Both the position numbers and the translations under genes were made by a program. Under the pieces are notes generated by a model that did not search any database, was not told where the DNA came from, and was given only the letters and a program-made list of their open reading frames with translations. Shown here piece after piece: positions 1-64,000 of a stretch of 64,000 nucleotides of DNA (positions are counted from its first letter, which is position 1; every line of letters begins with the position of its first letter). The DNA comes from Gimesia sp. Lineage in GTDB: Bacteria > Planctomycetota > Planctomycetia > Planctomycetales > Planctomycetaceae. Location: NCBI GenBank assembly GCA_002706765.1, contig PAJV01000045.1:62001-126000 (forward strand), in the 5' to 3' direction.

Positions 1-784
1 GATGAATCTGGTTTAACTCTTTTAATAGATCCAGCTGATTGCTCTGGGGCTTGCCGCGTAGTTGTGAGATCGGGTTCAGATTCGCAATCCGTGGTTCTGA
101 TTTACTGACGACTGTTCCCTGGTAAATTGAAGGTAACTGGCGGCTGTCCCAGTAAGGCGAACCCACGGGATTGCGGGGAATCGTGATCGCGACGAAGGCC
201 GGCAGGTTCTGTGTCTCGGCGCCCAGTCCATAGGTCACCCAGCTCCCCAGGGAAGGCCAGCCTTCGCGTCCGCGCCCCGTTGTCATCGCTCGCATCCCGG
301 CCACATGATTTCGAATGTTGGGCAACTGCATGGAACGAATCAGCGTCACATCATCAACAATCTCGCCGAAGTGAGGCAGCAGGGCCGTATTGATCTCCAT
401 TCCCGATTCGCCACACTTCTCAAACGTATCAGGCGCCGGCATGATGATGGAAGTTGCCTGACCGGCATTGTCATATTTAATGCCATCCCCGGGAAATCGT
501 TTGCCCGCATATTCATCCAGTGTCGGCTTGCGATCAAACAGATCCAGGTGACTGGGACCTCCGCCACAAAAAATCGAAATCATGGATTTCGCTCGCGCCG
601 GGTGAGTCGTCTTTTTGGGTTTCAGATCATACGTGATTTCTTCCAGGGGCGGCTTTTCAGGCGCTCCGAGCAACTGGTCGTCTTTTAACAACGTCGCCAG
701 TGCCAGGGAAGACACACCGAAAGCACTTTGCGCCAGAAAATGACGACGGGAACCGTTTGAATAATCATGACTGTTCTGAAACAC
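1..784 (-). CDS. DUF1501 domain protein, Tat-exported (3' part beyond window)
   Basis: The gene enters from the left edge, so its C-terminus is missing. The chosen start is a GTG at 782-784, because no in-frame ATG exists and a GGGAG Shine-Dalgarno lies 6 nt upstream. The N-terminus carries a twin-arginine signal (SRRHFL at residues 12-17) followed by a hydrophobic stretch, so export in folded form is expected. Residues 75-84 read GGPSHLDLFD, the sulfatase-like opening typical of DUF1501 proteins. It lies 66 bp downstream of the PSCyt1/DUF1549/DUF1553 gene on the same strand. This pairing recurs throughout planctomycetes and suggests joint action on an exported, perhaps polysaccharide-linked substrate, but no reaction is established. 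The family call is firm and the function open. Confidence 0.85.
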   Translation of the reverse strand, partial: MFQNSHDYSNGSRRHFLAQSAFGVSSLALATLLKDDQLLGAPEKPPLEEITYDLKPKKTTHPARAKSMISIFCGGGPSHLDLFDRKPTLDEYAGKRFPGDGIKYDNAGQATSIIMPAPDTFEKCGESGMEINTALLPHFGEIVDDVTLIRSMQLPNIRNHVAGMRAMTTGRGREGWPSLGSWVTYGLGAETQNLPAFVAITIPRNPVGSPYWDSRQLPSIYQGTVVSKSEPRIANLNPISQLRGKPQSNQLDLLKELNQIH

Positions 785-850
785 AACATACTCCCTTCGG
801 AGAGATTATTATCTTACAGGTACCTGTCTGACACCTGACTAAAAAATGAG

Positions 851-3496
851 TTATTCGATATACAGAAACTGATTGGTACCAAACAGGACATGGCACAAAG
901 AAGTCAGAGCTTCCTGCCGGGGGGCTTTTACTTTTTTCGCCTGGTATTCCTGTAACTGCAACTGGTAGTGTTTCTCCAGCGCCTGCAGCTCTGCTGACGA
1001 CGGTTCATTACTCAAAGCCAGTTTCCAGGCAGTCTGCACCAGGTTCGCTGCATCAGCGGGCTTCTCTGCTGTCGCCAGTACGCGCTTTGCAAACGCCACT
1101 GACTGTTCCCGCATGAATTCGCTGTTCAACAATGCCAGTGATTGAGTCGCCACCGTAGATGAGACCCGCTGCTCACAGTTGGGTTCCATGCTGGGCGCAT
1201 CAAAGGCATTCAGCATCGTGACCGGCTGGGTGCGTCTCACCTGGATATAAATGGAACGCTTCAATTCACGTCGATCCGGAGAGATTTTTCCCGAGCCGAC
1301 GGTAATGATTCCACTGTCGGCCAGAGAGACCGGAACGGGTGCCCCAAACTGGTCCCGATTCAGTTCACCACTCACGGCCAGGATCGCATCGCGAATCGAT
1401 TCTGCTTCCAGCCGCCTCAGATTCATCCGCCAGAGCAGCCTGTTATCAGCGTCGATCGCCATCGCTTTTTCAGAATGCGAAGCGGAAGTCTGCCGATACG
1501 TCCGCGAGGTCATAATCAGTCGATGAATCCGTTTCAGTTCCCAGCCATGTTCCATGAAGTCGGCTGCCAGCCAGTCCAGCAGATCGGGATGCGTGGGAGT
1601 TGCAGCGCGTGAGCCAAAATCTCCCGTCGAATCAACGATGGCCTGGCCGAAATGATGCATCCAGAAGCGGTTCATGAGCACACGGGCCACGAGCGGATGC
1701 TGGCCACTGGTCAGATACCGGGCATAGGCCAGCCGACGACCAGACGTGGGCAGGGCCGGATCATTGATGGCAAATGTGTTCTCTGCTTTGGAGCCAACCA
1801 CCGTCAGTCCACCTGGCGTAATCTTTTCTGATTCGGGTGAGGAAATATCGCCACGATAAAAAACGAACGTTTCCGGCAGATGCTGTGTGTCTTCGGTCGC
1901 CACCCGGATATACTCCGGTTGAGGAATCTGCTTACGGATTTCATCCGCTTCCGCTTTGACATCTTCATAACGTTTTGCCAGTTCCTTGCCATCTTTATAG
2001 CGCGCCAGAAAGAGGTGCAGACGTCCCGGCACCAGCAGATCCAGCATCGGGTACTTCTTCTTCAGAAACTCTGACTGTTCGGCAGTTCGTTCCTTGACGG
2101 CAGTATCATAAGCGGTTTTTGCCCGCTCGCGGTCTGCGTCAGGGACTTCCTTCAGCACCCGTTCCGAGATCAACTTCGTGACTTCTGCCTTGATCTGATT
2201 ATGCTGCTCATCCAGTTTTTTGACCTGCGCCGACAGTTCGGCGACTTTTGCTTTTTCTGCCTGCGACATTAAAGCCGCCCGGCGACTGGCAGGTTTCCGC
2301 CATTTGTCGGCATCGTAAACCGGTGCAATAACAGCTCTCAGCCGATAAAAGTCTTCCTGAGGAATCGGATCAAACCGGTGATGATGACATTCAGCACAAC
2401 CGACGGTCATCCCCAGTAATGAGGAAGACATAATCTTCACTGTTTCCGTAATGACCTGGTTCTGTGCCAGGGCAGGATCCATTGGACCGGATCCTGTTCC
2501 ATCCGGAGCCAACCGCAGAAAACCCGTCGCCGTCAGTTTGTCACACACAGCGGGATCCTGGTCTACCAGCTTCTGGGCCGTGGCATGCGTGGCTTTGACC
2601 AGCTCGTCTCCAGCCAGCTGTTCTTGAATAAACTGATCCCACGGCTTATCAGCATTCAATGCGCGGATGACATAATCGCGATAGTGCCAGGCATCCGGGC
2701 GAATCACATCTTTATCATCGTAGCCTTCGGAATCTGCATAGCCGGCGACATCCAGCCAGTGCCGTGCCCAGCGTTCGCCGTAATGCGGTGACGCCAGCAG
2801 ACGATCCACCATTTTTTCATAGGCATTCGGCGACTTGTCTGACAGATACGTTTTCACGTCTTCCGGAGCAGGGGGCAGACCGGTTAAATCAAAGGCAACC
2901 CGACGAATCAGCGTCAGACGATCTGCCTCTTCGGAAAACCAGAGTCCCTTCGCTTGCAGTTTACGGGCCACAAACACATCGACCGGGTTCAGGGTTTCTG
3001 ATTTGTGTTCTTCGGCAAGCCGCGCCACGTCCGGCAGCTTTGCTTTTTGAATCGGTTGAAACGCCCAGTGAGAACGTTCGGCTTCCGTCATCAGGAACTC
3101 ACCCGGTTTCACTTCGCCTGTTGGCTCTGGTCCTGCGACAGCGCCCTGGTCGATCCATCTGGCAATCACAGCCACTTCTTCCGGCTTCAGACGCAGTTTC
3201 TCATCGGGAGGCATATCGCCCGATTCTACATACTGAAACAGCAGGCTGTCGGCATGTTTTCCGGGTGAAATCGCATCTCCCGAATCTCCGCCTTTTAAAA
3301 TCAAACGCTTTAACCGCAGATCAAGTGCGCCGGAAAGCTCTTTTTCTTCGCCGTGACAATGAAAGCAATAGGCTTTAAATATCGGCCGGATGTCTTTTTC
3401 AAACGTCAACTGTTCTTCAGCAGCAGGGGCAGAGGAACTCCATGCAAACAGTGAGATCAAGCCGGGCAGCAGCAGTGCATTTACGCGGTAGAACAA
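851..3496 (-). CDS. Planctomycete cytochrome c / DUF1549 / DUF1553 protein
   Basis: The 881-residue protein begins with a Sec signal peptide (about residues 1-26, ending near APAAEE). A planctomycete-type cytochrome c domain (PSCyt1) follows, with heme motif CFHCH (C44, C47, H48) and a later MPPDEKL segment that could supply the distal methionine. DUF1549 occupies roughly residues 165-375 and contains RHWLDVAGYADSEGYDD. A second CxxCH-like motif (CAECHHHRFDPI) lies near residue 370, followed by a charged helical linker. DUF1553 fills the C-terminal 300 residues (VLMNRFWMHHFG). The protein probably transfers electrons in the cell envelope, but the substrate is unknown. It starts an apparent two-gene unit with the DUF1501 gene and has full family length. 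Confidence 0.92.
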   Translation of the reverse strand: MFYRVNALLLPGLISLFAWSSSAPAAEEQLTFEKDIRPIFKAYCFHCHGEEKELSGALDLRLKRLILKGGDSGDAISPGKHADSLLFQYVESGDMPPDEKLRLKPEEVAVIARWIDQGAVAGPEPTGEVKPGEFLMTEAERSHWAFQPIQKAKLPDVARLAEEHKSETLNPVDVFVARKLQAKGLWFSEEADRLTLIRRVAFDLTGLPPAPEDVKTYLSDKSPNAYEKMVDRLLASPHYGERWARHWLDVAGYADSEGYDDKDVIRPDAWHYRDYVIRALNADKPWDQFIQEQLAGDELVKATHATAQKLVDQDPAVCDKLTATGFLRLAPDGTGSGPMDPALAQNQVITETVKIMSSSLLGMTVGCAECHHHRFDPIPQEDFYRLRAVIAPVYDADKWRKPASRRAALMSQAEKAKVAELSAQVKKLDEQHNQIKAEVTKLISERVLKEVPDADRERAKTAYDTAVKERTAEQSEFLKKKYPMLDLLVPGRLHLFLARYKDGKELAKRYEDVKAEADEIRKQIPQPEYIRVATEDTQHLPETFVFYRGDISSPESEKITPGGLTVVGSKAENTFAINDPALPTSGRRLAYARYLTSGQHPLVARVLMNRFWMHHFGQAIVDSTGDFGSRAATPTHPDLLDWLAADFMEHGWELKRIHRLIMTSRTYRQTSASHSEKAMAIDADNRLLWRMNLRRLEAESIRDAILAVSGELNRDQFGAPVPVSLADSGIITVGSGKISPDRRELKRSIYIQVRRTQPVTMLNAFDAPSMEPNCEQRVSSTVATQSLALLNSEFMREQSVAFAKRVLATAEKPADAANLVQTAWKLALSNEPSSAELQALEKHYQLQLQEYQAKKVKAPRQEALTSLCHVLFGTNQFLYIE

Positions 3497-3729
3497 ATCG
3501 CTGTTCCTTCATATCAGGGAACATCTTCAGGGCGGGAGTTATTTCGTAAGGATCAACGAATATAACTACAGTGGTGGGAATCCTTTATAACGTGTATCGG
3601 CTGTAAAGTCAAATTATTTAACTTTACTTACAGCTTTCCCGAGCCCAGAATAACAGACATTTCATAAGCTGTTGACTGGCAAACGTCGAAATCGCCGCCA
3701 TACACAAGAGTTAATGCAAACGCATGCGA

Positions 3730-6096
3730 TCATTCACGTACAAGCGTCTGTTCCACCGGTTCTTCAACAATCAGTTCTGAATCTTCCATTGCAGGCACCT
3801 GGGATCGTTTGGCATACCGCGCCAGCAATGCGGGTAGAAAGATCAGGTCTCCAAACAGGGCAGATGAAATCGTCAATCCGCTCATGATGGCGAAGATCCG
3901 CTGATCGCGCATGTCGCTGAAGATTACAGTCGAGAAACCGGCCACCAGAATCACCGTCGTCATGATCAACGCCGTCCCCACGCCGGTAAAAGCACGACGG
4001 ATCGCTTCTTCATCACTGTCGACCAGCAACTGCTCTTCGCGGAAGCGGGTCAGGAAGTGAATGGTATCATCGACGGCAATTCCCAGGCAGACCGTAAACG
4101 CACACACACTGACAATCTCCAGCGCCTGCCCTGTGAAGACCAGAAACGCACCGGTGACAGCCAGAGGAAACATATTCGGGACGATAGAAATCAATCCCAG
4201 TCGCAGGGAACGGAAGGCAAACGCCAGCACGATCAGAATGATAATCGCGGCACTCCCCAGGCTCGCAGCAAGATCCACAACAATCTGGTAGAGGTTCCGC
4301 CAGCGCCAGACGGCAGAACCCGTCAGTTCAAATTGAAAATGCGGATGCGCCGCGGCAATCGTTTTCAATCCTGCTTCGATCCGGGTGAAGGTAGGTCCAT
4401 AACGGGCGATCCCCAGGTCCTGTACATGAAAACTCACCTCGGCCTGGTTGCGTTCCGGCGTATAGAAGGCACGCTTGAGCGGGGGAGGCAGCAGATCCAT
4501 CATCGACATCCGCTCTTCCGGCTTACCTTCACCGGGCAGTGCCCCCAGGATATTGCGAATCGAAATCGGATGGCCGATCAAATCTTCCTGCAGCAGTAGA
4601 TCATCGACTTCACTGATGGCGATCAACACTTCCGGAGAATCGGAGGGAACATCATCGTCCCAGGTGACCTGCACCCGTGAATGTTCCAAGCCACCCATCG
4701 CCCGGTCCATATGACTCAATGCTACGGCCGCCTCCGAGCCATCAGGCAGCATATTAGCACGCCGCTCATCCGGACGAAGTGTCAGTGAAATCAGAATCAG
4801 AATTGCGGTCACACCGATGCCCAGTGAACTGATCAGTCGCGTTCGCTTGAGAACCATCTCAATAATCACACTGATCCGTCCCAGATGCCGGTCGATGATC
4901 CCTTTCCCATAACCGACGTGAATTGAACGGCCCAGCCAGGTGCGGCAGGCCAGGGGAATCACCGTGATGACCGCGATAAATGTCAGCAGCACCCCGACCA
5001 CACAACTGTAACCGAATTCGCGCACTGTTTCATGATGAGCCAGGGAAAGCGATCCAAAGCCGATGGCCGTCGTCACCGAAGTCAGCAGGCAAGCCAGTCC
5101 GACTTCCTGGACACCACGCCTGGCAGCATCTCGACCACTCAATCCGGCGGCACGATGCTTCCGGATCTGGACCATCAGGTGCACGCCATCCGTCAGTCCC
5201 ACCAGGCTCAGTAAAACGGGCAGCACGACATCGTTGAACGGATTGTCCTGAAAATCCAGGAACTGAATAAATCCCATCGTCAGAAATACGCCGAACATCG
5301 GTGCCAGCGCGACAATGATCACCGCAGAGATCCCGCGGAACAGGATCACAGCCATAAACAGAATCATGCCGTACCCGATGACCTGGTATTTCACCTTGTT
5401 TGCATTATGAGTCCGCACGGCAGTCAGGTAGATCGGCACCTTTCCGGTTGTCAGGAAAGAAAAATCCACTCCCGGGTATTTCGCGGCAACCTCGGCTGCA
5501 ACTTTCTTGATTCCGGTCGTACACTCTTCGTCATCCGTCACGCGAAACCAATCGAACTGAATCATCAGCAACAGCGTCTTGCCATCCACGGACAGCAGTT
5601 GTCCGCTGACCAGCGGGTTCGCTATTGCTTTTTCTTTGGCGGCATCCAGCCGTATCTGCGAAGCCCGTTCATTCGGAATCAAAGGTTCCCGCAAACCAAA
5701 GATATTCAGATTCGGAATATCATCGAGCCAGAAGACACTGTTGACATAATCCAGCGATTCGATCCGCTCGACAATTTCACGAAGCGCTTTAATTCGCTCC
5801 GGCGTGAAAAAGTCTTCCGAGTCAATCACCAGAATGGTATCGGCGTCGGTCAGGCTAATCGGATCGACATCCGGGGGCGCTTCGCGCACTTTTTGGGGCT
5901 TTTCAGCCTTCTGCGGCTGTACCTGTTCAACCGGTGCGGGCGTAAACCAGTCGCGAACCTGTTCGGGCATCGTATAGCCCAGGATCGCAATTCCACTCAG
6001 CAACAGTATGAACAGCGTGACCATGAGAGGATGGTCGGCCATCCAGACGGAACATCGATTAAACGCGCGAAACACTCTCGATTCTCTTTCTTTCAA
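3730..6096 (-). CDS. MMPL/RND family membrane transporter
   Basis: This 788-residue integral membrane protein has the duplicated RND layout. A first TM (about residues 20-45) leads into a large extracytoplasmic domain, then a five-helix bundle (about 235-410) containing GLTDGVHLM. A second extracytoplasmic domain follows, then a second bundle containing GIAVDDTIHFL. These acidic motifs in the fourth helix of each half are typical of proton-driven RND/MMPL and SSD-like proteins. The likely role is export of a lipid or hydrophobic compound, with no substrate inferable. It lies 60 bp downstream of the redoxin/copper-monooxygenase gene on the same strand, so co-transcription is likely. A 10-bp hairpin without a U-tract sits near 3600, between this gene and the next. 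Confidence 0.85.
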   Translation of the reverse strand: MKERESRVFRAFNRCSVWMADHPLMVTLFILLLSGIAILGYTMPEQVRDWFTPAPVEQVQPQKAEKPQKVREAPPDVDPISLTDADTILVIDSEDFFTPERIKALREIVERIESLDYVNSVFWLDDIPNLNIFGLREPLIPNERASQIRLDAAKEKAIANPLVSGQLLSVDGKTLLLMIQFDWFRVTDDEECTTGIKKVAAEVAAKYPGVDFSFLTTGKVPIYLTAVRTHNANKVKYQVIGYGMILFMAVILFRGISAVIIVALAPMFGVFLTMGFIQFLDFQDNPFNDVVLPVLLSLVGLTDGVHLMVQIRKHRAAGLSGRDAARRGVQEVGLACLLTSVTTAIGFGSLSLAHHETVREFGYSCVVGVLLTFIAVITVIPLACRTWLGRSIHVGYGKGIIDRHLGRISVIIEMVLKRTRLISSLGIGVTAILILISLTLRPDERRANMLPDGSEAAVALSHMDRAMGGLEHSRVQVTWDDDVPSDSPEVLIAISEVDDLLLQEDLIGHPISIRNILGALPGEGKPEERMSMMDLLPPPLKRAFYTPERNQAEVSFHVQDLGIARYGPTFTRIEAGLKTIAAAHPHFQFELTGSAVWRWRNLYQIVVDLAASLGSAAIIILIVLAFAFRSLRLGLISIVPNMFPLAVTGAFLVFTGQALEIVSVCAFTVCLGIAVDDTIHFLTRFREEQLLVDSDEEAIRRAFTGVGTALIMTTVILVAGFSTVIFSDMRDQRIFAIMSGLTISSALFGDLIFLPALLARYAKRSQVPAMEDSELIVEEPVEQTLVRE

Positions 6097-6156
6097 TGGT
6101 GGGGATCAAATATCGCAGAAAATAGAACAGAGCGAACGCTTTTCTTCAACCAGAAA

Positions 6157-8145
6157 TCATCTGTTTTTCCTGACAGGAAATTCCAGTTCCTCGAGTTGAA
6201 TTTCTCCATCATCATCATGGTCGCGGATATGACCATAGCGCTGCACGGCCAGCGGGACCTCGTCCAGCATCACATGCCCGTCACCATTTTTATCAAATCG
6301 TTTGAAAAATTCAGCGGCCTGTCTGTCAAAGTCGCGTTTTCTTTCCACTTCTCGCTTTTTTAATTCTGCTTCACTCAATTTCTTCTGAGGCCGCGGTTTT
6401 TCAACCTGCTTCTTTTTCCGGGGTTCAGCCACTTCAAAAAAGGCAATCGCCATTTCTTCCCAGGTCTGATCGCCCCAGGTCACGTATTCGCCGGGGTCGG
6501 GATTGAACGGATTCTCTTTAGAGTTGTCGAATTTCACCGTGAACTCCAGCGAATCCACATCGTCCAGTTTCATGGGCTGACTCAGTTCGTAGATATGCTG
6601 CCAGTTGAAATCGTAGTTCGGTACATCCAGCAGAATCTCCGACTCGTCCTTCTGCTTCATAAACAGCCGGAACGATTTGCCTCGCAAATGCATGTGCGGC
6701 GCGATCGCCAGCAGTTCGGCTTCGGACGGGATACGATGAACTTTCGCCGTGACTGGAAAATCTTTGGTGTGCGGCGGAATTTCAAATTCTTGATCGATGC
6801 CGATCAGAGTGAAGACTTCGTGCGTAATCTCCTTCTCTTCGCCAAACAACAGACCGACTTTGGAGATGTCTTCCGCCGCCGATCCATTCGGTGTGTAATG
6901 CATCTGAAACACCAGTTTTGAACCGGCGGGGACCCGGCGGGCCCGTCCTTCAGGCAGCTTTTTGATCCGCTGTCCGGGCACATACGCAGTCAACCAGCCA
7001 ATGCCTCGAAAGTCGGCCCCATCAGGAGGCCGAATAAAGACGATGGCATGATGCACGACGGAGCGATTGCCCGGCAGCACCTGCGCCCCGGTCACCCATT
7101 TGTCTTCCTCAAAGCCGGGATCGACGACAAAGTACTGATATTCCACCACGCCTTCTGCGGGAACCTCATACGGTCGTTTCCGCATTTCAAAGACGGCTTC
7201 GGGAATTTCCGGCAGATGCCAGCCTTCACGAAACTCGGGAAGTTGCGGCATGTTTTTCACATCGCCATAAGGCATGCCGCCGGCAACCCAGTCGCGGAGC
7301 ACTTTTTTATCCTCTTCTGACATGAAACGGGCATTGGCATAATGACCATACTTCGGACTCGCGTGCCAGGGAGGCATGCGCCCATCGTCGATGGTTTCCA
7401 GCATGGTATCTGCCCAGCCCCGGACTTCGTCATAGTCGGTCAGGCTGAAGGGTGCGATTTCACCTTTGCGGTGGCATTCTACACAATGCTGATTCAACAC
7501 CCGCGCGACTTCATTACAGAAAGTCAGGCTGGTTGTGACCTCAGTTTTTTTGACGCGTCCAATGAAACAGCCGTTCGGTTCTGTCACCGCCAGTTTAACC
7601 GGTTTCCCCGCCAGGACCTGATCGACGGCATTCTTCAGATCATTCGAAGTCGTTTCGGCTCGAGAAATCCCAGGCAGATACTGATTATCGATGCGTCCCC
7701 GATATTGAATCGCCAGGTTCTCATCCAGCACAAATACTTCCGGGGTCCGTTTTGCCTGGTAGCGGTCGGCAACTTCATTGCCGTAGTCTTTTGCCATTGG
7801 AAACTGGATCTTGTATTTTTTGACGTATGCCTGCACGTCTTCCAGCGAATCCTGTTGGTTACTGTTCACCCCAATCAAACGCACACCCTGCGACTGGTAT
7901 GTCGAATGCAGTTCATTCAGTTTGGGACCATACAGCCGCGCCAGCGGACATTCTGCTCCCAGAAAACAGACGACGGTCACCTTCTGATCAGGCGATTTGC
8001 TGAGTTCTACGGTTTCACCGGAAGCGGTGGGCAGGCGAAACGTCAAATCAGCGGGTGAGGGAGCCGCCGTTGGCTTATCCCCCCAGAGAGGACTTCCGCA
8101 AACCAGAATCAATAAAACGGAAAAGTTTACACAGCGACGAAACAT
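6157..8145 (-). CDS. Secreted redoxin - cytochrome c - Cu-monooxygenase-like - EF-hand fusion protein
   Basis: A 662-residue exported protein that combines four modules. After a signal peptide (about 1-22) comes an AhpC/TSA-type redoxin domain (about 35-185) with FLGAECPLARLYGPKL; only one cysteine stands at the usual active site. Next is a heme-binding segment with CVECHRKG and a later MPPWH. The third region resembles copper type II ascorbate-dependent monooxygenases (PHM/DBH-like), with HH in SVVHHAIVF and HMHLRG as candidate copper ligands. The C-terminus holds two EF-hand loops (DKNGDGHVMLDE and DHDDDGEIQLEE). The start is supported by AGGAAGGA 7 nt upstream of ATG. The architecture suggests redox chemistry on an extracytoplasmic substrate; the substrate is unknown. 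It heads a likely operon with the MMPL transporter. Confidence 0.85.
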   Translation of the reverse strand: MFRRCVNFSVLLILVCGSPLWGDKPTAAPSPADLTFRLPTASGETVELSKSPDQKVTVVCFLGAECPLARLYGPKLNELHSTYQSQGVRLIGVNSNQQDSLEDVQAYVKKYKIQFPMAKDYGNEVADRYQAKRTPEVFVLDENLAIQYRGRIDNQYLPGISRAETTSNDLKNAVDQVLAGKPVKLAVTEPNGCFIGRVKKTEVTTSLTFCNEVARVLNQHCVECHRKGEIAPFSLTDYDEVRGWADTMLETIDDGRMPPWHASPKYGHYANARFMSEEDKKVLRDWVAGGMPYGDVKNMPQLPEFREGWHLPEIPEAVFEMRKRPYEVPAEGVVEYQYFVVDPGFEEDKWVTGAQVLPGNRSVVHHAIVFIRPPDGADFRGIGWLTAYVPGQRIKKLPEGRARRVPAGSKLVFQMHYTPNGSAAEDISKVGLLFGEEKEITHEVFTLIGIDQEFEIPPHTKDFPVTAKVHRIPSEAELLAIAPHMHLRGKSFRLFMKQKDESEILLDVPNYDFNWQHIYELSQPMKLDDVDSLEFTVKFDNSKENPFNPDPGEYVTWGDQTWEEMAIAFFEVAEPRKKKQVEKPRPQKKLSEAELKKREVERKRDFDRQAAEFFKRFDKNGDGHVMLDEVPLAVQRYGHIRDHDDDGEIQLEELEFPVRKNR

Positions 8146-8391
8146 AAAGTGGTCCTTCCTCCTGTAAGGGAAATCGACAGGAGCTGTATTGTATCAACTG
8201 GCTGGAAACCCTCGCAAGACCCACTGTACGGAAATGAAGCCCGTCTCGTTGATTGCATAATTTCATTTGGATATACTCGATCTAACTCGAACAGGTTTCA
8301 GTTTTTGGTAAAAGTGTGAAAAATTGACTTCCGCTGAAATTGAGCCGGTTCTCTGCAGTGTGCTCCTGATGACGACAAAGGAAGGCGAAAA

Positions 8392-10581
8392 GTGAAAGCT
8401 CCACGAAGCGGCGGCGGCTGGAAAGCAATTAACTACAGTCTGAAACTGGCAAACCGGGTGGGCTGGTGGAAGCTCTGGAAATCCATGCGTTCCAAAAATG
8501 CCTGCAAAACCTGTGCTGTAGGCATGGGCGGTCAAAAAGGGGGCATGGTCAACGAAGCAGGTCTGTTCCCTGAAGTCTGTAAAAAATCGTTTCAGGCAAT
8601 GGCGTCCGACATGCAGCCTGCGGTCGCTGCTGACTTCTTCGCGAAACACAACATCGACCAGCTGCGATCCTTCAACTCGCGCAAACTTGAATACAGCGGC
8701 CGACTCACCGAACCACTGCTGCTCTCTCCCGGCGAAAAACATTACAAACCCATCTCCTGGGATGCAGCCCTGGATCTGGTGGTCGAACGGTTGAAAGCCG
8801 CGGGTCCCGAGCGGACCTTCTACTACGCCAGTGGTCGCTCCTCCAATGAAGCCGGCTTCCTGTTTCAGATGATGTCACGCCTGATGGGCACCAATTATGT
8901 CAACAACTGCTCCTTCTATTGTCATCAGGCCAGTGGTGTCGGTCTAGGCTCCAGCATCGGCACAGGAGCAGGCACGATTAAACTCGAAGACCTGGAACAT
9001 ACCGATCTCTATATTCTGATCGGCGCCAACCCTTCGTCCAATCATCCACGACTGATGAAAGCCTTCATGGAAATCCGTCGACGCGGAGGCAAAGTAATTG
9101 TCATCAATCCGGTCAAAGAACTGGGACTGGTTAATTTCAAGGTCCCCAGTGACGTCCGCAGCATGCTCTTCGGTTCCAGCATCGCTTCCATGTACGTGCA
9201 GCCTCACGTCGGCGGGGATCTGGCTTTACTCACCGGTATCGCCAAGGTCGTGCTCGAACAAAATGCCCATGACAGCAGCTTCATCGCTGCACACACCGAG
9301 AACTTTGAAGCCTTCCAGGAACAGGTCAACCAGACCGGCTGGGACGAGATTATCGCACAGAGCGGCGTTGACCGGGAAACCATTCAACAGATTGCCGACC
9401 AGTACATCTCCGCGAAAAACGTCGTCATCGGCTGGTGCATGGGCATTACCCATCACCTGCATGGAACCAACAGCGTACAAACCATCGCGAATGTGTCTTT
9501 GCTGCGAGGCATGGTCGGTCGCCGCCAGGCGGGTCTGATGCCCATCCGCGGGCATAGCAACGTGCAGGGACTCGGTTCGGTCGGCGTGACACCCGGACTG
9601 AAACAGGCCATGCTCGAACGCCTGGAGAGCCAACTCAACATTCAGGTTCCCACGACTCCCGGTTATGACACCATGGCCTGCATGGAAGCCTCGCATCGCG
9701 GCGAGATCGACTTTGCGTTCTGCCTGGGAGGTAATCTTTACGGCAGTAACCCCGATACGAAATACGCGCTCGAAGCGATGAGCCGGATCAAAACCATCCT
9801 GTATCTCTCCACGACTCTCAATACGGGACACGTGTGGGGAACCGGCAAAGAAACGTTGATTCTCCCCGTTCTGCCGCGTGATGAAGAGCCGCAGTCGACC
9901 ACGCAGGAGTCGATGTTCAGCTTTGTGCGCATGAGTGATGGCGGAAAATCCCGGTATGAAGGTCCGCGCAGCGAAGTCTCTATTCTCGCTGCGATCGGCC
10001 AGAAACTGTTTGCCGGCGATAACCGGATCGACTGGAAGAAACTGGAAAGTCATTCCGCCATCCGCGAACTGATTGCCGACCTGATTCCCGGTTATGAAAA
10101 CATGCATCAGACGATTGAATCCAACAAGGAATTCCACGTCACTGGCCGCGCGGTTGCGGAATACCAGTTCCCCACGGAAAGCGGCAAGGCAAAGTTCCAC
10201 GCCATCCCGCTGCCCGAGATCCCCGTGAATGACAATCAGTTAAGACTGATGACAGTCCGCTCGGAAGGGCAGTTCAACAGCGTCGTCTATGATGACGAAG
10301 ACATCTACCGCGGCCAGGAACGCCGCGACGTGATCCTGATGAACCGGGCCGACATTGATCGTCTGGGCCTCAAACCTGATCAGCGGGTGAAGATCAAAAG
10401 CGAAGCAGGGGAGATGCCTTATATTCTGGTCCGCGAATTCGACGTCCGCGCAGGCAATGCGCTGATGTATTACCCCGAAGCCAATATCCTGGTTCCACAC
10501 ACCGTCGATCCTCTCTCGAAAACCCCCGGTTTTAAATCAACGCGGGTCACGCTGGAAGTGGATGATCTGATACAGACATAA
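8392..10581 (+). CDS. FdhF/YdeP-family molybdopterin oxidoreductase
   Basis: A 729-residue protein of the YdeP branch of the DMSO-reductase superfamily. The start is GTG with AAGGAAGG just upstream. The N-terminal iron-sulfur region is reduced to CKTCAVGMGG (C38, C41) instead of the four-cysteine cluster of formate dehydrogenase H. The position of the catalytic Sec/Cys region reads YCHQASGVGL (C177). Further typical segments are IGANPSSNHPR, MPIRGHSNVQG and a C-terminal molydopterin-dinucleotide-binding domain (about 610-725, LMTVRSEGQFNSVVYDDED). E. coli YdeP is linked to acid resistance, but its reaction is not settled, so formate dehydrogenase activity should not be assumed. The gene is divergent from the redoxin fusion gene and convergent with the broken dioxygenase. 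Confidence 0.9.
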   Translation: MKAPRSGGGWKAINYSLKLANRVGWWKLWKSMRSKNACKTCAVGMGGQKGGMVNEAGLFPEVCKKSFQAMASDMQPAVAADFFAKHNIDQLRSFNSRKLEYSGRLTEPLLLSPGEKHYKPISWDAALDLVVERLKAAGPERTFYYASGRSSNEAGFLFQMMSRLMGTNYVNNCSFYCHQASGVGLGSSIGTGAGTIKLEDLEHTDLYILIGANPSSNHPRLMKAFMEIRRRGGKVIVINPVKELGLVNFKVPSDVRSMLFGSSIASMYVQPHVGGDLALLTGIAKVVLEQNAHDSSFIAAHTENFEAFQEQVNQTGWDEIIAQSGVDRETIQQIADQYISAKNVVIGWCMGITHHLHGTNSVQTIANVSLLRGMVGRRQAGLMPIRGHSNVQGLGSVGVTPGLKQAMLERLESQLNIQVPTTPGYDTMACMEASHRGEIDFAFCLGGNLYGSNPDTKYALEAMSRIKTILYLSTTLNTGHVWGTGKETLILPVLPRDEEPQSTTQESMFSFVRMSDGGKSRYEGPRSEVSILAAIGQKLFAGDNRIDWKKLESHSAIRELIADLIPGYENMHQTIESNKEFHVTGRAVAEYQFPTESGKAKFHAIPLPEIPVNDNQLRLMTVRSEGQFNSVVYDDEDIYRGQERRDVILMNRADIDRLGLKPDQRVKIKSEAGEMPYILVREFDVRAGNALMYYPEANILVPHTVDPLSKTPGFKSTRVTLEVDDLIQT

Positions 10582-10613
10582 TTCTGATCTCACCATCTTC
10601 TGATATCATTTGG

Positions 10614-10998
10614 TCAGGTCCACTCCAGCCCATCGGGTAATTGCGTAGCAGAATAAACCACGTGCAGCACCCGGCGGCGTTGTGGAAGTTCCGCCGCGCG
10701 GGAACGGTGCACCAGGAGAGGCCGCATCAGCAATATTTCCCCCTGACCGGCGGGACAGACTTTAAACACCCCTTCATTGAACTCGCCCACCACATCTTCA
10801 CTCAATCGTTCACGATGGCTGCCAGGCACCACCTCCAGCGCCCCATTCACACCGGAGCAGGAATCCAGATGCACGCGCACCGCCAGCAGTTCCCGTTGCA
10901 CTTCGACTGGTGGTTCGACGTATTGTATTCCCGCTTTGGTAGACCAGTTGGTCCAGCAATTCAAAGCCGTCCGTTTCCAGTCTGGCATTCATGGGCAT
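10614..10998 (-). pseudogene. Phytanoyl-CoA dioxygenase, internally deleted and frameshifted
   Basis: Two pieces of a phytanoyl-CoA dioxygenase (PhyH) are joined in different frames. The N-terminal piece begins at 10998 with MPMNARLETDGFELLDQLV. The frame then changes near 10941-10943, and the C-terminal piece continues with STKAGIQYVEPPVEV through AVRVHLDSC, VVPGSH and LLMRPLLVHRS. In intact relatives a segment of roughly 80-110 residues, including the first iron ligands (HxD), separates these pieces; it is missing here. The remaining part keeps VHRS, which would hold the distal histidine. The product cannot bind iron normally, so the gene is almost certainly dead. The deletion length is inferred from memory of the family. 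Confidence 0.75.
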
Positions 10999-11305
10999 AT
11001 TCGGTTCGTGAATTCTCTTGAGGAATCAGGTAAGCCGTGATTAGCGATAACGCCACCATGAAAAAACTGATCATTGTCGCTACGAGCAGATACGATATCA
11101 GAATCGTCGTGGAAAATCGATTCGTATTATACAAAACGAAATTATAAAACAGGCCTGCCAGATAACTGATCAGAAAACTGAAATACGTCACTGCAGTCAG
11201 ACTGACAATTCCCCGTTTCACCCCCATCCGAGTGAAACATTGATTGCCAACTCCCCAGAGCAGAACCAGAAATCCAAGAATCAAATAAGCCATGAACTTC
11301 ACCAT
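10961..11305 (-). CDS. Small integral membrane protein, unknown function
   Basis: I do not recognise this protein. About 114 residues with three or four hydrophobic segments (MAYLILGFLVLLWGVG, TYFSFLISYLAGLFY and TILISYLLVATMISFF) suggest an inner-membrane protein. The last ten residues (HECQTGNGRL) are encoded by sequence that, in another frame, is the start of the broken dioxygenase, so the natural C-terminus may have been lost or extended. Start choice is uncertain: GTG at 11311, ATG at 11305 and ATG at 11293 are all possible, and none has a strong Shine-Dalgarno. It follows the methyltransferase gene by 25 bp on the same strand. Confidence 0.55.
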   Translation of the reverse strand: MVKFMAYLILGFLVLLWGVGNQCFTRMGVKRGIVSLTAVTYFSFLISYLAGLFYNFVLYNTNRFSTTILISYLLVATMISFFMVALSLITAYLIPQENSRTEYAHECQTGNGRL

Positions 11306-11330
11306 CAACACATTTCAAGAAAAAATTGAG

Positions 11331-12107
11331 TTATTCAGACTGATACGCCACAATAAACAACCGCCGAAACGGAAACAGCACTTTGCCATTTGCCTGCAGC
11401 GGATAGGCGCCTGTGTATCGTTCCAGTAATTCTGTTTCGAAGCGGGCGCGCTCACGATCATCGGGTAACGCTTCCAGGTAGGGCCTGAGCCCCGTCCCGC
11501 GGAACCATTCCAGAATCGCTTCTACGCCTTCCATCACATGGATGTATTCTGTTTCCCAGATATCCAGTTCCGCACTCAACGGTGCGAGCAGATCGTAATA
11601 GAACGAACGCGATTCAGAGCCCAGCGCCTGCCGCGCCTCTGCTGTCTGCTCAGACCACTCCGGCAGTTCTGAAACTTCCTTGACCAGACAGTGCAGGGGA
11701 GAGTCGTAATGCATCGGCAGTTGCACCGCCAGCGCGCCCCCCGGCTCCAGAAAACTCATCAGCCGGGGTAAAATCGATTCATGGTTCGGCACCCACTGCA
11801 GAACCGCGTTCGAAAACAGCAGGTCGTATTTCGTTTCCGGTTCCCATCTGGAAATATCCGCCTGAAACCAGTGCACCTCAGGCTGAGATTCCCGCGCGGT
11901 CGCCAGCATCTCAGCCGAACTGTCCAGCCCGCTGAGTTCCGCTTCCGGCCAGCGTTTCGCCAGCACCGCCGTACTGTTTCCCGGACCACAGCCCACATCC
12001 ACAATCCGTTTCGGCGTTTCCAGCCTGACGGGCGCAGCCAGATCAATGGCCGGCTGCGTCCGTTCCCGCTGAAATTTCAAATACTGATCCGCATCCCAGA
12101 CTGGCAT
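11331..12107 (-). CDS. tam: Trans-aconitate 2-methyltransferase-like SAM methyltransferase
   Basis: A 258-residue class I SAM-dependent methyltransferase close in layout to E. coli Tam (252 residues), which methylates trans-aconitate formed spontaneously from cis-aconitate. The N-terminus MPVWDADQYLKFQRERTQPA matches the Tam opening, which is why the ATG at 12107 is preferred to a start 24 codons upstream. Motif I is VDVGCGPGNST (residues 36-46). GLDSSAEML follows motif I and NAVLQWVPNH is motif IV. The C-terminal portion matches Tam in length. The enzyme acts in the cytoplasm. Family assignment is strong; the exact substrate rests on similarity alone. Confidence 0.82.
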   Translation of the reverse strand: MPVWDADQYLKFQRERTQPAIDLAAPVRLETPKRIVDVGCGPGNSTAVLAKRWPEAELSGLDSSAEMLATARESQPEVHWFQADISRWEPETKYDLLFSNAVLQWVPNHESILPRLMSFLEPGGALAVQLPMHYDSPLHCLVKEVSELPEWSEQTAEARQALGSESRSFYYDLLAPLSAELDIWETEYIHVMEGVEAILEWFRGTGLRPYLEALPDDRERARFETELLERYTGAYPLQANGKVLFPFRRLFIVAYQSE

Positions 12108-12198
12108 TCCGTTAGATCCATGATAGAGACAATCGCAAAAATCTATCAGCAGGACAAACGGCTGCCCCTTCTGGTTCACTGCCTGGCGAAAACCTCAC

Positions 12199-12798
12199 TT
12201 ATGCCCCAAAGGGCTGATCCAGTTTCTGTAGTTTTTCGTATACTACTTTCCCGCGGGGAGACAGCTCGTATCCAGGCTGGTGGCTGATTGTCAGACCAAG
12301 ATTTTTCAGTTTTCGAATATTGGTTTTGAGCCAGTCCTTTTCAAAACCGGTCAGGGCAGCCAGATCTACGGCCGCCTGGTGAGGATGTTCTTTAAGCACC
12401 CCCAGCACTCTACGCGTCCAGGGGCCTTCTTTCGAAGCACCGTCCAGACGGTCCAGACGCTTCTGCAACTCCAGCAGATCGGTCTTACTGACCTTTCTGG
12501 ATTCACGTAATGCGATGCGGGGATCAGCGCCAGCATAGTGAATGTTGATCTGGTAAATATCGCCCTCACGTTGATCCAGCAGTTCCAACAGTTCTGCTCG
12601 CGATGAAAAACCAGCCTGCCTGGCAAGAGACACTGTGACAGCAGAGCGATCAATTTGAGTGACGCGATCAATGGACAGCAGACCGATCGACGTTTTCAAT
12701 GTACCACCTGTTTTCACAGTAGGACGTTTCCAGCGTCGATACACCACCGATATCTGCCCTGAATGAATTGCTTCCAGTTCTGATTTTTTTAACAGCAT
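12199..12798 (-). CDS. ASCH/PUA-like domain protein with C-terminal helical (winged-helix-like) region
   Basis: A 199-residue cytoplasmic protein. The N-terminal half (HSGQISVVYRRWKRPTVKTG then IGLLSIDRVTQID) resembles ASCH-type PUA-like folds, which often bind RNA or modified nucleotides. The C-terminal half (about 115-195: WTRRVLGVLKEHP, VDLAALTGFEKDWLKTNIRK, LGLTISHQPGYELSPRG) reads like a winged-helix DNA- or RNA-binding domain ending in a beta wing. The combination suggests nucleic-acid binding; this is inference. It stands alone between the methyltransferase and a membrane protein, all on the minus strand. Confidence 0.6.
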   Translation of the reverse strand: MLLKKSELEAIHSGQISVVYRRWKRPTVKTGGTLKTSIGLLSIDRVTQIDRSAVTVSLARQAGFSSRAELLELLDQREGDIYQINIHYAGADPRIALRESRKVSKTDLLELQKRLDRLDGASKEGPWTRRVLGVLKEHPHQAAVDLAALTGFEKDWLKTNIRKLKNLGLTISHQPGYELSPRGKVVYEKLQKLDQPFGA

Positions 12799-12980
12799 GG
12801 ATGACTTTTCACTCTCCGAATTTTATCAGTTCATGAAGATCAAATTCTGAATTCGCCGTACCATATCACAGCCACGCATTCCCGGAGTCGAATAACCCGC
12901 CATTGTCATAAATAAAATCAATTACACAGTAAGCTGGTGCCGTGATAACTCCACAACAACTACTCCGGAACGCAGTTCCC

Positions 12981-13514
12981 TCACCTCAGTTCAGGCTGCC
13001 GTAACCTCGTAAAAAAACCGCTCAGTCCGCGGGAACCGAAGACCAGGCAGAAACCAAACAGCAATCGACAGGCGACCGCCACCCCTTCTGCCTGCAGTGT
13101 GAGGGGAATATGTGCAAAATCGCTGGATTTCTTTAGCTGAAACAGTTGCAACAGAACGTTTCCCAAATCGGCAATTCCCCAGGTCAGAATCAGCAGCCCT
13201 ACAGCGGAAAACGCCACTGACTGCATCTGTTCTGCGGTGACACTTTTGGAAGCGTGCTTTATTTCACTGTCAGGCAACAGATATTTTACAATCGTCGCTG
13301 AGCCAAACCAGAGCAGGCAGGCTGTGATGGTATAAAAAGTCAGAGGCATCACCTGCAGATAAAACATGCCGGAAACCGATGTGGAAAACTGGGCTGATGC
13401 CGTCTTCCAGGCGACAAACGTCATCACAAACGACGCCACCGTTTCCAGTGCCTTGATTGCATAAAACAATCCGACTAGTCGACAGCCAATAAAAGCGACT
13501 TCTTCTTTTTTCAT
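12981..13514 (-). CDS. Four-helix integral membrane protein, unknown function
   Basis: I do not recognise this 177-residue protein. It shows four hydrophobic segments (near residues 10-35, 50-75, 100-125 and 140-162) separated by short loops, with charged tails on both ends, as in small planctomycete membrane proteins. No motif indicates a transporter or enzyme. The start ATG at 13512-13514 is preceded by AAAGAGGATT, an acceptable Shine-Dalgarno. Neighbours on the same strand are also orphans, so context gives no clue. Confidence 0.6.
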   Translation of the reverse strand: MKKEEVAFIGCRLVGLFYAIKALETVASFVMTFVAWKTASAQFSTSVSGMFYLQVMPLTFYTITACLLWFGSATIVKYLLPDSEIKHASKSVTAEQMQSVAFSAVGLLILTWGIADLGNVLLQLFQLKKSSDFAHIPLTLQAEGVAVACRLLFGFCLVFGSRGLSGFFTRLRQPELR

Positions 13515-13665
13515 CTAATCCTCTTTCCAGCCAGTGACAGTCTGCGTTTCGCCCACCAGGTTCATTCTGTGGGTACCTTAACAGAATCAGCCGGGAAATG
13601 TGAGGCGATTCATTCTGCCAGATCGCGATATGTTTTCAGTTCGCCAGAAATTCCGAGGCAGTCTT

Positions 13666-13971
13666 TCATATTTTCGCCTGCTGTCTGATCTCAGAAACAA
13701 CCCCGTTTTCAAAAACACAGTCCACAATCCCGCGTGCCTCGACATCACCTTTATTCTTGAGATGGTATGCAATCCTCACATTTAGACGTCTGTTTTCTAC
13801 ACGAACCACTTTCCCATAAAGGAATACTGTCAGTTGTGCAGTCATGCCGTCCCCCAAATTCCAACCACGTTCCATACCAGAAAAACATTCCGCAAGAACG
13901 CGTTTCTCGCATTCTTGCAGTTGCCCCTTGTATTTGCGTGTCAGGTAGCAACATCGAATCAACTGCAACAC
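13666..13971 (-). CDS. Hypothetical protein, 101 residues, coupled to the zinc-ribbon gene
   Basis: I do not recognise this protein. The likely start is a GTG three bases after the stop codon of the preceding gene, with GGGGA about 9 nt upstream inside that gene, so the two are probably translationally coupled. The sequence has a beta-rich middle (GMTAQLTVFLYGKVVRVENR then LNVRIAYHLKNKGDVEA) and several cysteines near the N-terminus. It has no signal peptide and no membrane segment. It could be a small beta-barrel domain partner of the upstream protein. Confidence 0.5.
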   Translation of the reverse strand: MLQLIRCCYLTRKYKGQLQECEKRVLAECFSGMERGWNLGDGMTAQLTVFLYGKVVRVENRRLNVRIAYHLKNKGDVEARGIVDCVFENGVVSEIRQQAKI

Positions 13972-13974
13972 AAC

Positions 13975-14340
13975 TCAGTCTCCCCGCGACCCGACAATAT
14001 GTGATAATTGACGCAACAGAGCTCTCACTGTTTCCGACTGGCTTAATGCTTCTAATTCGACTTCAGATCCCACAACAGTTATCTCTTCCTCCAACAGCAT
14101 CACAAATTCCACTAACACCAGTGAATCAGATTCAAGCTCGCGTAACCGGGTCTCGAAGGTTAACGGACTGGATAAGATATGTTCGATCATAGTCCGCTCA
14201 CGTTCCCAGAACTCCAGCAGTAACACAGCCCCCTTGATCCGGCAACCACATGTCGGGCAACAGACAGGCTCAGTAACAGCATTCAAATGGAGAGCCACAG
14301 GCGCTTCACACAGTGGACAGTCAACCGGTCGCCGGATCAT
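13975..14340 (-). CDS. Small zinc-ribbon protein
   Basis: A 121-residue protein whose first 35 residues form a two-knuckle zinc ribbon (CPLCEAPV and CCPTCGCRI). The rest is helical and acidic (LRELESDSLVLVEFVMLLEE), with a possible coiled coil. The cysteine knuckles suggest structural zinc binding; the function is unknown. The downstream 101-residue gene starts three bases after its stop, which points to a two-gene unit. The following TIGR03067-like gene lies only 28 bp away on the same strand. Confidence 0.6.
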   Translation of the reverse strand: MIRRPVDCPLCEAPVALHLNAVTEPVCCPTCGCRIKGAVLLLEFWERERTMIEHILSSPLTFETRLRELESDSLVLVEFVMLLEEEITVVGSEVELEALSQSETVRALLRQLSHIVGSRGD

Positions 14341-14368
14341 TCAAAACACCTCAATGAAATTACGCAGC

Positions 14369-15217
14369 TTACTCCTCCGGCTTCGCCACCGGATCATCAC
14401 TCTTATCCCTCATATCGATCTTCTCCACACCAGTTTCTTTACACAGTTCGATCACTTTTTTGGTGAATTCCGCGTCCGCTTTCTGATCTATGGCCAGCGT
14501 GACCTGTTTCGGTTTATATTTCTTCAGGTGTTCCTGCAATTCATCCAGATTCATCTCACGATATTTGTTATTGTGACGATGGCCGACAAAGATGTGATCT
14601 CCGGGCATCACAGTGATGATATTGAGCAGCGGAGGCGTCAGTTTCACCTGTTTCTCCTTGTTTGCATCCTCTTCTTTGACCCGATGCCAGATCCAGAACG
14701 CCGGTTCCTGCAGATAATTGCGATACTTTTCTCCCGTAAACATCCCCGGCACATCGAAAAACCGATCCCCCTGGATGCGATACAGAAACGAAGCGCCCTG
14801 CCCGGGCTTTCCACCGACGGGATAAAATGTGAAAATCTTTAAATCACCATCTTTCTGCAGGATGAATTCAACCTGCCACTCACGAGACAATTTCCCCTGC
14901 AGGTTATAACGCTGCATCGTTTCTATGTTTCCTTCGATAGTTTTCACACTCCGTGTATTGGGAGCTCCTTTCAGTTCATTGCCGTGATACAGTTCCCATG
15001 TTCCCTGCAGCTTCTTGAGATCTTCTTTCAGTTCCGGATCATTCTTCGAAGTCCGCGTTTCATTTTCCGCAGGTTGTGTTTCGTTCTCCGCAGCCTGCTT
15101 CTCCTCATCCGCCTGCAATGCTGTCGCACCAGCTGCGAACAATACCAGCCCCAGACAAACCAATCCTATTTTCCGTAATGAAGTGAGTTGAACTTGTACC
15201 TTATCCTGAACGATCAT
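14369..15217 (-). CDS. Secreted TIGR03067-like protein with ExbD/TolR-like C-terminus
   Basis: The preferred start is the ATG at 15217, where AGGAG lies 8 nt upstream; a longer reading adds 31 unsupported residues. The 282-residue product begins with an export signal (IGLVCLGLVLFAAGATALQA). A low-complexity E/T/N-rich repeat (QPAENETRTSKND) follows. Then comes a segment like the planctomycete TIGR03067 domain (LKKLQGTWELYHGNELKG). The C-terminal 75 residues (ITVMPGDHIFVGHR, MNLDELQEHLKKY, VTLAIDQKADAEFTKKVIEL) resemble the periplasmic domain of ExbD/TolR. This ends a minus-strand group with the zinc-ribbon gene 28 bp downstream. The role is unknown. Confidence 0.65.
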   Translation of the reverse strand: MIVQDKVQVQLTSLRKIGLVCLGLVLFAAGATALQADEEKQAAENETQPAENETRTSKNDPELKEDLKKLQGTWELYHGNELKGAPNTRSVKTIEGNIETMQRYNLQGKLSREWQVEFILQKDGDLKIFTFYPVGGKPGQGASFLYRIQGDRFFDVPGMFTGEKYRNYLQEPAFWIWHRVKEEDANKEKQVKLTPPLLNIITVMPGDHIFVGHRHNNKYREMNLDELQEHLKKYKPKQVTLAIDQKADAEFTKKVIELCKETGVEKIDMRDKSDDPVAKPEE

Positions 15218-15483
15218 TTCACGACTCCTGTTGATTGAATCAATAAACTTGTGAAGGGACGGCATGAATTTACCGCAGAGTGAAGCGGAAGAAATGCGAA
15301 CCATCGTCACGGCTCAGGCAGAGCCTCCCCCTCACACAGTAAAGACAACTGCGAGACTGTCATGCATCGATCGAGACTAGTGCCATCTTCAAAATAACAC
15401 TCCAGACTTTAGACTTCAAGCAGTTTCTGCAGAGCAGGGGGGCACCGAACACAACCATTCTGAACGGAAAGAACACATACTCA

Positions 15484-15864
15484 TTATTCAGAATCCTGTT
15501 TCGGTTCCAGCCGCTCCCACTCAGGAGACACTTCTCGCACGACAAACGTCTGCTCCGTTTCTCGAAAGCGATACTGGCAACAACAGTGTGGGCAGATCGC
15601 ATCGACCGTTCGGACCAGTCTCAGTCTGATTCCTGGATCACTCTTTGACATGATTATTTTTACGATCTCAGACCAGCGTTCATCCGCCAGTCGGATTGCC
15701 TCAACGCCAATCATGTTTCCACATTCCAGACAGACAAATCGACTCGCCAGTTGTCCGCGTTTTCGCTTCTCAAGTTGATTCTTTAAGAGCGAAAAAGGCA
15801 CAAGAATCGGCAAGAGCAGAATAAATATCAATACGATGATGCATTCTCTTATGTTCTTAATCAT
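15484..15864 (-). CDS. Membrane-anchored zinc-ribbon protein
   Basis: A protein of about 126 residues with one N-terminal transmembrane segment (IIVLIFILLLPILVPFSLL), a basic stop-transfer region (KNQLEKRKRGQ) and a cytoplasmic domain with CLECGN and, 50 residues later, CPHCCC. The paired CxxC knuckles suggest one zinc ribbon interrupted by an insert. Two starts are possible: ATG at 15864 (used here) and ATG at 15903, which adds 13 residues. Neither has a strong ribosome binding site. The function is not recognised. Confidence 0.5.
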   Translation of the reverse strand: MIKNIRECIIVLIFILLLPILVPFSLLKNQLEKRKRGQLASRFVCLECGNMIGVEAIRLADERWSEIVKIIMSKSDPGIRLRLVRTVDAICPHCCCQYRFRETEQTFVVREVSPEWERLEPKQDSE

Positions 15865-16108
15865 GCTCGATCTGTCTGCTCTTTCCTTATAAAGAAAAAC
15901 CATATACCCAGTAAAGGATTTCCAGCCTGTGATTCGCTATCCCATTCCATTTTTATAAAATACTGCCACGGAAACCATCATTTTCACTGATTAATTCTGA
16001 CCACTGAATTTATAAATTTCCTGTTCCCCTCAGGTGTTGTCACCATTAGGATATCCATGACGTCAGATACTTTACCCTGCCAGTTACTACAACAAAAGAA
16101 CCCCCGTC

Positions 16109-17356
16109 ATGAAACATCTACTGCATACACTTACCCTTCTGACCTCGATTACTGCTGCCCTTCATCCTTCCGTCGCAGAGGAGAAACGGGACACTCCGGT
16201 CCCGGTATTGAACCTCCCCGGTTCCGGCACCGATGCCGCGGCGATCGATTATCAAAGTCTCCCGGTACTGAAAGGCGAACATGCCATCATCAACCCTGCG
16301 GCCCTGGGTCCTTATCCTCGAAAATCAGATATGATCGATCTACGAGACCTGCGACTGAACCTGCACAACTACCTCATCTATCATGCTGGCAAGTTCTGGT
16401 GCATCTGGAGTGACGGCCCCCGCATCGAAGACGAACCGACCCAGGAAATCAAATATGCCACCAGTGTCGATGGCCTGCACTGGAGCAAAGTAAAATCAGT
16501 CACCGACACTCCCGAAAAACCGCACGCCTTCATCGCCCGCGGACTCTGGCTCCGCGATGGTCAATTGCTGGCATTAGCTGCGAAATATCAGGGACACGGC
16601 GCCTTCGGCCCCTCGGACAAAAAGCACCTGGAACTGGTCGCCTACCGCTGGGAACCAGAACAGGACAAGTGGGTTTTTGACGGCAAACTCTACGACAACG
16701 CCATCAACAACTTCCCCCCGCAGAAGCTCCCCTCCGACAATTGGATTCTCACTCGCCGCGATTCGCGGTTCAATGTCAGTGTGCTGATTGGCGGAGTCAA
16801 AGCCCTCGACGACTGGCAATCCTTTCCCGTCGTAGGCGTTAAACAGGTCTCAGGCTTCCGTCCCGACGAACCGATCTTCTGGGTCCTGCCCGACAACAGC
16901 CTCTACGCACTCTTCCGCGATAACGGCAAATCACAGCGGCTCTTCTTCTCGACTTCCAAAGATGAAGGCCGCACCTGGGACACCCCGGTCATCTCCAACT
17001 TCCCGAATGCCCGCAGCAAACTGTTTTCCCTGGCCACCAGCCACGGTTACCGTGTGCTCGTCCTCAACGCGCATCCCCAAGTCAACCGACGCGAACTCTA
17101 CCTGGCAGTCAGCCCGGACAACAAGACTTTCACCCGCCTGGCAAAGCTGGAGATTCCCTCACCAGCAGAACTCCCCAAAGCAGTCGCATCGCTGAAAAAG
17201 AAATTCAGTGCGGGCATCGCCAGTCTGCAATACCCGCACGTCATCGAGTATGATGGTTACCTTTATATTGCCTTCTCGCGCAACAAGCTGCAGACCGAAG
17301 TCTTCCGCGTGAAACTCGACGACATCGACGCCCTGCTGAAGTCAGATAGCAACTAA
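16109..17356 (+). CDS. Exported sialidase-like (BNR repeat) protein
   Basis: A 415-residue protein with a Sec signal peptide (about residues 1-24, LLHTLTLLTSITAALHPSVA). It carries Asp-box-like motifs of the six-bladed sialidase fold, for example SVDGLHWSKV and STSKDEGRTW. The catalytic arginine triad of true sialidases cannot be confirmed by eye, so it is better called sialidase-like; many planctomycete homologues are of unknown specificity. A role in trimming extracellular glycans is inferred. It is convergent with the FAD oxidoreductase gene 31 bp away. Confidence 0.72.
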   Translation: MKHLLHTLTLLTSITAALHPSVAEEKRDTPVPVLNLPGSGTDAAAIDYQSLPVLKGEHAIINPAALGPYPRKSDMIDLRDLRLNLHNYLIYHAGKFWCIWSDGPRIEDEPTQEIKYATSVDGLHWSKVKSVTDTPEKPHAFIARGLWLRDGQLLALAAKYQGHGAFGPSDKKHLELVAYRWEPEQDKWVFDGKLYDNAINNFPPQKLPSDNWILTRRDSRFNVSVLIGGVKALDDWQSFPVVGVKQVSGFRPDEPIFWVLPDNSLYALFRDNGKSQRLFFSTSKDEGRTWDTPVISNFPNARSKLFSLATSHGYRVLVLNAHPQVNRRELYLAVSPDNKTFTRLAKLEIPSPAELPKAVASLKKKFSAGIASLQYPHVIEYDGYLYIAFSRNKLQTEVFRVKLDDIDALLKSDSN

Positions 17357-17387
17357 ACGGAACAGAACCCGCAGGCAACCAGTGAGT

Positions 17388-19358
17388 TCACTTCAGGCCT
17401 GTGATTTTAATCCGTTTCTGCCAGTCCGGATGCTTCGCTTTATACTTCTGAAAGACCTGGTATTCGCTGGCGACAATCTGGCCATCCTTGCTTATATCAA
17501 TGATCTCGAACAGCCATTCATAGGGAGCTTTCGCCTCATTCCATTCTGACTGGGATACTGTGTTGTCGCCGTTGGAATCACAATCCTTAAGCAGTTCCGC
17601 CATCGAATAGCGATCTGCTGATTTTCCCATCCCTGAATCAGGCCGATCTGTCACCGGATCCCACACCAGTTTCTGCCCGGCCCGCTCCAGAGCCCGTCGA
17701 TAGGCACTCTGGTCGATCGCCTGCACTGCGCACTTTTCTTTGAGAGCCTGGCAGGCCGCGATACCCGCCGATTCGCCGCAGATCATAAATACCGGCTCCA
17801 TCCGTGCCGAGGCGTACCCCAGATGCGTCGCTGAAAAACAGACTGGCACCAGCAGGTTTGTGCATTCTTCCGGCTTCGGTGTGATCGCCCGATAGGCAAT
17901 CGGATAGGGCTGATTCGTCGGCCCCCGGGAACCGCCGACAAACATTTTTCCCTCAAGTCCCACTAAAGTCTGTCTATCCTGCTTCAGCCAGATCCGCCGT
18001 ACAGGATACACGTCGATCCCGTACTGCGCCAGGCAGATCGGGTCCTCGATCTCTGTCTTGTTATAGACATCGTGTGCCGTCACGGTGTATCGCCCCGCCA
18101 GTCGACGCGAGACGCGCACATAAAGTTGATGCGGCCAGCCAGCGGTTTCGGGATGAGGTCGTCTGTCGAGTCCCAGCGCAGCTACTTCCTTTCGATAAAA
18201 CTCAGGAACGCGGTCATCAGTACTCATGAAATGCTGCAGGCCGCTCAAATAGTCTCGGTGCGCCTGCCAGATCTTCACGTGTGTCGCCACATCACCGTCG
18301 TCATAAAACCGGCTGATGCCCACCGGCGACATCGAAATCAGCGAATTCCGCTGGTAGTTCCACTCGCCCGAGTTCTTCCAACCCGGAAAGATCCCGATCA
18401 ACCGCTGCCGTAAATCCTTCTCCCGGGAATGCTGCTGCTTCAGATACTCTACATACCGGCCCACCAGTTCGAAATCTTCCGCCCGGTAATCCTCAGGCAC
18501 GCCAAACGGGGCCCGATGTGCGGGATCGCTGGTCGTGTAATACCGAAAGTTGTACGCCTGCGTGTAATCGTCCGCCGCCCCCAGCGGCTTGCAATGATCT
18601 TTTTCTACGCCACGTAGCAAACCACTCTCTGGATCGCCGGGAGTCTTAAACGGATCTACGGGAATCAAGCCCACAGGGGGCTGCACACCGGCGAATTCCT
18701 CGCCAAACTCTTCCGTGGATTCCCGTCCCACGCGATACGAAACGCCCGCTTTCGCCAGTAGATCCCCTTCGTAACTGGCATCAATATAGATCCTCGCCGC
18801 GACGCGCAACGCCTCGCGGGCTTCGGACGCCACGACCGGCGTCCCCAGTTCGTCAAAGGGAGCCCGATCGAACAGAGCCGCCTGAATCGCGGTTTTGTCT
18901 CCTGCCTGTGGCGTACAACCGGCAATACGATGATCGAAGATCACCCTGATCTTATGCTTCGCGAGCAGTTTCTGAAAATCTTCGCGGATCGTCTTCGGGC
19001 TGATCTCCGCCAGCACCCGGCGGTTCTCAGTTCGATCTTCGGTCCAGTTCGGCTGCCCCAGGCTTTTCAACAACCCCCGGGTCATCCCCCCGGTCGCCGC
19101 ATAGTTGGGACAGTCCTGCATCGGCTTGAGTCCCGACCCCAGAATGCCCCCCACCCAGCGACTCGGCTCCACAATCACTGCCGACCGCCCGGCACGCTGC
19201 ACCGCGACCGCCGCCAGGATCCCTGAGGGAGTCGCCCCGTAAATGCAGACATCCGCTTCCACAGTTTCAGGCTGTGCTACAGCAGTACTCGTTCCGGAAA
19301 AGGCGACCAGAGTCAGGATCGCCAGAAAAGTCCATTGACGCAGGCAGGAAAATATCAT
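17388..19358 (-). CDS. Exported FAD-dependent oxidoreductase with C-terminal EF-hands
   Basis: A 656-residue protein with a signal peptide (about 1-29, ending in STAVAQ). A FAD-binding Rossmann motif follows (DVCIYGATPSGILAAVA, about 36-52), then VGGILGSG, typical of the FAD_oxidored family (PF12831) seen in many planctomycete secreted proteins. ARIYIDASYEGDLLAKAGV matches the conserved middle motif of that family. The C-terminus adds two EF-hand-like loops (DSNGDNTVSQSE and DISKDGQIVASE). Export with a bound flavin is unusual elsewhere but common in this phylum. The substrate is unknown. Confidence 0.85.
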   Translation of the reverse strand: MIFSCLRQWTFLAILTLVAFSGTSTAVAQPETVEADVCIYGATPSGILAAVAVQRAGRSAVIVEPSRWVGGILGSGLKPMQDCPNYAATGGMTRGLLKSLGQPNWTEDRTENRRVLAEISPKTIREDFQKLLAKHKIRVIFDHRIAGCTPQAGDKTAIQAALFDRAPFDELGTPVVASEAREALRVAARIYIDASYEGDLLAKAGVSYRVGRESTEEFGEEFAGVQPPVGLIPVDPFKTPGDPESGLLRGVEKDHCKPLGAADDYTQAYNFRYYTTSDPAHRAPFGVPEDYRAEDFELVGRYVEYLKQQHSREKDLRQRLIGIFPGWKNSGEWNYQRNSLISMSPVGISRFYDDGDVATHVKIWQAHRDYLSGLQHFMSTDDRVPEFYRKEVAALGLDRRPHPETAGWPHQLYVRVSRRLAGRYTVTAHDVYNKTEIEDPICLAQYGIDVYPVRRIWLKQDRQTLVGLEGKMFVGGSRGPTNQPYPIAYRAITPKPEECTNLLVPVCFSATHLGYASARMEPVFMICGESAGIAACQALKEKCAVQAIDQSAYRRALERAGQKLVWDPVTDRPDSGMGKSADRYSMAELLKDCDSNGDNTVSQSEWNEAKAPYEWLFEIIDISKDGQIVASEYQVFQKYKAKHPDWQKRIKITGLK

Positions 19359-19477
19359 GATAGCAGACCAGTTTTGCAGGATCAGTTTTCAGCAGGAGTA
19401 AACAATCCTTATGGTTTACCGCCCGACGCCAGACGAAGCAACACCATGATTAAGGTTCTTGAGAAATCGAACCAGAG

Positions 19478-19735
19478 TCAGTCCTCATCTCCCTCTGTCT
19501 CCTGGAGGTCCTGTTCATCCAGAGCTTCCCACAAAGCCTCATGCAATAACTCAGCATTCCGAGCCTCCGTGCTCCAGGCAGGGGACTGATGCAGTCGCTG
19601 CTTGGATTCCGCCAGCGTAAGTCCCCGACCGGCGCGCAGGGCCTTAATCGCCTCTATCGGCCCCGCACCGGCGCGATGCAGTTTCTCGAGAGCCGCTTCT
19701 GTTGAAGAACTCTCACGCGCGATCTGCTCATACAT
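19478..19735 (-). CDS. Small protein with ribosomal L7/L12-like C-terminal motif
   Basis: An 85-residue cytoplasmic protein. The segment PIEAIKALRAGRGLTLAESK is close to the C-terminal domain helix of ribosomal protein L7/L12 (pattern: KI.VIK..R..TGLGL.EAK), a fold also found in small stand-alone bacterial proteins. The tail is very acidic (EALDEQDLQETEGDED). It is too short to be the real L7/L12, lacking its N-terminal dimerisation domain. It lies 39 bp after the DUF6122 gene on the same strand. The function is unknown. Confidence 0.6.
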   Translation of the reverse strand: MYEQIARESSSTEAALEKLHRAGAGPIEAIKALRAGRGLTLAESKQRLHQSPAWSTEARNAELLHEALWEALDEQDLQETEGDED

Positions 19736-19774
19736 AGTACGAACTCCGTAATAAGTAACCAGATAACAACCGGC

Positions 19775-20173
<399 letters not shown>

Positions 20174-20181
20174 TCATCATA

Positions 20182-20706
20182 TTAGGGCGCGAGGACGGGA
20201 TCAATCATCCAGTTACCGGAAAAGCCGGTTGGTTTGGGTTCGATTCCAGGCAGGCCGATACGGGAACGACTGAGTTCGGTACTGTCATCATAGCTGACAT
20301 AGACGCCTTTCGACCGCCCCGCACGGAAATCAACAGCGATCCAGGCATCCGCGGGTACGGTAACCGGCTTCGGAAATTTGATCTCCACCCATTGCTCGGC
20401 TCCCCGTTCAAACAGCGCATATGGCGCCATTTCTGTCGCGATCACTTCAGTCAGATCCTGATTCAGTAGATAGATCAGAAAACGTTCCTGTGGCGGTGCT
20501 GCCGTGCCATAGCGTGAGCCATGAATGCGAATCCCACTTAGCTCACGCTGCTCGGCGGACAGATTCAGTTGAATCATTTCACCAGAGCCACCGATACTTT
20601 TTTTACCGGCTGCTTTCTGCTCTGCCTGTGCCGCCGTGGAAGAAAAAGAAAGGTTCAATCCAATCAACAGCAGAAGAGGGAGCTTAAAAGTTTGTCTTCG
20701 TTTCAT
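20182..20706 (-). CDS. Exported protein of unknown function
   Basis: A 174-residue protein with a clear signal peptide (LPLLLLIGLNLSFSSTAAQA). The mature part is beta-rich, with repeated short strands (SGIRIHGSRYGTA, FLIYLLNQDLTEVIATE, WVEIKFPKPVTVPADAWIAVD, KGVYVSYDD), consistent with a beta-sandwich. The pattern VPADAWIAVDFRAGRSKGVY reminds one of carbohydrate-binding or peptidase-associated sandwich domains, but I cannot assign a family. It lies 24 bp after the membrane protein gene at 20731-21351. Confidence 0.6.
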   Translation of the reverse strand: MKRRQTFKLPLLLLIGLNLSFSSTAAQAEQKAAGKKSIGGSGEMIQLNLSAEQRELSGIRIHGSRYGTAAPPQERFLIYLLNQDLTEVIATEMAPYALFERGAEQWVEIKFPKPVTVPADAWIAVDFRAGRSKGVYVSYDDSTELSRSRIGLPGIEPKPTGFSGNWMIDPVLAP

Positions 20707-20730
20707 TGCAGTGATCCTTCAAAAAAGAAT

Positions 20731-21351
20731 TCAGCTACCAGCCGGCAGATATTTCTGCAGCAATTCGTTAACTGCTGCTTTCTGCTCCGGTGGAACGGGC
20801 AGGGGAGGTAACGCCCCTTTGAATAATATTTTTTCGGACTGCAAAATCAGATGCGAATTCGATTCTCCCGTCCAGCGGTAACCTGTAATTTCCTCCCATC
20901 TTAACAGAGTGGCATGATGCCAGATTCCGTTTTCAACGATCTGCAACCCTGACAGGGAACAGATGAGAATTATCACGGGTGTAAAGAGCAAGAGCCCTCC
21001 CATGAGTATGCCCTGGCCATTTTCGGACATGGTAAAGAAACTCAGCACAGCGGCTGGCAACAACAGTATCGCCAGCAGAACCGCAGCAGGCTCGACTCGT
21101 GATCGACCGCAATCAAGCAATGTCGAACCACGGTTCCTGAGTGACCTGATCCAGGAAATCAGGAACCAGCAAAAAAAAGGATAACCTATTATGATGCCTG
21201 AATAGCGAATTCCATCACCGACGCTGGCCTGAAAGAAATACGAAATGAGGATAGTCAGTGTCCCCTGAATCACAACGATACCGATCAGAAGCTGGGAAGC
21301 TGAATTGCCATTTTCCCGCCACTCCCGGCTTTCGTTGATTTCCGCTTTCAT
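20731..21351 (-). CDS. Membrane protein with four to five TM segments, unknown function
   Basis: About 206 residues when started at ATG 21351; an upstream in-frame start at 21465 adds 38 residues with no protein-like character. Two hydrophobic pairs (QLLIGIVVIQGTLTILISYF / GIIIGYPFFCWFLISWI and VLLAILLLPAAVLSFF / MGGLLLFTPVIILICSL) are followed by a C-terminal soluble portion (TLLRWEEITGYRWTGESNSH) resembling the PH-like segment of DUF5673/YcxB-type proteins. The resemblance is weak. Likely co-transcribed with the exported protein downstream. Confidence 0.55.
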   Translation of the reverse strand: MKAEINESREWRENGNSASQLLIGIVVIQGTLTILISYFFQASVGDGIRYSGIIIGYPFFCWFLISWIRSLRNRGSTLLDCGRSRVEPAAVLLAILLLPAAVLSFFTMSENGQGILMGGLLLFTPVIILICSLSGLQIVENGIWHHATLLRWEEITGYRWTGESNSHLILQSEKILFKGALPPLPVPPEQKAAVNELLQKYLPAGS

Positions 21352-21503
21352 AAATTCAGTCTCTGTCCATTCATTTGAATTGTTTCTACCAGCACATTGA
21401 TGGGGATCGCCGGGAAACTTAGAATCTTCACCCCACAATCGTATCATACAGCAATATACTGTCAACAGGATTCAAGGAACCGATGTCTGCCTGACATCAT
21501 ATG

Positions 21504-21552
21504 ACACTGCTACCGGAAATCAAGATTTTGTTGAGATCGGTAACGACAGTGT
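21504..21552. other. Intergenic inverted repeat
   Basis: ACACTG at 21504-21509 pairs with CAGTGT at 21547-21552, and TACCG pairs with CGGTA inside, separated by a 22-nt loop. It lies between a divergent gene pair (20731-21351 minus and 21666-22136 plus), so it may be an operator or a structured leader. There is no supporting second copy. Confidence 0.25.
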
Positions 21553-21665
21553 GGACTCCGGTTCAAATAGACATTCTCTGCCCTGTCAGACTATGATCCA
21601 CGCCACACGGTTTCGTTCACGGAGGATAAAACATTCCACTCACACCATTTCATTTCAGCCCCGGG

Positions 21666-22136
21666 TTGCTGACTAAAGTCTTCGGGCCCCGTTCGTTCTG
21701 GCTGACCTCCTTCATTGCCGCGAACGTTCTGATCGACGTGGAAGTGTTGTATTATCTGAGCAGGGATGAACCGCCGCTCCACCGTTACCTGCATACTTAC
21801 CTGGGTGGCAGCGCAGCCGGGCTCCTCGCCGGTCTGCTGATGTGGTGTATCGTGATGATCATCGTCCGATGGATGCCCGCCGGTTCACGCTGGAAAACAC
21901 GACTGAACCAGACGCCCAAGACGCGACTGCTCAATCAGTCGCTACTCGCCGGTTTGATCGGGGGAATCTCGCATGTCTTTCTCGACAGCCTGATGCATGA
22001 CGACATGCATCCGTTCTGGCCGTTCGCTACCGGTAATACACTGGCTGGTGTGATCAGCGTTCCGGCGCTGCACATCGGACTGGGACTGCTCGGCCTGTTC
22101 TCGCTGATTCTCTGGCTGCTGCTGCGGGAACCGTAA
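21666..22136 (+). CDS. YdjM/DUF457-like membrane metal-dependent hydrolase homologue
   Basis: A 156-residue membrane protein beginning at a TTG. Hydrophobic segments lie near residues 10-28, 48-70, 100-118 and 130-152. The motifs IDVEVLYYLSRDEPPLHRYLH and GGISHVFLDSLMHDDMHPFW keep the His/Asp pattern of YdjM-like proteins (annotated as membrane-bound metal-dependent hydrolases). The enzymatic activity of this family is mostly predicted. Convergent with the lipoprotein gene 16 bp away. The start is uncertain because no good Shine-Dalgarno is visible. Confidence 0.6.
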   Translation: MLTKVFGPRSFWLTSFIAANVLIDVEVLYYLSRDEPPLHRYLHTYLGGSAAGLLAGLLMWCIVMIIVRWMPAGSRWKTRLNQTPKTRLLNQSLLAGLIGGISHVFLDSLMHDDMHPFWPFATGNTLAGVISVPALHIGLGLLGLFSLILWLLLREP

Positions 22137-22152
22137 GCGGAATTCGTCTGAA

Positions 22153-22380
22153 TTATTTCTGCTTCACTCCGTATTTTCTGCGATTCGCCACATGAAAACT
22201 GCTGGCGTCATCCGGATCCTTTTCCACACCGGGATCGAGTGAGAACAGTTCCCAGTCGGGAGCACCCTGCAGTGCCCTGGCTGCTTCTGTCGGCAGTCTG
22301 GCACCCGAAGGCTTCAGAGCTGGCCCCTCAGATGTGCAGCCAACCAGCATCACCGGCACCAACACAGAAATGACCCGCAT
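22153..22380 (-). CDS. Small predicted lipoprotein
   Basis: A 75-residue product with a short signal and a lipobox-like end (VLVPVMLVGC, Cys15), so lipid attachment to the cell envelope is likely. The mature part is short and hydrophilic (LPTEAARALQGAPDWELFSLD). No family is recognised. It follows the thiamine-binding-like gene by 17 bp on the same strand. Confidence 0.55.
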   Translation of the reverse strand: MRVISVLVPVMLVGCTSEGPALKPSGARLPTEAARALQGAPDWELFSLDPGVEKDPDDASSFHVANRRKYGVKQK

Positions 22381-22397
22381 TAACGTTTCTCCGCGAT

Positions 22398-22646
22398 TCA
22401 GGAGGGCTCGTAACCAGGCATGATTTTGACAACGAAGACCGCTTTGCCATGTTCCTCATGACTCCAGCGAAGCATTTCCGTCAGGCAGGTCATCAGTTGC
22501 TCGTACTCGCCAATCACCACCGTTGAAGTCGGGCCCGGCGTCACCTGCACTTCCGGGTAATAACTCAACTTGGCAATGAAGGCTTTGATCAGTTCCTTAT
22601 AGTTTTCCTGAAACGGATACATGCTGATTTCGGCGGTGCTGATCAT
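22398..22646 (-). CDS. YkoF/MTH1187-type thiamine-binding-like protein
   Basis: An 82-residue protein started at ATG 22646, where AAAGG lies 6 nt upstream; the longer reading adds ten residues with no support. The opening MISTAEISMYPFQENYKELI and the later GEYEQLMTCLTEML match the small alpha/beta YkoF/DUF77 family, whose members bind thiamine or its pyrimidine precursor (HMP). No transporter genes of the Yko type are next to it, so the ligand is open. Cytoplasmic. Confidence 0.75.
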   Translation of the reverse strand: MISTAEISMYPFQENYKELIKAFIAKLSYYPEVQVTPGPTSTVVIGEYEQLMTCLTEMLRWSHEEHGKAVFVVKIMPGYEPS

Positions 22647-22945
22647 GAGAAACCTTTCTGGGAAAATCGAATTCACACAGCAGAACAGGGCTCCACGTGT
22701 ACATTAAGCAGAAGGGATATTGAGTAACCTTGATCCTACCAGACGAGATGAGGCTGTCAATCATCTGATTCTGTTGTCGTTGATTCCTGCTCCATTCTGT
22801 CTCAGAACTCGTATTAATCTGGTTTCCCGCAGTCCTCGGCAGGGGTGAACCCTGCAAAAGATAGACTTTCAGGAAATTCCTCTGGAACCCATGCTCTGAA
22901 CCTGTTAGCTTAACCAAAGCGGGCACGCAATAGGGGCCAATTCTT

Positions 22946-23227
22946 ATGAAAGTCACCACAGTTGCATTTATCGCTGTGATTGTCATTCAGGCGATCCAGT
23001 CGACACTATCCAACCAGGAATTAAACCGCTGGAAACGGCACTGTTACCACTACGGCTATGCTGAAGTGAGTACCGACGACACGGGAAATATCGTCGATTA
23101 CCAGTTGATTCCCAGGCCTGGTCGCCATGAAATCCATTCCGCGTTACTTTCGCGGCGTACCCACTTTATTGAAGTCATCCCCGATGATCCTGATTATGGC
23201 GACGAGATCGAAGACTACCTCCCCTGA
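22946..23227 (+). CDS. Small protein with N-terminal hydrophobic segment
   Basis: A 93-residue product starting with a hydrophobic signal or anchor (TTVAFIAVIVIQAIQSTL) and continuing as a hydrophilic, acidic domain (YGYAEVSTDDTGNIVDYQLI, HFIEVIPDDPDYGDEIEDYL). No family recognised. A perfect 6-bp hairpin (GCAGGG and CCCTGC around 22840-22857) lies about 90 bp upstream in the leader; I could not match it to a known riboswitch. Confidence 0.45.
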   Translation: MKVTTVAFIAVIVIQAIQSTLSNQELNRWKRHCYHYGYAEVSTDDTGNIVDYQLIPRPGRHEIHSALLSRRTHFIEVIPDDPDYGDEIEDYLP

Positions 23228-23299
23228 AAAAAAACTGACTTCACGCATTCATTGTCAGGAAGCACAGGGCGGGGAGAATCAAAGCCCCAAAACGCAAAC

Positions 23300-23329
23300 G
23301 GGCGGGAATATCTGCTGACATTCCCGCCC
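23300..23329. terminator. Hairpin between gene at 23227 and tRNA-Phe
   Basis: A 10-bp GC-rich inverted repeat (GGGCGGGAAT and ATTCCCGCCC) with a 10-nt loop lies between the convergent small gene and tRNA-Phe. The plus side is followed by TTTT only after 9 bases, so it is a weak or bidirectional terminator. Confidence 0.55.
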
Positions 23330-23352
23330 GAAGTGGTTTTATAGGTTAAAAG

Positions 23353-23425
23353 TGGGCACGGGCGGGATCGAACCGCCGACACCAGGATTTTCAGTCCTGT
23401 GCTCTACCAACTGAGCTACATGCCC
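23353..23425 (-). tRNA. tRNA-Phe (anticodon GAA)
   Basis: The 73-nt sequence read on the minus strand folds as a complete tRNA. The acceptor stem is GGGCATG paired to CGTGCCC, with discriminator A. The D-arm contains AGCTCAGTTGGTAGAGC. The anticodon stem CAGGA/TCCTG closes loop CTGAAAA, giving anticodon GAA at 23390-23392. The T-arm is GGCGG TTCGATC CCGCC. The 3' CCA is not encoded. Confidence 0.97.
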
Positions 23426-23739
23426 TCGTTTCCGCATGTGATATAAGGCGTTAACCCCATATGCAATCATTGCTTAATGGAAGCGAGATGGAAATATAAG
23501 CCATTCCTCTCCAAGTTTCAAGCAAAACCACCAGTTCCAGTTCAGGATTCATGAGTTTTCCTGTTTCCGGTTCTGTTCTGCTGCAAATACAGCGAAATTC
23601 AACGTTTTCGACTAAGTCCCGTTTTACGGTATCGACTCCCGGACTATTTGAACCGAGTAGAATAGTTTGAGAGACGCTAGAGTTAAATGTGATGTGTTCC
23701 AGCTGTGCGGAATCTGTGTATTATAACGATCAAAGTTTC
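23426..23739. other. Intergenic region holding repeat copy D
   Basis: This 314-bp gap between tRNA-Phe and the HD-GYP-like gene contains the tRNA promoter region and, at 23609-23702, a minus-strand copy of the dispersed 95-bp element. No coding sequence is supported. Confidence 0.7.
23609..23702 (-). repeat. Dispersed 95-bp element, copy D
   Basis: Read on the minus strand this copy has CATCACA, 12 nt, GTCTC, 31 nt, GGAGTCG, 13 nt, GGACTT. It differs from the other copies in one base of the GGAGACG block and in its last bases, and it lacks the TAGC end. It begins 37 bp after the stop codon of the HD-GYP-like gene, in the same direction. Confidence 0.8.
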
Positions 23740-25101
23740 TTAGATCTGGCCATCAAACAGTTCCGAAGTCAAATCAATCTCTTCTTTTCCCGGGGTGGGC
23801 AGAGCCTGGTCGATTTCCAGTTCACTCGCATGCAGATCAATGATACTGTCCGGATCCATTGGATCGACTTTTTTACCGTTCGCTGTTTGCAGCACCTGGA
23901 CAATCGGGCTGGTATAGTGATCCTGATTCCGGCGGATCACCCGCGCGGCACTTCCATCGGTCAGAATGACAAAGCTGCCAATCGGAAACAGGGAGAGCAG
24001 ATTCAACAGCGCCCGCATGGGTGCCCCATCAATTGTCTTATCGTTTGTAAGCCGTAACAGGTACTCCATCGCTGCATAAGGCATCAGGGCAGGGCGGTCT
24101 TCTCGTGAACTCGTGAGCGAGACATAGGAATGCGCGACATTCAGAATGCGGGCAAACAGATGAATCATATTATGAGATCGCTGCCGTGGAAAACCCAGAC
24201 CATTAGGCTGTTCATGTACCTGATAGCAGACCACCGGAACGACACTGGGAATTCCAGCCACATCTTCCAGCATTTCCAGCGAGAAAATCGGATGTTTCTG
24301 CATTTCGATCCGTTCCAGCGGACTCAGGCGACGACGGCTTTTGCCGATTTTATTCTGTACGCGAACCATCCCCCAGTCATGCACCAGTCCACACAAACCG
24401 ATATTGCGAACGTTGCTCTCATCCAGATTCAGTTCGGTACCAATCGCCATGCCCAGTAATGACATCTGCAGACAATGCTGCGAAAGTGATTCGTCCTTAC
24501 CCGCCTCAGCGGCAGCTGAGATCACACAGTCTGCATCCGCGGTTAACTGGGTCAGATAACTGGCTGCCATGCCGGTGATTTCTGATCCACTGGGGACTTT
24601 TCCGGTCAGCGCACCTCGCATCATTCCGTCGAGTGATTCACCGAATTTCTGCTGCTGCTCAAACAGTTTATCACGATGATCTGGATCATAGGCTTTACAG
24701 CCATGCATCACCATGGAATTGCGGACGGCCGGTCCGGTGTTGGCGACGAACATGGACCCCGATTCGATCAGCCGGTCCAGTTTTTCGGTCAGTTCGGTCG
24801 AGAAGATTCCCTGGTTCGCTGCTTCCAGCATCGGGTCTCCCGCCAGGGCTCCCAGGCTGACAGCAGAGGCATCATCACTGTGGACGTCCACCTGCGACAT
24901 TTTCCTGTCGCGTAATAACTGCTTGAAGCGTGAATTCACCACAGATCCTGAGGCCAGCAGCAAGACGCCGTTCCTGTCATAAATCGGATGATTAATCCTG
25001 CGTCCCACGATCAGGTCTTCGACGCGGATGGAGACGGTCTCAGGAGAATCGACTTGCGATTTGGGGGAGGTGTCAGTTTGTTCTTTAATTTGTGTCGTCA
25101 T
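23740..25101 (-). CDS. HD-GYP-related domain protein with altered signature
   Basis: A 453-residue cytoplasmic protein. The start ATG at 25101 opens with MTTQIKEQ; a longer reading adds 29 residues of low quality. The N-terminal 90 residues (VEDLIVGRRINHPIYDRNG) match the domain often preceding HD-GYP modules. The HD region has NIGLCGLVHDWGM, HPIFSLEML and CYQVHEQPNGLGFPR. In active c-di-GMP phosphodiesterases the last motif reads HHExxDGxGYP; here it is QVHEQPNGLGFP, so the GYP signature is degraded although the HD pair remains. It may be a weak phosphodiesterase or a sensor-type protein. The C-terminal 90 residues (SFVILTDGSAARVIRRN) look like the usual HD-GYP tail. Confidence 0.8.
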   Translation of the reverse strand: MTTQIKEQTDTSPKSQVDSPETVSIRVEDLIVGRRINHPIYDRNGVLLLASGSVVNSRFKQLLRDRKMSQVDVHSDDASAVSLGALAGDPMLEAANQGIFSTELTEKLDRLIESGSMFVANTGPAVRNSMVMHGCKAYDPDHRDKLFEQQQKFGESLDGMMRGALTGKVPSGSEITGMAASYLTQLTADADCVISAAAEAGKDESLSQHCLQMSLLGMAIGTELNLDESNVRNIGLCGLVHDWGMVRVQNKIGKSRRRLSPLERIEMQKHPIFSLEMLEDVAGIPSVVPVVCYQVHEQPNGLGFPRQRSHNMIHLFARILNVAHSYVSLTSSREDRPALMPYAAMEYLLRLTNDKTIDGAPMRALLNLLSLFPIGSFVILTDGSAARVIRRNQDHYTSPIVQVLQTANGKKVDPMDPDSIIDLHASELEIDQALPTPGKEEIDLTSELFDGQI

Positions 25102-25352
25102 TTCCAAAACCTGAAGAGGCAACCGGAGCTTACTCGACCCCGGTAAAAAAACATCTGTGAAGTAATCGAACGCGGGAGACGCTCTCAAAAGAGAACGTTC
25201 AAGGTAAACCTAGTTTCAAAAAATTTAAAACAGAGCTGAGGAGGGATATGCGACACAAAAATCTGAAATGGGATGCGCCTGTTACTCCGAATATTCCATT
25301 CGGGTAAGATTCACAGGAGGGGATTCTCTCTCTGATCAGTGAGGACAGGAAC

Positions 25353-26603
25353 TTATAGAGAATTACTGATCTGTTTCAGCACATCAGCTTCACTGTTTTG
25401 GACAGTGGGCAGAAAGCCACGCAAGGGGAGTGGCGTGCCGTCGTAGCGATACATCGAACCGGGAAACTGGATGCCTGTGATGCCCGTTGGCAGGAAAACC
25501 TCGGGCTGAAAATCCTGGGGCAAAGTGGAACCAATCACGATGGAGGGCACACTTTTCAGATTCCCAAGTGCCTGCGCAGATAACCCTGCCAGTGGGTTTC
25601 CGCCCGTCAGAATACACAGATCCACTTCGGACTGTTCCAGCAAGCGGCTGGCCTGATACTCGGCAGGTGAGTAACAGGGAAACCCGGCAGCGAAATTGAC
25701 AGCCGCTGCATATCCGGTCTGCCAGGCCAGTACATGTTCTGCCCCTTTGGTCTCGCCGGAAGCGGGTACCGAAATGGAGTGACAGCGACGTTCCCTCTGA
25801 ATTTCTCTGATCAGCAGCGAAAGCGCTTCCAGTTTACGATGTGACAGTGGTCCCTGTTTGAATTCCGGGCCGGTAAAAAAAACGATATATTGACTCTGTT
25901 TCAGTTGTGAAGCCAGGGATTGCAGTTGCGATTCGGTAATCCCCACCGGCTCATTTCCGGCAAGGGCGATGCCTTTCAGAAGTGACCTGAGTTGCCAGAT
26001 GACTTCAATTTCCCGCTGAGGCTCGACTGCGATGAATTCATCTGCATGGTCAGTCGCACGTGCAGACTCTTCTCCGATCGCGATGATTTTACGTGTCATC
26101 TCAGGGGAATCTGTTTCCAGAGTCTGTCGATGTCGCGCATTGGCCAGCAGGTCCGCAGCGCCCCAGTAAATAATCAGGTCTGCACGACTGCGTACTTCGC
26201 CAAGGGTACAGGTGGCTTCTCCCACCTGCTGCAGGGCTCTTGTCCCTGCCGAGGCACCTGTGTCAATGACTGCTCCGATTTGATCCGCTAATGCGACTGC
26301 AGCCCGCTGGGCAGCAGTGGAGGACTGAGAGAGACCGGTCACCAGTGGAGCCTGTGCCTGTTGAATCAGTTCGACCGCCTGTTTGATCGCGGCGGCTTGA
26401 GAGACCGGCTTTCCCTGAATCCGCGGAACCAGTTGATCTGTCTCTCCTGCGCGTTCAAACCAGGCCTGCCCCTGAGAGCAGGTGGTTTGAACTTCCAGAA
26501 TCTGCTGACCGTCGATCGTCACCTGAATATCATCGCAGGCGCAATAACAGCCGGCACAGGTGACGTCCTCAATCAGTTTTTTCACAAACCATCTCCGAAA
26601 CAT
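25353..26603 (-). CDS. fhcB: Formylmethanofuran dehydrogenase subunit B (formyltransferase/hydrolase complex FhcB)
   Basis: A 416-residue protein related to molybdopterin-dependent FwdB/FmdB. The N-terminus has the cysteine motif CAGCYCACDD (C16, C19, C21, C23). The middle carries DLIIYWGAADLLANARHRQ and the C-terminal part CILTGGNPLAGLS and LPQDFQPEVFLPTGITGIQF. In bacteria with the tetrahydromethanopterin C1 pathway, FhcB is part of the FhcABCD complex that converts formyl-H4MPT to formate, and planctomycetes are known to carry this pathway. No other fhc or H4MPT gene lies in the window, so the gene seems separated from its partners. It starts 35 bp after the TIM-barrel gene, probably in one transcript. 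Confidence 0.85.
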   Translation of the reverse strand: MFRRWFVKKLIEDVTCAGCYCACDDIQVTIDGQQILEVQTTCSQGQAWFERAGETDQLVPRIQGKPVSQAAAIKQAVELIQQAQAPLVTGLSQSSTAAQRAAVALADQIGAVIDTGASAGTRALQQVGEATCTLGEVRSRADLIIYWGAADLLANARHRQTLETDSPEMTRKIIAIGEESARATDHADEFIAVEPQREIEVIWQLRSLLKGIALAGNEPVGITESQLQSLASQLKQSQYIVFFTGPEFKQGPLSHRKLEALSLLIREIQRERRCHSISVPASGETKGAEHVLAWQTGYAAAVNFAAGFPCYSPAEYQASRLLEQSEVDLCILTGGNPLAGLSAQALGNLKSVPSIVIGSTLPQDFQPEVFLPTGITGIQFPGSMYRYDGTPLPLRGFLPTVQNSEADVLKQISNSL

Positions 26604-26638
26604 TCACTTTGACAGATTCAAAGCACAGGGGATTCGTG

Positions 26639-27487
26639 TTAGCCAAGTCGATTTTTCAGCTCAGTTAACAGCGAAACAGCTTTACCAATATCCGTTTTCT
26701 GCTGTTCACGATTTTCAGGAATTTCGCGTTCGATCGTCAGGGGACCGGTGTAACCGATCTCATCCAGAGTCCGCAGATAGGTTCCCATGCCGACATCTCC
26801 TTCTCCCAGTGGAACTTCCGCTCCCCAGTCGATTCCCCGTCTGTCTTCCGCTGCCCAGGTCGCATCTTTGCAGTGGACACTGCCGACCAGGTGACCGACC
26901 CGTTTCAGGGCGACGATGGGATCTCCTGTGCCGTACAGGATCATATTAGCCGGGTCGAAATTGATCTTCAGATTATCACGTCCGACATCACTGATGAAAT
27001 CGAGCAGATGATCGGCAGATTCCTGTCCCGTTTCCAGATTCAGATTCTGTCCGTTGACTTTGACATGATCCAGCAGCCCCTGTGTGACTGACACCAGCTC
27101 TTTGTAATCGGCCGACTCACGATCTTCGGGAACAAAGCCAATATGCAGGGCAACGGTATCGCATTCGAGCTGTTTGGCAAAATCGGAAATCTCTTTCATT
27201 TCTTCAACTCGGGCAGCTCGCGTTTCAGCGGGAACGAGTCCCACGGTCTGTTTTGTGGTGGGGATATCTGCATAACTTTCACCATCGAATCCGCCAAAAA
27301 CGCAGGTGAGTTTGATCCCGGCAGAATTGCAGCGTTCCAGGAATTCCTGTGCCACCTCGGGAGTTCGCGTCTGTTTGTGAGGTGCATGGATCTGTACGGT
27401 AGGAATTTCCAACTCCTGAACCACATCGAAGTGTACTCCCAATCCTGCATCAACCGAAGCGAATACACCAATAGGCCATTTTTCCAT
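26639..27487 (-). CDS. Sugar phosphate isomerase/epimerase-like TIM barrel protein
   Basis: A 282-residue AP-endonuclease-2/xylose-isomerase-like TIM barrel. The ATG at 27487 is chosen because GGAG lies 8 nt upstream. Typical strand ends include DTVALHIGFVPED, NLNLETGQESADHLLDFI, NLKINFDPANMILYGTGDP, VGSVHCKDATW and PLTIEREIPEN. The Glu, Asp, His and Glu in these segments are the usual metal ligands. The substrate is probably a sugar or hydroxy-acid. It precedes fhcB by 35 bp on the same strand, but a functional link to C1 metabolism is not shown. Confidence 0.82.
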   Translation of the reverse strand: MEKWPIGVFASVDAGLGVHFDVVQELEIPTVQIHAPHKQTRTPEVAQEFLERCNSAGIKLTCVFGGFDGESYADIPTTKQTVGLVPAETRAARVEEMKEISDFAKQLECDTVALHIGFVPEDRESADYKELVSVTQGLLDHVKVNGQNLNLETGQESADHLLDFISDVGRDNLKINFDPANMILYGTGDPIVALKRVGHLVGSVHCKDATWAAEDRRGIDWGAEVPLGEGDVGMGTYLRTLDEIGYTGPLTIEREIPENREQQKTDIGKAVSLLTELKNRLG

Positions 27488-27768
27488 TATTCTGACTCCA
27501 CAATTTGAACGTTTATGATTCTCTTGATGATCCATTTTTCAAGGACAAAATACCCCACCCGTCCGACAGGGGGGCACTTTCATCATAAGGAGATGCCCAC
27601 AGATTCACAAACGAGGACTCTGATTTCTTTACAAATTAAATAAACAGTTTCACGAATCCCCGATTGCCGATTCCCCGGCTATTGTTTCCAGACAAACACC
27701 TCTTATAATGAACTCTTCTTGCACAGCACGCGAAGAACGCCAGCTCGGAAAACACAAGGAACACGCTC

Positions 27769-28242
27769 ATGATCGACATCAATAAAATCCTGATTCCCAC
27801 AGACTTCAGTGAAACCTCCCAGGCAGCTACTCAGTATGCAGTTGAACTGGCGAAGAAGTTCGGTTCCCAACTGCACCTGCTGCACGTGATTGAAGACCCC
27901 GTGGTCTATATGCCGATGTTTGAGAGCTATGCACTCCCTCCCAAAGAAGACTTTGAAAACTTCGCAAAAACCCGGCTGGATAACTGGATCCTGGATGAAG
28001 ATAAACCCGGCCTGGAAATTTTCACACACTGGGTTCACGGAAATCCATTTGTCGATATCCTGAAATATGCCAAACGGGAAGAAGTCGATCTGATTGTGGT
28101 AGGCACGCACGGGCGCTCTTTCACCGCGCATCTGCTGCTGGGCAGTGTCGCCGAGAAAGTGGTTCGCAAGGCACCCTGCCCGGTTTTAACGGTACGGCCC
28201 AAAGGCCATCAGTTCATTCACCCGACCGCTGATGATGAATAA
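27769..28242 (+). CDS. Universal stress protein UspA family
   Basis: A 157-residue cytoplasmic protein of the ATP-binding Usp class. It opens with INKILIPTDFSETS and keeps the nucleotide motif GTHGRS (residues 112-117) followed by GSVAEKVV (125-132) and APCPVLTV. The start has AAGGAA about 8 nt upstream. The SLC13 transporter gene follows 83 bp downstream on the same strand and may be co-transcribed. Confidence 0.93.
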   Translation: MIDINKILIPTDFSETSQAATQYAVELAKKFGSQLHLLHVIEDPVVYMPMFESYALPPKEDFENFAKTRLDNWILDEDKPGLEIFTHWVHGNPFVDILKYAKREEVDLIVVGTHGRSFTAHLLLGSVAEKVVRKAPCPVLTVRPKGHQFIHPTADDE

Positions 28243-28325
28243 CCGTTCGCAGCCTGCTGTAATCCTGATCTGAACTCCAACTCTCTACAAATCATGTATT
28301 GAGATAATACGGGACGACTCTATTC

Positions 28326-29942
28326 GTGATTGGCGACTCATCACATTCGGTAGAAAGCCGCATCCCATTCTATGGGAAACTGTTCAGCCTGATTGCATTT
28401 GTGATCATTCTGAATCTGCCTGCGCCTGCTGACATGACATCTTCAGCGCAACGTCTGGCAGCGATTACGGCATTGATGGCAATTCTGTGGATGACCCAGG
28501 CCATCCCTATCGCGGCAACCAGCCTCATCCCCCTGGTCGCATTTCCTGTTTTCGGCATTCAGGATCCGAAAACCGTCAGTGGTTCCTACATGAATGAAAA
28601 TATCTTCCTGTATATGGGGGGATTTATCATTGCACTCGGAATTGAAAAATGGGGTGTTCACAAGCGCATCGCCTTGAATACCATTCGAGTCATTGGCAGC
28701 AGTCCGCGGCGCGTGGTTCTCGGTTTTTTATTCGCCACCGCGTTTCTATCCATGTGGATCAGCAATACCGCATCGACATTACTCATGCTGCCGATCGGGA
28801 TGGCAATCATCGGTTCGATCTCCGAGCTGGCGATGTTTGATTCCGAGGAAGACTCGTCTAAAGCAATCCAACACTTCTCAGTCGCTTTATTGCTGGGTAT
28901 CGCCTATTCCGCAAGCATTGGCGGGGTGACCACACTCATCGGAACGCCCACAAATATTGCCTTTCAGTCGATCTGGACTTCGCAGTTTCCTGACGGCCCC
29001 CAGTTATCGGCTGGCGAATGGATGATTATGGTCGTCCCGTTTGGGATTACCTTTCTACTGCTGACGTGGATGGTACTCTGCTGGAACATGCCCCGGCTGT
29101 CGAGTTCGAAAGAGTCCTCTAAAGCAATTATCAATGAACATGTGCGGAAACTGGGGAAGCCAACCCGACCTGAAATCCTGATGTTAATGGTTTTTGTGGT
29201 CACGGCCGTGTTATGGATCACCCGGAAACCGCTTACTTTTGGAGAAGATTTTGTTCTGCTGCCCGGCTGGGAAAGTCTGCCCCTCCACTTTCTGACCAGG
29301 TGGGGTATTCCCGTCGAATCCGCATCGGGCTGGGTCCACGACTCCACCGTGGCGATGGGCATGGCATTGCTCATGTTTGCGATCCCGGCTCAGAAATCGG
29401 AGCAGGGCGAAACAGAATACCTGATGGACTGGGAGACCGCCGAACGACTTCCCTGGGGAGTACTGCTGCTGATTGGCGGCGGGTTTGCGATCGCCAGTGC
29501 ATTCAGCAGCACGGAACTCTCCGACTGGGTGGGACAGGTATTTTCCCAGCTCATCGCAGGCTGGCCTGCCTGGGCACTCATCTTTGCCGCGTGCTTGATG
29601 CTGACGTTTCTGACGGAATTCACATCCAATATTGCGACCGTCAATACAGTGTTGCCCATCATGGCGGCAACGGCAGTCAGTCTTGATATCGATCCAAGGC
29701 TGATCATGATCCCTGCCGCGATTTCAGCGAGCTGTGCGTTTACAATGCCGATAGCCACGCCACCGAATGCCATTGTATTCGCGTCGGGAAAAATCAAGAT
29801 GTCGGACATGCTCAAATACGGCATCATCCTCAACCTGATCGGGGTCTTCCTGCTGACGGCGTTTATGTGGTTTTATTTTGTACCACAACTGGGTATTGAG
29901 TTTGGATCCGCCCCCGAATGGTTACATCAGCACAAACCCTGA
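28326..29942 (+). CDS. SLC13/DASS family sodium-coupled anion symporter
   Basis: A 538-residue transporter with about 11-12 hydrophobic helices. The start is a GTG. The two family signature loops are present: GVTTLIGTPTNIAF in the N-terminal half and MPIATPPNAIVFASG in the C-terminal half, both carrying the Asn/Thr residues that bind sodium and a carboxylate. WISNTASTLLMLPIG and FLTEFTSNIATVNTVLPI are the paired SNT motifs. The substrate is probably a dicarboxylate or a related anion; sulfate is a less likely alternative. It ends 9 bp before the convergent mnmE stop. Confidence 0.9.
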   Translation: MIGDSSHSVESRIPFYGKLFSLIAFVIILNLPAPADMTSSAQRLAAITALMAILWMTQAIPIAATSLIPLVAFPVFGIQDPKTVSGSYMNENIFLYMGGFIIALGIEKWGVHKRIALNTIRVIGSSPRRVVLGFLFATAFLSMWISNTASTLLMLPIGMAIIGSISELAMFDSEEDSSKAIQHFSVALLLGIAYSASIGGVTTLIGTPTNIAFQSIWTSQFPDGPQLSAGEWMIMVVPFGITFLLLTWMVLCWNMPRLSSSKESSKAIINEHVRKLGKPTRPEILMLMVFVVTAVLWITRKPLTFGEDFVLLPGWESLPLHFLTRWGIPVESASGWVHDSTVAMGMALLMFAIPAQKSEQGETEYLMDWETAERLPWGVLLLIGGGFAIASAFSSTELSDWVGQVFSQLIAGWPAWALIFAACLMLTFLTEFTSNIATVNTVLPIMAATAVSLDIDPRLIMIPAAISASCAFTMPIATPPNAIVFASGKIKMSDMLKYGIILNLIGVFLLTAFMWFYFVPQLGIEFGSAPEWLHQHKP

Positions 29943-29951
29943 AGCAATTGA

Positions 29952-31325
29952 TCATTTTCCTATGCAGAATTTGCTGAAGATACGATCCAGAATGTCATCG
30001 GTATAAACCTGGCCGACAATCTGCCCCAGGTGCTGCAGTGCTTCGCGAATCTCAATTGCCACCAGTTCCTCGCCCATCTGGCGCTCCGCTGCTTCTTCAG
30101 CCGCCTGTAACGCCAGTCCTGCCTGACGCAGACTGTCGCGGCAACGGGAGGCCGTCGAACCGATGAGCTGGCGACCGCCACGACGGTATTCCGTCAACCG
30201 TGACAGAATCAGATTCTTGAGATCATCCAGTCCGGTTTCTTCAGCCACGCTCAGCGCCACTTCACAGGATTCGTCTCTGTTGAGAGCAGGGGAGAGATCA
30301 CTTTTGGTCAGCACGGTTAAGACATGCTGTGATTCAGAAAGCTGCGCCCGTTGTGCACGATCAATGCTATGCAGCTCGGGGCGGAGGTCCGCTGCCGTGC
30401 ACCAGATCACCAGATCCGCCTGTGTCATCTGCTGTTGACGAAACTGTTGAGCGGAGATGGAAATCTCATGCACGCCCGGCTCCAGACCAGCAGTATCAAT
30501 CAGTTGAATCGGCTGTCCCTGCCAGTTAAGGGAGGTTACCAGGTAATCCCGGGTAGTGCCTTCCACGTCGGAAACAAGGGCCGCCTGTTTATCTCCCACC
30601 AGGGCGTTATACAAAGTACTTTTGCCCGCATTCGGCAGACCGGCCAGCACGAGTGACAGGCTGCCCGTCGATTCCATCCGTTCTGACGAATCGAGATACA
30701 ACTGCTCGCAGAACTCACGGATCTTCCGCAGGCGATTGACCAGTGTATTGCGATCAATAAATTCGATATCTTCTTCCACAAAATCCAGCCCGGCTTCCAG
30801 TTCGGAAAGCAGTTCCAGCAGATCCATCCGAGCAGCGCCGATCCTGGTGGAGACGCCTCCTGCCAGTTGACTGAGTGCCAGATTCAGCTCTTCATGATCG
30901 TAGGCATCTATCACCCCCAGTACCGCTTCTGCCTGCACGAGATCCACCCGTCCAGCCAGAAATGCCCGCAGAGTGAATTCGCCCGGCCGTGCCAGTCTGG
31001 CTCCGTGCGCTGCCAGATTTTCGATGACCGATTCCAGCAGGGGAGGCGAACTGATGGTATGAAATTCCGCCAGAGGCTGGCCTGTGAAACTCCGCGCCGT
31101 CGGCCAGAAATAGAGGGCCCCCGGTAAGCGGACATGGGAGCCTGCCAGTTTGATGATGCCGGGATGACGTGACGGCACCCGGGAACTCCGCCACTGATCA
31201 TCAGCTTCAAAACAGTGTTCCAGGCAGGGAATAATATCAGAACCACTCACACGAATCAGTCCTGCTGCACCACTGCCTGGTGCCGACGCTAAAGCAACTA
31301 TGGTATCGTCAAATTGCAGATTCAT
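29952..31325 (-). CDS. mnmE: tRNA modification GTPase MnmE
   Basis: A 457-residue protein with the MnmE layout: an N-terminal THF-binding domain, a helical domain and an inserted G domain. The P-loop is GLPNAGKST (229-237), switch I shows VEGTTRDYL, G3 is DTAGL, G4 is TKSD, and the C-terminus ends in the catalytic CIGK. With MnmG it makes the 5-carboxymethylaminomethyl group on U34 of several tRNAs. One departure is in the N-terminal segment, which reads EFHTISSPP instead of the usual HCHGG-like sequence. Immediately upstream lies repeat copy A. Confidence 0.95.
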   Translation of the reverse strand: MNLQFDDTIVALASAPGSGAAGLIRVSGSDIIPCLEHCFEADDQWRSSRVPSRHPGIIKLAGSHVRLPGALYFWPTARSFTGQPLAEFHTISSPPLLESVIENLAAHGARLARPGEFTLRAFLAGRVDLVQAEAVLGVIDAYDHEELNLALSQLAGGVSTRIGAARMDLLELLSELEAGLDFVEEDIEFIDRNTLVNRLRKIREFCEQLYLDSSERMESTGSLSLVLAGLPNAGKSTLYNALVGDKQAALVSDVEGTTRDYLVTSLNWQGQPIQLIDTAGLEPGVHEISISAQQFRQQQMTQADLVIWCTAADLRPELHSIDRAQRAQLSESQHVLTVLTKSDLSPALNRDESCEVALSVAEETGLDDLKNLILSRLTEYRRGGRQLIGSTASRCRDSLRQAGLALQAAEEAAERQMGEELVAIEIREALQHLGQIVGQVYTDDILDRIFSKFCIGK

Positions 31326-31423
31326 GCTGAATTTCGTAGTGAAACTTTACGGGAGCATGAACGTTATGAAAAACGCGATGCCCACAAAACCTGATCTTTC
31401 TGCTCCCTGGTTTCAGACTCAGA

Positions 31424-31520
31424 CTGGAGCGCATCACACTTAAGCATTGCGTCTCTCAATCCATGCTACTCAGCCCGAATCGCCCGGGAGACGTTGCAGT
31501 AAAACTGGACACGGTTTAGC
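31424..31520 (+). repeat. Dispersed 95-bp element, copy A
   Basis: Blocks are CATCACA, 12 nt, GTCTC, 31 nt, GGAGACG, 13 nt, GGACAC, then GGTTTAGC. CGTCTC and GAGACG can pair as a 6-bp outer stem. It lies between mnmE and yidC in the opposite direction. Its last five bases cover the yidC stop codon (31516-31518) and part of the preceding codon. Confidence 0.85.
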
Positions 31521-33639
31521 GTCGTTTTTTCGACTTTTTCCCCGGTCCTCGGTCCCGGGAATTCGGCTGTTTCCGCTCATTCAATGCTGCCTGCTCCTGT
31601 GCCTGATCCGCGATTTCCTGGAGACGGGCAAACCAGCCTTTTTTAGCGGGTGGCTCATCCTCTTCCGGCTTATTTTTTCTGTTCTGCGTCTTTTTCGATT
31701 TGGCTTCGACTTCGATCACGTTGGGATCGGTTCCCACAATTGTCGAGGTACGCCGTTTGGACTGGTAGTCCAGCAGCTTTCGCTCACAAATCCCCCACAG
31801 GCTGGAGGCAATGAAGTACACACACAGACCAGCGGGAACATGGTAGAACATGAATCCCATACCGATCATCATGTAGTTCATGATCTTGTGCTGCAGTTCC
31901 TGATCCTTATCGGTTGGCGGCGGCATGAACAGCTTCTGCTGGATGACGAACAGCCCCACTGTCACGATGGGTAACAGGTTGAACTGGTCTCCCAGGAAAG
32001 GAATAGCAAAGGGCATCTGAAACAGGGCATCCGGAGCGGCCAGGTTATCAACCCACAGAAAGGGAGTCCCCCGCAACTGGACAGCATTGTTCAACGCGGT
32101 ATACAGACCAAAGAAAATCGGCAGCTGCATGAAGATAGGCAAGCAGCCCGCCAGGGGGTTGTAGTTGTTCTTGCTGAACAGCTCCATTTGTGCCCGGCCC
32201 AGCTTTTCGCGGTCATCTCCGTATTTCTTTTTGAGTTCCGCAATCTGGGGCTGCAGCTCTTTCATCTTCTGAGCGCCGATTGCCTGCTTGCGCGACAGCG
32301 GATAAAGGCTGCCACGAACGATGATCGTCAGACAGATAATGGCTATTCCGTAAGACAGACCAACCCCATGCAGGGTCGTCAGCAGCCAGAGCATCAGCTT
32401 GGCAACCGGCCCGAAAATGCCGAGGTCCATAATCTCAGTGGCATTGAGCGGTGGCCCCAGCAGGGATTCCCGTTTCGGCCCCGTATACATTGCATAGCTG
32501 TGTGTGATTTCGCCACCGGGCGCCAGTTCCAGATCTTTCGAATTGACTTTGACCGTGATCCGGCTCTGTGTTTCATCCATCAGTCCACGCTGGACCAGGA
32601 CCGGCTCGATACTGGCCGAATAATTGGACTGCATTTCGCCGTTAACGAGCTGAGGATCGTAGTTTTTCCCATCAGGCGTCAGCAGAGCAGCGAAGTATTG
32701 AATATCAACACCGGCGAATTGAAACGCGCGGCTGTATTTCTCGACCTGTTGTGCGTTGACATTTTCAATGATGTCCGGAGCGGTAAATATTTCCGTTTCT
32801 ACACTCTTGTCATCCTGCAGAAAGCCGATGCGCAGATCGCGAAACTTGCGGGTGTTTTCGGCATTTTCCAGAGGGATCCCGATCGGTCCCAGCAGTTGGT
32901 ATTCGAGTTTCTGAACTGCCTGGCCGTGGTTGATCACTTTGATATCAAAGTGGACCATGTAACCTGACTGGTTAGTATCTCGAAATTCACGAAAGTCATC
33001 CGGGGGAACCGGATACTTCTTGAGATCGTATTTTTTCTGTACTTCAATGCTGCCATCTGGTGCGGTCAGACTCAGGAGAACTGACTGATAGAGTTTAGGA
33101 TCATCCGGATCCTTCACCAGGTCCAGAATCTTCCAGTTGGCTGAGTGGCTGTCTACGTTTAACGCCGCCAGTTTGGCATCCAGTTGTGCCACATCCAGAT
33201 CGAGGCTGCTGCGTTTGAAGTTTTTGCCTGCATCAAATTGACCCAGAATCTGTAAAGGTTGTTTGGGATCTTTCAGATCCCGGTATAAGGGGTCGTTCAG
33301 GTGTGCCTCAACCAGTGACGCTCCTGTCGTCGAAATCTTTGTCTGCAGGAAATAGCCCGTTTCAGGGTCCAGTGATCCCAAGAGGATTGTACGCTGAGGA
33401 TTGTTCAGCAGATCCGCTTGGGGAGGCGCCGGTTGCTCGTCAGCGGCATTTTTCGCCCCGGGGATATCCGGTTTTATTGCCACCAGAGGCGCATCAGGAT
33501 CCTGAGGATCCTGGATATCATTCTCGACTGCGTTTTGCGCTGCGGGGGGGGGAGCGATTTTCGGGTTAATGAACAGCTGCCAGGCAAATAACATTGATGC
33601 TGACAGTGTGACAAACAGTAAGAGTCGTTTTTGTTCCAT
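31516..33639 (-). CDS. yidC: Membrane protein insertase YidC
   Basis: A 707-residue YidC of the long Gram-negative type. A first TM (LLLFVTLSASMLFAWQLFI) leads to a proline-rich linker, a large periplasmic beta domain (about 75-410) and the conserved Oxa1 core with YGIAIICLTIIVRGSLYPLS, LQPQIAELKKKYGDD, NPLAGCLPIFMQLPIFFGLY and a final TM pair. The tail is lysine- and arginine-rich, ending KKSKKRR, suited to ribosome contact. It starts 2 bp after the phosphoesterase stop, so the two form an operon. The stop codon is covered by repeat copy A. Confidence 0.95.
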   Translation of the reverse strand: MEQKRLLLFVTLSASMLFAWQLFINPKIAPPPAAQNAVENDIQDPQDPDAPLVAIKPDIPGAKNAADEQPAPPQADLLNNPQRTILLGSLDPETGYFLQTKISTTGASLVEAHLNDPLYRDLKDPKQPLQILGQFDAGKNFKRSSLDLDVAQLDAKLAALNVDSHSANWKILDLVKDPDDPKLYQSVLLSLTAPDGSIEVQKKYDLKKYPVPPDDFREFRDTNQSGYMVHFDIKVINHGQAVQKLEYQLLGPIGIPLENAENTRKFRDLRIGFLQDDKSVETEIFTAPDIIENVNAQQVEKYSRAFQFAGVDIQYFAALLTPDGKNYDPQLVNGEMQSNYSASIEPVLVQRGLMDETQSRITVKVNSKDLELAPGGEITHSYAMYTGPKRESLLGPPLNATEIMDLGIFGPVAKLMLWLLTTLHGVGLSYGIAIICLTIIVRGSLYPLSRKQAIGAQKMKELQPQIAELKKKYGDDREKLGRAQMELFSKNNYNPLAGCLPIFMQLPIFFGLYTALNNAVQLRGTPFLWVDNLAAPDALFQMPFAIPFLGDQFNLLPIVTVGLFVIQQKLFMPPPTDKDQELQHKIMNYMMIGMGFMFYHVPAGLCVYFIASSLWGICERKLLDYQSKRRTSTIVGTDPNVIEVEAKSKKTQNRKNKPEEDEPPAKKGWFARLQEIADQAQEQAALNERKQPNSRDRGPGKKSKKRR

Positions 33640-33641
33640 TG

Positions 33642-34388
33642 TTATCGACCATCCCGCAGGCGGTCGCCTAAGAAGTTGTCTAGATCAGAAATTTCGTAAA
33701 TTTTTTCAGCGGTCGTATTAAAGTCATATTCAACGCGGCAGAAACTGACTTTCTCATCATCGATGATCACATAGGAAGATCGATTGTCTGCATCACGGGG
33801 CTGACCGACGGATCCCACATTTACCAGAAATTTTTCCTGGCCAAAGGGGTAAACGTAATCAATCTCATCCGGAGCAAGAAAATTCATACTTTCTGTGAAA
33901 ACGCCGGGAATATGTGTGTGTCCCTGGAAACAGTACTGGTCGACCAGACCAAAAATCCGCTCCATTTTGCGCTGGTTATAGATATCTTCGGGAAACACAT
34001 ATTCATTCAATGGGTTCCGTGCCGAGCCGTGCACAAACAGCATTTTGTCTTCGCGTATCATGCGAGGCAGTTCGCCCAGAAAATCCCAGCGATCCTGGTT
34101 CTTTGAAGCATCGCCCGTTTCCAGCATGCGGCGTGTCCAGAAAATGGCACGTTCGGCACCGGCATTGAAACCTTCCGGATCAAATAACGCGGCCTGATCA
34201 TGGTTACCCAGCAGGGACTTCTGGCAACGTTTTCTCACCAGGTCGATACATTCGCGCGGATTCGGGCCGTAGCCGATAATATCGCCCAGGCAATAAATTT
34301 CACTGATCTCACGGCTGTCAATGTCTGCCAGAACCGCTTCCAGCGCTTCGAGATTACCGTGAATATCACTTATTATCGCTCTTAACAA
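33642..34388 (-). CDS. Calcineurin-like metallophosphoesterase (YfcE/MJ0936-like)
   Basis: A 248-residue cytoplasmic phosphoesterase. Metal-binding motifs appear in order: [36 protein letters not shown] and GHTHIPGVF. These are the DxH, GDxxDxG, GNHD and GHTH motifs of the family. The substrate is unknown; relatives hydrolyse phosphodiesters. It sits 2 bp upstream of yidC, which suggests coupled expression. Confidence 0.9.
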
Positions 34389-35474
34389 CGGACAACTCCC
34401 ACTTTCTTGACCGGGTCCGCACCTGACGGGGGCCTTCCTCGGCTGTTATCTTTTGAGGAGCCTGATACGAGAGGCTATCTTCAGGAAATTATTACCTGTC
34501 TAACGGAAAGATCCTCGGGGCATAACCACGACGATGCAGACCTGAATGTGAGTAACTGCGAAGTTCAATCGTGCCATGAGCCGTTGGAACGGTTATCGAG
34601 ACAGTTTCTCGCTGAAATGATTCTCGCCAGGTCCACCCATTCTGCCTGCTGACAGTCTGAATTCTTTCCACGTAAGCCCCAATAGTAGCAGTACAAGCGC
34701 ACCATCTCAAGGCTCTGTTTACAGTTATCATTCGTTCTCAATCGGTATTTCTGAGTGGAAACAGCTGACTTTCAGCCGAATTTCATGCTCGGATACCAGA
34801 TTCCACAATGAAAACTGCGAAAAACACCGTTTCACTGCTGTTTAACCCGCAGTAAACACTGCCCTGATTTAATCTAAATCAGACAAAACCGGTAAACCCG
34901 GGGATTTACCAGCCAACGTAACAGTAATACGTGATTTTCCAGCTGCAGCGCTTTTGCTAATTACAGGACACTGCTGCGCTCTGTTCGCATCACGGGATAA
35001 CCGGAATGATTGCTGCAATCCTCGCCAGCGGTACGCAATCAGGCAGGTTCAGTGTCCATAATAACAGATCCTGAAAGACACCGTCTGATCTTTTCCACCA
35101 CACTGATTCTGGAAAACAACAGTCTGTTGATGGTGCATGTTGCCCGATTGAAACCTGTGATCTATGTTTGATTATCCCTTCATTATGTTTGACTCCCAGT
35201 TTCATCATCAGGTGATTTCCTCACCGGTCCGGTGACAACTTTGCCTGTGATAACTTTGTCTGACATGAAAGTCTGGATCTGAACCTCATCCGTAACGAGG
35301 TCTGATTTATCCAGCAGTTTGTTCCGCTGAGATCATGGATTGATTTTCCACCGGGCATTGAAACAGATTTTCAATTCAGATTGTAAATTCAGCGATAGAA
35401 CTCCTGAATTTTACCCACGACACAGTTGTACGACGATTACAGCTAACATGCACACTTTGGCGAGACATAATTCA
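34389..35474. other. Long intergenic region without supported gene
   Basis: This 1.1-kb gap separates divergent genes (phosphoesterase to the left, sigma-54 regulator to the right). Short open frames occur on both strands, but they overlap one another and show no domain, ribosome site or composition of a real gene. A 6-bp stem (GGTAAA and TTTACC) occurs near 34892-34911. The 95-bp element is absent. It may hold promoters, an untranslated leader or a small RNA, none of which I can show. Confidence 0.55.
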
Positions 35475-36869
35475 ATGAAGACAAACTCTGGTTCCTTACT
35501 GGTAGTCGATGACGATCAATATATTCTGGAAGCGATGGCTGATTATCTCAGAAGCCTCGGGCATCGCACCGAAACTTCTCTCAGCTGCCTGGATGCCATT
35601 GAACGATTAAAAGAATTCCCTTTTCAGGTCGTCGTCTGTGATGTGAACCTGCCTGACCAGGATGGATTTCATCTACTCGAATGGGTGAAAGACAATGCCC
35701 CTGATACCGCGGTCATCATGCTCACCGGGTATGGCACGATTGAAAGCGCCGTCGAAGCAATCCGTCTGGGTGCGTTTGAATATCTGACCAAGCCGGTCAT
35801 CGATGAAGAACTCAGCATGGCGATCGAACGTTGCCTGGACCAGCGGAAAGTGGTCGCAGAAAACAAATCTCTCAAGGCCCAGCTTGATCAGCGATTCGGT
35901 CTCTCGAATATCGTCGGTCAGGACTACAAAATGCAGAAAATGTTCGACCTGATCGAAAGCGTGGCAGATACACGTACCACCGTGCTGGTACTGGGAGAAA
36001 ACGGTACCGGTAAAACGATGACGGCCCGTGCGATCCACCAGTTAAGCGACCGCTGCAATCAGCCTTTCGTTGAAGTCGCCTGTGGTGCGCTGCCCGATAC
36101 ATTGCTGGAAAGTGAACTGTTTGGACACAAAGCCGGTTCATTTACCGGAGCGTCTCACGATAAAATCGGTAAGTTTCTGCAGGCAGACGGCGGAACTCTG
36201 TTCCTGGACGAAATCGCCACCGCTTCTCCCAGCCTGCAGGTGAAACTGCTGCGGGTGTTACAGGATCGGGAATTCGAAGCCGTCGGTGACAACGTCACTC
36301 AATCTGTCGACATTCGCCTGATACTCGCCACCAACCAGAACCTGGAAGAAATGGTAGCCAAAGGGGAGTTCCGGCAGGACCTCTACTACAGAATCAACGT
36401 CATTACCCTCACACAACCTGCTCTGCGGGAACGCATCAGCGATATTCCCCTGCTGATTGAACACTACCTGAAAGTCTATAACGAACAGATCGGAAAATCG
36501 ATCAACGGCTTTGATGCTTCTGCCACCCAGGCGATGTTGAAATACTCCTGGCCGGGTAATGTTCGTGAGTTGATCAATGTGGTGGAACGCTGCGTTGTAT
36601 TGACCAAGGGTGATTATATCCGCATGCACGACCTGCCCGAACAGATTCGCCAGGAACAGTCGTATTCGCTCTCATCGGAAAATCGGATGAGCAATGGATC
36701 ATTGAAAACCGCGCTGGCAAATCCGGAGCGACAGATTATTATTGAAGCCCTGGAAGCAAACGGCTGGAACCGGCAGAATACTTCCAAAGCACTGGGGATC
36801 AACCGGACCACGCTGTATAAGAAGATGAAAAAATACGATATCGATTTCGAAAAGCAGTTAATGCATTAG
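35475..36869 (+). CDS. NtrC-family sigma-54-dependent response regulator
   Basis: A 464-residue regulator starting at ATG 35475; upstream in-frame starts add residues with no domain. The receiver domain has D12-D13, phospho-acceptor D56, T84 and K106. The AAA+ domain has Walker A GENGTGKT (174-181), [16 protein letters not shown], Walker [10 protein letters not shown] and the arginine finger region. The sigma-54 contact loop reads GSFTGA (221-226), one residue off the usual GAFTGA. A Fis-type helix-turn-helix closes the protein ([16 protein letters not shown]). It should activate RpoN-dependent promoters. No partner histidine kinase is adjacent. Confidence 0.93.
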
Positions 36870-36905
36870 TCTGAACCTCTTTCCGATTCGCTGAAACCTC
36901 GAATG

Positions 36906-36934
36906 AAAGCACGTCTCAAGGACGTGCTTTTTTT
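36906..36934 (+). terminator. Rho-independent terminator after the sigma-54 regulator
   Basis: AAGCACGTC and GACGTGCTT pair around a 5-nt loop and are followed by TTTTTTT. It lies 37 bp downstream of the regulator stop codon on the same strand and fits a strong intrinsic terminator. Confidence 0.9.
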
Positions 36935-37114
36935 ATTTAATCGTAACAACTGCTGCATGCAGCATTTCCATGTAATCCGATAAAACAGATAAACTTCGTT
37001 TTATATACCTGTTCTTACACAGCGGGAGTGACGATAACTCCTGTGATACTGCAGGTCTTTTTCAATAAAACAGGCGAATATCGCTTAACTGTCTCATTTC
37101 CAGAGGGGGGAAAT

Positions 37115-38296
37115 ATGAGGTTCGGGCTACTGCTTTTGACCATGTTTACATTACACGTTGGCCTTTCGGCAATTCCTGCCGCAGAGTCGGCTGAACCACA
37201 ATCACTGGAGCAAGTGTTCGCAGAAGGCGTCCTCGATCTGGAACCGGCACCAGCCCCTCCCATTGTCGAAACTACGGTGGCTCCCACACTTCCTGCCGCT
37301 GTACCTTCAACAGATCTGGCTCCCCCTGCAGAAAGCCTGGATCAACTGATTTCAGCCCCTGCGGCTGCACCAGTTGTCTGTCCCTCAGGTTCTGGATGCA
37401 ATTGTTCCACCTGCACCTGTCAGAGTCCGGTCTACAGCAGTGAGGCCTGCGATTGTAATGCCTGCACACTCTGTGATCGCATTCCCTTACTCAATAAATT
37501 CCCCAGTGATCGCTGTTTTGATGACTTTGTGATGCCCGTCAGCAATCCCGTCTGGTCAATTGATCCGCGTTCCCTGACCTACGTCCGAGGCATCTTCATC
37601 AACCAGATGATTGATGCCCAGACTCCCGTTCTCGGAGCAGGGGACTTGCAGGTTTATGCTCTCCAGCTCGGAATCGCATTAAACGAACGTCTTTCGATTA
37701 TTGCTGTGAAAGACGGCTACAACACGCTGCAGACACGCGGCGTCGGAAACCGAACCGGCTGGTCTGATATTGGACTGGGCGTGAAATATGTTCTGATCCG
37801 GGATGTGGAAAATCAGTTCCTTTTATCTGGAGGACTGATTTATGAAGCCACCAACGGCAGTTCGCGTGTATTTCAGGGGAACGGGGATGGCGTCTGGACT
37901 CCCTATGTCTCCATTGGTAAGCAGATTGGCTCAGGTCACCTGATCGCCTCCTCAGGCTATCATGTTCCCGGTGATACTGCCGAGGAATCTCAATCAATCT
38001 ACTACAGCATCCATTATGATCACCCCGTTACCAGCAAGCTCTCCGCGGTAGCGGAGCTCAATGGGATTGTTTATACCAAAAGCGGGCAGGCGCTTCCCTT
38101 AAGTATTGAAGGAGGAGACTGGATCAACCTGGGTTCATCCAGTGTTGCGGGAAACAATGTGGTAACGACCGCCGTCGGAGCCAACTACCGGCTCAATTCA
38201 TGTCTGTCGGTTGCCGGCGTCTGGGAATTTCCGCTTTCGAACAGAAAAGACCTGCTGGACAGCCGCACGACTGTCACACTGACGTTGCAGTTCTAA
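37115..38296 (+). CDS. Exported beta-barrel-type protein with N-terminal Cys-rich segment
   Basis: A 393-residue protein; ATG 37115 is chosen because a GAGGGGGG Shine-Dalgarno lies 6 nt upstream, whereas the longer reading has none. After a signal peptide (about 1-26) comes a Pro/Ala-rich linker, then a knot of nine cysteines (C89, C95, C97, C100, C102, C112, C114, C117, C120). The rest alternates short amphipathic strands (YALQLGIALNERLSIIAVKD, GLGVKYVLIRD, WTPYVSIGKQIG and a final VTLTLQF) as in outer-membrane beta barrels of the phenol-degradation MetA type. An outer-membrane location is inferred from the aromatic C-terminal strand. The Cys knot is unusual for such proteins. Confidence 0.68.
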   Translation: MRFGLLLLTMFTLHVGLSAIPAAESAEPQSLEQVFAEGVLDLEPAPAPPIVETTVAPTLPAAVPSTDLAPPAESLDQLISAPAAAPVVCPSGSGCNCSTCTCQSPVYSSEACDCNACTLCDRIPLLNKFPSDRCFDDFVMPVSNPVWSIDPRSLTYVRGIFINQMIDAQTPVLGAGDLQVYALQLGIALNERLSIIAVKDGYNTLQTRGVGNRTGWSDIGLGVKYVLIRDVENQFLLSGGLIYEATNGSSRVFQGNGDGVWTPYVSIGKQIGSGHLIASSGYHVPGDTAEESQSIYYSIHYDHPVTSKLSAVAELNGIVYTKSGQALPLSIEGGDWINLGSSSVAGNNVVTTAVGANYRLNSCLSVAGVWEFPLSNRKDLLDSRTTVTLTLQF

Positions 38297-38306
38297 TTAA
38301 AGGGAC

Positions 38307-38348
38307 TCGAAAGCGAATCAGTGTGACAAAGCACTGATTCGCTTTCGA
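38307..38348. terminator. Convergent terminator overlapping the cmk 3' end
   Basis: A 17-bp inverted repeat (TCGAAAGCGAATCAGTG and its complement) with an 8-nt loop is followed on the plus strand by ACCGTTTTTT. It ends the beta-barrel gene and extends into the last codons of cmk, which run through the stem. Confidence 0.85.
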
Positions 38349-38980
38349 ACCGTTTTTTCAAGCTGATCCAGCACCTCGTCTCTAGTCAGCGACGAGGTAT
38401 TGATTTCCAGCGCGTCGTCTGCTGCTTTCAAAGGAGCGACGACGCGTTGTTCATCCCGTTGATCGCGTTGATAAATCTGATCGAGTATCTCTTCCACCGT
38501 GATCTGTTTGTCTTGCGCCTGCAGTTCATCATACCTGCGCCGCGCCCGTTCCTCGGGATTTGCCACCAGAAAGAACTTGCAGAAGGCATCCGGAAAGACA
38601 ACCGTTCCCTGATCGCGGCCTTCGCTGACAATATCAATCCCGGAAGCAGCCTCGCGCTGCAGTCGAACCAGTTCTTCGCGCACCCCTGGATACTGGGCCA
38701 CCACGGAAGCGACCTCTGTTACTTCAGGAGTCCGGATGAGTCCCGTGACCTCTGTCTCGTTCACCAGCACACGGGCATCAGAAAACGCAATGTGTGTCTG
38801 TCGGCTGACCTCAACCACGGCTGCTTCATCCGCCGGGTCGACCTGTTTCTGAAGCACACTCCAGGCCACGCAGCGATACATGGCACCGGTATCCAGAAAC
38901 TCGAACCCCAGTCTCTCAGCCAGCCCCCTGGCTGCAGTGCTCTTCCCGGAACCGGCGGGACCATCAATCGTCACGATCAT
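38318..38980 (-). CDS. cmk: Cytidylate kinase
   Basis: A 220-residue CMP/dCMP kinase. The P-loop is IDGPAGSGKST (about 4-14), followed by LGFEFLDTGAMYRCVAW, which places the substrate-binding tyrosine. Further motifs are VSEGRDQGTVVFPDA and the LID region EERARRRYDEL. The enzyme phosphorylates CMP and dCMP with ATP. It starts 3 bp after the stop codon of the GH38-like gene, so the two are co-transcribed. Its last residues lie inside the convergent terminator stem. Confidence 0.95.
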   Translation of the reverse strand: MIVTIDGPAGSGKSTAARGLAERLGFEFLDTGAMYRCVAWSVLQKQVDPADEAAVVEVSRQTHIAFSDARVLVNETEVTGLIRTPEVTEVASVVAQYPGVREELVRLQREAASGIDIVSEGRDQGTVVFPDAFCKFFLVANPEERARRRYDELQAQDKQITVEEILDQIYQRDQRDEQRVVAPLKAADDALEINTSSLTRDEVLDQLEKTVRKRISALSH

Positions 38981-38983
38981 CTT

Positions 38984-41893
38984 TTAGACTGAATCCTGAA
39001 AAATAATTTCGATTTCTGCAATTTCGTAAGGTGACATTTCTACCAGAACCGCATCTTCTTCGACAGGCAGTTCGACGACGGTTTTACCATGAAAATCGCG
39101 CTGGCGGGCACTCACAGGAGACTTGAAGCATCTGAGTTTGACAGAGCGGTGGATTCCTTCCGTCTCAATCAGTCGCAAAGCAAACCCCACAGGCGTACCG
39201 GATAAATCAGCCTCCGCTTCGTGCGCTGATTTCTGCAGATTCATCACACGGGTAATCTGGACATTACTCACAGAAACATGAAACAACCACCCCTGATCTC
39301 CCATCCGGGGCGGACCGATCTGGCTGGAATAACTTCCGGCAGGCACCATTACATTCCGGGCAATCTGCATCGGGAAGTTCTGATTGATTGCAATCGAGAA
39401 CTGAAACTCCCGTCTGGTTTCGCCTTCGACAACCAGCATACTGTCGAGCATCCGGGGCCCTGTTTTACGATGAAAGGGCAGCCCATGATTCAAAATTGTT
39501 ACCCGTTCTTCCCCCTCGGCGATTTCAAAGTAATGCGGGCCTTCAAAGCGTTCTCCCTGGAAGGCATGCGCACTTTCCAGCAGCGACCGGGTCAGTGAAG
39601 CCGTGCTGTCGCCCCAGGCAAACCGGGCCGCATAATAATGATCCCAGGGATTGCCATCGGGGAGCGTCTGCGCATCCAGTTCGATTTTCACATCCAGGAT
39701 CGGTCGGCCGCGCCACAGTTGAAATGTCTGACGAAACGTGGCGAGTGATGTATTACTCACCTGGTCGTAAATTTCTCCGGTGGTCACGATCTCGCCCATC
39801 CCCGGCCCTTCGCAGGTAAGCACTGCTTTAACGCCGCGTGTGGCTGAGTAGGGGGTTTTCGTATCCCAGTCACCCAACGCACCGGGAGTGGAAATGTTGC
39901 GTTGATAGGGAAAACGATACGACAGCTGCTGGCTCAGACGATTTGGTTTGCGGCCGTATTCTTTGATCTGGGCAATGCCCCCGGTTTCTGCATGGATATG
40001 TACTTCAAAAAATTCATTTCTCAACAGCAGCGGTTCGGCGATGGGCACACTTGTTTTAGGAGGAGCAGCAGGGGACAGACCAGGCTGCAGCCAGACAAAT
40101 CCGGCAGCAGGAAGTTCGACGACTGCCTGCTTCCGCGTCTCATCAAATTGAGTAGCTTTGACAGCGGGATGTACTGCCGGTTCATGGGGAAAATCAGGCA
40201 GATCCACAATAACACGCCGCGAGAATGACAGGGAGTTCAATAACAGGACTCCACTCGCATTCTGTTCTGCTCCCTGCAGAATGATCTTTGCCAGTTGTTC
40301 TACACCATCATCAAAGAACCCCTGCAGTGACTGCACCGCCTGGTTCGTGGCTTCCTCATCTGCATCAGGATGCCCGCACTCTATTTCCTGTTCTATTTTG
40401 AGCAGTGCTTCTTCTTCCGGCGGTTTTCCATAGATGACCCGTGCCACCGTATGAAACCAGCGCCCTGCGGTAAACTCATCATGCCTGGCAAAATGCCTGA
40501 TGAAGCGACTGAGTGGATCGGGCTTGCGCATCGCCACCAGCTGACTCAGGAAGGGGGAAAGGTATTCCCGCGCATCGTAAGAGGAATGTCGTCCCGATGA
40601 TTCCGTGTTCTGGAAGAAATCATTCAGCAGCACAAAGCTGCCCAGGACAGGCGCATAATGATGGATGCGTTTAAAGTCTTCAAAAAAAGGCGATTTGACA
40701 TCAGGCCAGTGCGCGAACATTAACGCGCCCACCTGATCTTCCTCCATCGATTCGGCCATTCTCTGGGGAAATCGCAGGTAACCGGCTGCCCCCTCCGCGG
40801 ACATGGGAATCCGGGAAAATGCATCCAGAATTGTGCCGTCCGCTCCTTCCCAGTGAATTTTACTCTGCTCGTAATCGGGATAGATACCGTCATCCAGCAC
40901 CAGATGCAAAGCCGAATGATATCCAAATCGATGCAACAGCATCGGCAATAGAGAGGCGAGCCCGAAACGGCGTCGCGCCCATGTAGTCGGAGTCATCCCG
41001 GTTAACTGTTGAACCGTTTTCGTACCAGCTTGCAACTGCCAGATCACAGACTCCACGGGGACTACCGGGGTGGAAATCTGATCCTGCTCACCGCCGATCA
41101 CTTCGCTCTCGCGATCCTGGCAGCTTTTGCTCAACAGCGAAATCAACTCTGAATTCTGGTCGGCGATTGTTTGCAGGTCATCCCCGCTGACCAGAATGTT
41201 AAAAGGACGCTCATCTGCGATGGACTGTTTCAACGCTTCATTCGCCCATTCCGGCGTCAGCAGACACAGATCAATCAGATAGCAGTCGATCGGATAAAAC
41301 CGCTCACGATTTTCCAGCAGCACTTCAAAACAAGCTTTGAGATGGGCGCGGGCCGCCTCGTTATCATCCGCCAGAACCGCATCCGCAGCCGCGATGGCTT
41401 CCCGCTGAATCGTCGCTTCATCCAGACTGCTGAAGTGATGCATGCAGCGCGTCAACAACTCGAGCTGGATATAACAAATCCCCAGGGCATAAAAATCAGC
41501 AACCAGTTCCTCAGACAATGTCGCTTTCTGACCGGCTTCCTCTGCCTCGGTTGCGGAAGAGTGTAAGGGAAGCAGCGCTGCTTCAGCCCATTCCTGCCGG
41601 TGAATTTTCCCGCTGACGACCGTCGCGCCATTTGCCTGGGCTTCTTCAATCCAGCCATAAGGCAGCCAGTCTTCAGATGTTTTGGGAACCAGAAGCAGGC
41701 GATCCGATAAAAACTGGGGAGGTTCATCAGAACGATGCCAGCTGGGAATGACACGCGAGGAAGCCAACAGTTCCGGGTGCCAGGCTACCGCAAAGGCATT
41801 CAGCAGGCTTTCCGCCTCTTTTTCATCCAGTTCCGTAGGAAAATCATCGAGACTGTGGCAGGGAATCAGTACAACAATATCATTGTATGTCAT
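38984..41893 (-). CDS. Glycoside hydrolase family 38-like protein
   Basis: A 969-residue cytoplasmic protein, started at ATG 41893 rather than a TTG 12 codons upstream. The central part (LLPMLLHRFGYHSALHLVLDD and DGTILDAFSRIPM) and the C-terminal beta-rich region (FFEVHIHAETGGIAQIKEYG, RGRPILDVKIELDAQTLPDG) resemble the catalytic and C-terminal domains of alpha-mannosidase-like enzymes. I cannot see the canonical zinc-binding HxD set with confidence, so activity is uncertain. No signal peptide is seen. It precedes cmk by 3 bp. Confidence 0.55.
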   Translation of the reverse strand: MTYNDIVVLIPCHSLDDFPTELDEKEAESLLNAFAVAWHPELLASSRVIPSWHRSDEPPQFLSDRLLLVPKTSEDWLPYGWIEEAQANGATVVSGKIHRQEWAEAALLPLHSSATEAEEAGQKATLSEELVADFYALGICYIQLELLTRCMHHFSSLDEATIQREAIAAADAVLADDNEAARAHLKACFEVLLENRERFYPIDCYLIDLCLLTPEWANEALKQSIADERPFNILVSGDDLQTIADQNSELISLLSKSCQDRESEVIGGEQDQISTPVVPVESVIWQLQAGTKTVQQLTGMTPTTWARRRFGLASLLPMLLHRFGYHSALHLVLDDGIYPDYEQSKIHWEGADGTILDAFSRIPMSAEGAAGYLRFPQRMAESMEEDQVGALMFAHWPDVKSPFFEDFKRIHHYAPVLGSFVLLNDFFQNTESSGRHSSYDAREYLSPFLSQLVAMRKPDPLSRFIRHFARHDEFTAGRWFHTVARVIYGKPPEEEALLKIEQEIECGHPDADEEATNQAVQSLQGFFDDGVEQLAKIILQGAEQNASGVLLLNSLSFSRRVIVDLPDFPHEPAVHPAVKATQFDETRKQAVVELPAAGFVWLQPGLSPAAPPKTSVPIAEPLLLRNEFFEVHIHAETGGIAQIKEYGRKPNRLSQQLSYRFPYQRNISTPGALGDWDTKTPYSATRGVKAVLTCEGPGMGEIVTTGEIYDQVSNTSLATFRQTFQLWRGRPILDVKIELDAQTLPDGNPWDHYYAARFAWGDSTASLTRSLLESAHAFQGERFEGPHYFEIAEGEERVTILNHGLPFHRKTGPRMLDSMLVVEGETRREFQFSIAINQNFPMQIARNVMVPAGSYSSQIGPPRMGDQGWLFHVSVSNVQITRVMNLQKSAHEAEADLSGTPVGFALRLIETEGIHRSVKLRCFKSPVSARQRDFHGKTVVELPVEEDAVLVEMSPYEIAEIEIIFQDSV

Positions 41894-42689
41894 TGAATCA
41901 CAATGCTTTACATAATTAACAATAGTCAATGGGACTTTGGGTCCGGCAGGTCATTTTTTTCGACACATGCTCGAATCCATTACATTTTACCCATCACGTC
42001 TCAAATTTCTGAAACGCATCACATTTGAGCCTGACGTCTTTCGATCTATCATGCTCGGGCCAAATGGCCGGGAGACGCTACATGAAAGCGGGACACTGGT
42101 TAGCATAAGCAATCAATTGCCAAGTATCCATAGCGCTGCATGTTTCCGTATTGAGTAAAAGCGAAAAGACAGTCTAACTCATAATCAATTCGGTAGTTAA
42201 GCATGAGTCTCCACGGAAATAAAAAAGCAGATTACCGGAAATCATGCATCTCCGATCCAGCAAAAAAACTGATAAAATCGTATTAATTATCAAGTTAACG
42301 GGAACTCCTGTAATTCACGTTCCGTCCAATGGAAGGAAAGCAGCGAATTTCTGATATGTAAACGCAATACATTCGCAGTTCGTCGCTGCATCAGGTGACA
42401 TTGGTTATAACGGTTTGTATTAATTTTTATGAAGTCGTTTTCAAACATCAGTTATTTCATTGACTTTATAGGAAATCCTGTGATAGCCTTATGTTAGGGA
42501 ATCAGAACTTCTCAATTCATTCCCAAGCCTATCCTGACAGAAATTGAATTGATCTGATACATTTCTGCCTGTTGTCTTAGCTCTCTCAACCGGCAGAATT
42601 TCACCTCGTAAAATATTTTCCAAGTAAATTCCGGTTCAATCTGATGACCAGTGGTTCCTCAGATCCGGAAAGCAGGAGTAACCAGACAC
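41894..42689. other. Intergenic region with repeat copy B and pilM operon leader
   Basis: This 796-bp gap lies between the divergent GH38-like gene and the pilM operon. Repeat copy B occupies 42009-42104. The rest is AT-rich (about 42160-42640) and should contain the pilM promoter, but no -10/-35 pair can be named with confidence. No coding sequence is supported. Confidence 0.65.
42009..42104 (+). repeat. Dispersed 95-bp element, copy B
   Basis: Blocks are CATCACA, 12 nt, GTCTT, 30 nt, GGAGACG, 13 nt, GGACAC, then TGGTTAGC. The middle holds GGCC-AAAT-GGCC, which can form a hairpin; CGTCTT and GAGACG can pair outside it, with one G-U pair. A partial echo (CATCACGTCTC) lies just upstream at 41992-42002. 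It points towards the pilM operon, 585 bp away. Confidence 0.87.
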
Positions 42690-44834
42690 ATGGCAGAAAA
42701 TCAAGCTGTTTGGGGTATTGAAATTGGTCAGGCTGGCTTAAAAGCCATTCGCCTGCGATATGCAGAAGCCGCCGACCAGGTGATTGCGGTGGCCTTTGAT
42801 TATATTCCCCACCCGAAAATTCTCAGCCAGCCCGATGCGGTTCCCGATGAACTGATCGGTCAGGCTCTGGACACCTTCCTGTCCCGCAACCAGACCAATG
42901 GCGACCTGATCGCCATCAGTGTTCCCGGCCAGACTTCACTGGCGCGTTTCATTCAGTTGCCCCCCGTGCAGTCCAACCGGGTTCCGGAGATTGTAAAATA
43001 CGAAGCCAAGCAGCAGATTCCTTTCGCGCTCGAAGACGTGATCTGGGACTACCAGCCCCTGGGTGGTGGGGTCGAAGAGAGCGGTTACATGCTGGATGCC
43101 GAGGTCGGTATCTTCGCCATGAAACGCGATCAGGTCCTGCACGCCCTGCAGCCGTTCCTGAAACGAAAAATTGAAGTGGAACTGATCCAGATCGCACCTC
43201 TGGGACTTTATAACACGCTCTGCTACGACTCTCTGGGGATGCGGGTTGGTCAGGACTTTGAAGGCAACCCGGAAGAATCTGCCATTGTTGTTGACATGGG
43301 TGCGGACAGCACCACCCTCATGGTGACCAACGGAAATAAAATCTGGATCCGCAATGTTCCGATCGGCGGCAACCATTTTACCCGCGCTTTGACCAAAGAG
43401 ATGAAGCTGACGTTCGCGAAAGCCGAACACCTCAAATGTAATGCGACGCGTTCTGAAGATCCCCGTGCCGTCTTCCAGGCGCTGCGGCCGGTCTTCAATG
43501 AATACGTCTCGGAAATTCAGCGTTCCATCGGTTACTTCTCGAGCGTCAACCGTGATGCCAAAATCTCAAAAGTATACGGTACCGGTAACGGTTTCAAACT
43601 GGCCGGTCTGCAGAAATTCCTGCAACAGAACTTGCAGTATGAAGTGGAACGCCTGGACGACTTCCAGGCGCTCGTCGGCGATGCCGTTCTGAATGAGCCC
43701 TTGTTCCAGGACAACATCCTCACATTCACCGTGCCTTACGGAATCGCATTGCAGGCTCTGCAACAGACCACCATTCGCACGACTCTACTGCCCCCCGAAA
43801 TCGCGACGGCCCGTAAAATCCGGCGTAAAAAGCCCTGGGCTGTGGTGGCAGCAGCGGCTCTGATGATCGGCCTGTGTATTTCCGCAGTCGGCTACAGCAA
43901 TGTTGCCAATTCCGTCAGTGAAGACCGGTTTGGTGCAGTGGAGACAAAAGTCAAGAACCTGAAACAGCAGGTTGGCGGATATAATACCGCTTATGAAGGG
44001 GAAAAGACGGAATACACCAACCTGATCCAAGAGGGGAATAAGCTCGTCTGGAATCTGGACAGTCGCGCTGACTGGCTGGAAATCTACAAAGCCATTGACG
44101 AATGCCTGCCGCGCGATGTCGGCGATGACATTGACAACGAACAGATCGAGAAACGAAACCGGATCAAACTTCCCGGGATCACTGTCCGCTACGAGAAGGA
44201 CCTGGGCTCCTGGTTCCAGCAACTCTTACCTCCGGCAAAATCAACTCTACCCAAAATTGACCGAGAGAACCCTCCTGAAGGTGAAGGATATATCTTCACT
44301 TTAAATGGTGTGCATTATCACCACGATGAGTCCAAGATAGCCACGAATGTCGGCGTCCTGTATGTCCACGAAACCCTGCTGAAAAACCTGCAGTCCTGGA
44401 CGGTCAAAAACCCGGGCTCAAACCCCGTCGATGTCCGGAAAATGGGGATTACCCATCCGGTTGTCATTAAGGACAGACGTGACCCCTTTGAATTCTATCC
44501 CAATGGCCGTCCGCGTGGCATGCAGCCAGGGGGAGACGGTGGACGGTTTACCGGGAGAGGCGGCTTTGGTGGCTTCGGCGGGGGAGCAGGTGTGCTGCCC
44601 GGCGATGAAGGTGCTTTTGCCGGCGGCGCCCTGGGCGGAGGTGTTAATCGACCCCGGATTGGCGCCAATCGACCTGAAAAAGAAGTCAAACCGATTAACT
44701 TACAGCGGACTCAGTTCACTCTCGAATTTGTCTGGAAACCTATTCCCGTTCTGGAACGGCAGGAGAATCCACCTGAAACGCCCGCAACGGAAGGTGAATC
44801 AGCAGGAGAAGAAGCAACCGCAGAAGCAGGTTGA
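42690..44834 (+). CDS. pilM: PilM-like type IV pilus assembly ATPase-fold protein with C-terminal extension
   Basis: A 714-residue protein, started at ATG 42690 with GGAG 10 nt upstream. The first 340 residues match PilM of type IV pili: an actin-like fold with WGIEIGQAGLKAIRLR, IVVDMGADSTTLMV, NVPIGGNHFTRAL and VYGTGNGFKLAGLQKFLQ. A single TM (PWAVVAAAALMIGLCISAVGY, about 383-403) follows, then a periplasmic PilN/PilO-like stretch and a glycine-rich segment (about 617-655). Fusion of PilM to such a membrane domain resembles joining PilM to PilN. It leads an operon with two further membrane proteins; the product is probably part of a pilus or secretion platform. Confidence 0.85.
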   Translation: MAENQAVWGIEIGQAGLKAIRLRYAEAADQVIAVAFDYIPHPKILSQPDAVPDELIGQALDTFLSRNQTNGDLIAISVPGQTSLARFIQLPPVQSNRVPEIVKYEAKQQIPFALEDVIWDYQPLGGGVEESGYMLDAEVGIFAMKRDQVLHALQPFLKRKIEVELIQIAPLGLYNTLCYDSLGMRVGQDFEGNPEESAIVVDMGADSTTLMVTNGNKIWIRNVPIGGNHFTRALTKEMKLTFAKAEHLKCNATRSEDPRAVFQALRPVFNEYVSEIQRSIGYFSSVNRDAKISKVYGTGNGFKLAGLQKFLQQNLQYEVERLDDFQALVGDAVLNEPLFQDNILTFTVPYGIALQALQQTTIRTTLLPPEIATARKIRRKKPWAVVAAAALMIGLCISAVGYSNVANSVSEDRFGAVETKVKNLKQQVGGYNTAYEGEKTEYTNLIQEGNKLVWNLDSRADWLEIYKAIDECLPRDVGDDIDNEQIEKRNRIKLPGITVRYEKDLGSWFQQLLPPAKSTLPKIDRENPPEGEGYIFTLNGVHYHHDESKIATNVGVLYVHETLLKNLQSWTVKNPGSNPVDVRKMGITHPVVIKDRRDPFEFYPNGRPRGMQPGGDGGRFTGRGGFGGFGGGAGVLPGDEGAFAGGALGGGVNRPRIGANRPEKEVKPINLQRTQFTLEFVWKPIPVLERQENPPETPATEGESAGEEATAEAG

Positions 44835-44928
44835 GCCAAACTGCGTTACATTGAGAGTTAAAGAGATTCTGGTACATATCTGAAAATCAAAACGTATTTC
44901 ATCTCTTCGGAGAAAAGAGGACAACCCC

Positions 44929-46656
44929 ATGGACAAATTGAAACCTCTGATTGTTCATAAATTCTGGATCATCCTGTTCATCGCATTACTGCTGCCTGTT
45001 ATTGGCTGGAGCATGGCAACCGGCAGCCTGGCAAAAGAAATCGAGGAACGCAAGACTGCGATTGACCAGGCCTTTACCGATTCACAGATACCTCCTAACC
45101 CTCCGAATCAAACCTGGTCGACCGCCCTAAAGCAGATCAACGACGAAAAACGAAAGTACAATGCAGAGTCAACCCGCTATCTCTGGGAGAAACAAAAGGA
45201 ATTATTTGTCTGGCCACGCGATATTGAGCCCTTCATGAAAGATACACCCTATCGTGGTGAAATTTCGATCAAACCCCGCAACCTGTACCGTTCTGCCTAT
45301 CAATTTGAAATTCTCCGTGCCCACAAACTGGCAAATCCTTACAGCCTGAAAGATGGTACGGGACTGGTCGCTCTTGACGAGAACGTCATTCCGCATGTGC
45401 CCTTAAATAAATGGCAGACCGTGTCCCCGACTTCTGAGGAAATGTGGGATGCCCAGGAAGATGTCTGGCTGGTCACATCCATTCTCAAAGCGATCGCTAA
45501 AGTCAACGAAGAGAGTGGCGCTGCCAATATCAGCGAATCTCCCGTCCGGCAGATCTCCGTACTGGAACTGCGTGGCGGTACCGTTGGCGATGACGGCAGT
45601 GCTCCTGCCGGTGACGGTGGCATGGGTATGGAAGGTGACATGGCAGGAGGCCCTGGCGGCGGAGGAATGTTCGGAGCTGGTGGCGGCGGTGGTGCCCGCA
45701 TGGGTGGCATGGCGGATGGCAAGGATGGCTCCTTATCGATTGACGTTGATATGGACCTCGTGAAAATATTCGGAAATGACGTAGATGGTTCGGCCGGCGG
45801 TGGTGACGGCGGTTCTGAAATGATGATGGACGAACCAGCCCTGGGCGGTTTCGGAGGTGGCATGGGAGGCCAGGGTTCTCAAAAACTGAAACGTTATTAT
45901 GACGAAGCAGAAGACCTGCCTTATAAAACAAGAGCCTTTTATCTCAAAGCTACAATCCAGTCTTCCAAACTACCAAACCTGCTGGCTCAATTGAGCAGTA
46001 TGCCCTGGCCGACAAAAATTGTACGCGTGCAACGTGCCGACCTGTTCGATGATAATATGAACCCGATTGCCACCACCGGTGGTGGCGGTGGAATGGGTCG
46101 ACGCGGTGGCGCAGGCGGGGGAGCAGGTGACTTTAGTTCTGAATCTGATTTTGCCGGTGGTGGCAGAGGATTCGGTCGCGCTGGCGGTCCCGGATTTGAA
46201 TCTGACATGGGTGTGTCCGGTTCAGGAGTGATGTTGGGACAGGAAAACAAGAGTTTGCTTGACGCAGCTCTGAATGATCCCGAGTTGGCTGTTGTGACGA
46301 TCGCAGGCCTGATGACACTTTATAAGCCGTATGTTCCACCAGAAGGTGAAGTCGTAGCAGAAACAACAGAACCGCCTCAGGATGCGGCAGGACAAACGAA
46401 TCCCGCTGCTTCCACTACACCCGCCGATGGTTCTGCACCTGCCGCTTCGAATCCGGCAGCAGCGGCTGCAGGAGAGAATCCTGCCACTCCCGCTCAACCG
46501 GCTGCGACTACTCCGGAAAATACACCGGCTCAGCCAGATGGTGAGACAGCAAAACCAGCGGAGCCGGCAACACCTGCGCCGGCTGCAGATTCCAGTTCCA
46601 GCGAAACTCAACCCCCTCCGGCTGAACCAAAGCCAGAGGAATCAGTTAATCCATAA
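44929..46656 (+). CDS. Single-pass membrane protein with Gly-rich and Pro/Ala/Gln-rich regions (pilM operon)
   Basis: A 575-residue protein. An N-terminal TM (FWIILFIALLLPVIGWSMA) points the rest outward. A coiled-coil-like stretch follows, then a soluble region, two glycine-rich blocks (about 225-265 and 385-425, with repeats of GGG and GGM) and a long tail of Pro, Ala, Thr and Gln (about 470-575). No known domain is recognised. The placement between pilM and the next large membrane protein suggests a PilN/PilO-like platform role. The low-complexity tail may span the periplasm or the peptidoglycan. Confidence 0.65.
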   Translation: MDKLKPLIVHKFWIILFIALLLPVIGWSMATGSLAKEIEERKTAIDQAFTDSQIPPNPPNQTWSTALKQINDEKRKYNAESTRYLWEKQKELFVWPRDIEPFMKDTPYRGEISIKPRNLYRSAYQFEILRAHKLANPYSLKDGTGLVALDENVIPHVPLNKWQTVSPTSEEMWDAQEDVWLVTSILKAIAKVNEESGAANISESPVRQISVLELRGGTVGDDGSAPAGDGGMGMEGDMAGGPGGGGMFGAGGGGGARMGGMADGKDGSLSIDVDMDLVKIFGNDVDGSAGGGDGGSEMMMDEPALGGFGGGMGGQGSQKLKRYYDEAEDLPYKTRAFYLKATIQSSKLPNLLAQLSSMPWPTKIVRVQRADLFDDNMNPIATTGGGGGMGRRGGAGGGAGDFSSESDFAGGGRGFGRAGGPGFESDMGVSGSGVMLGQENKSLLDAALNDPELAVVTIAGLMTLYKPYVPPEGEVVAETTEPPQDAAGQTNPAASTTPADGSAPAASNPAAAAAGENPATPAQPAATTPENTPAQPDGETAKPAEPATPAPAADSSSSETQPPPAEPKPEESVNP

Positions 46657-46724
46657 TACACTTTTTACTCGAGGCTGCATTCAAGCAGTTCGTGTAACAT
46701 TTTTCACTTAACGGAGACAGTCCT

Positions 46725-48917
46725 GTGAAAAACCTGATGTCCAAATTCAAAGGCATGAATTACAAAGAATTTGCAATCACACATGGCGAAAAGATCGTCC
46801 TGGGTTTCATTGCTTTGTTTGTAGTATTCGTCATCTTTACCTCTCAGTGGACACCGGAGCAACGGACTCCTGCTGAATTAGAACAGAAGGTCAACACTGC
46901 AGAGACTGTGGTGAGTAACAGCCAGTGGCCTGAAGAAAATCGCAATGAGTATCTGAAAGAAGACGACCTGAGGCAAAAAGTCGCGAAGCTGATGAATAAG
47001 CCCATGGAAGTCACGCCTTACATGTTTACCACCAAACTCTCCTGGCCCATCTATGCGAAAAAAGCAAAAGCCAAAGAGGTCGACTGGCTGCCAGTGGAAG
47101 ATCTGGTCGCCAACTATGGCCGTGTGATCATGCATACCCGCCCCGCAGATGCGCTGCTGGAAGGCAGTGAAGGAACAAAAGAAGCAGAAGAAAAAGCAAA
47201 ACCGGATGAACCGGAATATGACGCATTCAAACGCCGGACCGCAGGTATGGGCGGCGGAATGGGAGGACCAGGTGGCTCTGCCATGGCGGGCCTGACATTT
47301 GGCGGGATTCCCGGCGAAGCGGAAATGATGATGGCGGGAGATCCCGGTGCCATGAATCCCGGTTTTGCCAATCCTGATGCCTACGCCGGTGGACTGCCTG
47401 AAGACATGATGGGAATGGAAGGCGGCATGGGCATGACAGGCCCGACCCGGGAAGGGCGGGGACTACGGTTTGTCGCCGTCCGCGGTGTCTTCGACCTCGC
47501 CACCCAGCAGGACAAACTCGAACGTTCTTTAGGTGATGCCTTCTCTTTTCAAAACATGCAGACAGGAAAAATCCTCGAGTTTCTCGACTTTCAGTTACAA
47601 CGCAAAACAGCCCAGCCCGGAGATAATCCCTGGGCGGGAGAGTGGGAAGACGTAGATATCGAAACGTCAATCGAAGTCCTGAAAGAAAGTGCCGACTTCG
47701 ATCCGGAAGTCGTCAACAGCGGAATCACGGACCGTGTCTTTACGATGCCGCTTCCCAGCCGTATTGCCGGTTTCTGGTATAAAGTTGCCACACATCCCCG
47801 CGTTGAAAACTTTACTTTGAGCCAGGAAGAAATCGAACAGGAACTTGAGTTCAATCGTCGCATCCTGGATCAGTACAAAAAAACTCATTCCAACGAAAAA
47901 GTCTTCAAGGAAAAGCAGAAAGGTTTCTCCACCCTGCAGCTTGATATGCGGGGCATGCGGAGTGAGCTGATGTACGGAGGCGGAGGCGCCAGCGAAATGG
48001 ATTCTGTCATGCAGGGCATGGCTGATTCCATGATGCAGGAGCGTCAGGGCCGCCCCGGAGAACCCATGGATGAGAAGAAACTGATTCAGAAGCTGAAAGC
48101 AAACGTGACAGCCGCTGGCCGTCTGCTGCTGTTCCGATACTTTGATTTTGATCTGAACCCGGGTGAGACTTATAAATACCGAGTGCGTCTGGTTGTGCGT
48201 AATCCCAATTACCAGCGTCCGATTGAAGAAGTAGTGCTGCCGGCAGTGGCCGAAGGTGAAACCCGCACCACTCCCTGGAGTAATGAAACCGCAGCAGTTG
48301 CTGCCGAGGAAGATGTGCACTTTTACCTGCAGAGCGTGCGTCCTCCCCGTGGCATTGCCGGAACGACAGCGAACTTTGAAATCTACCAGTGGTATCCCAA
48401 AACGGGAACCACGATTCAGTCAGTCATCAAAACATCGATCGGCGATGAAATCGGCGGCGAACAGGTTACTGAATTGTATGATGTCGCCAAAGAAAAATAT
48501 GATGACAAGGCGACTGTTGAATTTGATACTCAGAATTACCTGGTCGATGCAATACCCGCTCCTTCCATCCGACTGGAAGAGCATCCCGATTTAAATCTGC
48601 CTGCCAGAACACGCGGGCATCTGCCGATCGAACCGGAAGCAATCATCGTTGATAATTTCGGTAACCTGAAAAAATCGCTTCCGCCTGCTATTTCCAGTTC
48701 TTACGCGGATGTTCAAAAGAATTTCAGCCGTGAGCGCGAGAGCCTGGCCTGGGTCAAGACAGCGACTGAAGCACGCACAGCCGCCCCTGTCGACGGCTTT
48801 GACATTGGCCTCGAAGGCGCCAGTGCATTCGAGGGCATCGATGCCGAAATGATGGGACCTCAACCACCTGGTAAGAGAGGCAAGCGGAAAAGGAATCCCA
48901 TTCGCGTGGGACCCTGA
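46725..48917 (+). CDS. Large single-pass membrane protein with Gly/Met-rich block (pilM operon)
   Basis: A 730-residue protein starting at GTG 46725, with GGAG 8 nt upstream. A TM (IVLGFIALFVVFVIFTSQW, about 25-43) is followed by an extracytoplasmic region, a Gly/Met-rich block (about 173-246), helical segments and a C-terminal part with beta character. It ends with the basic tail KRGKRKRNPIRVG. No family is recognised. It is the third gene of the pilM operon and is followed by a strong terminator, so it likely ends the transcript. Confidence 0.65.
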   Translation: MKNLMSKFKGMNYKEFAITHGEKIVLGFIALFVVFVIFTSQWTPEQRTPAELEQKVNTAETVVSNSQWPEENRNEYLKEDDLRQKVAKLMNKPMEVTPYMFTTKLSWPIYAKKAKAKEVDWLPVEDLVANYGRVIMHTRPADALLEGSEGTKEAEEKAKPDEPEYDAFKRRTAGMGGGMGGPGGSAMAGLTFGGIPGEAEMMMAGDPGAMNPGFANPDAYAGGLPEDMMGMEGGMGMTGPTREGRGLRFVAVRGVFDLATQQDKLERSLGDAFSFQNMQTGKILEFLDFQLQRKTAQPGDNPWAGEWEDVDIETSIEVLKESADFDPEVVNSGITDRVFTMPLPSRIAGFWYKVATHPRVENFTLSQEEIEQELEFNRRILDQYKKTHSNEKVFKEKQKGFSTLQLDMRGMRSELMYGGGGASEMDSVMQGMADSMMQERQGRPGEPMDEKKLIQKLKANVTAAGRLLLFRYFDFDLNPGETYKYRVRLVVRNPNYQRPIEEVVLPAVAEGETRTTPWSNETAAVAAEEDVHFYLQSVRPPRGIAGTTANFEIYQWYPKTGTTIQSVIKTSIGDEIGGEQVTELYDVAKEKYDDKATVEFDTQNYLVDAIPAPSIRLEEHPDLNLPARTRGHLPIEPEAIIVDNFGNLKKSLPPAISSSYADVQKNFSRERESLAWVKTATEARTAAPVDGFDIGLEGASAFEGIDAEMMGPQPPGKRGKRKRNPIRVGP

Positions 48918-48944
48918 TTGAAAATCGCAATCCAACTTTAATAG

Positions 48945-48979
48945 AAGGGCGGGACGTTTCAGTGTCCTGCCCTTTTTTT
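48945..48979 (+). terminator. Rho-independent terminator of the pilM operon
   Basis: GGGCGGGAC pairs with GTCCTGCCC (one G-U pair) around an 8-nt loop and is followed by TTTTTTT. It lies 27 bp downstream of the last pilM-operon gene and before the convergent folC. Confidence 0.92.
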
Positions 48980-49081
48980 ACGGGAATTCTTGGAACTGAT
49001 TTCGCTCTGTAGCAGGTAGAACTGGCTGCTGCTATTGTTTGCCGGAAATCGAGTAGACGCGACCAGTAAGATTCGTCACGA

Positions 49082-50515
49082 TCAACATGATTCTGTTACC
49101 AGAACTTCATCCGTTGTCCCCAGCAGTAACTCACGTAATTCTGCTGCGATGAAAAAGGAGCCAGTGACGCACACCAGGGAATCGCCAGTCAGAACTTCTT
49201 TCGCCCGAAACCATGCGGCCTCAGGGCTCTGCGTGATGATGACCTGCGAAGTATTTCCTGTCGACTGCTGAGTGGATCGGGTGAGATCCACTAATTCTTC
49301 TACCGGAATACGCCGGGGATTCGAGAGGTATTGCGTGAGGATGACTGTCTGAAAGTGAGGCAGCAGCGTAGCCAGCATTTCTCCCACATCTTTATCTTTC
49401 GTCGCCGCAAAAATCAGAATCCGATTCATTTGCGGAAAACTGGCAGCGAGCGTATCAACCAGCGCTTGGATCGAAGCACCATTATGAGCCGTATCAATAA
49501 TCACCGGCGGATCTTTCTGCACCAGTTCAATCCGGGCCGGCCATTTCAGACGCGACATCCCCTGACGCATCTGCCCGTCTTCCAGGGGAACTCCCTGCTG
49601 ACGTAAATAATCAATCACAGTCACCGCCAGAGTCGCATTGGTCAACTGGTGGGTCCCCAGAAGTGTCACCGGAATCTGCTCGACCAGGGACCAGGGAGTT
49701 TTTACGTGAATGTTCTGCTGATTTCTGTCTGATAGCAGACTGGTATCTTCAGACTGCTTAAGCTGGACACCCGGCTGAGTCTCTGCCAGTCGCATGAAAT
49801 TCCGATTCAACAGAAACAGGGGAGCCTGCTTTTCCCGGCAGACTTCTTCCAGGACAGCCTTAGCCTCCGGTTGTGTGACCCCACTGAAGACGGGAATACC
49901 CTGTTTGATAATCCCGGCTTTTTCACGCGTAATCTGTTCGATGGAATTTCCCAGCAGCGCCGTATGGTCATAGCTGATATTGGTCACAACGGACACCAGT
50001 GGCTCGCAGACGTTTGTTGAATCCAGCCGTCCTCCCAGGCCTACTTCCATCACCGCATAATCAACGTGTTCTGTCTGGAAATGCATCCAGGCCAGAGCTG
50101 TCGTCAATTCAAAAAAAGTGGGGCTCATATTGCCAGTCTTCTGATCCAGCTGCGCGACAACCGGAATCAGCTCTGAGACCAGGTCGACCAGTTGTTCCGG
50201 TTCGATCTGCTGACCATCGATCAGAATTCGTTCTTCGTAACAGGTGATATGCGGCGAAGTGAATAAACCCGTGCGAAAACCGGCTGCTGAGAGCATCTCC
50301 GCAATCATTACGGAGGTGGAACCTTTCCCTTTGGTTCCCGCAATATGAATCGTGGGAACCTGTGACTGCGGGTTTCCCAGGCAATCCAGTAATTCCTGCA
50401 TCCTCCCCAATTTAAAATCACTGGTGGAGTACTTGCTACTCCCCATTCGTTCATAATTGAGACGACCAAATAAAAAGTCCAGACTCTGCTGGTACTTCTC
50501 TGCCGAGACTCCCAT
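49082..50515 (-). CDS. folC: Bifunctional folylpolyglutamate synthase / dihydrofolate synthase
   Basis: A 477-residue Mur-ligase-like enzyme. The N-terminus has FLFGRLNYERMG, the P-loop IAGTKGKGST (58-67), then VGLGGRLDSTNV and VTNISYDHTALLG, which are FolC signatures. The C-terminal domain carries VIIDTAHNGAS. The enzyme adds glutamate to dihydropteroate and to folates. No other folate gene is adjacent. It is convergent with the pilM operon. Confidence 0.94.
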   Translation of the reverse strand: MGVSAEKYQQSLDFLFGRLNYERMGSSKYSTSDFKLGRMQELLDCLGNPQSQVPTIHIAGTKGKGSTSVMIAEMLSAAGFRTGLFTSPHITCYEERILIDGQQIEPEQLVDLVSELIPVVAQLDQKTGNMSPTFFELTTALAWMHFQTEHVDYAVMEVGLGGRLDSTNVCEPLVSVVTNISYDHTALLGNSIEQITREKAGIIKQGIPVFSGVTQPEAKAVLEEVCREKQAPLFLLNRNFMRLAETQPGVQLKQSEDTSLLSDRNQQNIHVKTPWSLVEQIPVTLLGTHQLTNATLAVTVIDYLRQQGVPLEDGQMRQGMSRLKWPARIELVQKDPPVIIDTAHNGASIQALVDTLAASFPQMNRILIFAATKDKDVGEMLATLLPHFQTVILTQYLSNPRRIPVEELVDLTRSTQQSTGNTSQVIITQSPEAAWFRAKEVLTGDSLVCVTGSFFIAAELRELLLGTTDEVLVTESC

Positions 50516-50723
50516 GCCAGGCAGTTTCCTTATGATATAACTGAAAAAACATACATTCTGTTAACTGTCGTGATCGGCAAAACAGCTAAAACGGCTGAGT
50601 ATAACAGCGATCTGCCCGATATTATAGTCACGCACATTTCGTAAAGAGACGGTGATGTATATGATCTAAAAAAGAATTTTACAACTACCAGCGCCCTGCG
50701 AGCTTCAAAGGTATACAGAAAAC

Positions 50724-51212
50724 ATGAGCATTCAGATTGCCACCATCGTGGAACTGTTGAAATTCAACCGGATCATGACACTCAAAACAGTCGATGAGAT
50801 CAGCACACTACCTGATTCGCAATCGGCCCTGGCATTTCGGCCTGGCCCCGGCAGGGCCACGATTGCCTGGCAGATCATGCATATTGCCATTACCGAAGAA
50901 TTATTTGCCACAGATCGGCTGCGAAAAACTGAGTCGACACTATCCGACCTGTTTCCACTGTACCAGAAGGGAAGTACGGCGGGTGACGAGATTCCCACAC
51001 TGGAGGTCATCCAAAATACATTAAACCAGACCCGTGATCATCTTCTGGAGACGATTCAGCTGATCGGGGAAGCCGACCTGGAACTGGTTCCGGCAGGCCT
51101 GCAGGAACGAGGCTGGTCCAACGAAATGGCTTTAAAAATCCTGTGCTGGCATGAAACTCACCATCAGGGACAGGCACATCTGACTTTGAATTCCTGGAAG
51201 GCAGAACAATAG
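50724..51212 (+). CDS. DinB-like family protein
   Basis: A 162-residue four-helix-bundle protein of the DinB/YfiT type. Histidines at the usual metal positions are present: the first in AWQIMHIA and the pair in CWHETHHQGQAHL. The family includes thiol-dependent transferases and hydrolases that bind a metal; this member's substrate is unknown. The gene is divergent from folC and stands alone. Confidence 0.82.
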   Translation: MSIQIATIVELLKFNRIMTLKTVDEISTLPDSQSALAFRPGPGRATIAWQIMHIAITEELFATDRLRKTESTLSDLFPLYQKGSTAGDEIPTLEVIQNTLNQTRDHLLETIQLIGEADLELVPAGLQERGWSNEMALKILCWHETHHQGQAHLTLNSWKAEQ

Positions 51213-51482
51213 CTGGTTCCCTGAACAATGACGGGAAAACCGGGGAACATCGAATTCCTGTTGGAGTGTCATTTTAAATTTGGGATTGATGGATATCACT
51301 GGAGTGCGACAACGGAGCACGTAAACAACACCCCCAACCCTTAATTTCCAGCTTAACAAAGCACTATTGACATTTTTTCAGTATCTTTATCCAATTAAGT
51401 CTGTCATTCAATTAGAGTCAACCACTTCAGACGTTCTACCTGATGTTGAAACGGTTTCAATTCAGTTGGAGGATCTGTCCCC

Positions 51483-51809
51483 ATGAGTTCGATCAACCCG
51501 GGTGCTCTTAATATCAACAGCTCTTTTGCCGGTGCGCAACGGAGCGACGCCAATATCGACAAAGAAAAAGCCGAAGCAGCGGCGCAGAACATGTCGATCG
51601 ATAAAAAAGAGATGACTGACCATCAGTTGCATGATGTCGGTGATCCCCCCGAATCGGGAGACCGTGATGCCGATGGCCGCATGCCGTTGGGACATGAAGA
51701 AGAAGCAGAGCAGGGGCCTCATCGCGAAACGGACGAGCAGGAAGAACACACCGCTCGTCATCCTGATGCAGAAGGCAACCGGGGCACGCAGTTGGATCTG
51801 GATGCCTGA
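51483..51809 (+). CDS. Small acidic, hydrophilic protein of unknown function
   Basis: A 108-residue protein, very rich in Asp, Glu, His and Gln, without hydrophobic segments, so it is probably disordered. The start has GGAGGA about 9 nt upstream, which supports translation. The gene is convergent with the cpaE-like gene, 16 bp apart. I do not recognise it. Confidence 0.6.
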   Translation: MSSINPGALNINSSFAGAQRSDANIDKEKAEAAAQNMSIDKKEMTDHQLHDVGDPPESGDRDADGRMPLGHEEEAEQGPHRETDEQEEHTARHPDAEGNRGTQLDLDA

Positions 51810-51825
51810 CAGAGGCTCTGAAAGG

Positions 51826-53037
51826 TTATTTGGAATTATTCAAAAAACCGAACAGGCTTTTCTTCTTTCGCGAAACCGAATCTTCCTGCTCAGAGGCTGA
51901 TTCCCCACTTACACTCGCAGCCAGCCCCATAATGGTTCTGGTGAGTTTTGCTTTGGGAGCCTGCATCACCAGGGGAATGCCGTTATTACGGGATTCTACC
52001 ATGGTTGCATAATCATTGGGAATCTGGCAGAAAATTTCGCGACCAATCGTTTCCAGTGCTTTACTCACACTGATCTGGGTATCTTCGAGTCCCAGTCGAT
52101 TCATGACGACTTTGATTTTCTCTGCGATATGATCATTGGTATCAAAAAACTGCGAAAGTCGCACGACGTTTCGCAGGCAGGGCAAATCCAGCTGCGCCGT
52201 CAACAGCACAGTATCTGATAACTCCATCGCGGCCAGGTCGAGACTGTTATAAGACTTGCTGACATCAATCACAAGATGTGTGAACGTCGCGCGCAGCAGA
52301 GCAATGATACGGCGGAGGACTTCGGTCGTAATCTGCATCGACATATCCATCTGCACGGGACGCGGTAACAGGAAAGCCCCACACGCATGCTTGGTCAACG
52401 AGCGTTTTAACAGTGAATAATCCAGTCGCGAAATATTTTCAGCGACATCCTGAATGGTGTAATCCGGTATGATATCCAACCAGACATCCGTATCACCCAG
52501 CGCCAGATCCAGATCGATCACAGCGACACTGTTATGATCATGGCTTGCCAGGCAGCAGGCCAGATTGATCGCCAGCGAAGTACAGCCAACGCCACCACTC
52601 ACACCAGCAACGGTAATGACCTGGCTGGAACGGGGGGCGTTATGTTCTCCTTCTGATTTACCCGAGGTAATCTGAATTCGGTTTAAGGCAGACAGGAAGT
52701 CTTCCAGTACCAGCGGGAACCCCAGAAATTCTTTAGCGCCATTTCTCATGGCTTTTAAGATCAGACTGCCTTCCTGAGAACTGCTGACGACAATCACGTT
52801 ACAGCTGGGTAAATCACGCGTGACATGGGCGATCAGATTTAATGCCATCTCCGGATTCGCGTCCAGTGAAATCAGCGCAATGTCCGGCTTGGTCTGCGAA
52901 ACTACCTCCGTGAAAAATTCATAGCGGCTGCACTCCGCTTCGAGCCAGACCATATCCACGCCAATCAGCATGTTCTTCAGCTCATTGCGAGTTGCTTCAT
53001 TGGGATCGATAATCGAAAGCCGGACAACTCCACTCAT
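51826..53037 (-). CDS. cpaE: CpaE/TadZ-like pilus assembly protein
   Basis: A 403-residue protein with a receiver-like N-terminal domain (about 1-120, candidate acceptor D59) and a MinD/ParA-like ATPase domain. The deviant Walker A reads GVSGGVGCTS (145-154), where the usual lysine is replaced. VAVIDLDLALGDTDVWLD follows. This matches CpaE/TadZ proteins that localise Tad pilus machinery and often lack full ATPase motifs. It is the last gene of the minus-strand Tad group, 265 bp after the secretin gene; repeat copy E lies in that gap. Confidence 0.87.
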   Translation of the reverse strand: MSGVVRLSIIDPNEATRNELKNMLIGVDMVWLEAECSRYEFFTEVVSQTKPDIALISLDANPEMALNLIAHVTRDLPSCNVIVVSSSQEGSLILKAMRNGAKEFLGFPLVLEDFLSALNRIQITSGKSEGEHNAPRSSQVITVAGVSGGVGCTSLAINLACCLASHDHNSVAVIDLDLALGDTDVWLDIIPDYTIQDVAENISRLDYSLLKRSLTKHACGAFLLPRPVQMDMSMQITTEVLRRIIALLRATFTHLVIDVSKSYNSLDLAAMELSDTVLLTAQLDLPCLRNVVRLSQFFDTNDHIAEKIKVVMNRLGLEDTQISVSKALETIGREIFCQIPNDYATMVESRNNGIPLVMQAPKAKLTRTIMGLAASVSGESASEQEDSVSRKKKSLFGFLNNSK

Positions 53038-53211
53038 TCGTTGATCACTTCTACTTAGGGTTTGGTTTTTCTACTGTCTCTTTTAATAGTATCGAACTTG
53101 AATGCCCACTTTTTGAATCTTTTCAAAAATGATCCTGCCACACGGATCTGCACTCCCGTACACGCCGAGCAATTCCTGTCTGAATGACTTTCAACTGAAA
53201 CAGTTTCCCAT

Positions 53212-53300
53212 CCGGGTTGTGTCCCGTATTACCGTAGCGTCTGTCAGACCATCTGGATCGAGTATCTAGATTGAATGACACTTTAATTAAATGTGAACAG
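53212..53300 (-). repeat. Dispersed 95-bp element, copy E (diverged)
   Basis: Read on the minus strand this copy has GTTCACA, 12 nt, GTCAT, 30 nt, ACAGACG, 13 nt, GGACAC. The block spacing equals that of the other copies even though two blocks have changed. TCAATCTA, TACTCG and CTACGGTAATACG agree closely with copies A, B and D. It starts three bases after the stop codon of the secretin gene and lies upstream of cpaE. Confidence 0.75.
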
Positions 53301-53302
53301 CT

Positions 53303-55078
53303 CTAGCTACCCGGTCCAATCAGTCCCGGTTGATTACTGGTCGGAGAACTTAAGCTGGGTGCCCTAGCTTTCACGTTCGGTTCAGGAGTTTTTGATTTGG
53401 CTTTCCATTCTTTATTTTGCGGACTGGAAAGATCTGGCACTTTCGCAGCCGTTGCTGGCTTCTGAGTTGCTTTCTGCATTCTTTCATGCTCCTGTAATGC
53501 TTTGACATTCTCGGGAGACAATGAGGGTTTCCTGATTTCTTCAGAGTGAATGCTGGGAGCCGCCGGAACAGGAGGTACCTGGGAGGCCGAAGTGGGTGGC
53601 AGTACATGATCGGGAATCATCATCGATTCCGGGCTGATCGGTCCGGGAATGGAATACTGACAGTCAGGGCAGTCATCCCCATAGTTGGGTACTTCCAGCA
53701 CGCCATCCAGATACAACTCGCGATCGGTGGGTGTTGCGGTAAACAGGCCGGGACCTCCTGCGGGAACCTGGCCCGATTTCAGTGGGGAAACCAGTTCCGG
53801 AGTCACCATGATCACCAGTTCGGTTTCGCCTTCGGTGTATCTGACCCGACGGAAGGCTGCTCCCACAACGGGGAGTTCTCCCAGGAAGGGTGTCTTGGAT
53901 GTTTCAGCAGTTTTGCGGCTGGAAATCAGACCGGCAATCACCATGGTTTCGCCGAAATTCATTTCGACAGCTGTATTAGCGCGGCGGACAGTCAATCCGG
54001 GAACGGTGGTTCCGGCTACCTGAACCGCGTTGGAAAAATCGCGTTCACTCACTTCAGGCTGAACTTCCAGTCGCAGGCGACCATTCCCCAGAACAATGGG
54101 AACGGCTTCCATTCTGACCCCGAATTCACGCCATTCAATCGTGACGGTACCCAGACTCTGAGGAACCAGGATCGGAAATTCACCACCTGACAGCAGGTTG
54201 GCAGGGCGACCACTGGTTGTCACCAGTTCCGGTTCCGCGAGAATTTTCAGCAGTGCTTCTTTCTTCAGTGCTTCGATGAACGCCTGAAAAATACTGGAAC
54301 CATCCACCAGTCCAAAACCCAGTGACGTGCCACTGATCAGGTTCTGTGATGCGGTAATTGCCGGTGGCCCGCCGAAGGGGGTGGTGATACCGGTGATGGG
54401 AACCAGGCTGCCTGGCGTACTGTAAGCATAACCTGACTGATTCAAAAACAGCCAGTTGACGCCCAGCTGCCGAATTTTCGATCGCTGAACTTCCATGATT
54501 TTGACTTTCAGCAGGACCTGTTGTACTCCCGCCAGCTTCATCTGATTTAACACGCCATTCGGAAAAAACTGCTCGGCGATTTCCACCATTTCCGTGATGG
54601 CTTCAGGTTCTGTGACCCAGCCACGCAAGACAACCGAATCCTGAACCTTGATGGCAGTCACAGACGAAGTGGGGAACAGTTCCTTCAGGTAAGCCTGCAG
54701 GTGACGTGCATCGCCACTCACGAATGTCTCTATCGTGTAGACTTTGCCATTTTCATCAGTAATGACCAGTGTGGTCACACCGGGAATCAGGGCCTGGATG
54801 CGGAGCTCATTGGGAGTGAGTGCTGAGACACTCAAAACAGTCGGATCAAATCCGTCCACGCGTTTGATCTTACCCGCGAATTTGAGGATTTTGGAGAACT
54901 TCTCTGTCACTTCCAGCTTCATCTTTTCAGATGTGATCTGTACGACAGGTTCACTCGCACCGGGAGGTGCAGGCTGCTCGTCCTGGGCATACGCCTGTAA
55001 TGCAATGAGGCTGCATACCAGTGCGACGAGAACAACAGGCAGACATTTCACTCTCATGTGTTTTTTTAAGGCCAGCAT
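53303..55078 (-). CDS. Tad pilus secretin (RcpA/CpaC-type)
   Basis: A 591-residue outer-membrane secretin. A signal peptide (about 8-32, ending AYAQD) is followed by the pilus-assembly N-terminal domain and a BON-like segment (KVQDSVVLRGWVTEPEAI). The secretin core has LAEPELVTTSGRPANLLSGG, GVRMEAVPIVLGNGRLRLEV and GLISSRKTAETSKTPFLGEL. The C-terminus is Pro/Ser-rich. It forms the outer-membrane pore for Flp pili. The start has GGGG 6 nt upstream. Repeat copy E starts right after its stop. Confidence 0.9.
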   Translation of the reverse strand: MLALKKHMRVKCLPVVLVALVCSLIALQAYAQDEQPAPPGASEPVVQITSEKMKLEVTEKFSKILKFAGKIKRVDGFDPTVLSVSALTPNELRIQALIPGVTTLVITDENGKVYTIETFVSGDARHLQAYLKELFPTSSVTAIKVQDSVVLRGWVTEPEAITEMVEIAEQFFPNGVLNQMKLAGVQQVLLKVKIMEVQRSKIRQLGVNWLFLNQSGYAYSTPGSLVPITGITTPFGGPPAITASQNLISGTSLGFGLVDGSSIFQAFIEALKKEALLKILAEPELVTTSGRPANLLSGGEFPILVPQSLGTVTIEWREFGVRMEAVPIVLGNGRLRLEVQPEVSERDFSNAVQVAGTTVPGLTVRRANTAVEMNFGETMVIAGLISSRKTAETSKTPFLGELPVVGAAFRRVRYTEGETELVIMVTPELVSPLKSGQVPAGGPGLFTATPTDRELYLDGVLEVPNYGDDCPDCQYSIPGPISPESMMIPDHVLPPTSASQVPPVPAAPSIHSEEIRKPSLSPENVKALQEHERMQKATQKPATAAKVPDLSSPQNKEWKAKSKTPEPNVKARAPSLSSPTSNQPGLIGPGS

Positions 55079-55232
55079 CCGTGCCCCTTACATTTTTTTT
55101 ACTACAGAGTGATGTCAGAAATTATCCGCAATCACCCTAAAACAGGTATCATTCCATAACTTGTTGAGAGAACTCTCTCTGCCCGCAATCAATTCCCCCC
55201 GGTCTGTGTCAGAGAGCAGGGGGGCTCGTATC

Positions 55233-56282
55233 TCAGTTAATTTTCTGTTTCTGTTTGTTTGTAAAGACTTCCCACAGATCTTTCAGAGCTGCTTTCTGAT
55301 CTTCGATTTCTTCTTCCAGAAGTTCGACTTCCTGTACGATTTTTTCTTCTCCGGAATAAATCTCAATCTGCCACATTTTTTTCGGTTCTTCCAGTGGCTC
55401 GACCTCGGTTTCCACTGAAGTCATCTGCTGCGGTTCCTGTTCTTCATCCAGAAACTGCTTCGCCGACTGAGGCGTTTTTTCCTGTTGAACCACTTCCGGT
55501 TTCTCTGTTTTCTTTACATCCCCTTGCGTCGATTCTTCACCATCTTTCAGGTATTCACTACCGTCGATCGAAAAAACTTCAGCCAGTTCGTCATCATCAA
55601 ACTGCACATCTTCTGAATTTGTCGAATCAGACTGTGCCCTTAATGCGAGATGAACTTCTCCTTTTTTCTCAGCCAGTTTCAACATGGCTCCTTCACGGGG
55701 AGACAGTAAGAGTGAAATATTCTTTGATTTAACCTGATTACTTTCTGTACCCCCGACATCGGTCAGATGGTCCGTCGCAAAGATCTTGACCCGTTCCAGT
55801 ATCACTTTTGTTATCGTTGACATACCGCCTTCAGGTTTGCGGGCTGTGAACGTGACGTACACATCCACAAAGTCTCCAGGCAGTATCAAACCGCTATGTG
55901 TTTTGGTCATATCCACTGATGTCGTGAAGACCCGTTTCCCATCTGGAATTTCGACCGAGGCTCCGCGAACCCCTTGTTCACTGAGTTTCGCTTTCATCAC
56001 GATTTCTCCCGGAACGGCCCGGGTCTTGATGGAGCGGTCTTTATACTGTTCCAGTTTAGTCACGGCACCTTCCGGTACCTGATCAATCGGCCATGATTTG
56101 AATTTGACGTTGGACTCATTTAAAGGAGTACCAGGCGGGATTTCAGCAATTGTCATCAGAACATCTGCCGTTTTCACTTCAACCTGCTTGTCATCCTTAT
56201 TGAGGATCTGCCTCACGCCCAACATCGCAACCAGTCCACAACCGACGGCGATCACCAACATCATCAACGACTTGACTTTCAT
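55233..56282 (-). CDS. cpaB: Flp pilus assembly protein CpaB (RcpC)
   Basis: A 349-residue protein with one N-terminal TM (SLMMLVIAVGCGLVAMLGV) and a periplasmic SAF-like region (PPGTPLNESNVKFKSWP, AVPGEIVMKAKLSE, LPGDFVDVYVTF). ATG 56282 is preferred because GGGTGA lies 8 nt upstream. The C-terminal third is an acidic, Glu/Gln-rich low-complexity stretch that is long for the family. CpaB works with the secretin in the Tad system. It lies upstream of the secretin gene on the same strand, 154 bp apart. Confidence 0.87.
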   Translation of the reverse strand: MKVKSLMMLVIAVGCGLVAMLGVRQILNKDDKQVEVKTADVLMTIAEIPPGTPLNESNVKFKSWPIDQVPEGAVTKLEQYKDRSIKTRAVPGEIVMKAKLSEQGVRGASVEIPDGKRVFTTSVDMTKTHSGLILPGDFVDVYVTFTARKPEGGMSTITKVILERVKIFATDHLTDVGGTESNQVKSKNISLLLSPREGAMLKLAEKKGEVHLALRAQSDSTNSEDVQFDDDELAEVFSIDGSEYLKDGEESTQGDVKKTEKPEVVQQEKTPQSAKQFLDEEQEPQQMTSVETEVEPLEEPKKMWQIEIYSGEEKIVQEVELLEEEIEDQKAALKDLWEVFTNKQKQKIN

Positions 56283-56593
56283 ATCTGTCACCCATCAAAG
56301 AGAAACATATCAGCGAAGCTCTGATGAAAAGGGGCTTGTGTCCCGCAGGATGCAAGTCCGTTTTCCGAAATGGCGAATCTGATAGGCATCTGTTTTCACA
56401 GGAGAACAGAAAAAGAAAATTCTGTCATCATGGAGAACATCGGCACTTCGAGAGCTTTCGCTTCAATTTATAACGATTTTATCGTTTGAAAAAGTTATTC
56501 TGGTTGTAACACTTGGCTTCTCGCGAATACCCTGAAGCCCGCACTCGCCTCACACCCCCTGTCTTCACAGCAGGCGGGAGTTCCTGTTTCGTC
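56283..56593. other. Intergenic region between prepilin peptidase and cpaB
   Basis: The 311-bp gap contains no supported gene. GGGACAC occurs once on the minus strand (56338-56344), but the rest of the repeat is missing. A cpaB promoter may be here. Confidence 0.5.
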
Positions 56594-57145
56594 TTACAGA
56601 AGTCCTGCGTAGAAGAAATAGGCAATCGATCCGATGCAAATGGGAATCCCATAAGGCAGCAGAAACATGGTTGGCTTTCGTTCCTTAGCGATACGTGACA
56701 GTTCGCGTGGGTTCTTCACCGAACGCCATTCATCAAGAATCACTAGAGCCTGCCCCAGATGCTTGTAGAAGTTCTTACGGTAGAGCACCATGGCCACAGC
56801 CATGATCGCGCCCACGATTGTAGTCACGCAAAATGCATAGAAGGTAATTTTGACACCCAGCCAGGCACCGATGCCGGCCATCAGTTTGACGTCTCCCGCT
56901 CCCATGCCACCAACGCTGTACAGGGGGAGAAGTGTAGCCAGTCCGACGACCATTCCCAGCAGTCCCCAGCCCAGTCCAGCCAGTCCGCCAGTCCAGGTCA
57001 TGTAAATCAATCCGGACAGCACCATGGGGTAGGTGATCCAGTTGGGAACACGCAGTTCTTTTCCATCAATGTATGCGGCATAAATCAAGACAATGGAAAC
57101 AAACTTAACATGCCAATTCTCGAGAAGTAACTGTTGCCAATCCAT
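56594..57145 (-). CDS. Prepilin peptidase, A24 family (TadV/CpaA)
   Basis: A 183-residue membrane peptidase started at ATG 57145, with AAAGG 9 nt upstream. It has about six hydrophobic helices and the two catalytic aspartates of the family: D27 in IDGKELRVPNW and D85 in GMGAGDVKLM. It should cleave Flp prepilins in the inner membrane. It lies upstream of cpaB and downstream of flp, with an 806-bp gap to flp that holds repeat copy C. Confidence 0.9.
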   Translation of the reverse strand: MDWQQLLLENWHVKFVSIVLIYAAYIDGKELRVPNWITYPMVLSGLIYMTWTGGLAGLGWGLLGMVVGLATLLPLYSVGGMGAGDVKLMAGIGAWLGVKITFYAFCVTTIVGAIMAVAMVLYRKNFYKHLGQALVILDEWRSVKNPRELSRIAKERKPTMFLLPYGIPICIGSIAYFFYAGLL

Positions 57146-57583
57146 CAATATGGCCTTTCTTATCGTGTCTGAATGAAATGCATTTGAGAGCATTCCGTTG
57201 GGGATATTGCTAGTTAGTGATACTCAGTTCTGATCGTCTGCCAGATGATGCGAAACACGATCGACACGATCAGCCTGGTATGAGAGTTGTATTCTTATTA
57301 TTCAGTTTAGGTCACAGGCGCGGCAGAGGAGTGAATATCTTAAAATTTTTCTGGTTTATGGTGGCCTGCTGCCGGGGTGTGAAATGAGGGCCTGCCGGAG
57401 TTGAAGCTGCATCCGGAAAGACTGTCTCTGCTGTATTAAAACTTTCGTATCAGCAGACTCTGCGCTATGCCTTGATCCAACAGAACTGGTCTGCTACCTG
57501 CATCCGGATCTCCAGAACTTGAGCGGACCAGGGGAGTGCAAACGGATACGGCAATTGATATTCTTTATTCAGTGGTACTTGAT

Positions 57584-57679
57584 TCAGAGCGCATGACAAT
57601 TAATTTCAGTGTCTCACAATCTACGATACCTGGCCCCATGGGCCTGGAGACGCAGCGTTTAAACGGGACACATTCTAGC
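57584..57679 (+). repeat. Dispersed 95-bp element, copy C
   Basis: Blocks are CATGACA, 12 nt, GTCTC, 30 nt, GGAGACG, 13 nt, GGACAC, then ATTCTAGC. GGCCC-CAT-GGGCC forms a 5-bp hairpin inside; GTGTCTC pairs with GAGACGC outside with one G-U pair. It runs opposite to the Tad genes around it. Confidence 0.87.
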
Positions 57680-57883
57680 AGCGACTACAGCTCAACAGGG
57701 AAGTAAACCAGACGACAACCATAGCCATCATCATGAACAACTCCAAAACCGCACCTGCCGGGGCATCAAAGCAGTAAGGAAACATGCCACACTCTCCTCA
57801 AAATTCGTAACAGCGTAAAACTCAAAAAAACAAACCTTATCAGATACAGCGATCAACAGACTTTCAGAGAATCGCATACGCAA

Positions 57884-57920
57884 GAAAACGCTCAGCCGAT
57901 GATTCGACTGAGCGATTTTC
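57884..57920 (-). terminator. Terminator after flp
   Basis: On the minus strand CGCTCAG and CTGAGCG pair across a 12-nt loop and flanking AAAA/TTTT extends the stem. It lies 32 bp downstream of the flp stop codon. It suggests that flp is transcribed separately from the rest of the Tad genes. Confidence 0.75.
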
Positions 57921-57951
57921 TTTTAACTTTGCAGTACTACATTGCCCGCTA

Positions 57952-58125
57952 TTAGGTCAACGCATCACGTACTTCTTCAAACTTCGCATTGGCGTTTGTT
58001 CCGACAGCCTGAATAGCAGTCAGACAAACGATGACGATCAGAGCCAGCATCACAGCGTATTCAACAGCTGTAGGACCATCTTCTGAAACCAGGAAGTTCT
58101 TGATGCTCTTTGTCAGATTCTTCAT
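57952..58125 (-). CDS. flp: Flp/Fap-type IVb pilin
   Basis: A 57-residue prepilin; ATG 58125 with GAGAG upstream is preferred to a longer start. It has the Flp processing site EDG/PTAVEYAV, so cleavage after G17 leaves a 40-residue mature pilin with Glu at +5 and Tyr at +6. The hydrophobic core is VMLALIVIVCLTAIQAVG. It is the major subunit of the Tad pilus and is processed by the A24 peptidase encoded downstream. It has its own terminator, in line with high separate expression. Confidence 0.93.
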   Translation of the reverse strand: MKNLTKSIKNFLVSEDGPTAVEYAVMLALIVIVCLTAIQAVGTNANAKFEEVRDALT

Positions 58126-58755
58126 TGTTGTTGCTCTCTTTCTTTCCAATTGGAGTCGATTCATGAACCACATTTATCGACACTAAACAACCAAGCCAGG
58201 GAAGAGACGACACGATGTGTCCGCTGATTCCCACAGCTCACCCGAAACATTTGCTTCTTTGAGTTACATCCTCAAATGAAGCTCCCAATATGCCCCCTCT
58301 TCAGAAGAGCAGATTTCCTGTATCCCATAGCTGAGATAGAGAAACGGTATTGGAGATATTTAATTCACATAACAACGGAAGATATTTCCGATATGATGTC
58401 AAAACCTGTTGTGCTCGCTGCTTCAGCTTAAATCCTGCTGAGCAAACTGATCACACTTAAAAGTAGGTCACGGGTTAAAACAGTCAAGCAGAGTTGCAAA
58501 ATATTTTTTAAGAAAAACACCCGGTTCACATAAAGAAACACTCAAGTCCCGGCAAACTCTACGCAGCCAGTGAATTACTGCCATGATGATAAAAAACAAC
58601 AGCCGAGAATTTTCAGCAGAACCGCTGGACCCGCCTGAATTTTTTTCCGCTCCGGCAGTTCCATCAATCATCGCCTGTGAAAAAACAATTCGTATTTCTG
58701 CCAGGACTTCGGAACCGTTCCCGGAAATTTTGATTTCTGCAGGCGCAGGGATGCA
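58126..58755. other. Intergenic region upstream of flp
   Basis: The 630-bp gap between flp and the TMTC-like gene should hold the flp promoter. The short open frames here are unconvincing and no repeat copy was found. Confidence 0.5.
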
Positions 58756-60213
58756 TTATTTCGCGGTCGACCAATTTTGAATCTTCTGCTGCATACGTGC
58801 CCGGTCCAGTTCATCCGGCTCTGTCTGTTCCAGTGCATCCTGGAGGATCGTAACAGCCCGCTGCGCATCTCCCTGGCTGTGATAACTGTTAGCCAGTTGA
58901 ATCTGTACCACCGGGATCTCGGGCACTTGTCTCGAAGTGTACTGCCAGAGCGTCAGCCCATCACGCCAGATCATCAGATAACGCTCTGTCTGCCAGCTGA
59001 AGCGGGTTAACATGGCCAGTACCAGCACACCAAAAACAGCTGGCATGAAATAGCCTGATCGCGAGATGTTCGGTAAAACAGGCACCAGAATGCGTTCTCT
59101 CAATCGCTCCAGCAACTGCATCGCACCGGAAAAGATCAGTGCAAAGAAGGGGATGGAAGGTAAATAGAGATATCGGTCATTCATCAAGGTCGTAATGGGA
59201 AATAAATTCAATACCGGTATCAGCAACAGAATGAATGTGCTACCAGCAAATAAGATGAGTGGCTGACGTCGCCCCATGCGGACAAACATAATCGCAGTCA
59301 GCAGCCAGCAGATGACAGAAATCGTGACGTTCCAGGCGATCCCGCTGGTCGGAGGGTCATACAGCACAGAGCGTGTTCCAGGCCAGAGCAGCATCTGCAC
59401 GTACTTCGACATGATCACCGTATCGACCGAAATCAGTTCCAGTTTGCTCATGCCGAAGTGATCGCGAACGCCTCCCAGTTCACTGGTCTGGGCCAGCATC
59501 GTAATCACCAGCAGCAACAGGGCACAACAACCGGGAAACACCTGTTTTTTAACTGCTTCCCGGAATGGCACTTTCGCAACCCAGTAGTCATAACAGAACA
59601 CAATCGCAGGCACGACAACTGCTAACGCCTTGGAAAGCAAGGCACAAATGAAACAGATCAATCCACAGGTATTCTGCTCCAGGGTGCGATCTTTTCTGAG
59701 CCAGTACCAGAGCGATGCCAGGATAAATGCCCCTGAAAGCAATCCTTTCCGCGAAGAGATCCAGACGACTGTTTCCACCTGGACGGGATGAATGGCGAAT
59801 ACCGCTGCAGTCGCCCAGCCAATCATCCGGTTCCAGGTCAGCCTGGTAATTAACAGGAAGACGAGAACCACATTGACCAGGTGCAGGAGAATGTTTGTCA
59901 GATGATAACCGCCGGCCCAGAGACCGTACACACTATGATCCAGCAGAAAAGAGAAGACGGTCAGCGGCGCATAATTTCTGGTGACAACCTGAGTTGCCAC
60001 TTTCTGCAGATTGTCGGGATCCCAGCTTTTGATCAGGGGATTATGGATGACATACCAGGGATCGTCCCAGTTGACAAAATCAAAATTTATCGCCATTCCA
60101 AAACTGATCAGAACCAGCAGCGCCAGCAGGCAGCAGACGCGCCACTGCTGTTTCACCACCTGGCATAACTGCCAGGGGAGTTCACCCTGATCGGATTGAA
60201 TTTGATTCGACAT
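58756..60213 (-). CDS. TMTC-like multi-pass membrane protein with C-terminal TPR
   Basis: About 485 residues from ATG 60213; starts up to 36 codons earlier are possible. Ten or so hydrophobic helices are seen, and the first luminal loop has DFVNWDDPWYV, the DD motif of the GT-C type mannosyltransferase-like TMTC family. The C-terminus contains a short TPR-like repeat (NSYHSQGDAQRAVTILQDAL). The family may glycosylate exported proteins, but in planctomycetes this is not shown. It lies divergent from the GT2 gene, so a shared glycan role is possible. Confidence 0.72.
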   Translation of the reverse strand: MSNQIQSDQGELPWQLCQVVKQQWRVCCLLALLVLISFGMAINFDFVNWDDPWYVIHNPLIKSWDPDNLQKVATQVVTRNYAPLTVFSFLLDHSVYGLWAGGYHLTNILLHLVNVVLVFLLITRLTWNRMIGWATAAVFAIHPVQVETVVWISSRKGLLSGAFILASLWYWLRKDRTLEQNTCGLICFICALLSKALAVVVPAIVFCYDYWVAKVPFREAVKKQVFPGCCALLLLVITMLAQTSELGGVRDHFGMSKLELISVDTVIMSKYVQMLLWPGTRSVLYDPPTSGIAWNVTISVICWLLTAIMFVRMGRRQPLILFAGSTFILLLIPVLNLFPITTLMNDRYLYLPSIPFFALIFSGAMQLLERLRERILVPVLPNISRSGYFMPAVFGVLVLAMLTRFSWQTERYLMIWRDGLTLWQYTSRQVPEIPVVQIQLANSYHSQGDAQRAVTILQDALEQTEPDELDRARMQQKIQNWSTAK

Positions 60214-60482
60214 TCGTCCTGTCCGGTAAGAAGTAGATTCACCACGACCTGCTTTTAACATAGGTTGCTCACAGGAAATTGCACATGCTTTGCCGGAAAT
60301 GTTGTTTCTCTGCAACATCAATTGCCAGCCCAGTCCCTAATTTCAGTACAACCGGCTCAGTCAGTCCACGCGATACTTCAGATGGACGCATGACGTCTCC
60401 CCCTGATAATGATCACACATGGCTTCTGAATTTAAGCTAAGCTTGCTTCGGATAACGCGCGACCCATTGCGCATATATTTTG

Positions 60483-61421
60483 ATGTCGAAACACCCGGAG
60501 AGACACGTGCAGGTACCACTGTCAATTTCAGAATCGGAAACGATTTCATCCGTTCCCGTCATGGCGCCAGACAGCGCCGAGATCATGTCGCAGTTCCAGA
60601 ACAGGGAACACCTGTTGGCTGAAATCGAACGCAGCTGCTTTCCGCAAGGGAAGACCATCGTGGTGATGCCCGCTTATAATGCAGCAGGTACGCTGGAAAA
60701 AACACTGGCCGATCTGCCTGCAGATGTGGTTGACGAAATTATCCTCGTCGACGATGGCAGTACGGATGGAACTGTTGATCTGGCTCTGCAGCACGGCCTG
60801 ACGGTCATCAAGCATAAAGAAAATCGCGGTTATGGGGGAAACCAGAAGACCTGTTATCAGTATGCGCTGGAACATGGCGCAGAATATGTCGTCATGCTGC
60901 ACCCCGATTATCAGTACGACAGCCGCGTCGTGGGTATTGCCATCCAACTTTTAAGGCTGGGGATCTGCGACGTTGTCATGGGCTCCCGCATCCGGACCCG
61001 CCAGGAAGCGCTGGCCGGCGGAATGCCTGGCTGGAAATACCTGGCCAATCGACTGCTGACCATCACCGAGAATATCGCGCTCGGACCAAACCTGGGTGAC
61101 TTTCACAGTGGGTTTCGCGCCTATCGCAGAGAGGTTCTGGAAACGATTCCCTTTGAACACAACTCGAATGACTTCGTCTTTGACAGCCAGCTACTCGCCC
61201 AGGCAGTCTACTTTCAATTCCGGGTCGGCGATATTCCCGTTCCCGTCCGCTACTTTCCCGAATCCTCCAGCATCAGTTTCAAACGCTGCGTGAAATATGG
61301 CATGGGTACGCTGGCAGTGCTGGCTCGCTTCTGGGCACAACGACTGCGAATTCGCCCTTCAAAAATTTTCTTCACCAGAAAAAATGACCAGGACGCAGAG
61401 AACCGGGTCAAACTGCAATAG
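60483..61421 (+). CDS. GT2 family glycosyltransferase (DPM/GtrB-like)
   Basis: A 312-residue transferase with GT-A motifs: [49 protein letters not shown] and a HPDYQYD metal/donor site. The segment [20 protein letters not shown] is typical of GtrB/DPM-like proteins, but no C-terminal membrane helices are present, which suggests a soluble or peripheral form. ATG 60483 lacks a clear Shine-Dalgarno; other in-frame ATGs (near 60560 and 60585) are possible. It probably uses a nucleotide sugar to glycosylate a lipid carrier or protein. Confidence 0.85.
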
Positions 61422-61459
61422 AATTCCACTACAATTGCCCGGCACTTCTACCTCTGAAT

Positions 61460-63190
61460 TCACTCATCCGCAGCGGGCGGCGTTGAATTTGCATTCCCGC
61501 GTGCGAAATGCACGATGACAGCCAGTCCGATGAAGGCCCCCAGCGCGATAAATCCATACGCTGCGTAATCACTGGATTTGATACTCCACAGGCAGCCAAA
61601 GGTCGCCAGCAAAGTCGAAATCCCCATCGCCAGGTTCCAAGCCACACGTTTGCCTCCGCTGGGCATCCGATCGCCCAGAATTTTCGGGGAGTTCATCATA
61701 AAGAAGAAGGTCGCATACGCGATTGGCAGCAAGACCATGCCGAACATGGACGTCGGGACGGCTAACCAGGCTTTGGCTTCACCTTTCCAGAGATACGCGC
61801 CTGTCATACCAGTCAATGCCGGCATGAAACAGCCAATGCGATGGTACATCCCGCGCGGTGCCACTCCCAGCATTTCACAGAACACAAAGCCGTTGATGAG
61901 CATCAGAATGATAATCGTTGAGATCGCCATGGCGACGACACCCAGACCAAAAACCAGCTGGGATACGGTCGCACCGGCCAGTGGTGTTAAAGACGATGCC
62001 AGCTGAAAGGCGTCCCGGTTGACCAGCATTGCTGCCAGTTTACGTTCCGGAAGAGGCAGTTCCGCCCGCTTCTGTTCCAGGGCACTCGGGTCACTCGTCA
62101 ATTCGTTCCATTCTGACGCGGGCACTTCGGTTTTAATACGGGCATCCAGCAGTTTGTGATACTGGCCCAACAGACCAGGATCTGCCTGAATTACCTGGCC
62201 TTCTGCATTTTTTTCACCCAACAGGCCGGCTGCAGGCTTAGCATGAAATTGAGAGGCGGCTGCGATCACAACGCAACTGGTAGCCAGCACAAAAGGTACG
62301 AATAAACCTGTCGAGAGGTCAAACATTGCCAGGCCACGAAAATCCTTATCCCAGCCTTTCGCTCGCATGGAGTAGGGCAGCAGGAAGGTCATATTAATTC
62401 CGACAGCAGTCGCGGCTGCGGTGATCATCACTTTCTGCTGATTCCCGACAATCAGGTTTTTCCAGTAATCGGCATAGCCACCGGCCTGAGAAAGCACTTC
62501 GGAAAACTCTGGTGAGGGATTCGCAAACATGCTGAAGTTCGGAATATAACCAGCCAGAATTTTAGCCCAGTCCAGATCATTCGTCGAAATGCTCATTTTG
62601 GCGACCACACCAAAGAAACAGAGCACTACGATACCAACCAGAATTTTCAGAATGGCTTCGAACAGCTTGATACCCCATCCGCCGGAATCATAAAACCAGA
62701 TCACGACGGCAGAAATCACAAACAGCAAACCGACTGCCATCGCTTTCCCGCTTTCACCAGCCATCATTTCCGGTGCGAGGTTCTGCTGTAATGCAGCCGT
62801 CCCTAGAGCATATTGAGGCATACACCACACGAGGTTGGCCATCAGAGTGGCAATCGCCCAGCCCCAGCCCAGGACCGGGCTGATATGGGTGTTGATCGAA
62901 GCAAACGGGCGTTCTTTGGTTGATAAAGCGACATAGCCAATCGCACTGAGCATGATGACGCCCATAATCATCGCCACAGGCTGCAACCACATCAGGTGGT
63001 AGCCGGAAAGAATCCCCAGATAGAGGCCGCCCGCTAAGGAGCCGCCTCCCAGCGTAATGGCACTCTGTAACCAGCCCGGGCCCGAAAGCTTTGTATAAGC
63101 CAGTACCTTCGCACCGGTTCCTCTTGCCTTCGCGTCCAGAATCAGTTGACGGTCTTGTTCAATCCGTGAATTTGCTGCTTCGTCTGTCAT
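61460..63190 (-). CDS. Nramp-related divalent-metal transporter, altered metal site
   Basis: A 576-residue protein with about 11 hydrophobic helices and the overall Nramp order. The first helix reads SGPGWLQSAITLGGGS in place of the canonical DPGN metal-binding motif. The sixth-helix region reads NMTFLLPYSMRAK instead of the usual MPH sequence. These differences mean that manganese or iron transport cannot be taken for granted; magnesium (as in NRMT) or another substrate is conceivable. A soluble insertion (about 320-385) is also unusual for classical Nramp. It is convergent with the GT2 gene. Confidence 0.8.
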   Translation of the reverse strand: MTDEAANSRIEQDRQLILDAKARGTGAKVLAYTKLSGPGWLQSAITLGGGSLAGGLYLGILSGYHLMWLQPVAMIMGVIMLSAIGYVALSTKERPFASINTHISPVLGWGWAIATLMANLVWCMPQYALGTAALQQNLAPEMMAGESGKAMAVGLLFVISAVVIWFYDSGGWGIKLFEAILKILVGIVVLCFFGVVAKMSISTNDLDWAKILAGYIPNFSMFANPSPEFSEVLSQAGGYADYWKNLIVGNQQKVMITAAATAVGINMTFLLPYSMRAKGWDKDFRGLAMFDLSTGLFVPFVLATSCVVIAAASQFHAKPAAGLLGEKNAEGQVIQADPGLLGQYHKLLDARIKTEVPASEWNELTSDPSALEQKRAELPLPERKLAAMLVNRDAFQLASSLTPLAGATVSQLVFGLGVVAMAISTIIILMLINGFVFCEMLGVAPRGMYHRIGCFMPALTGMTGAYLWKGEAKAWLAVPTSMFGMVLLPIAYATFFFMMNSPKILGDRMPSGGKRVAWNLAMGISTLLATFGCLWSIKSSDYAAYGFIALGAFIGLAVIVHFARGNANSTPPAADE

Positions 63191-63415
63191 TGCAAACTCT
63201 TGCTATACCAAGGTTTATTTAAGTTACTTAAGAATACTTTACTCAGTATGTCGAAAGGACCAAGGTAACCAGTTATCAGTCGAGAATCAAGCAACGTTGA
63301 TTGATCGACGAGCGAGTTTAGCAATCTCTGAAACGCGGTGTGACGACGATAGTGTATACACACAACAGCAACGAAGAAGAGCCGAAGGAGCTCATCAGGC
63401 AGGCAGACCAGCGAT

Positions 63416-63444
63416 GCCCTCCGGACATTGATTGTCCGAAGGGC
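63416..63444 (-). terminator. Hairpin after the M16 peptidase gene
   Basis: A 12-bp stem with one mismatch (GCCCT..GGACA and its complement) around a 5-nt loop lies 18 bp downstream of the peptidase stop codon. No T-tract follows, so it is a probable but imperfect terminator. Confidence 0.5.
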
Positions 63445-63462
63445 TTGCATTGCTGGAATCGA

Positions 63463-64000
63463 CTATTGTTTCAGGCTTCCTGAAACGGTAATGATCAGTT
63501 TCGCTGGATCGATATACTTTGCGAAAGCCTGCTGGGCAGCTTCCGCAGTCACCGCGTTGATTTTGGTTTCCAGTTCGGAATAGTAAGTCATATCCCGCTC
63601 AGCAAACAGGTTGGTTGTCAGAATGGATGCCAGAGAAGCATCGCTGGTGCGGGAGACTTCCTGCTGTTCGAGGTAGCCTTTCTGAGCATTGACCAGTTCT
63701 TCTTTTGTGATCCCTTTTTCAATCAGCAAGGCCAGTTCTTCCTTGATGGCCGTTTCCACTTTTTCCATGTTGTCAGGATTACAGCTGGCATACAGGGAAA
63801 TCGAACCACGGGAGTCAACGGCATCCGCATGAATCATTGCCCCGACGCCATACGCCAGGCCTTCTTTCTGTCGGACACGATCTCCCAGCCGTGAGGAAAG
63901 CCCACTGGATCCCAGCACCGAGCCAGCGACAATCAGATCCGGATAGTCGGGAGAACTGCTGTTCATGGGAAACGTCAGGCCGCCAAAGTAGAACGCATTT
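63463..64000 (-). CDS. M16 family zinc peptidase, C-terminal part (5' part beyond window)
   Basis: The open frame enters from the right edge; only about 179 residues are seen. LTFPMNSSSPDYPDLIVAGS, GLSSRLGDRVRQKEGLAYGV and ISLYASCNPDNMEKVETAI match the C-terminal domain of insulinase/pitrilysin-like peptidases, including the substrate-closing RxxxGLAY motif. The zinc motif HxxEH would lie outside the window. The last residues KYIDPAKLIITVSGSLK are the usual end of the family. The protein is likely exported. Confidence 0.88.
   Translation of the reverse strand, partial: NAFYFGGLTFPMNSSSPDYPDLIVAGSVLGSSGLSSRLGDRVRQKEGLAYGVGAMIHADAVDSRGSISLYASCNPDNMEKVETAIKEELALLIEKGITKEELVNAQKGYLEQQEVSRTSDASLASILTTNLFAERDMTYYSELETKINAVTAEAAQQAFAKYIDPAKLIITVSGSLKQ

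Follow-up and report, generated by a model that had tools for sequence, protein, structure and literature searches.

RUP, from the pneumococcus, is the closest precedent for the element described here. According to PMC2229807 and PMC3049150, it is a 107-bp repeat present in 108 copies, with TA targets and with ends resembling those of IS630-Spn1, which was proposed as its mover. ERIC/IRU and Correia/NEMIS are likewise short MITEs with terminal inverted repeats, a terminal TA and target duplication (PMC2229807). Another pneumococcal repeat, BOX, supplies the stop codon of a host gene in 36 cases according to PMC3049150. REPs have been reported in planctomycetes, with R. baltica named in PMC3733652. 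The accessible text of a MITE review (PMC10969869) contains no occurrence of IS630, the TA dinucleotide or stop codons, and a listing-level search of the open-access literature returned no report of a MITE or repeat in Gimesia or Planctomyces maris.

The window analysed here, a 64,000-nt stretch of a Gimesia genome, contains five copies of an element that is almost certainly a MITE of the IS630 (Tc1/mariner-like) type, non-autonomous and encoding nothing. It adds a case to a class of genomic parasite that is already known, and is not a new RNA. The comparison with RUP, made by description, is with a non-coding element of about 100 bp in roughly a hundred or more copies; both have TA at each end, TA targets and IS630-like ends. 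The Gimesia element differs from RUP in its phylum, in being palindromic over its full length, in that one end alone closely matches an IS, and in its excess at stop codons. ERIC/IRU and Correia/NEMIS, also compared by description, occupy other hosts. BOX likewise provides stop codons of host genes but, unlike the Gimesia element, is modular, variable in length and has a different proposed mobiliser. A single genus holds the MITE, a candidate parent transposon and an internally deleted transposon copy (in genome G008), together with presence/absence differences, a second MITE that shares the target, and the stop-codon excess; with these features combined, Gimesia lets one trace, within one genus, how a MITE arises, spreads and is tolerated.

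The five window copies and the anatomy of the element

The first-pass annotation had listed five related copies of a dispersed 95-bp element with fixed block spacing. A repeat finder, which placed A, B and C in one group and paired D with A, B and E, agrees with a sequence-only profile in which the five copies score 76–87 bits; the profile was built from these copies, so their matches hold by construction. The features, in window positions, are as follows.

23608-23699, minus strand: copy D (profile match), flanking TA mutated on both sides
31427-31521 (body 31427-31516), plus strand: copy A (profile match)
41978-42011, plus strand: partial left arm of a further copy, directly 5' of B (resemblance by eye)
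42012-42105, plus strand: copy B (profile match)
51262-51366, plus strand: member of a second MITE family, separate from the 95-bp element finding
53213-53303, minus strand: copy E (profile match)
57587-57680, plus strand: copy C (profile match)

No sixth full copy was found in the window with the five-copy profile. The next-best match (12.0 bits) is D itself on its other strand, as a palindromic element should give. At the partial arm upstream of B, three orthologous sites are 37–39 bp shorter. An alignment of the five copies has 34 invariant columns out of 100. The block spacings of 12, 30/31 and 13 were recovered by measurement in every copy: the first is 12 and the third 13 in A–E, and the middle one is 31 in A and D and 30 in B, C and E. 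The element itself is real and somewhat shorter than the 95 bp first given for it; it measures 90 bp between two TAs.

The consensus between the TAs, derived from 166 copies, is GAGCGCATCACATTTAACCATAGCGTCTCTCAATCTATTATACTCGGTCCAAATGGCCCTGGAGACGCTACAGTAAAACTGGACACAGTC, and the length is exactly 90 nt in 142 of the 166. Position k of the consensus pairs with position 91-k, which makes the element an imperfect full-length palindrome; the 29 arm positions comprise 19 Watson-Crick pairs, four mismatches and six pairs that become G-U if the minus strand is read. In the core stem, the GTCTC block lies opposite the GGAGACG block; that one half of the element is an inverted repeat of the other was missed in the first-pass annotation. 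The element thus has terminal inverted repeats, is shorter than 200 bp and carries no transposase gene, all of which are features of a MITE. At the right end (consensus positions 78–89), a mini-hairpin carries the same paired change, ACTG/CAGT to CCTG/CAGG, in nine copies from G002, G003, G004, G007, G011 and G015, which represent a clade-specific subfamily.

Distribution in Gimesia and insertion at TA

The genome containing the window (7.9 Mb in 78 contigs) has at least 153 profile matches, the window's five included; 150 of 826 first-look candidates were scored, so that this count is a lower bound. A profile built from 58 loci gave 33 matches at E<1e-3 in 864 kb, window included, and none at that threshold in the reversed sequence of the same 864 kb. 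Samples of 400 kb each from G014 and G000, picked regardless of copies, gave 14 matches each at E<1e-3 (one match being cut by a sample edge), and extrapolation from them yields an estimated 275 or so copies per genome.

Searched with the sequence profile, all 17 Gimesia genomes were positive, and none of 23 genomes of other relatives was. Detected copies, which are lower bounds, number at least 104 in each of G000, G008 and G014, 18–74 in ten other genomes of the genus, and one in each of G001, G005, G009 and G012. The single copies of G005 (L043) and G009 (L045) have identical flanks and hence go back to a single old insertion common to both genomes. The copies of G001 and G012 are at other locations. 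A wider scan of the phylum, with 14 candidates scored per genome so that weak copies would escape, matched 8 of 294 genomes, six of them Gimesia. The other two, out of 288 non-Gimesia genomes, are G102 and G188. The match in G102 (E 4.6e-20), a draft assembly from a different planctomycete family, is on a contig (L260, G102:C252:10000-18566) whose final 2.9 kb is syntenic to G008, G000 and G014 with 83–91% identity, while the preceding 5.6 kb of the fetched stretch has no match; judged by this pattern, the contig is likely misbinned or chimeric DNA. The match in G188 is partial and marginal (E 7e-4).

Insertion is established by comparing two filled sites of G014 with their empty counterparts in two sister genomes. 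The filled site 'gctcctcta[element]tagtctttgat' of G014 corresponds to 'tattccttagtctttgat' in G008 and 'cctcactaatctttgat' in G000, and a triple tandem array in G014 has the empty counterparts 'gatcatactaatg' (G008) and 'atcatattaacg' (G000). The empty sites contain a single TA and the filled sites a TA at both sides, which is the target-site duplication of a MITE. The window sites are consistent with TA duplication, some of the TAs there being mutated. Among 109 high-scoring copies, the left flank is conserved as C (0.88), T (0.95) and A (0.82), and the right flank as T (0.93), A (0.84) and R (0.91). Conservation beyond the element is limited to a left-hand CTA and a right-hand TAR. A TA target is what an IS630-mobilised MITE would have. 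Tandem copies share one TA between neighbours and repeat with a period of 92.

The many dispersed copies differ in presence and absence between genomes, as is also characteristic of MITEs. The D site is empty in all eight other genomes aligned, with a separate copy about 50 bp away in G008. Copy A has a counterpart in G008 and is absent from six of the seven genomes aligned, five of which lack a longer stretch. Copy B is also found in G014, G008 and G006, and copy C in G014 and G008; G006 has a copy somewhere in the same gap as C. At the E site, a G014 copy occupies the same TA in the opposite orientation (L169:12559-12648), meaning that either one stop codon received an insertion twice, independently, or a copy was inverted in situ; this TA is empty in G008 and G006, and a further G008 copy lies at a different point of the gap. 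The syntenic region of about 19 kb around B, E and C has no copy at E<=1e-4 in nine genomes (G013, G016, G010, G001, G012, G005, G009, G003 and G002), and one copy, at a different place, in G004. Recent movement is suggested by a pair of identical G014 copies whose flanks differ.

In the mechanism proposed for the MITE, an IS630-family transposase acting in trans would recognise the ends TAGAGCGCATCACATTTAACC... and TAGACTGTGTCC..., insertion would occur at TA, mostly within CTAR, with duplication of the TA, and the inserted copies would then drift. An element end together with its TA makes a new target, which accounts for side-by-side insertion, both in the period-92 tandems and next to the second MITE.

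A candidate IS630 mobiliser and a second MITE family

A DDE_3 locus of G001 is surrounded by TA-ended inverted repeats that start like the MITE. The complete IS630 element is found in G001 and G016 (98% identical) and is 1,025 bp long including the TA at each end, with ends TAGAGCGCATCACA... and two overlapping transposase frames, an HTH frame and a DDE_3 frame that overlap around an A run. The second frame matches Pfam DDE_3 with an E-value of 5.2e-33 and the NCBIfam IS630 model with 143.2 bits (cut-off 100); the first frame reaches 45.8 bits with the latter, under the cut-off. In contrast, the MITE has no gene and its right end has diverged. The IS is full length in 2 of the 17 genomes and in pieces in G000, G008, G012, G014 and G005, and no match to it was found in the remaining 10 of the 17.

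The left end of the MITE agrees with each IS end at 25 of 27 positions, TA included, and the right end at 17 of 27. For 3,769 TA-anchored sites in the window, which include the element's own copies, the mean is about 8, with maxima of 20 and 23 (8.2 where the maximum is 20). The suggestion of a REP-like mobile remnant in the first-pass annotation was thus right as to mobility, given the flanking TAs, the IS630-like left end and the empty sites in sister species, and wrong as to REP, the element being an IS630-type MITE instead. The same annotation would have counted it against its own reading if all the copies proved to be ends of a known insertion element, which is largely the case for the left end, the right end being the more distant.

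The transposase of this IS630 element, or a relative of it, probably moved the copies, as the shared left end indicates. Because of the lower agreement of the right end, another transposase may be the true mobiliser; no partner for this end within 5 mismatches of 20 was found among the IS630-type loci fetched and scanned. The genomes with an intact IS, G001 and G016, have one and 23 detected MITE copies, respectively, and the MITE-richest genomes (G014, G008 and G000) have the IS as pieces only. Since the intact IS resides in low-copy genomes, we infer its link to the expansion from the ends.

One IS copy in G008 (L261, G008:C1:2648500-2650200) has an internal deletion that joins positions 1–443 to 948–1026. 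It is a possible step between the IS and the MITE.

The second MITE is about 105 bp long, with ends TAGTGnnnTGTCA and the same TA target. The site of its window copy is empty in G014, G008 and G006 (TTTCTATTGAC). Further copies are located as follows.

G014:C1:388221-388326: second MITE family
G000:C4:64799-64904: second MITE family

In a sample of eight copies, picked around copies of the first family, five directly adjoin a first-family copy, one of them on both sides. The ends of the second MITE agree with those of an IS630-type element in the window's genome (L104) at 16–21 of 28 positions.

Stop codons, folding and competing readings

Insertions are in excess at stop codons. A sample of 116 copies scoring at least 50, with ends extended to the full element, was reduced by the eight inside called ORFs to 108 intergenic copies; 27 of these, A and E included, lie in a gene's stop codon with the stop retained. 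The expected share is 10.0% from the target preference (p = 6e-6) and 7.1% unweighted (p = 7e-9), with genes called by the longest-ORF rule and weights taken from 81 copies away from stops, so that the observed share is 2.5 times that expected from target preference; this null ignores the harm of promoter insertions, and allowing for it would raise the expected share. Raw profile spans, which miss short-ended alignments such as A and E, give 20 of 108 versus 12.2% (p = 0.055), and, of 127, 22 gene ends at offset -1. In total, 28 gene ends fall at the element boundary and five inside the element in the two other frames, and six called ORFs run through a copy. As few genes end inside copies in other frames, truncation by a boundary TAG explains few cases.

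In copy A, the right-hand TA (31517-31518) is within the stop codon of the minus-strand ORF 31516-33639, and in copy E the left-end TA plus the first base of the element form the TAG stop of the minus-strand ORF 53303-55078. Read by eye from the alignments, a TAA or TAG stands at the corresponding position in all six aligned copy-free genomes at the A site, and the E site has TAA in G008 and TAG in G006. Both ends start with G after the TA; consequently, a TAA or TAG stop becomes TAG upon insertion and the protein is not lengthened. The 108 intergenic copies are distributed over 31 convergent, 56 co-directional and 21 divergent gaps, compared to 129, 495 and 185, respectively, among all 809 gaps of at least 60 bp, an approximately twofold enrichment of convergent gaps (p = 0.002).

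The stop-codon excess may reflect either targeting or tolerance. It is unlikely, if less so than the readings below, that the MITE is specialised for stop codons, being drawn to them beyond its base preference or best tolerated there, supplying TAG from either end and providing the host gene with a 3' hairpin that may act as a terminator or mRNA end. As for the MITE in general, its copies are probably functionless today.

A multicopy, conserved small structured RNA, one of the options of the first-pass annotation, is very improbable. Intact copies from five loci fold well whichever strand is taken, with z between -2.2 and -4.7 for the minus strand and between -0.95 and -3.3 for the plus strand; folding them on both strands brought out the palindrome. 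All six consensus-arm transitions are in the direction that gives minus-strand G-U pairs. However, the five window copies fold no better than shuffled sequences on either strand (z -1.28 to 0.33), and wobbles at consensus-paired positions show no strand bias (94 plus versus 86 minus). Compensatory changes are few: 13 cells in the 19 arm pairs versus a shuffle mean of 8.1 (25/500), with 10 versus 5.1 in the 9-bp core stem (18/500). Paired changes in the right-end mini-hairpin amount to 14 cells versus 2.9, a number reached by 0 of 500 shuffles, but nine of these are one clade-specific change, and in G000 and G014 alone the count is 4 versus 1.9 (44/500). Copies are also absent from orthologous places and drift. 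At Rfam gathering thresholds the sole match in the window is a tRNA-Phe, with none for the element. Wobbles and compensation together led to this reading being set aside.

Less probable still is a repeat of the REP type, mobilised by a RAYT (Y1 tyrosine) transposase. The element is short, palindromic, mostly intergenic and present in many copies, and its arm includes GTAG and CGTC, which are REP tags in PMC3733652. As defined there, a REP is a 20–40 bp hairpin with one unpaired tag, a description that does not fit an element of 90 bp that has long inverted arms and a TA on each side, and the left end is shared with a DDE (IS630) element. Finally, a protein-binding site, the remaining option of the first-pass annotation, or a chromosome-organising site, selected at each place, to which the constant length and spacing might point, can practically be dismissed, given that 4 of the 16 other genomes of the genus have one detected copy, that window sites are empty in sister species and that orthologous copies drift.

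The copies of the MITE drift. When A, B and C are compared with their orthologues, in seven comparisons that are not independent of one another, the differences amount to 168 substitutions and 26 gaps, a count that takes in end effects. Identity is 0.69–0.80 within the element, 0.61–0.76 in the left 100 bp and 0.77–0.92 in the right 100 bp (one right flank, at 0.45, is doubtful); orthologous copies therefore diverge like their left flanks and more than their right flanks. Repeated spacing with divergent bases had been taken as a sign of selection rather than recent copying. This is not supported, as the spacing is inherited family architecture and orthologous copies drift and gather indels; constant spacing with diverged bases need not imply selection. 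Given this drift, the constancy of length reflects source lineages and detection. Across the family, 27 indel events accompany 1,541 substitutions (0.018 per substitution), a low rate that drift does not explain completely; the amplification of a small number of source lineages may play a part in it, as may the fact that copies are detected by alignment.
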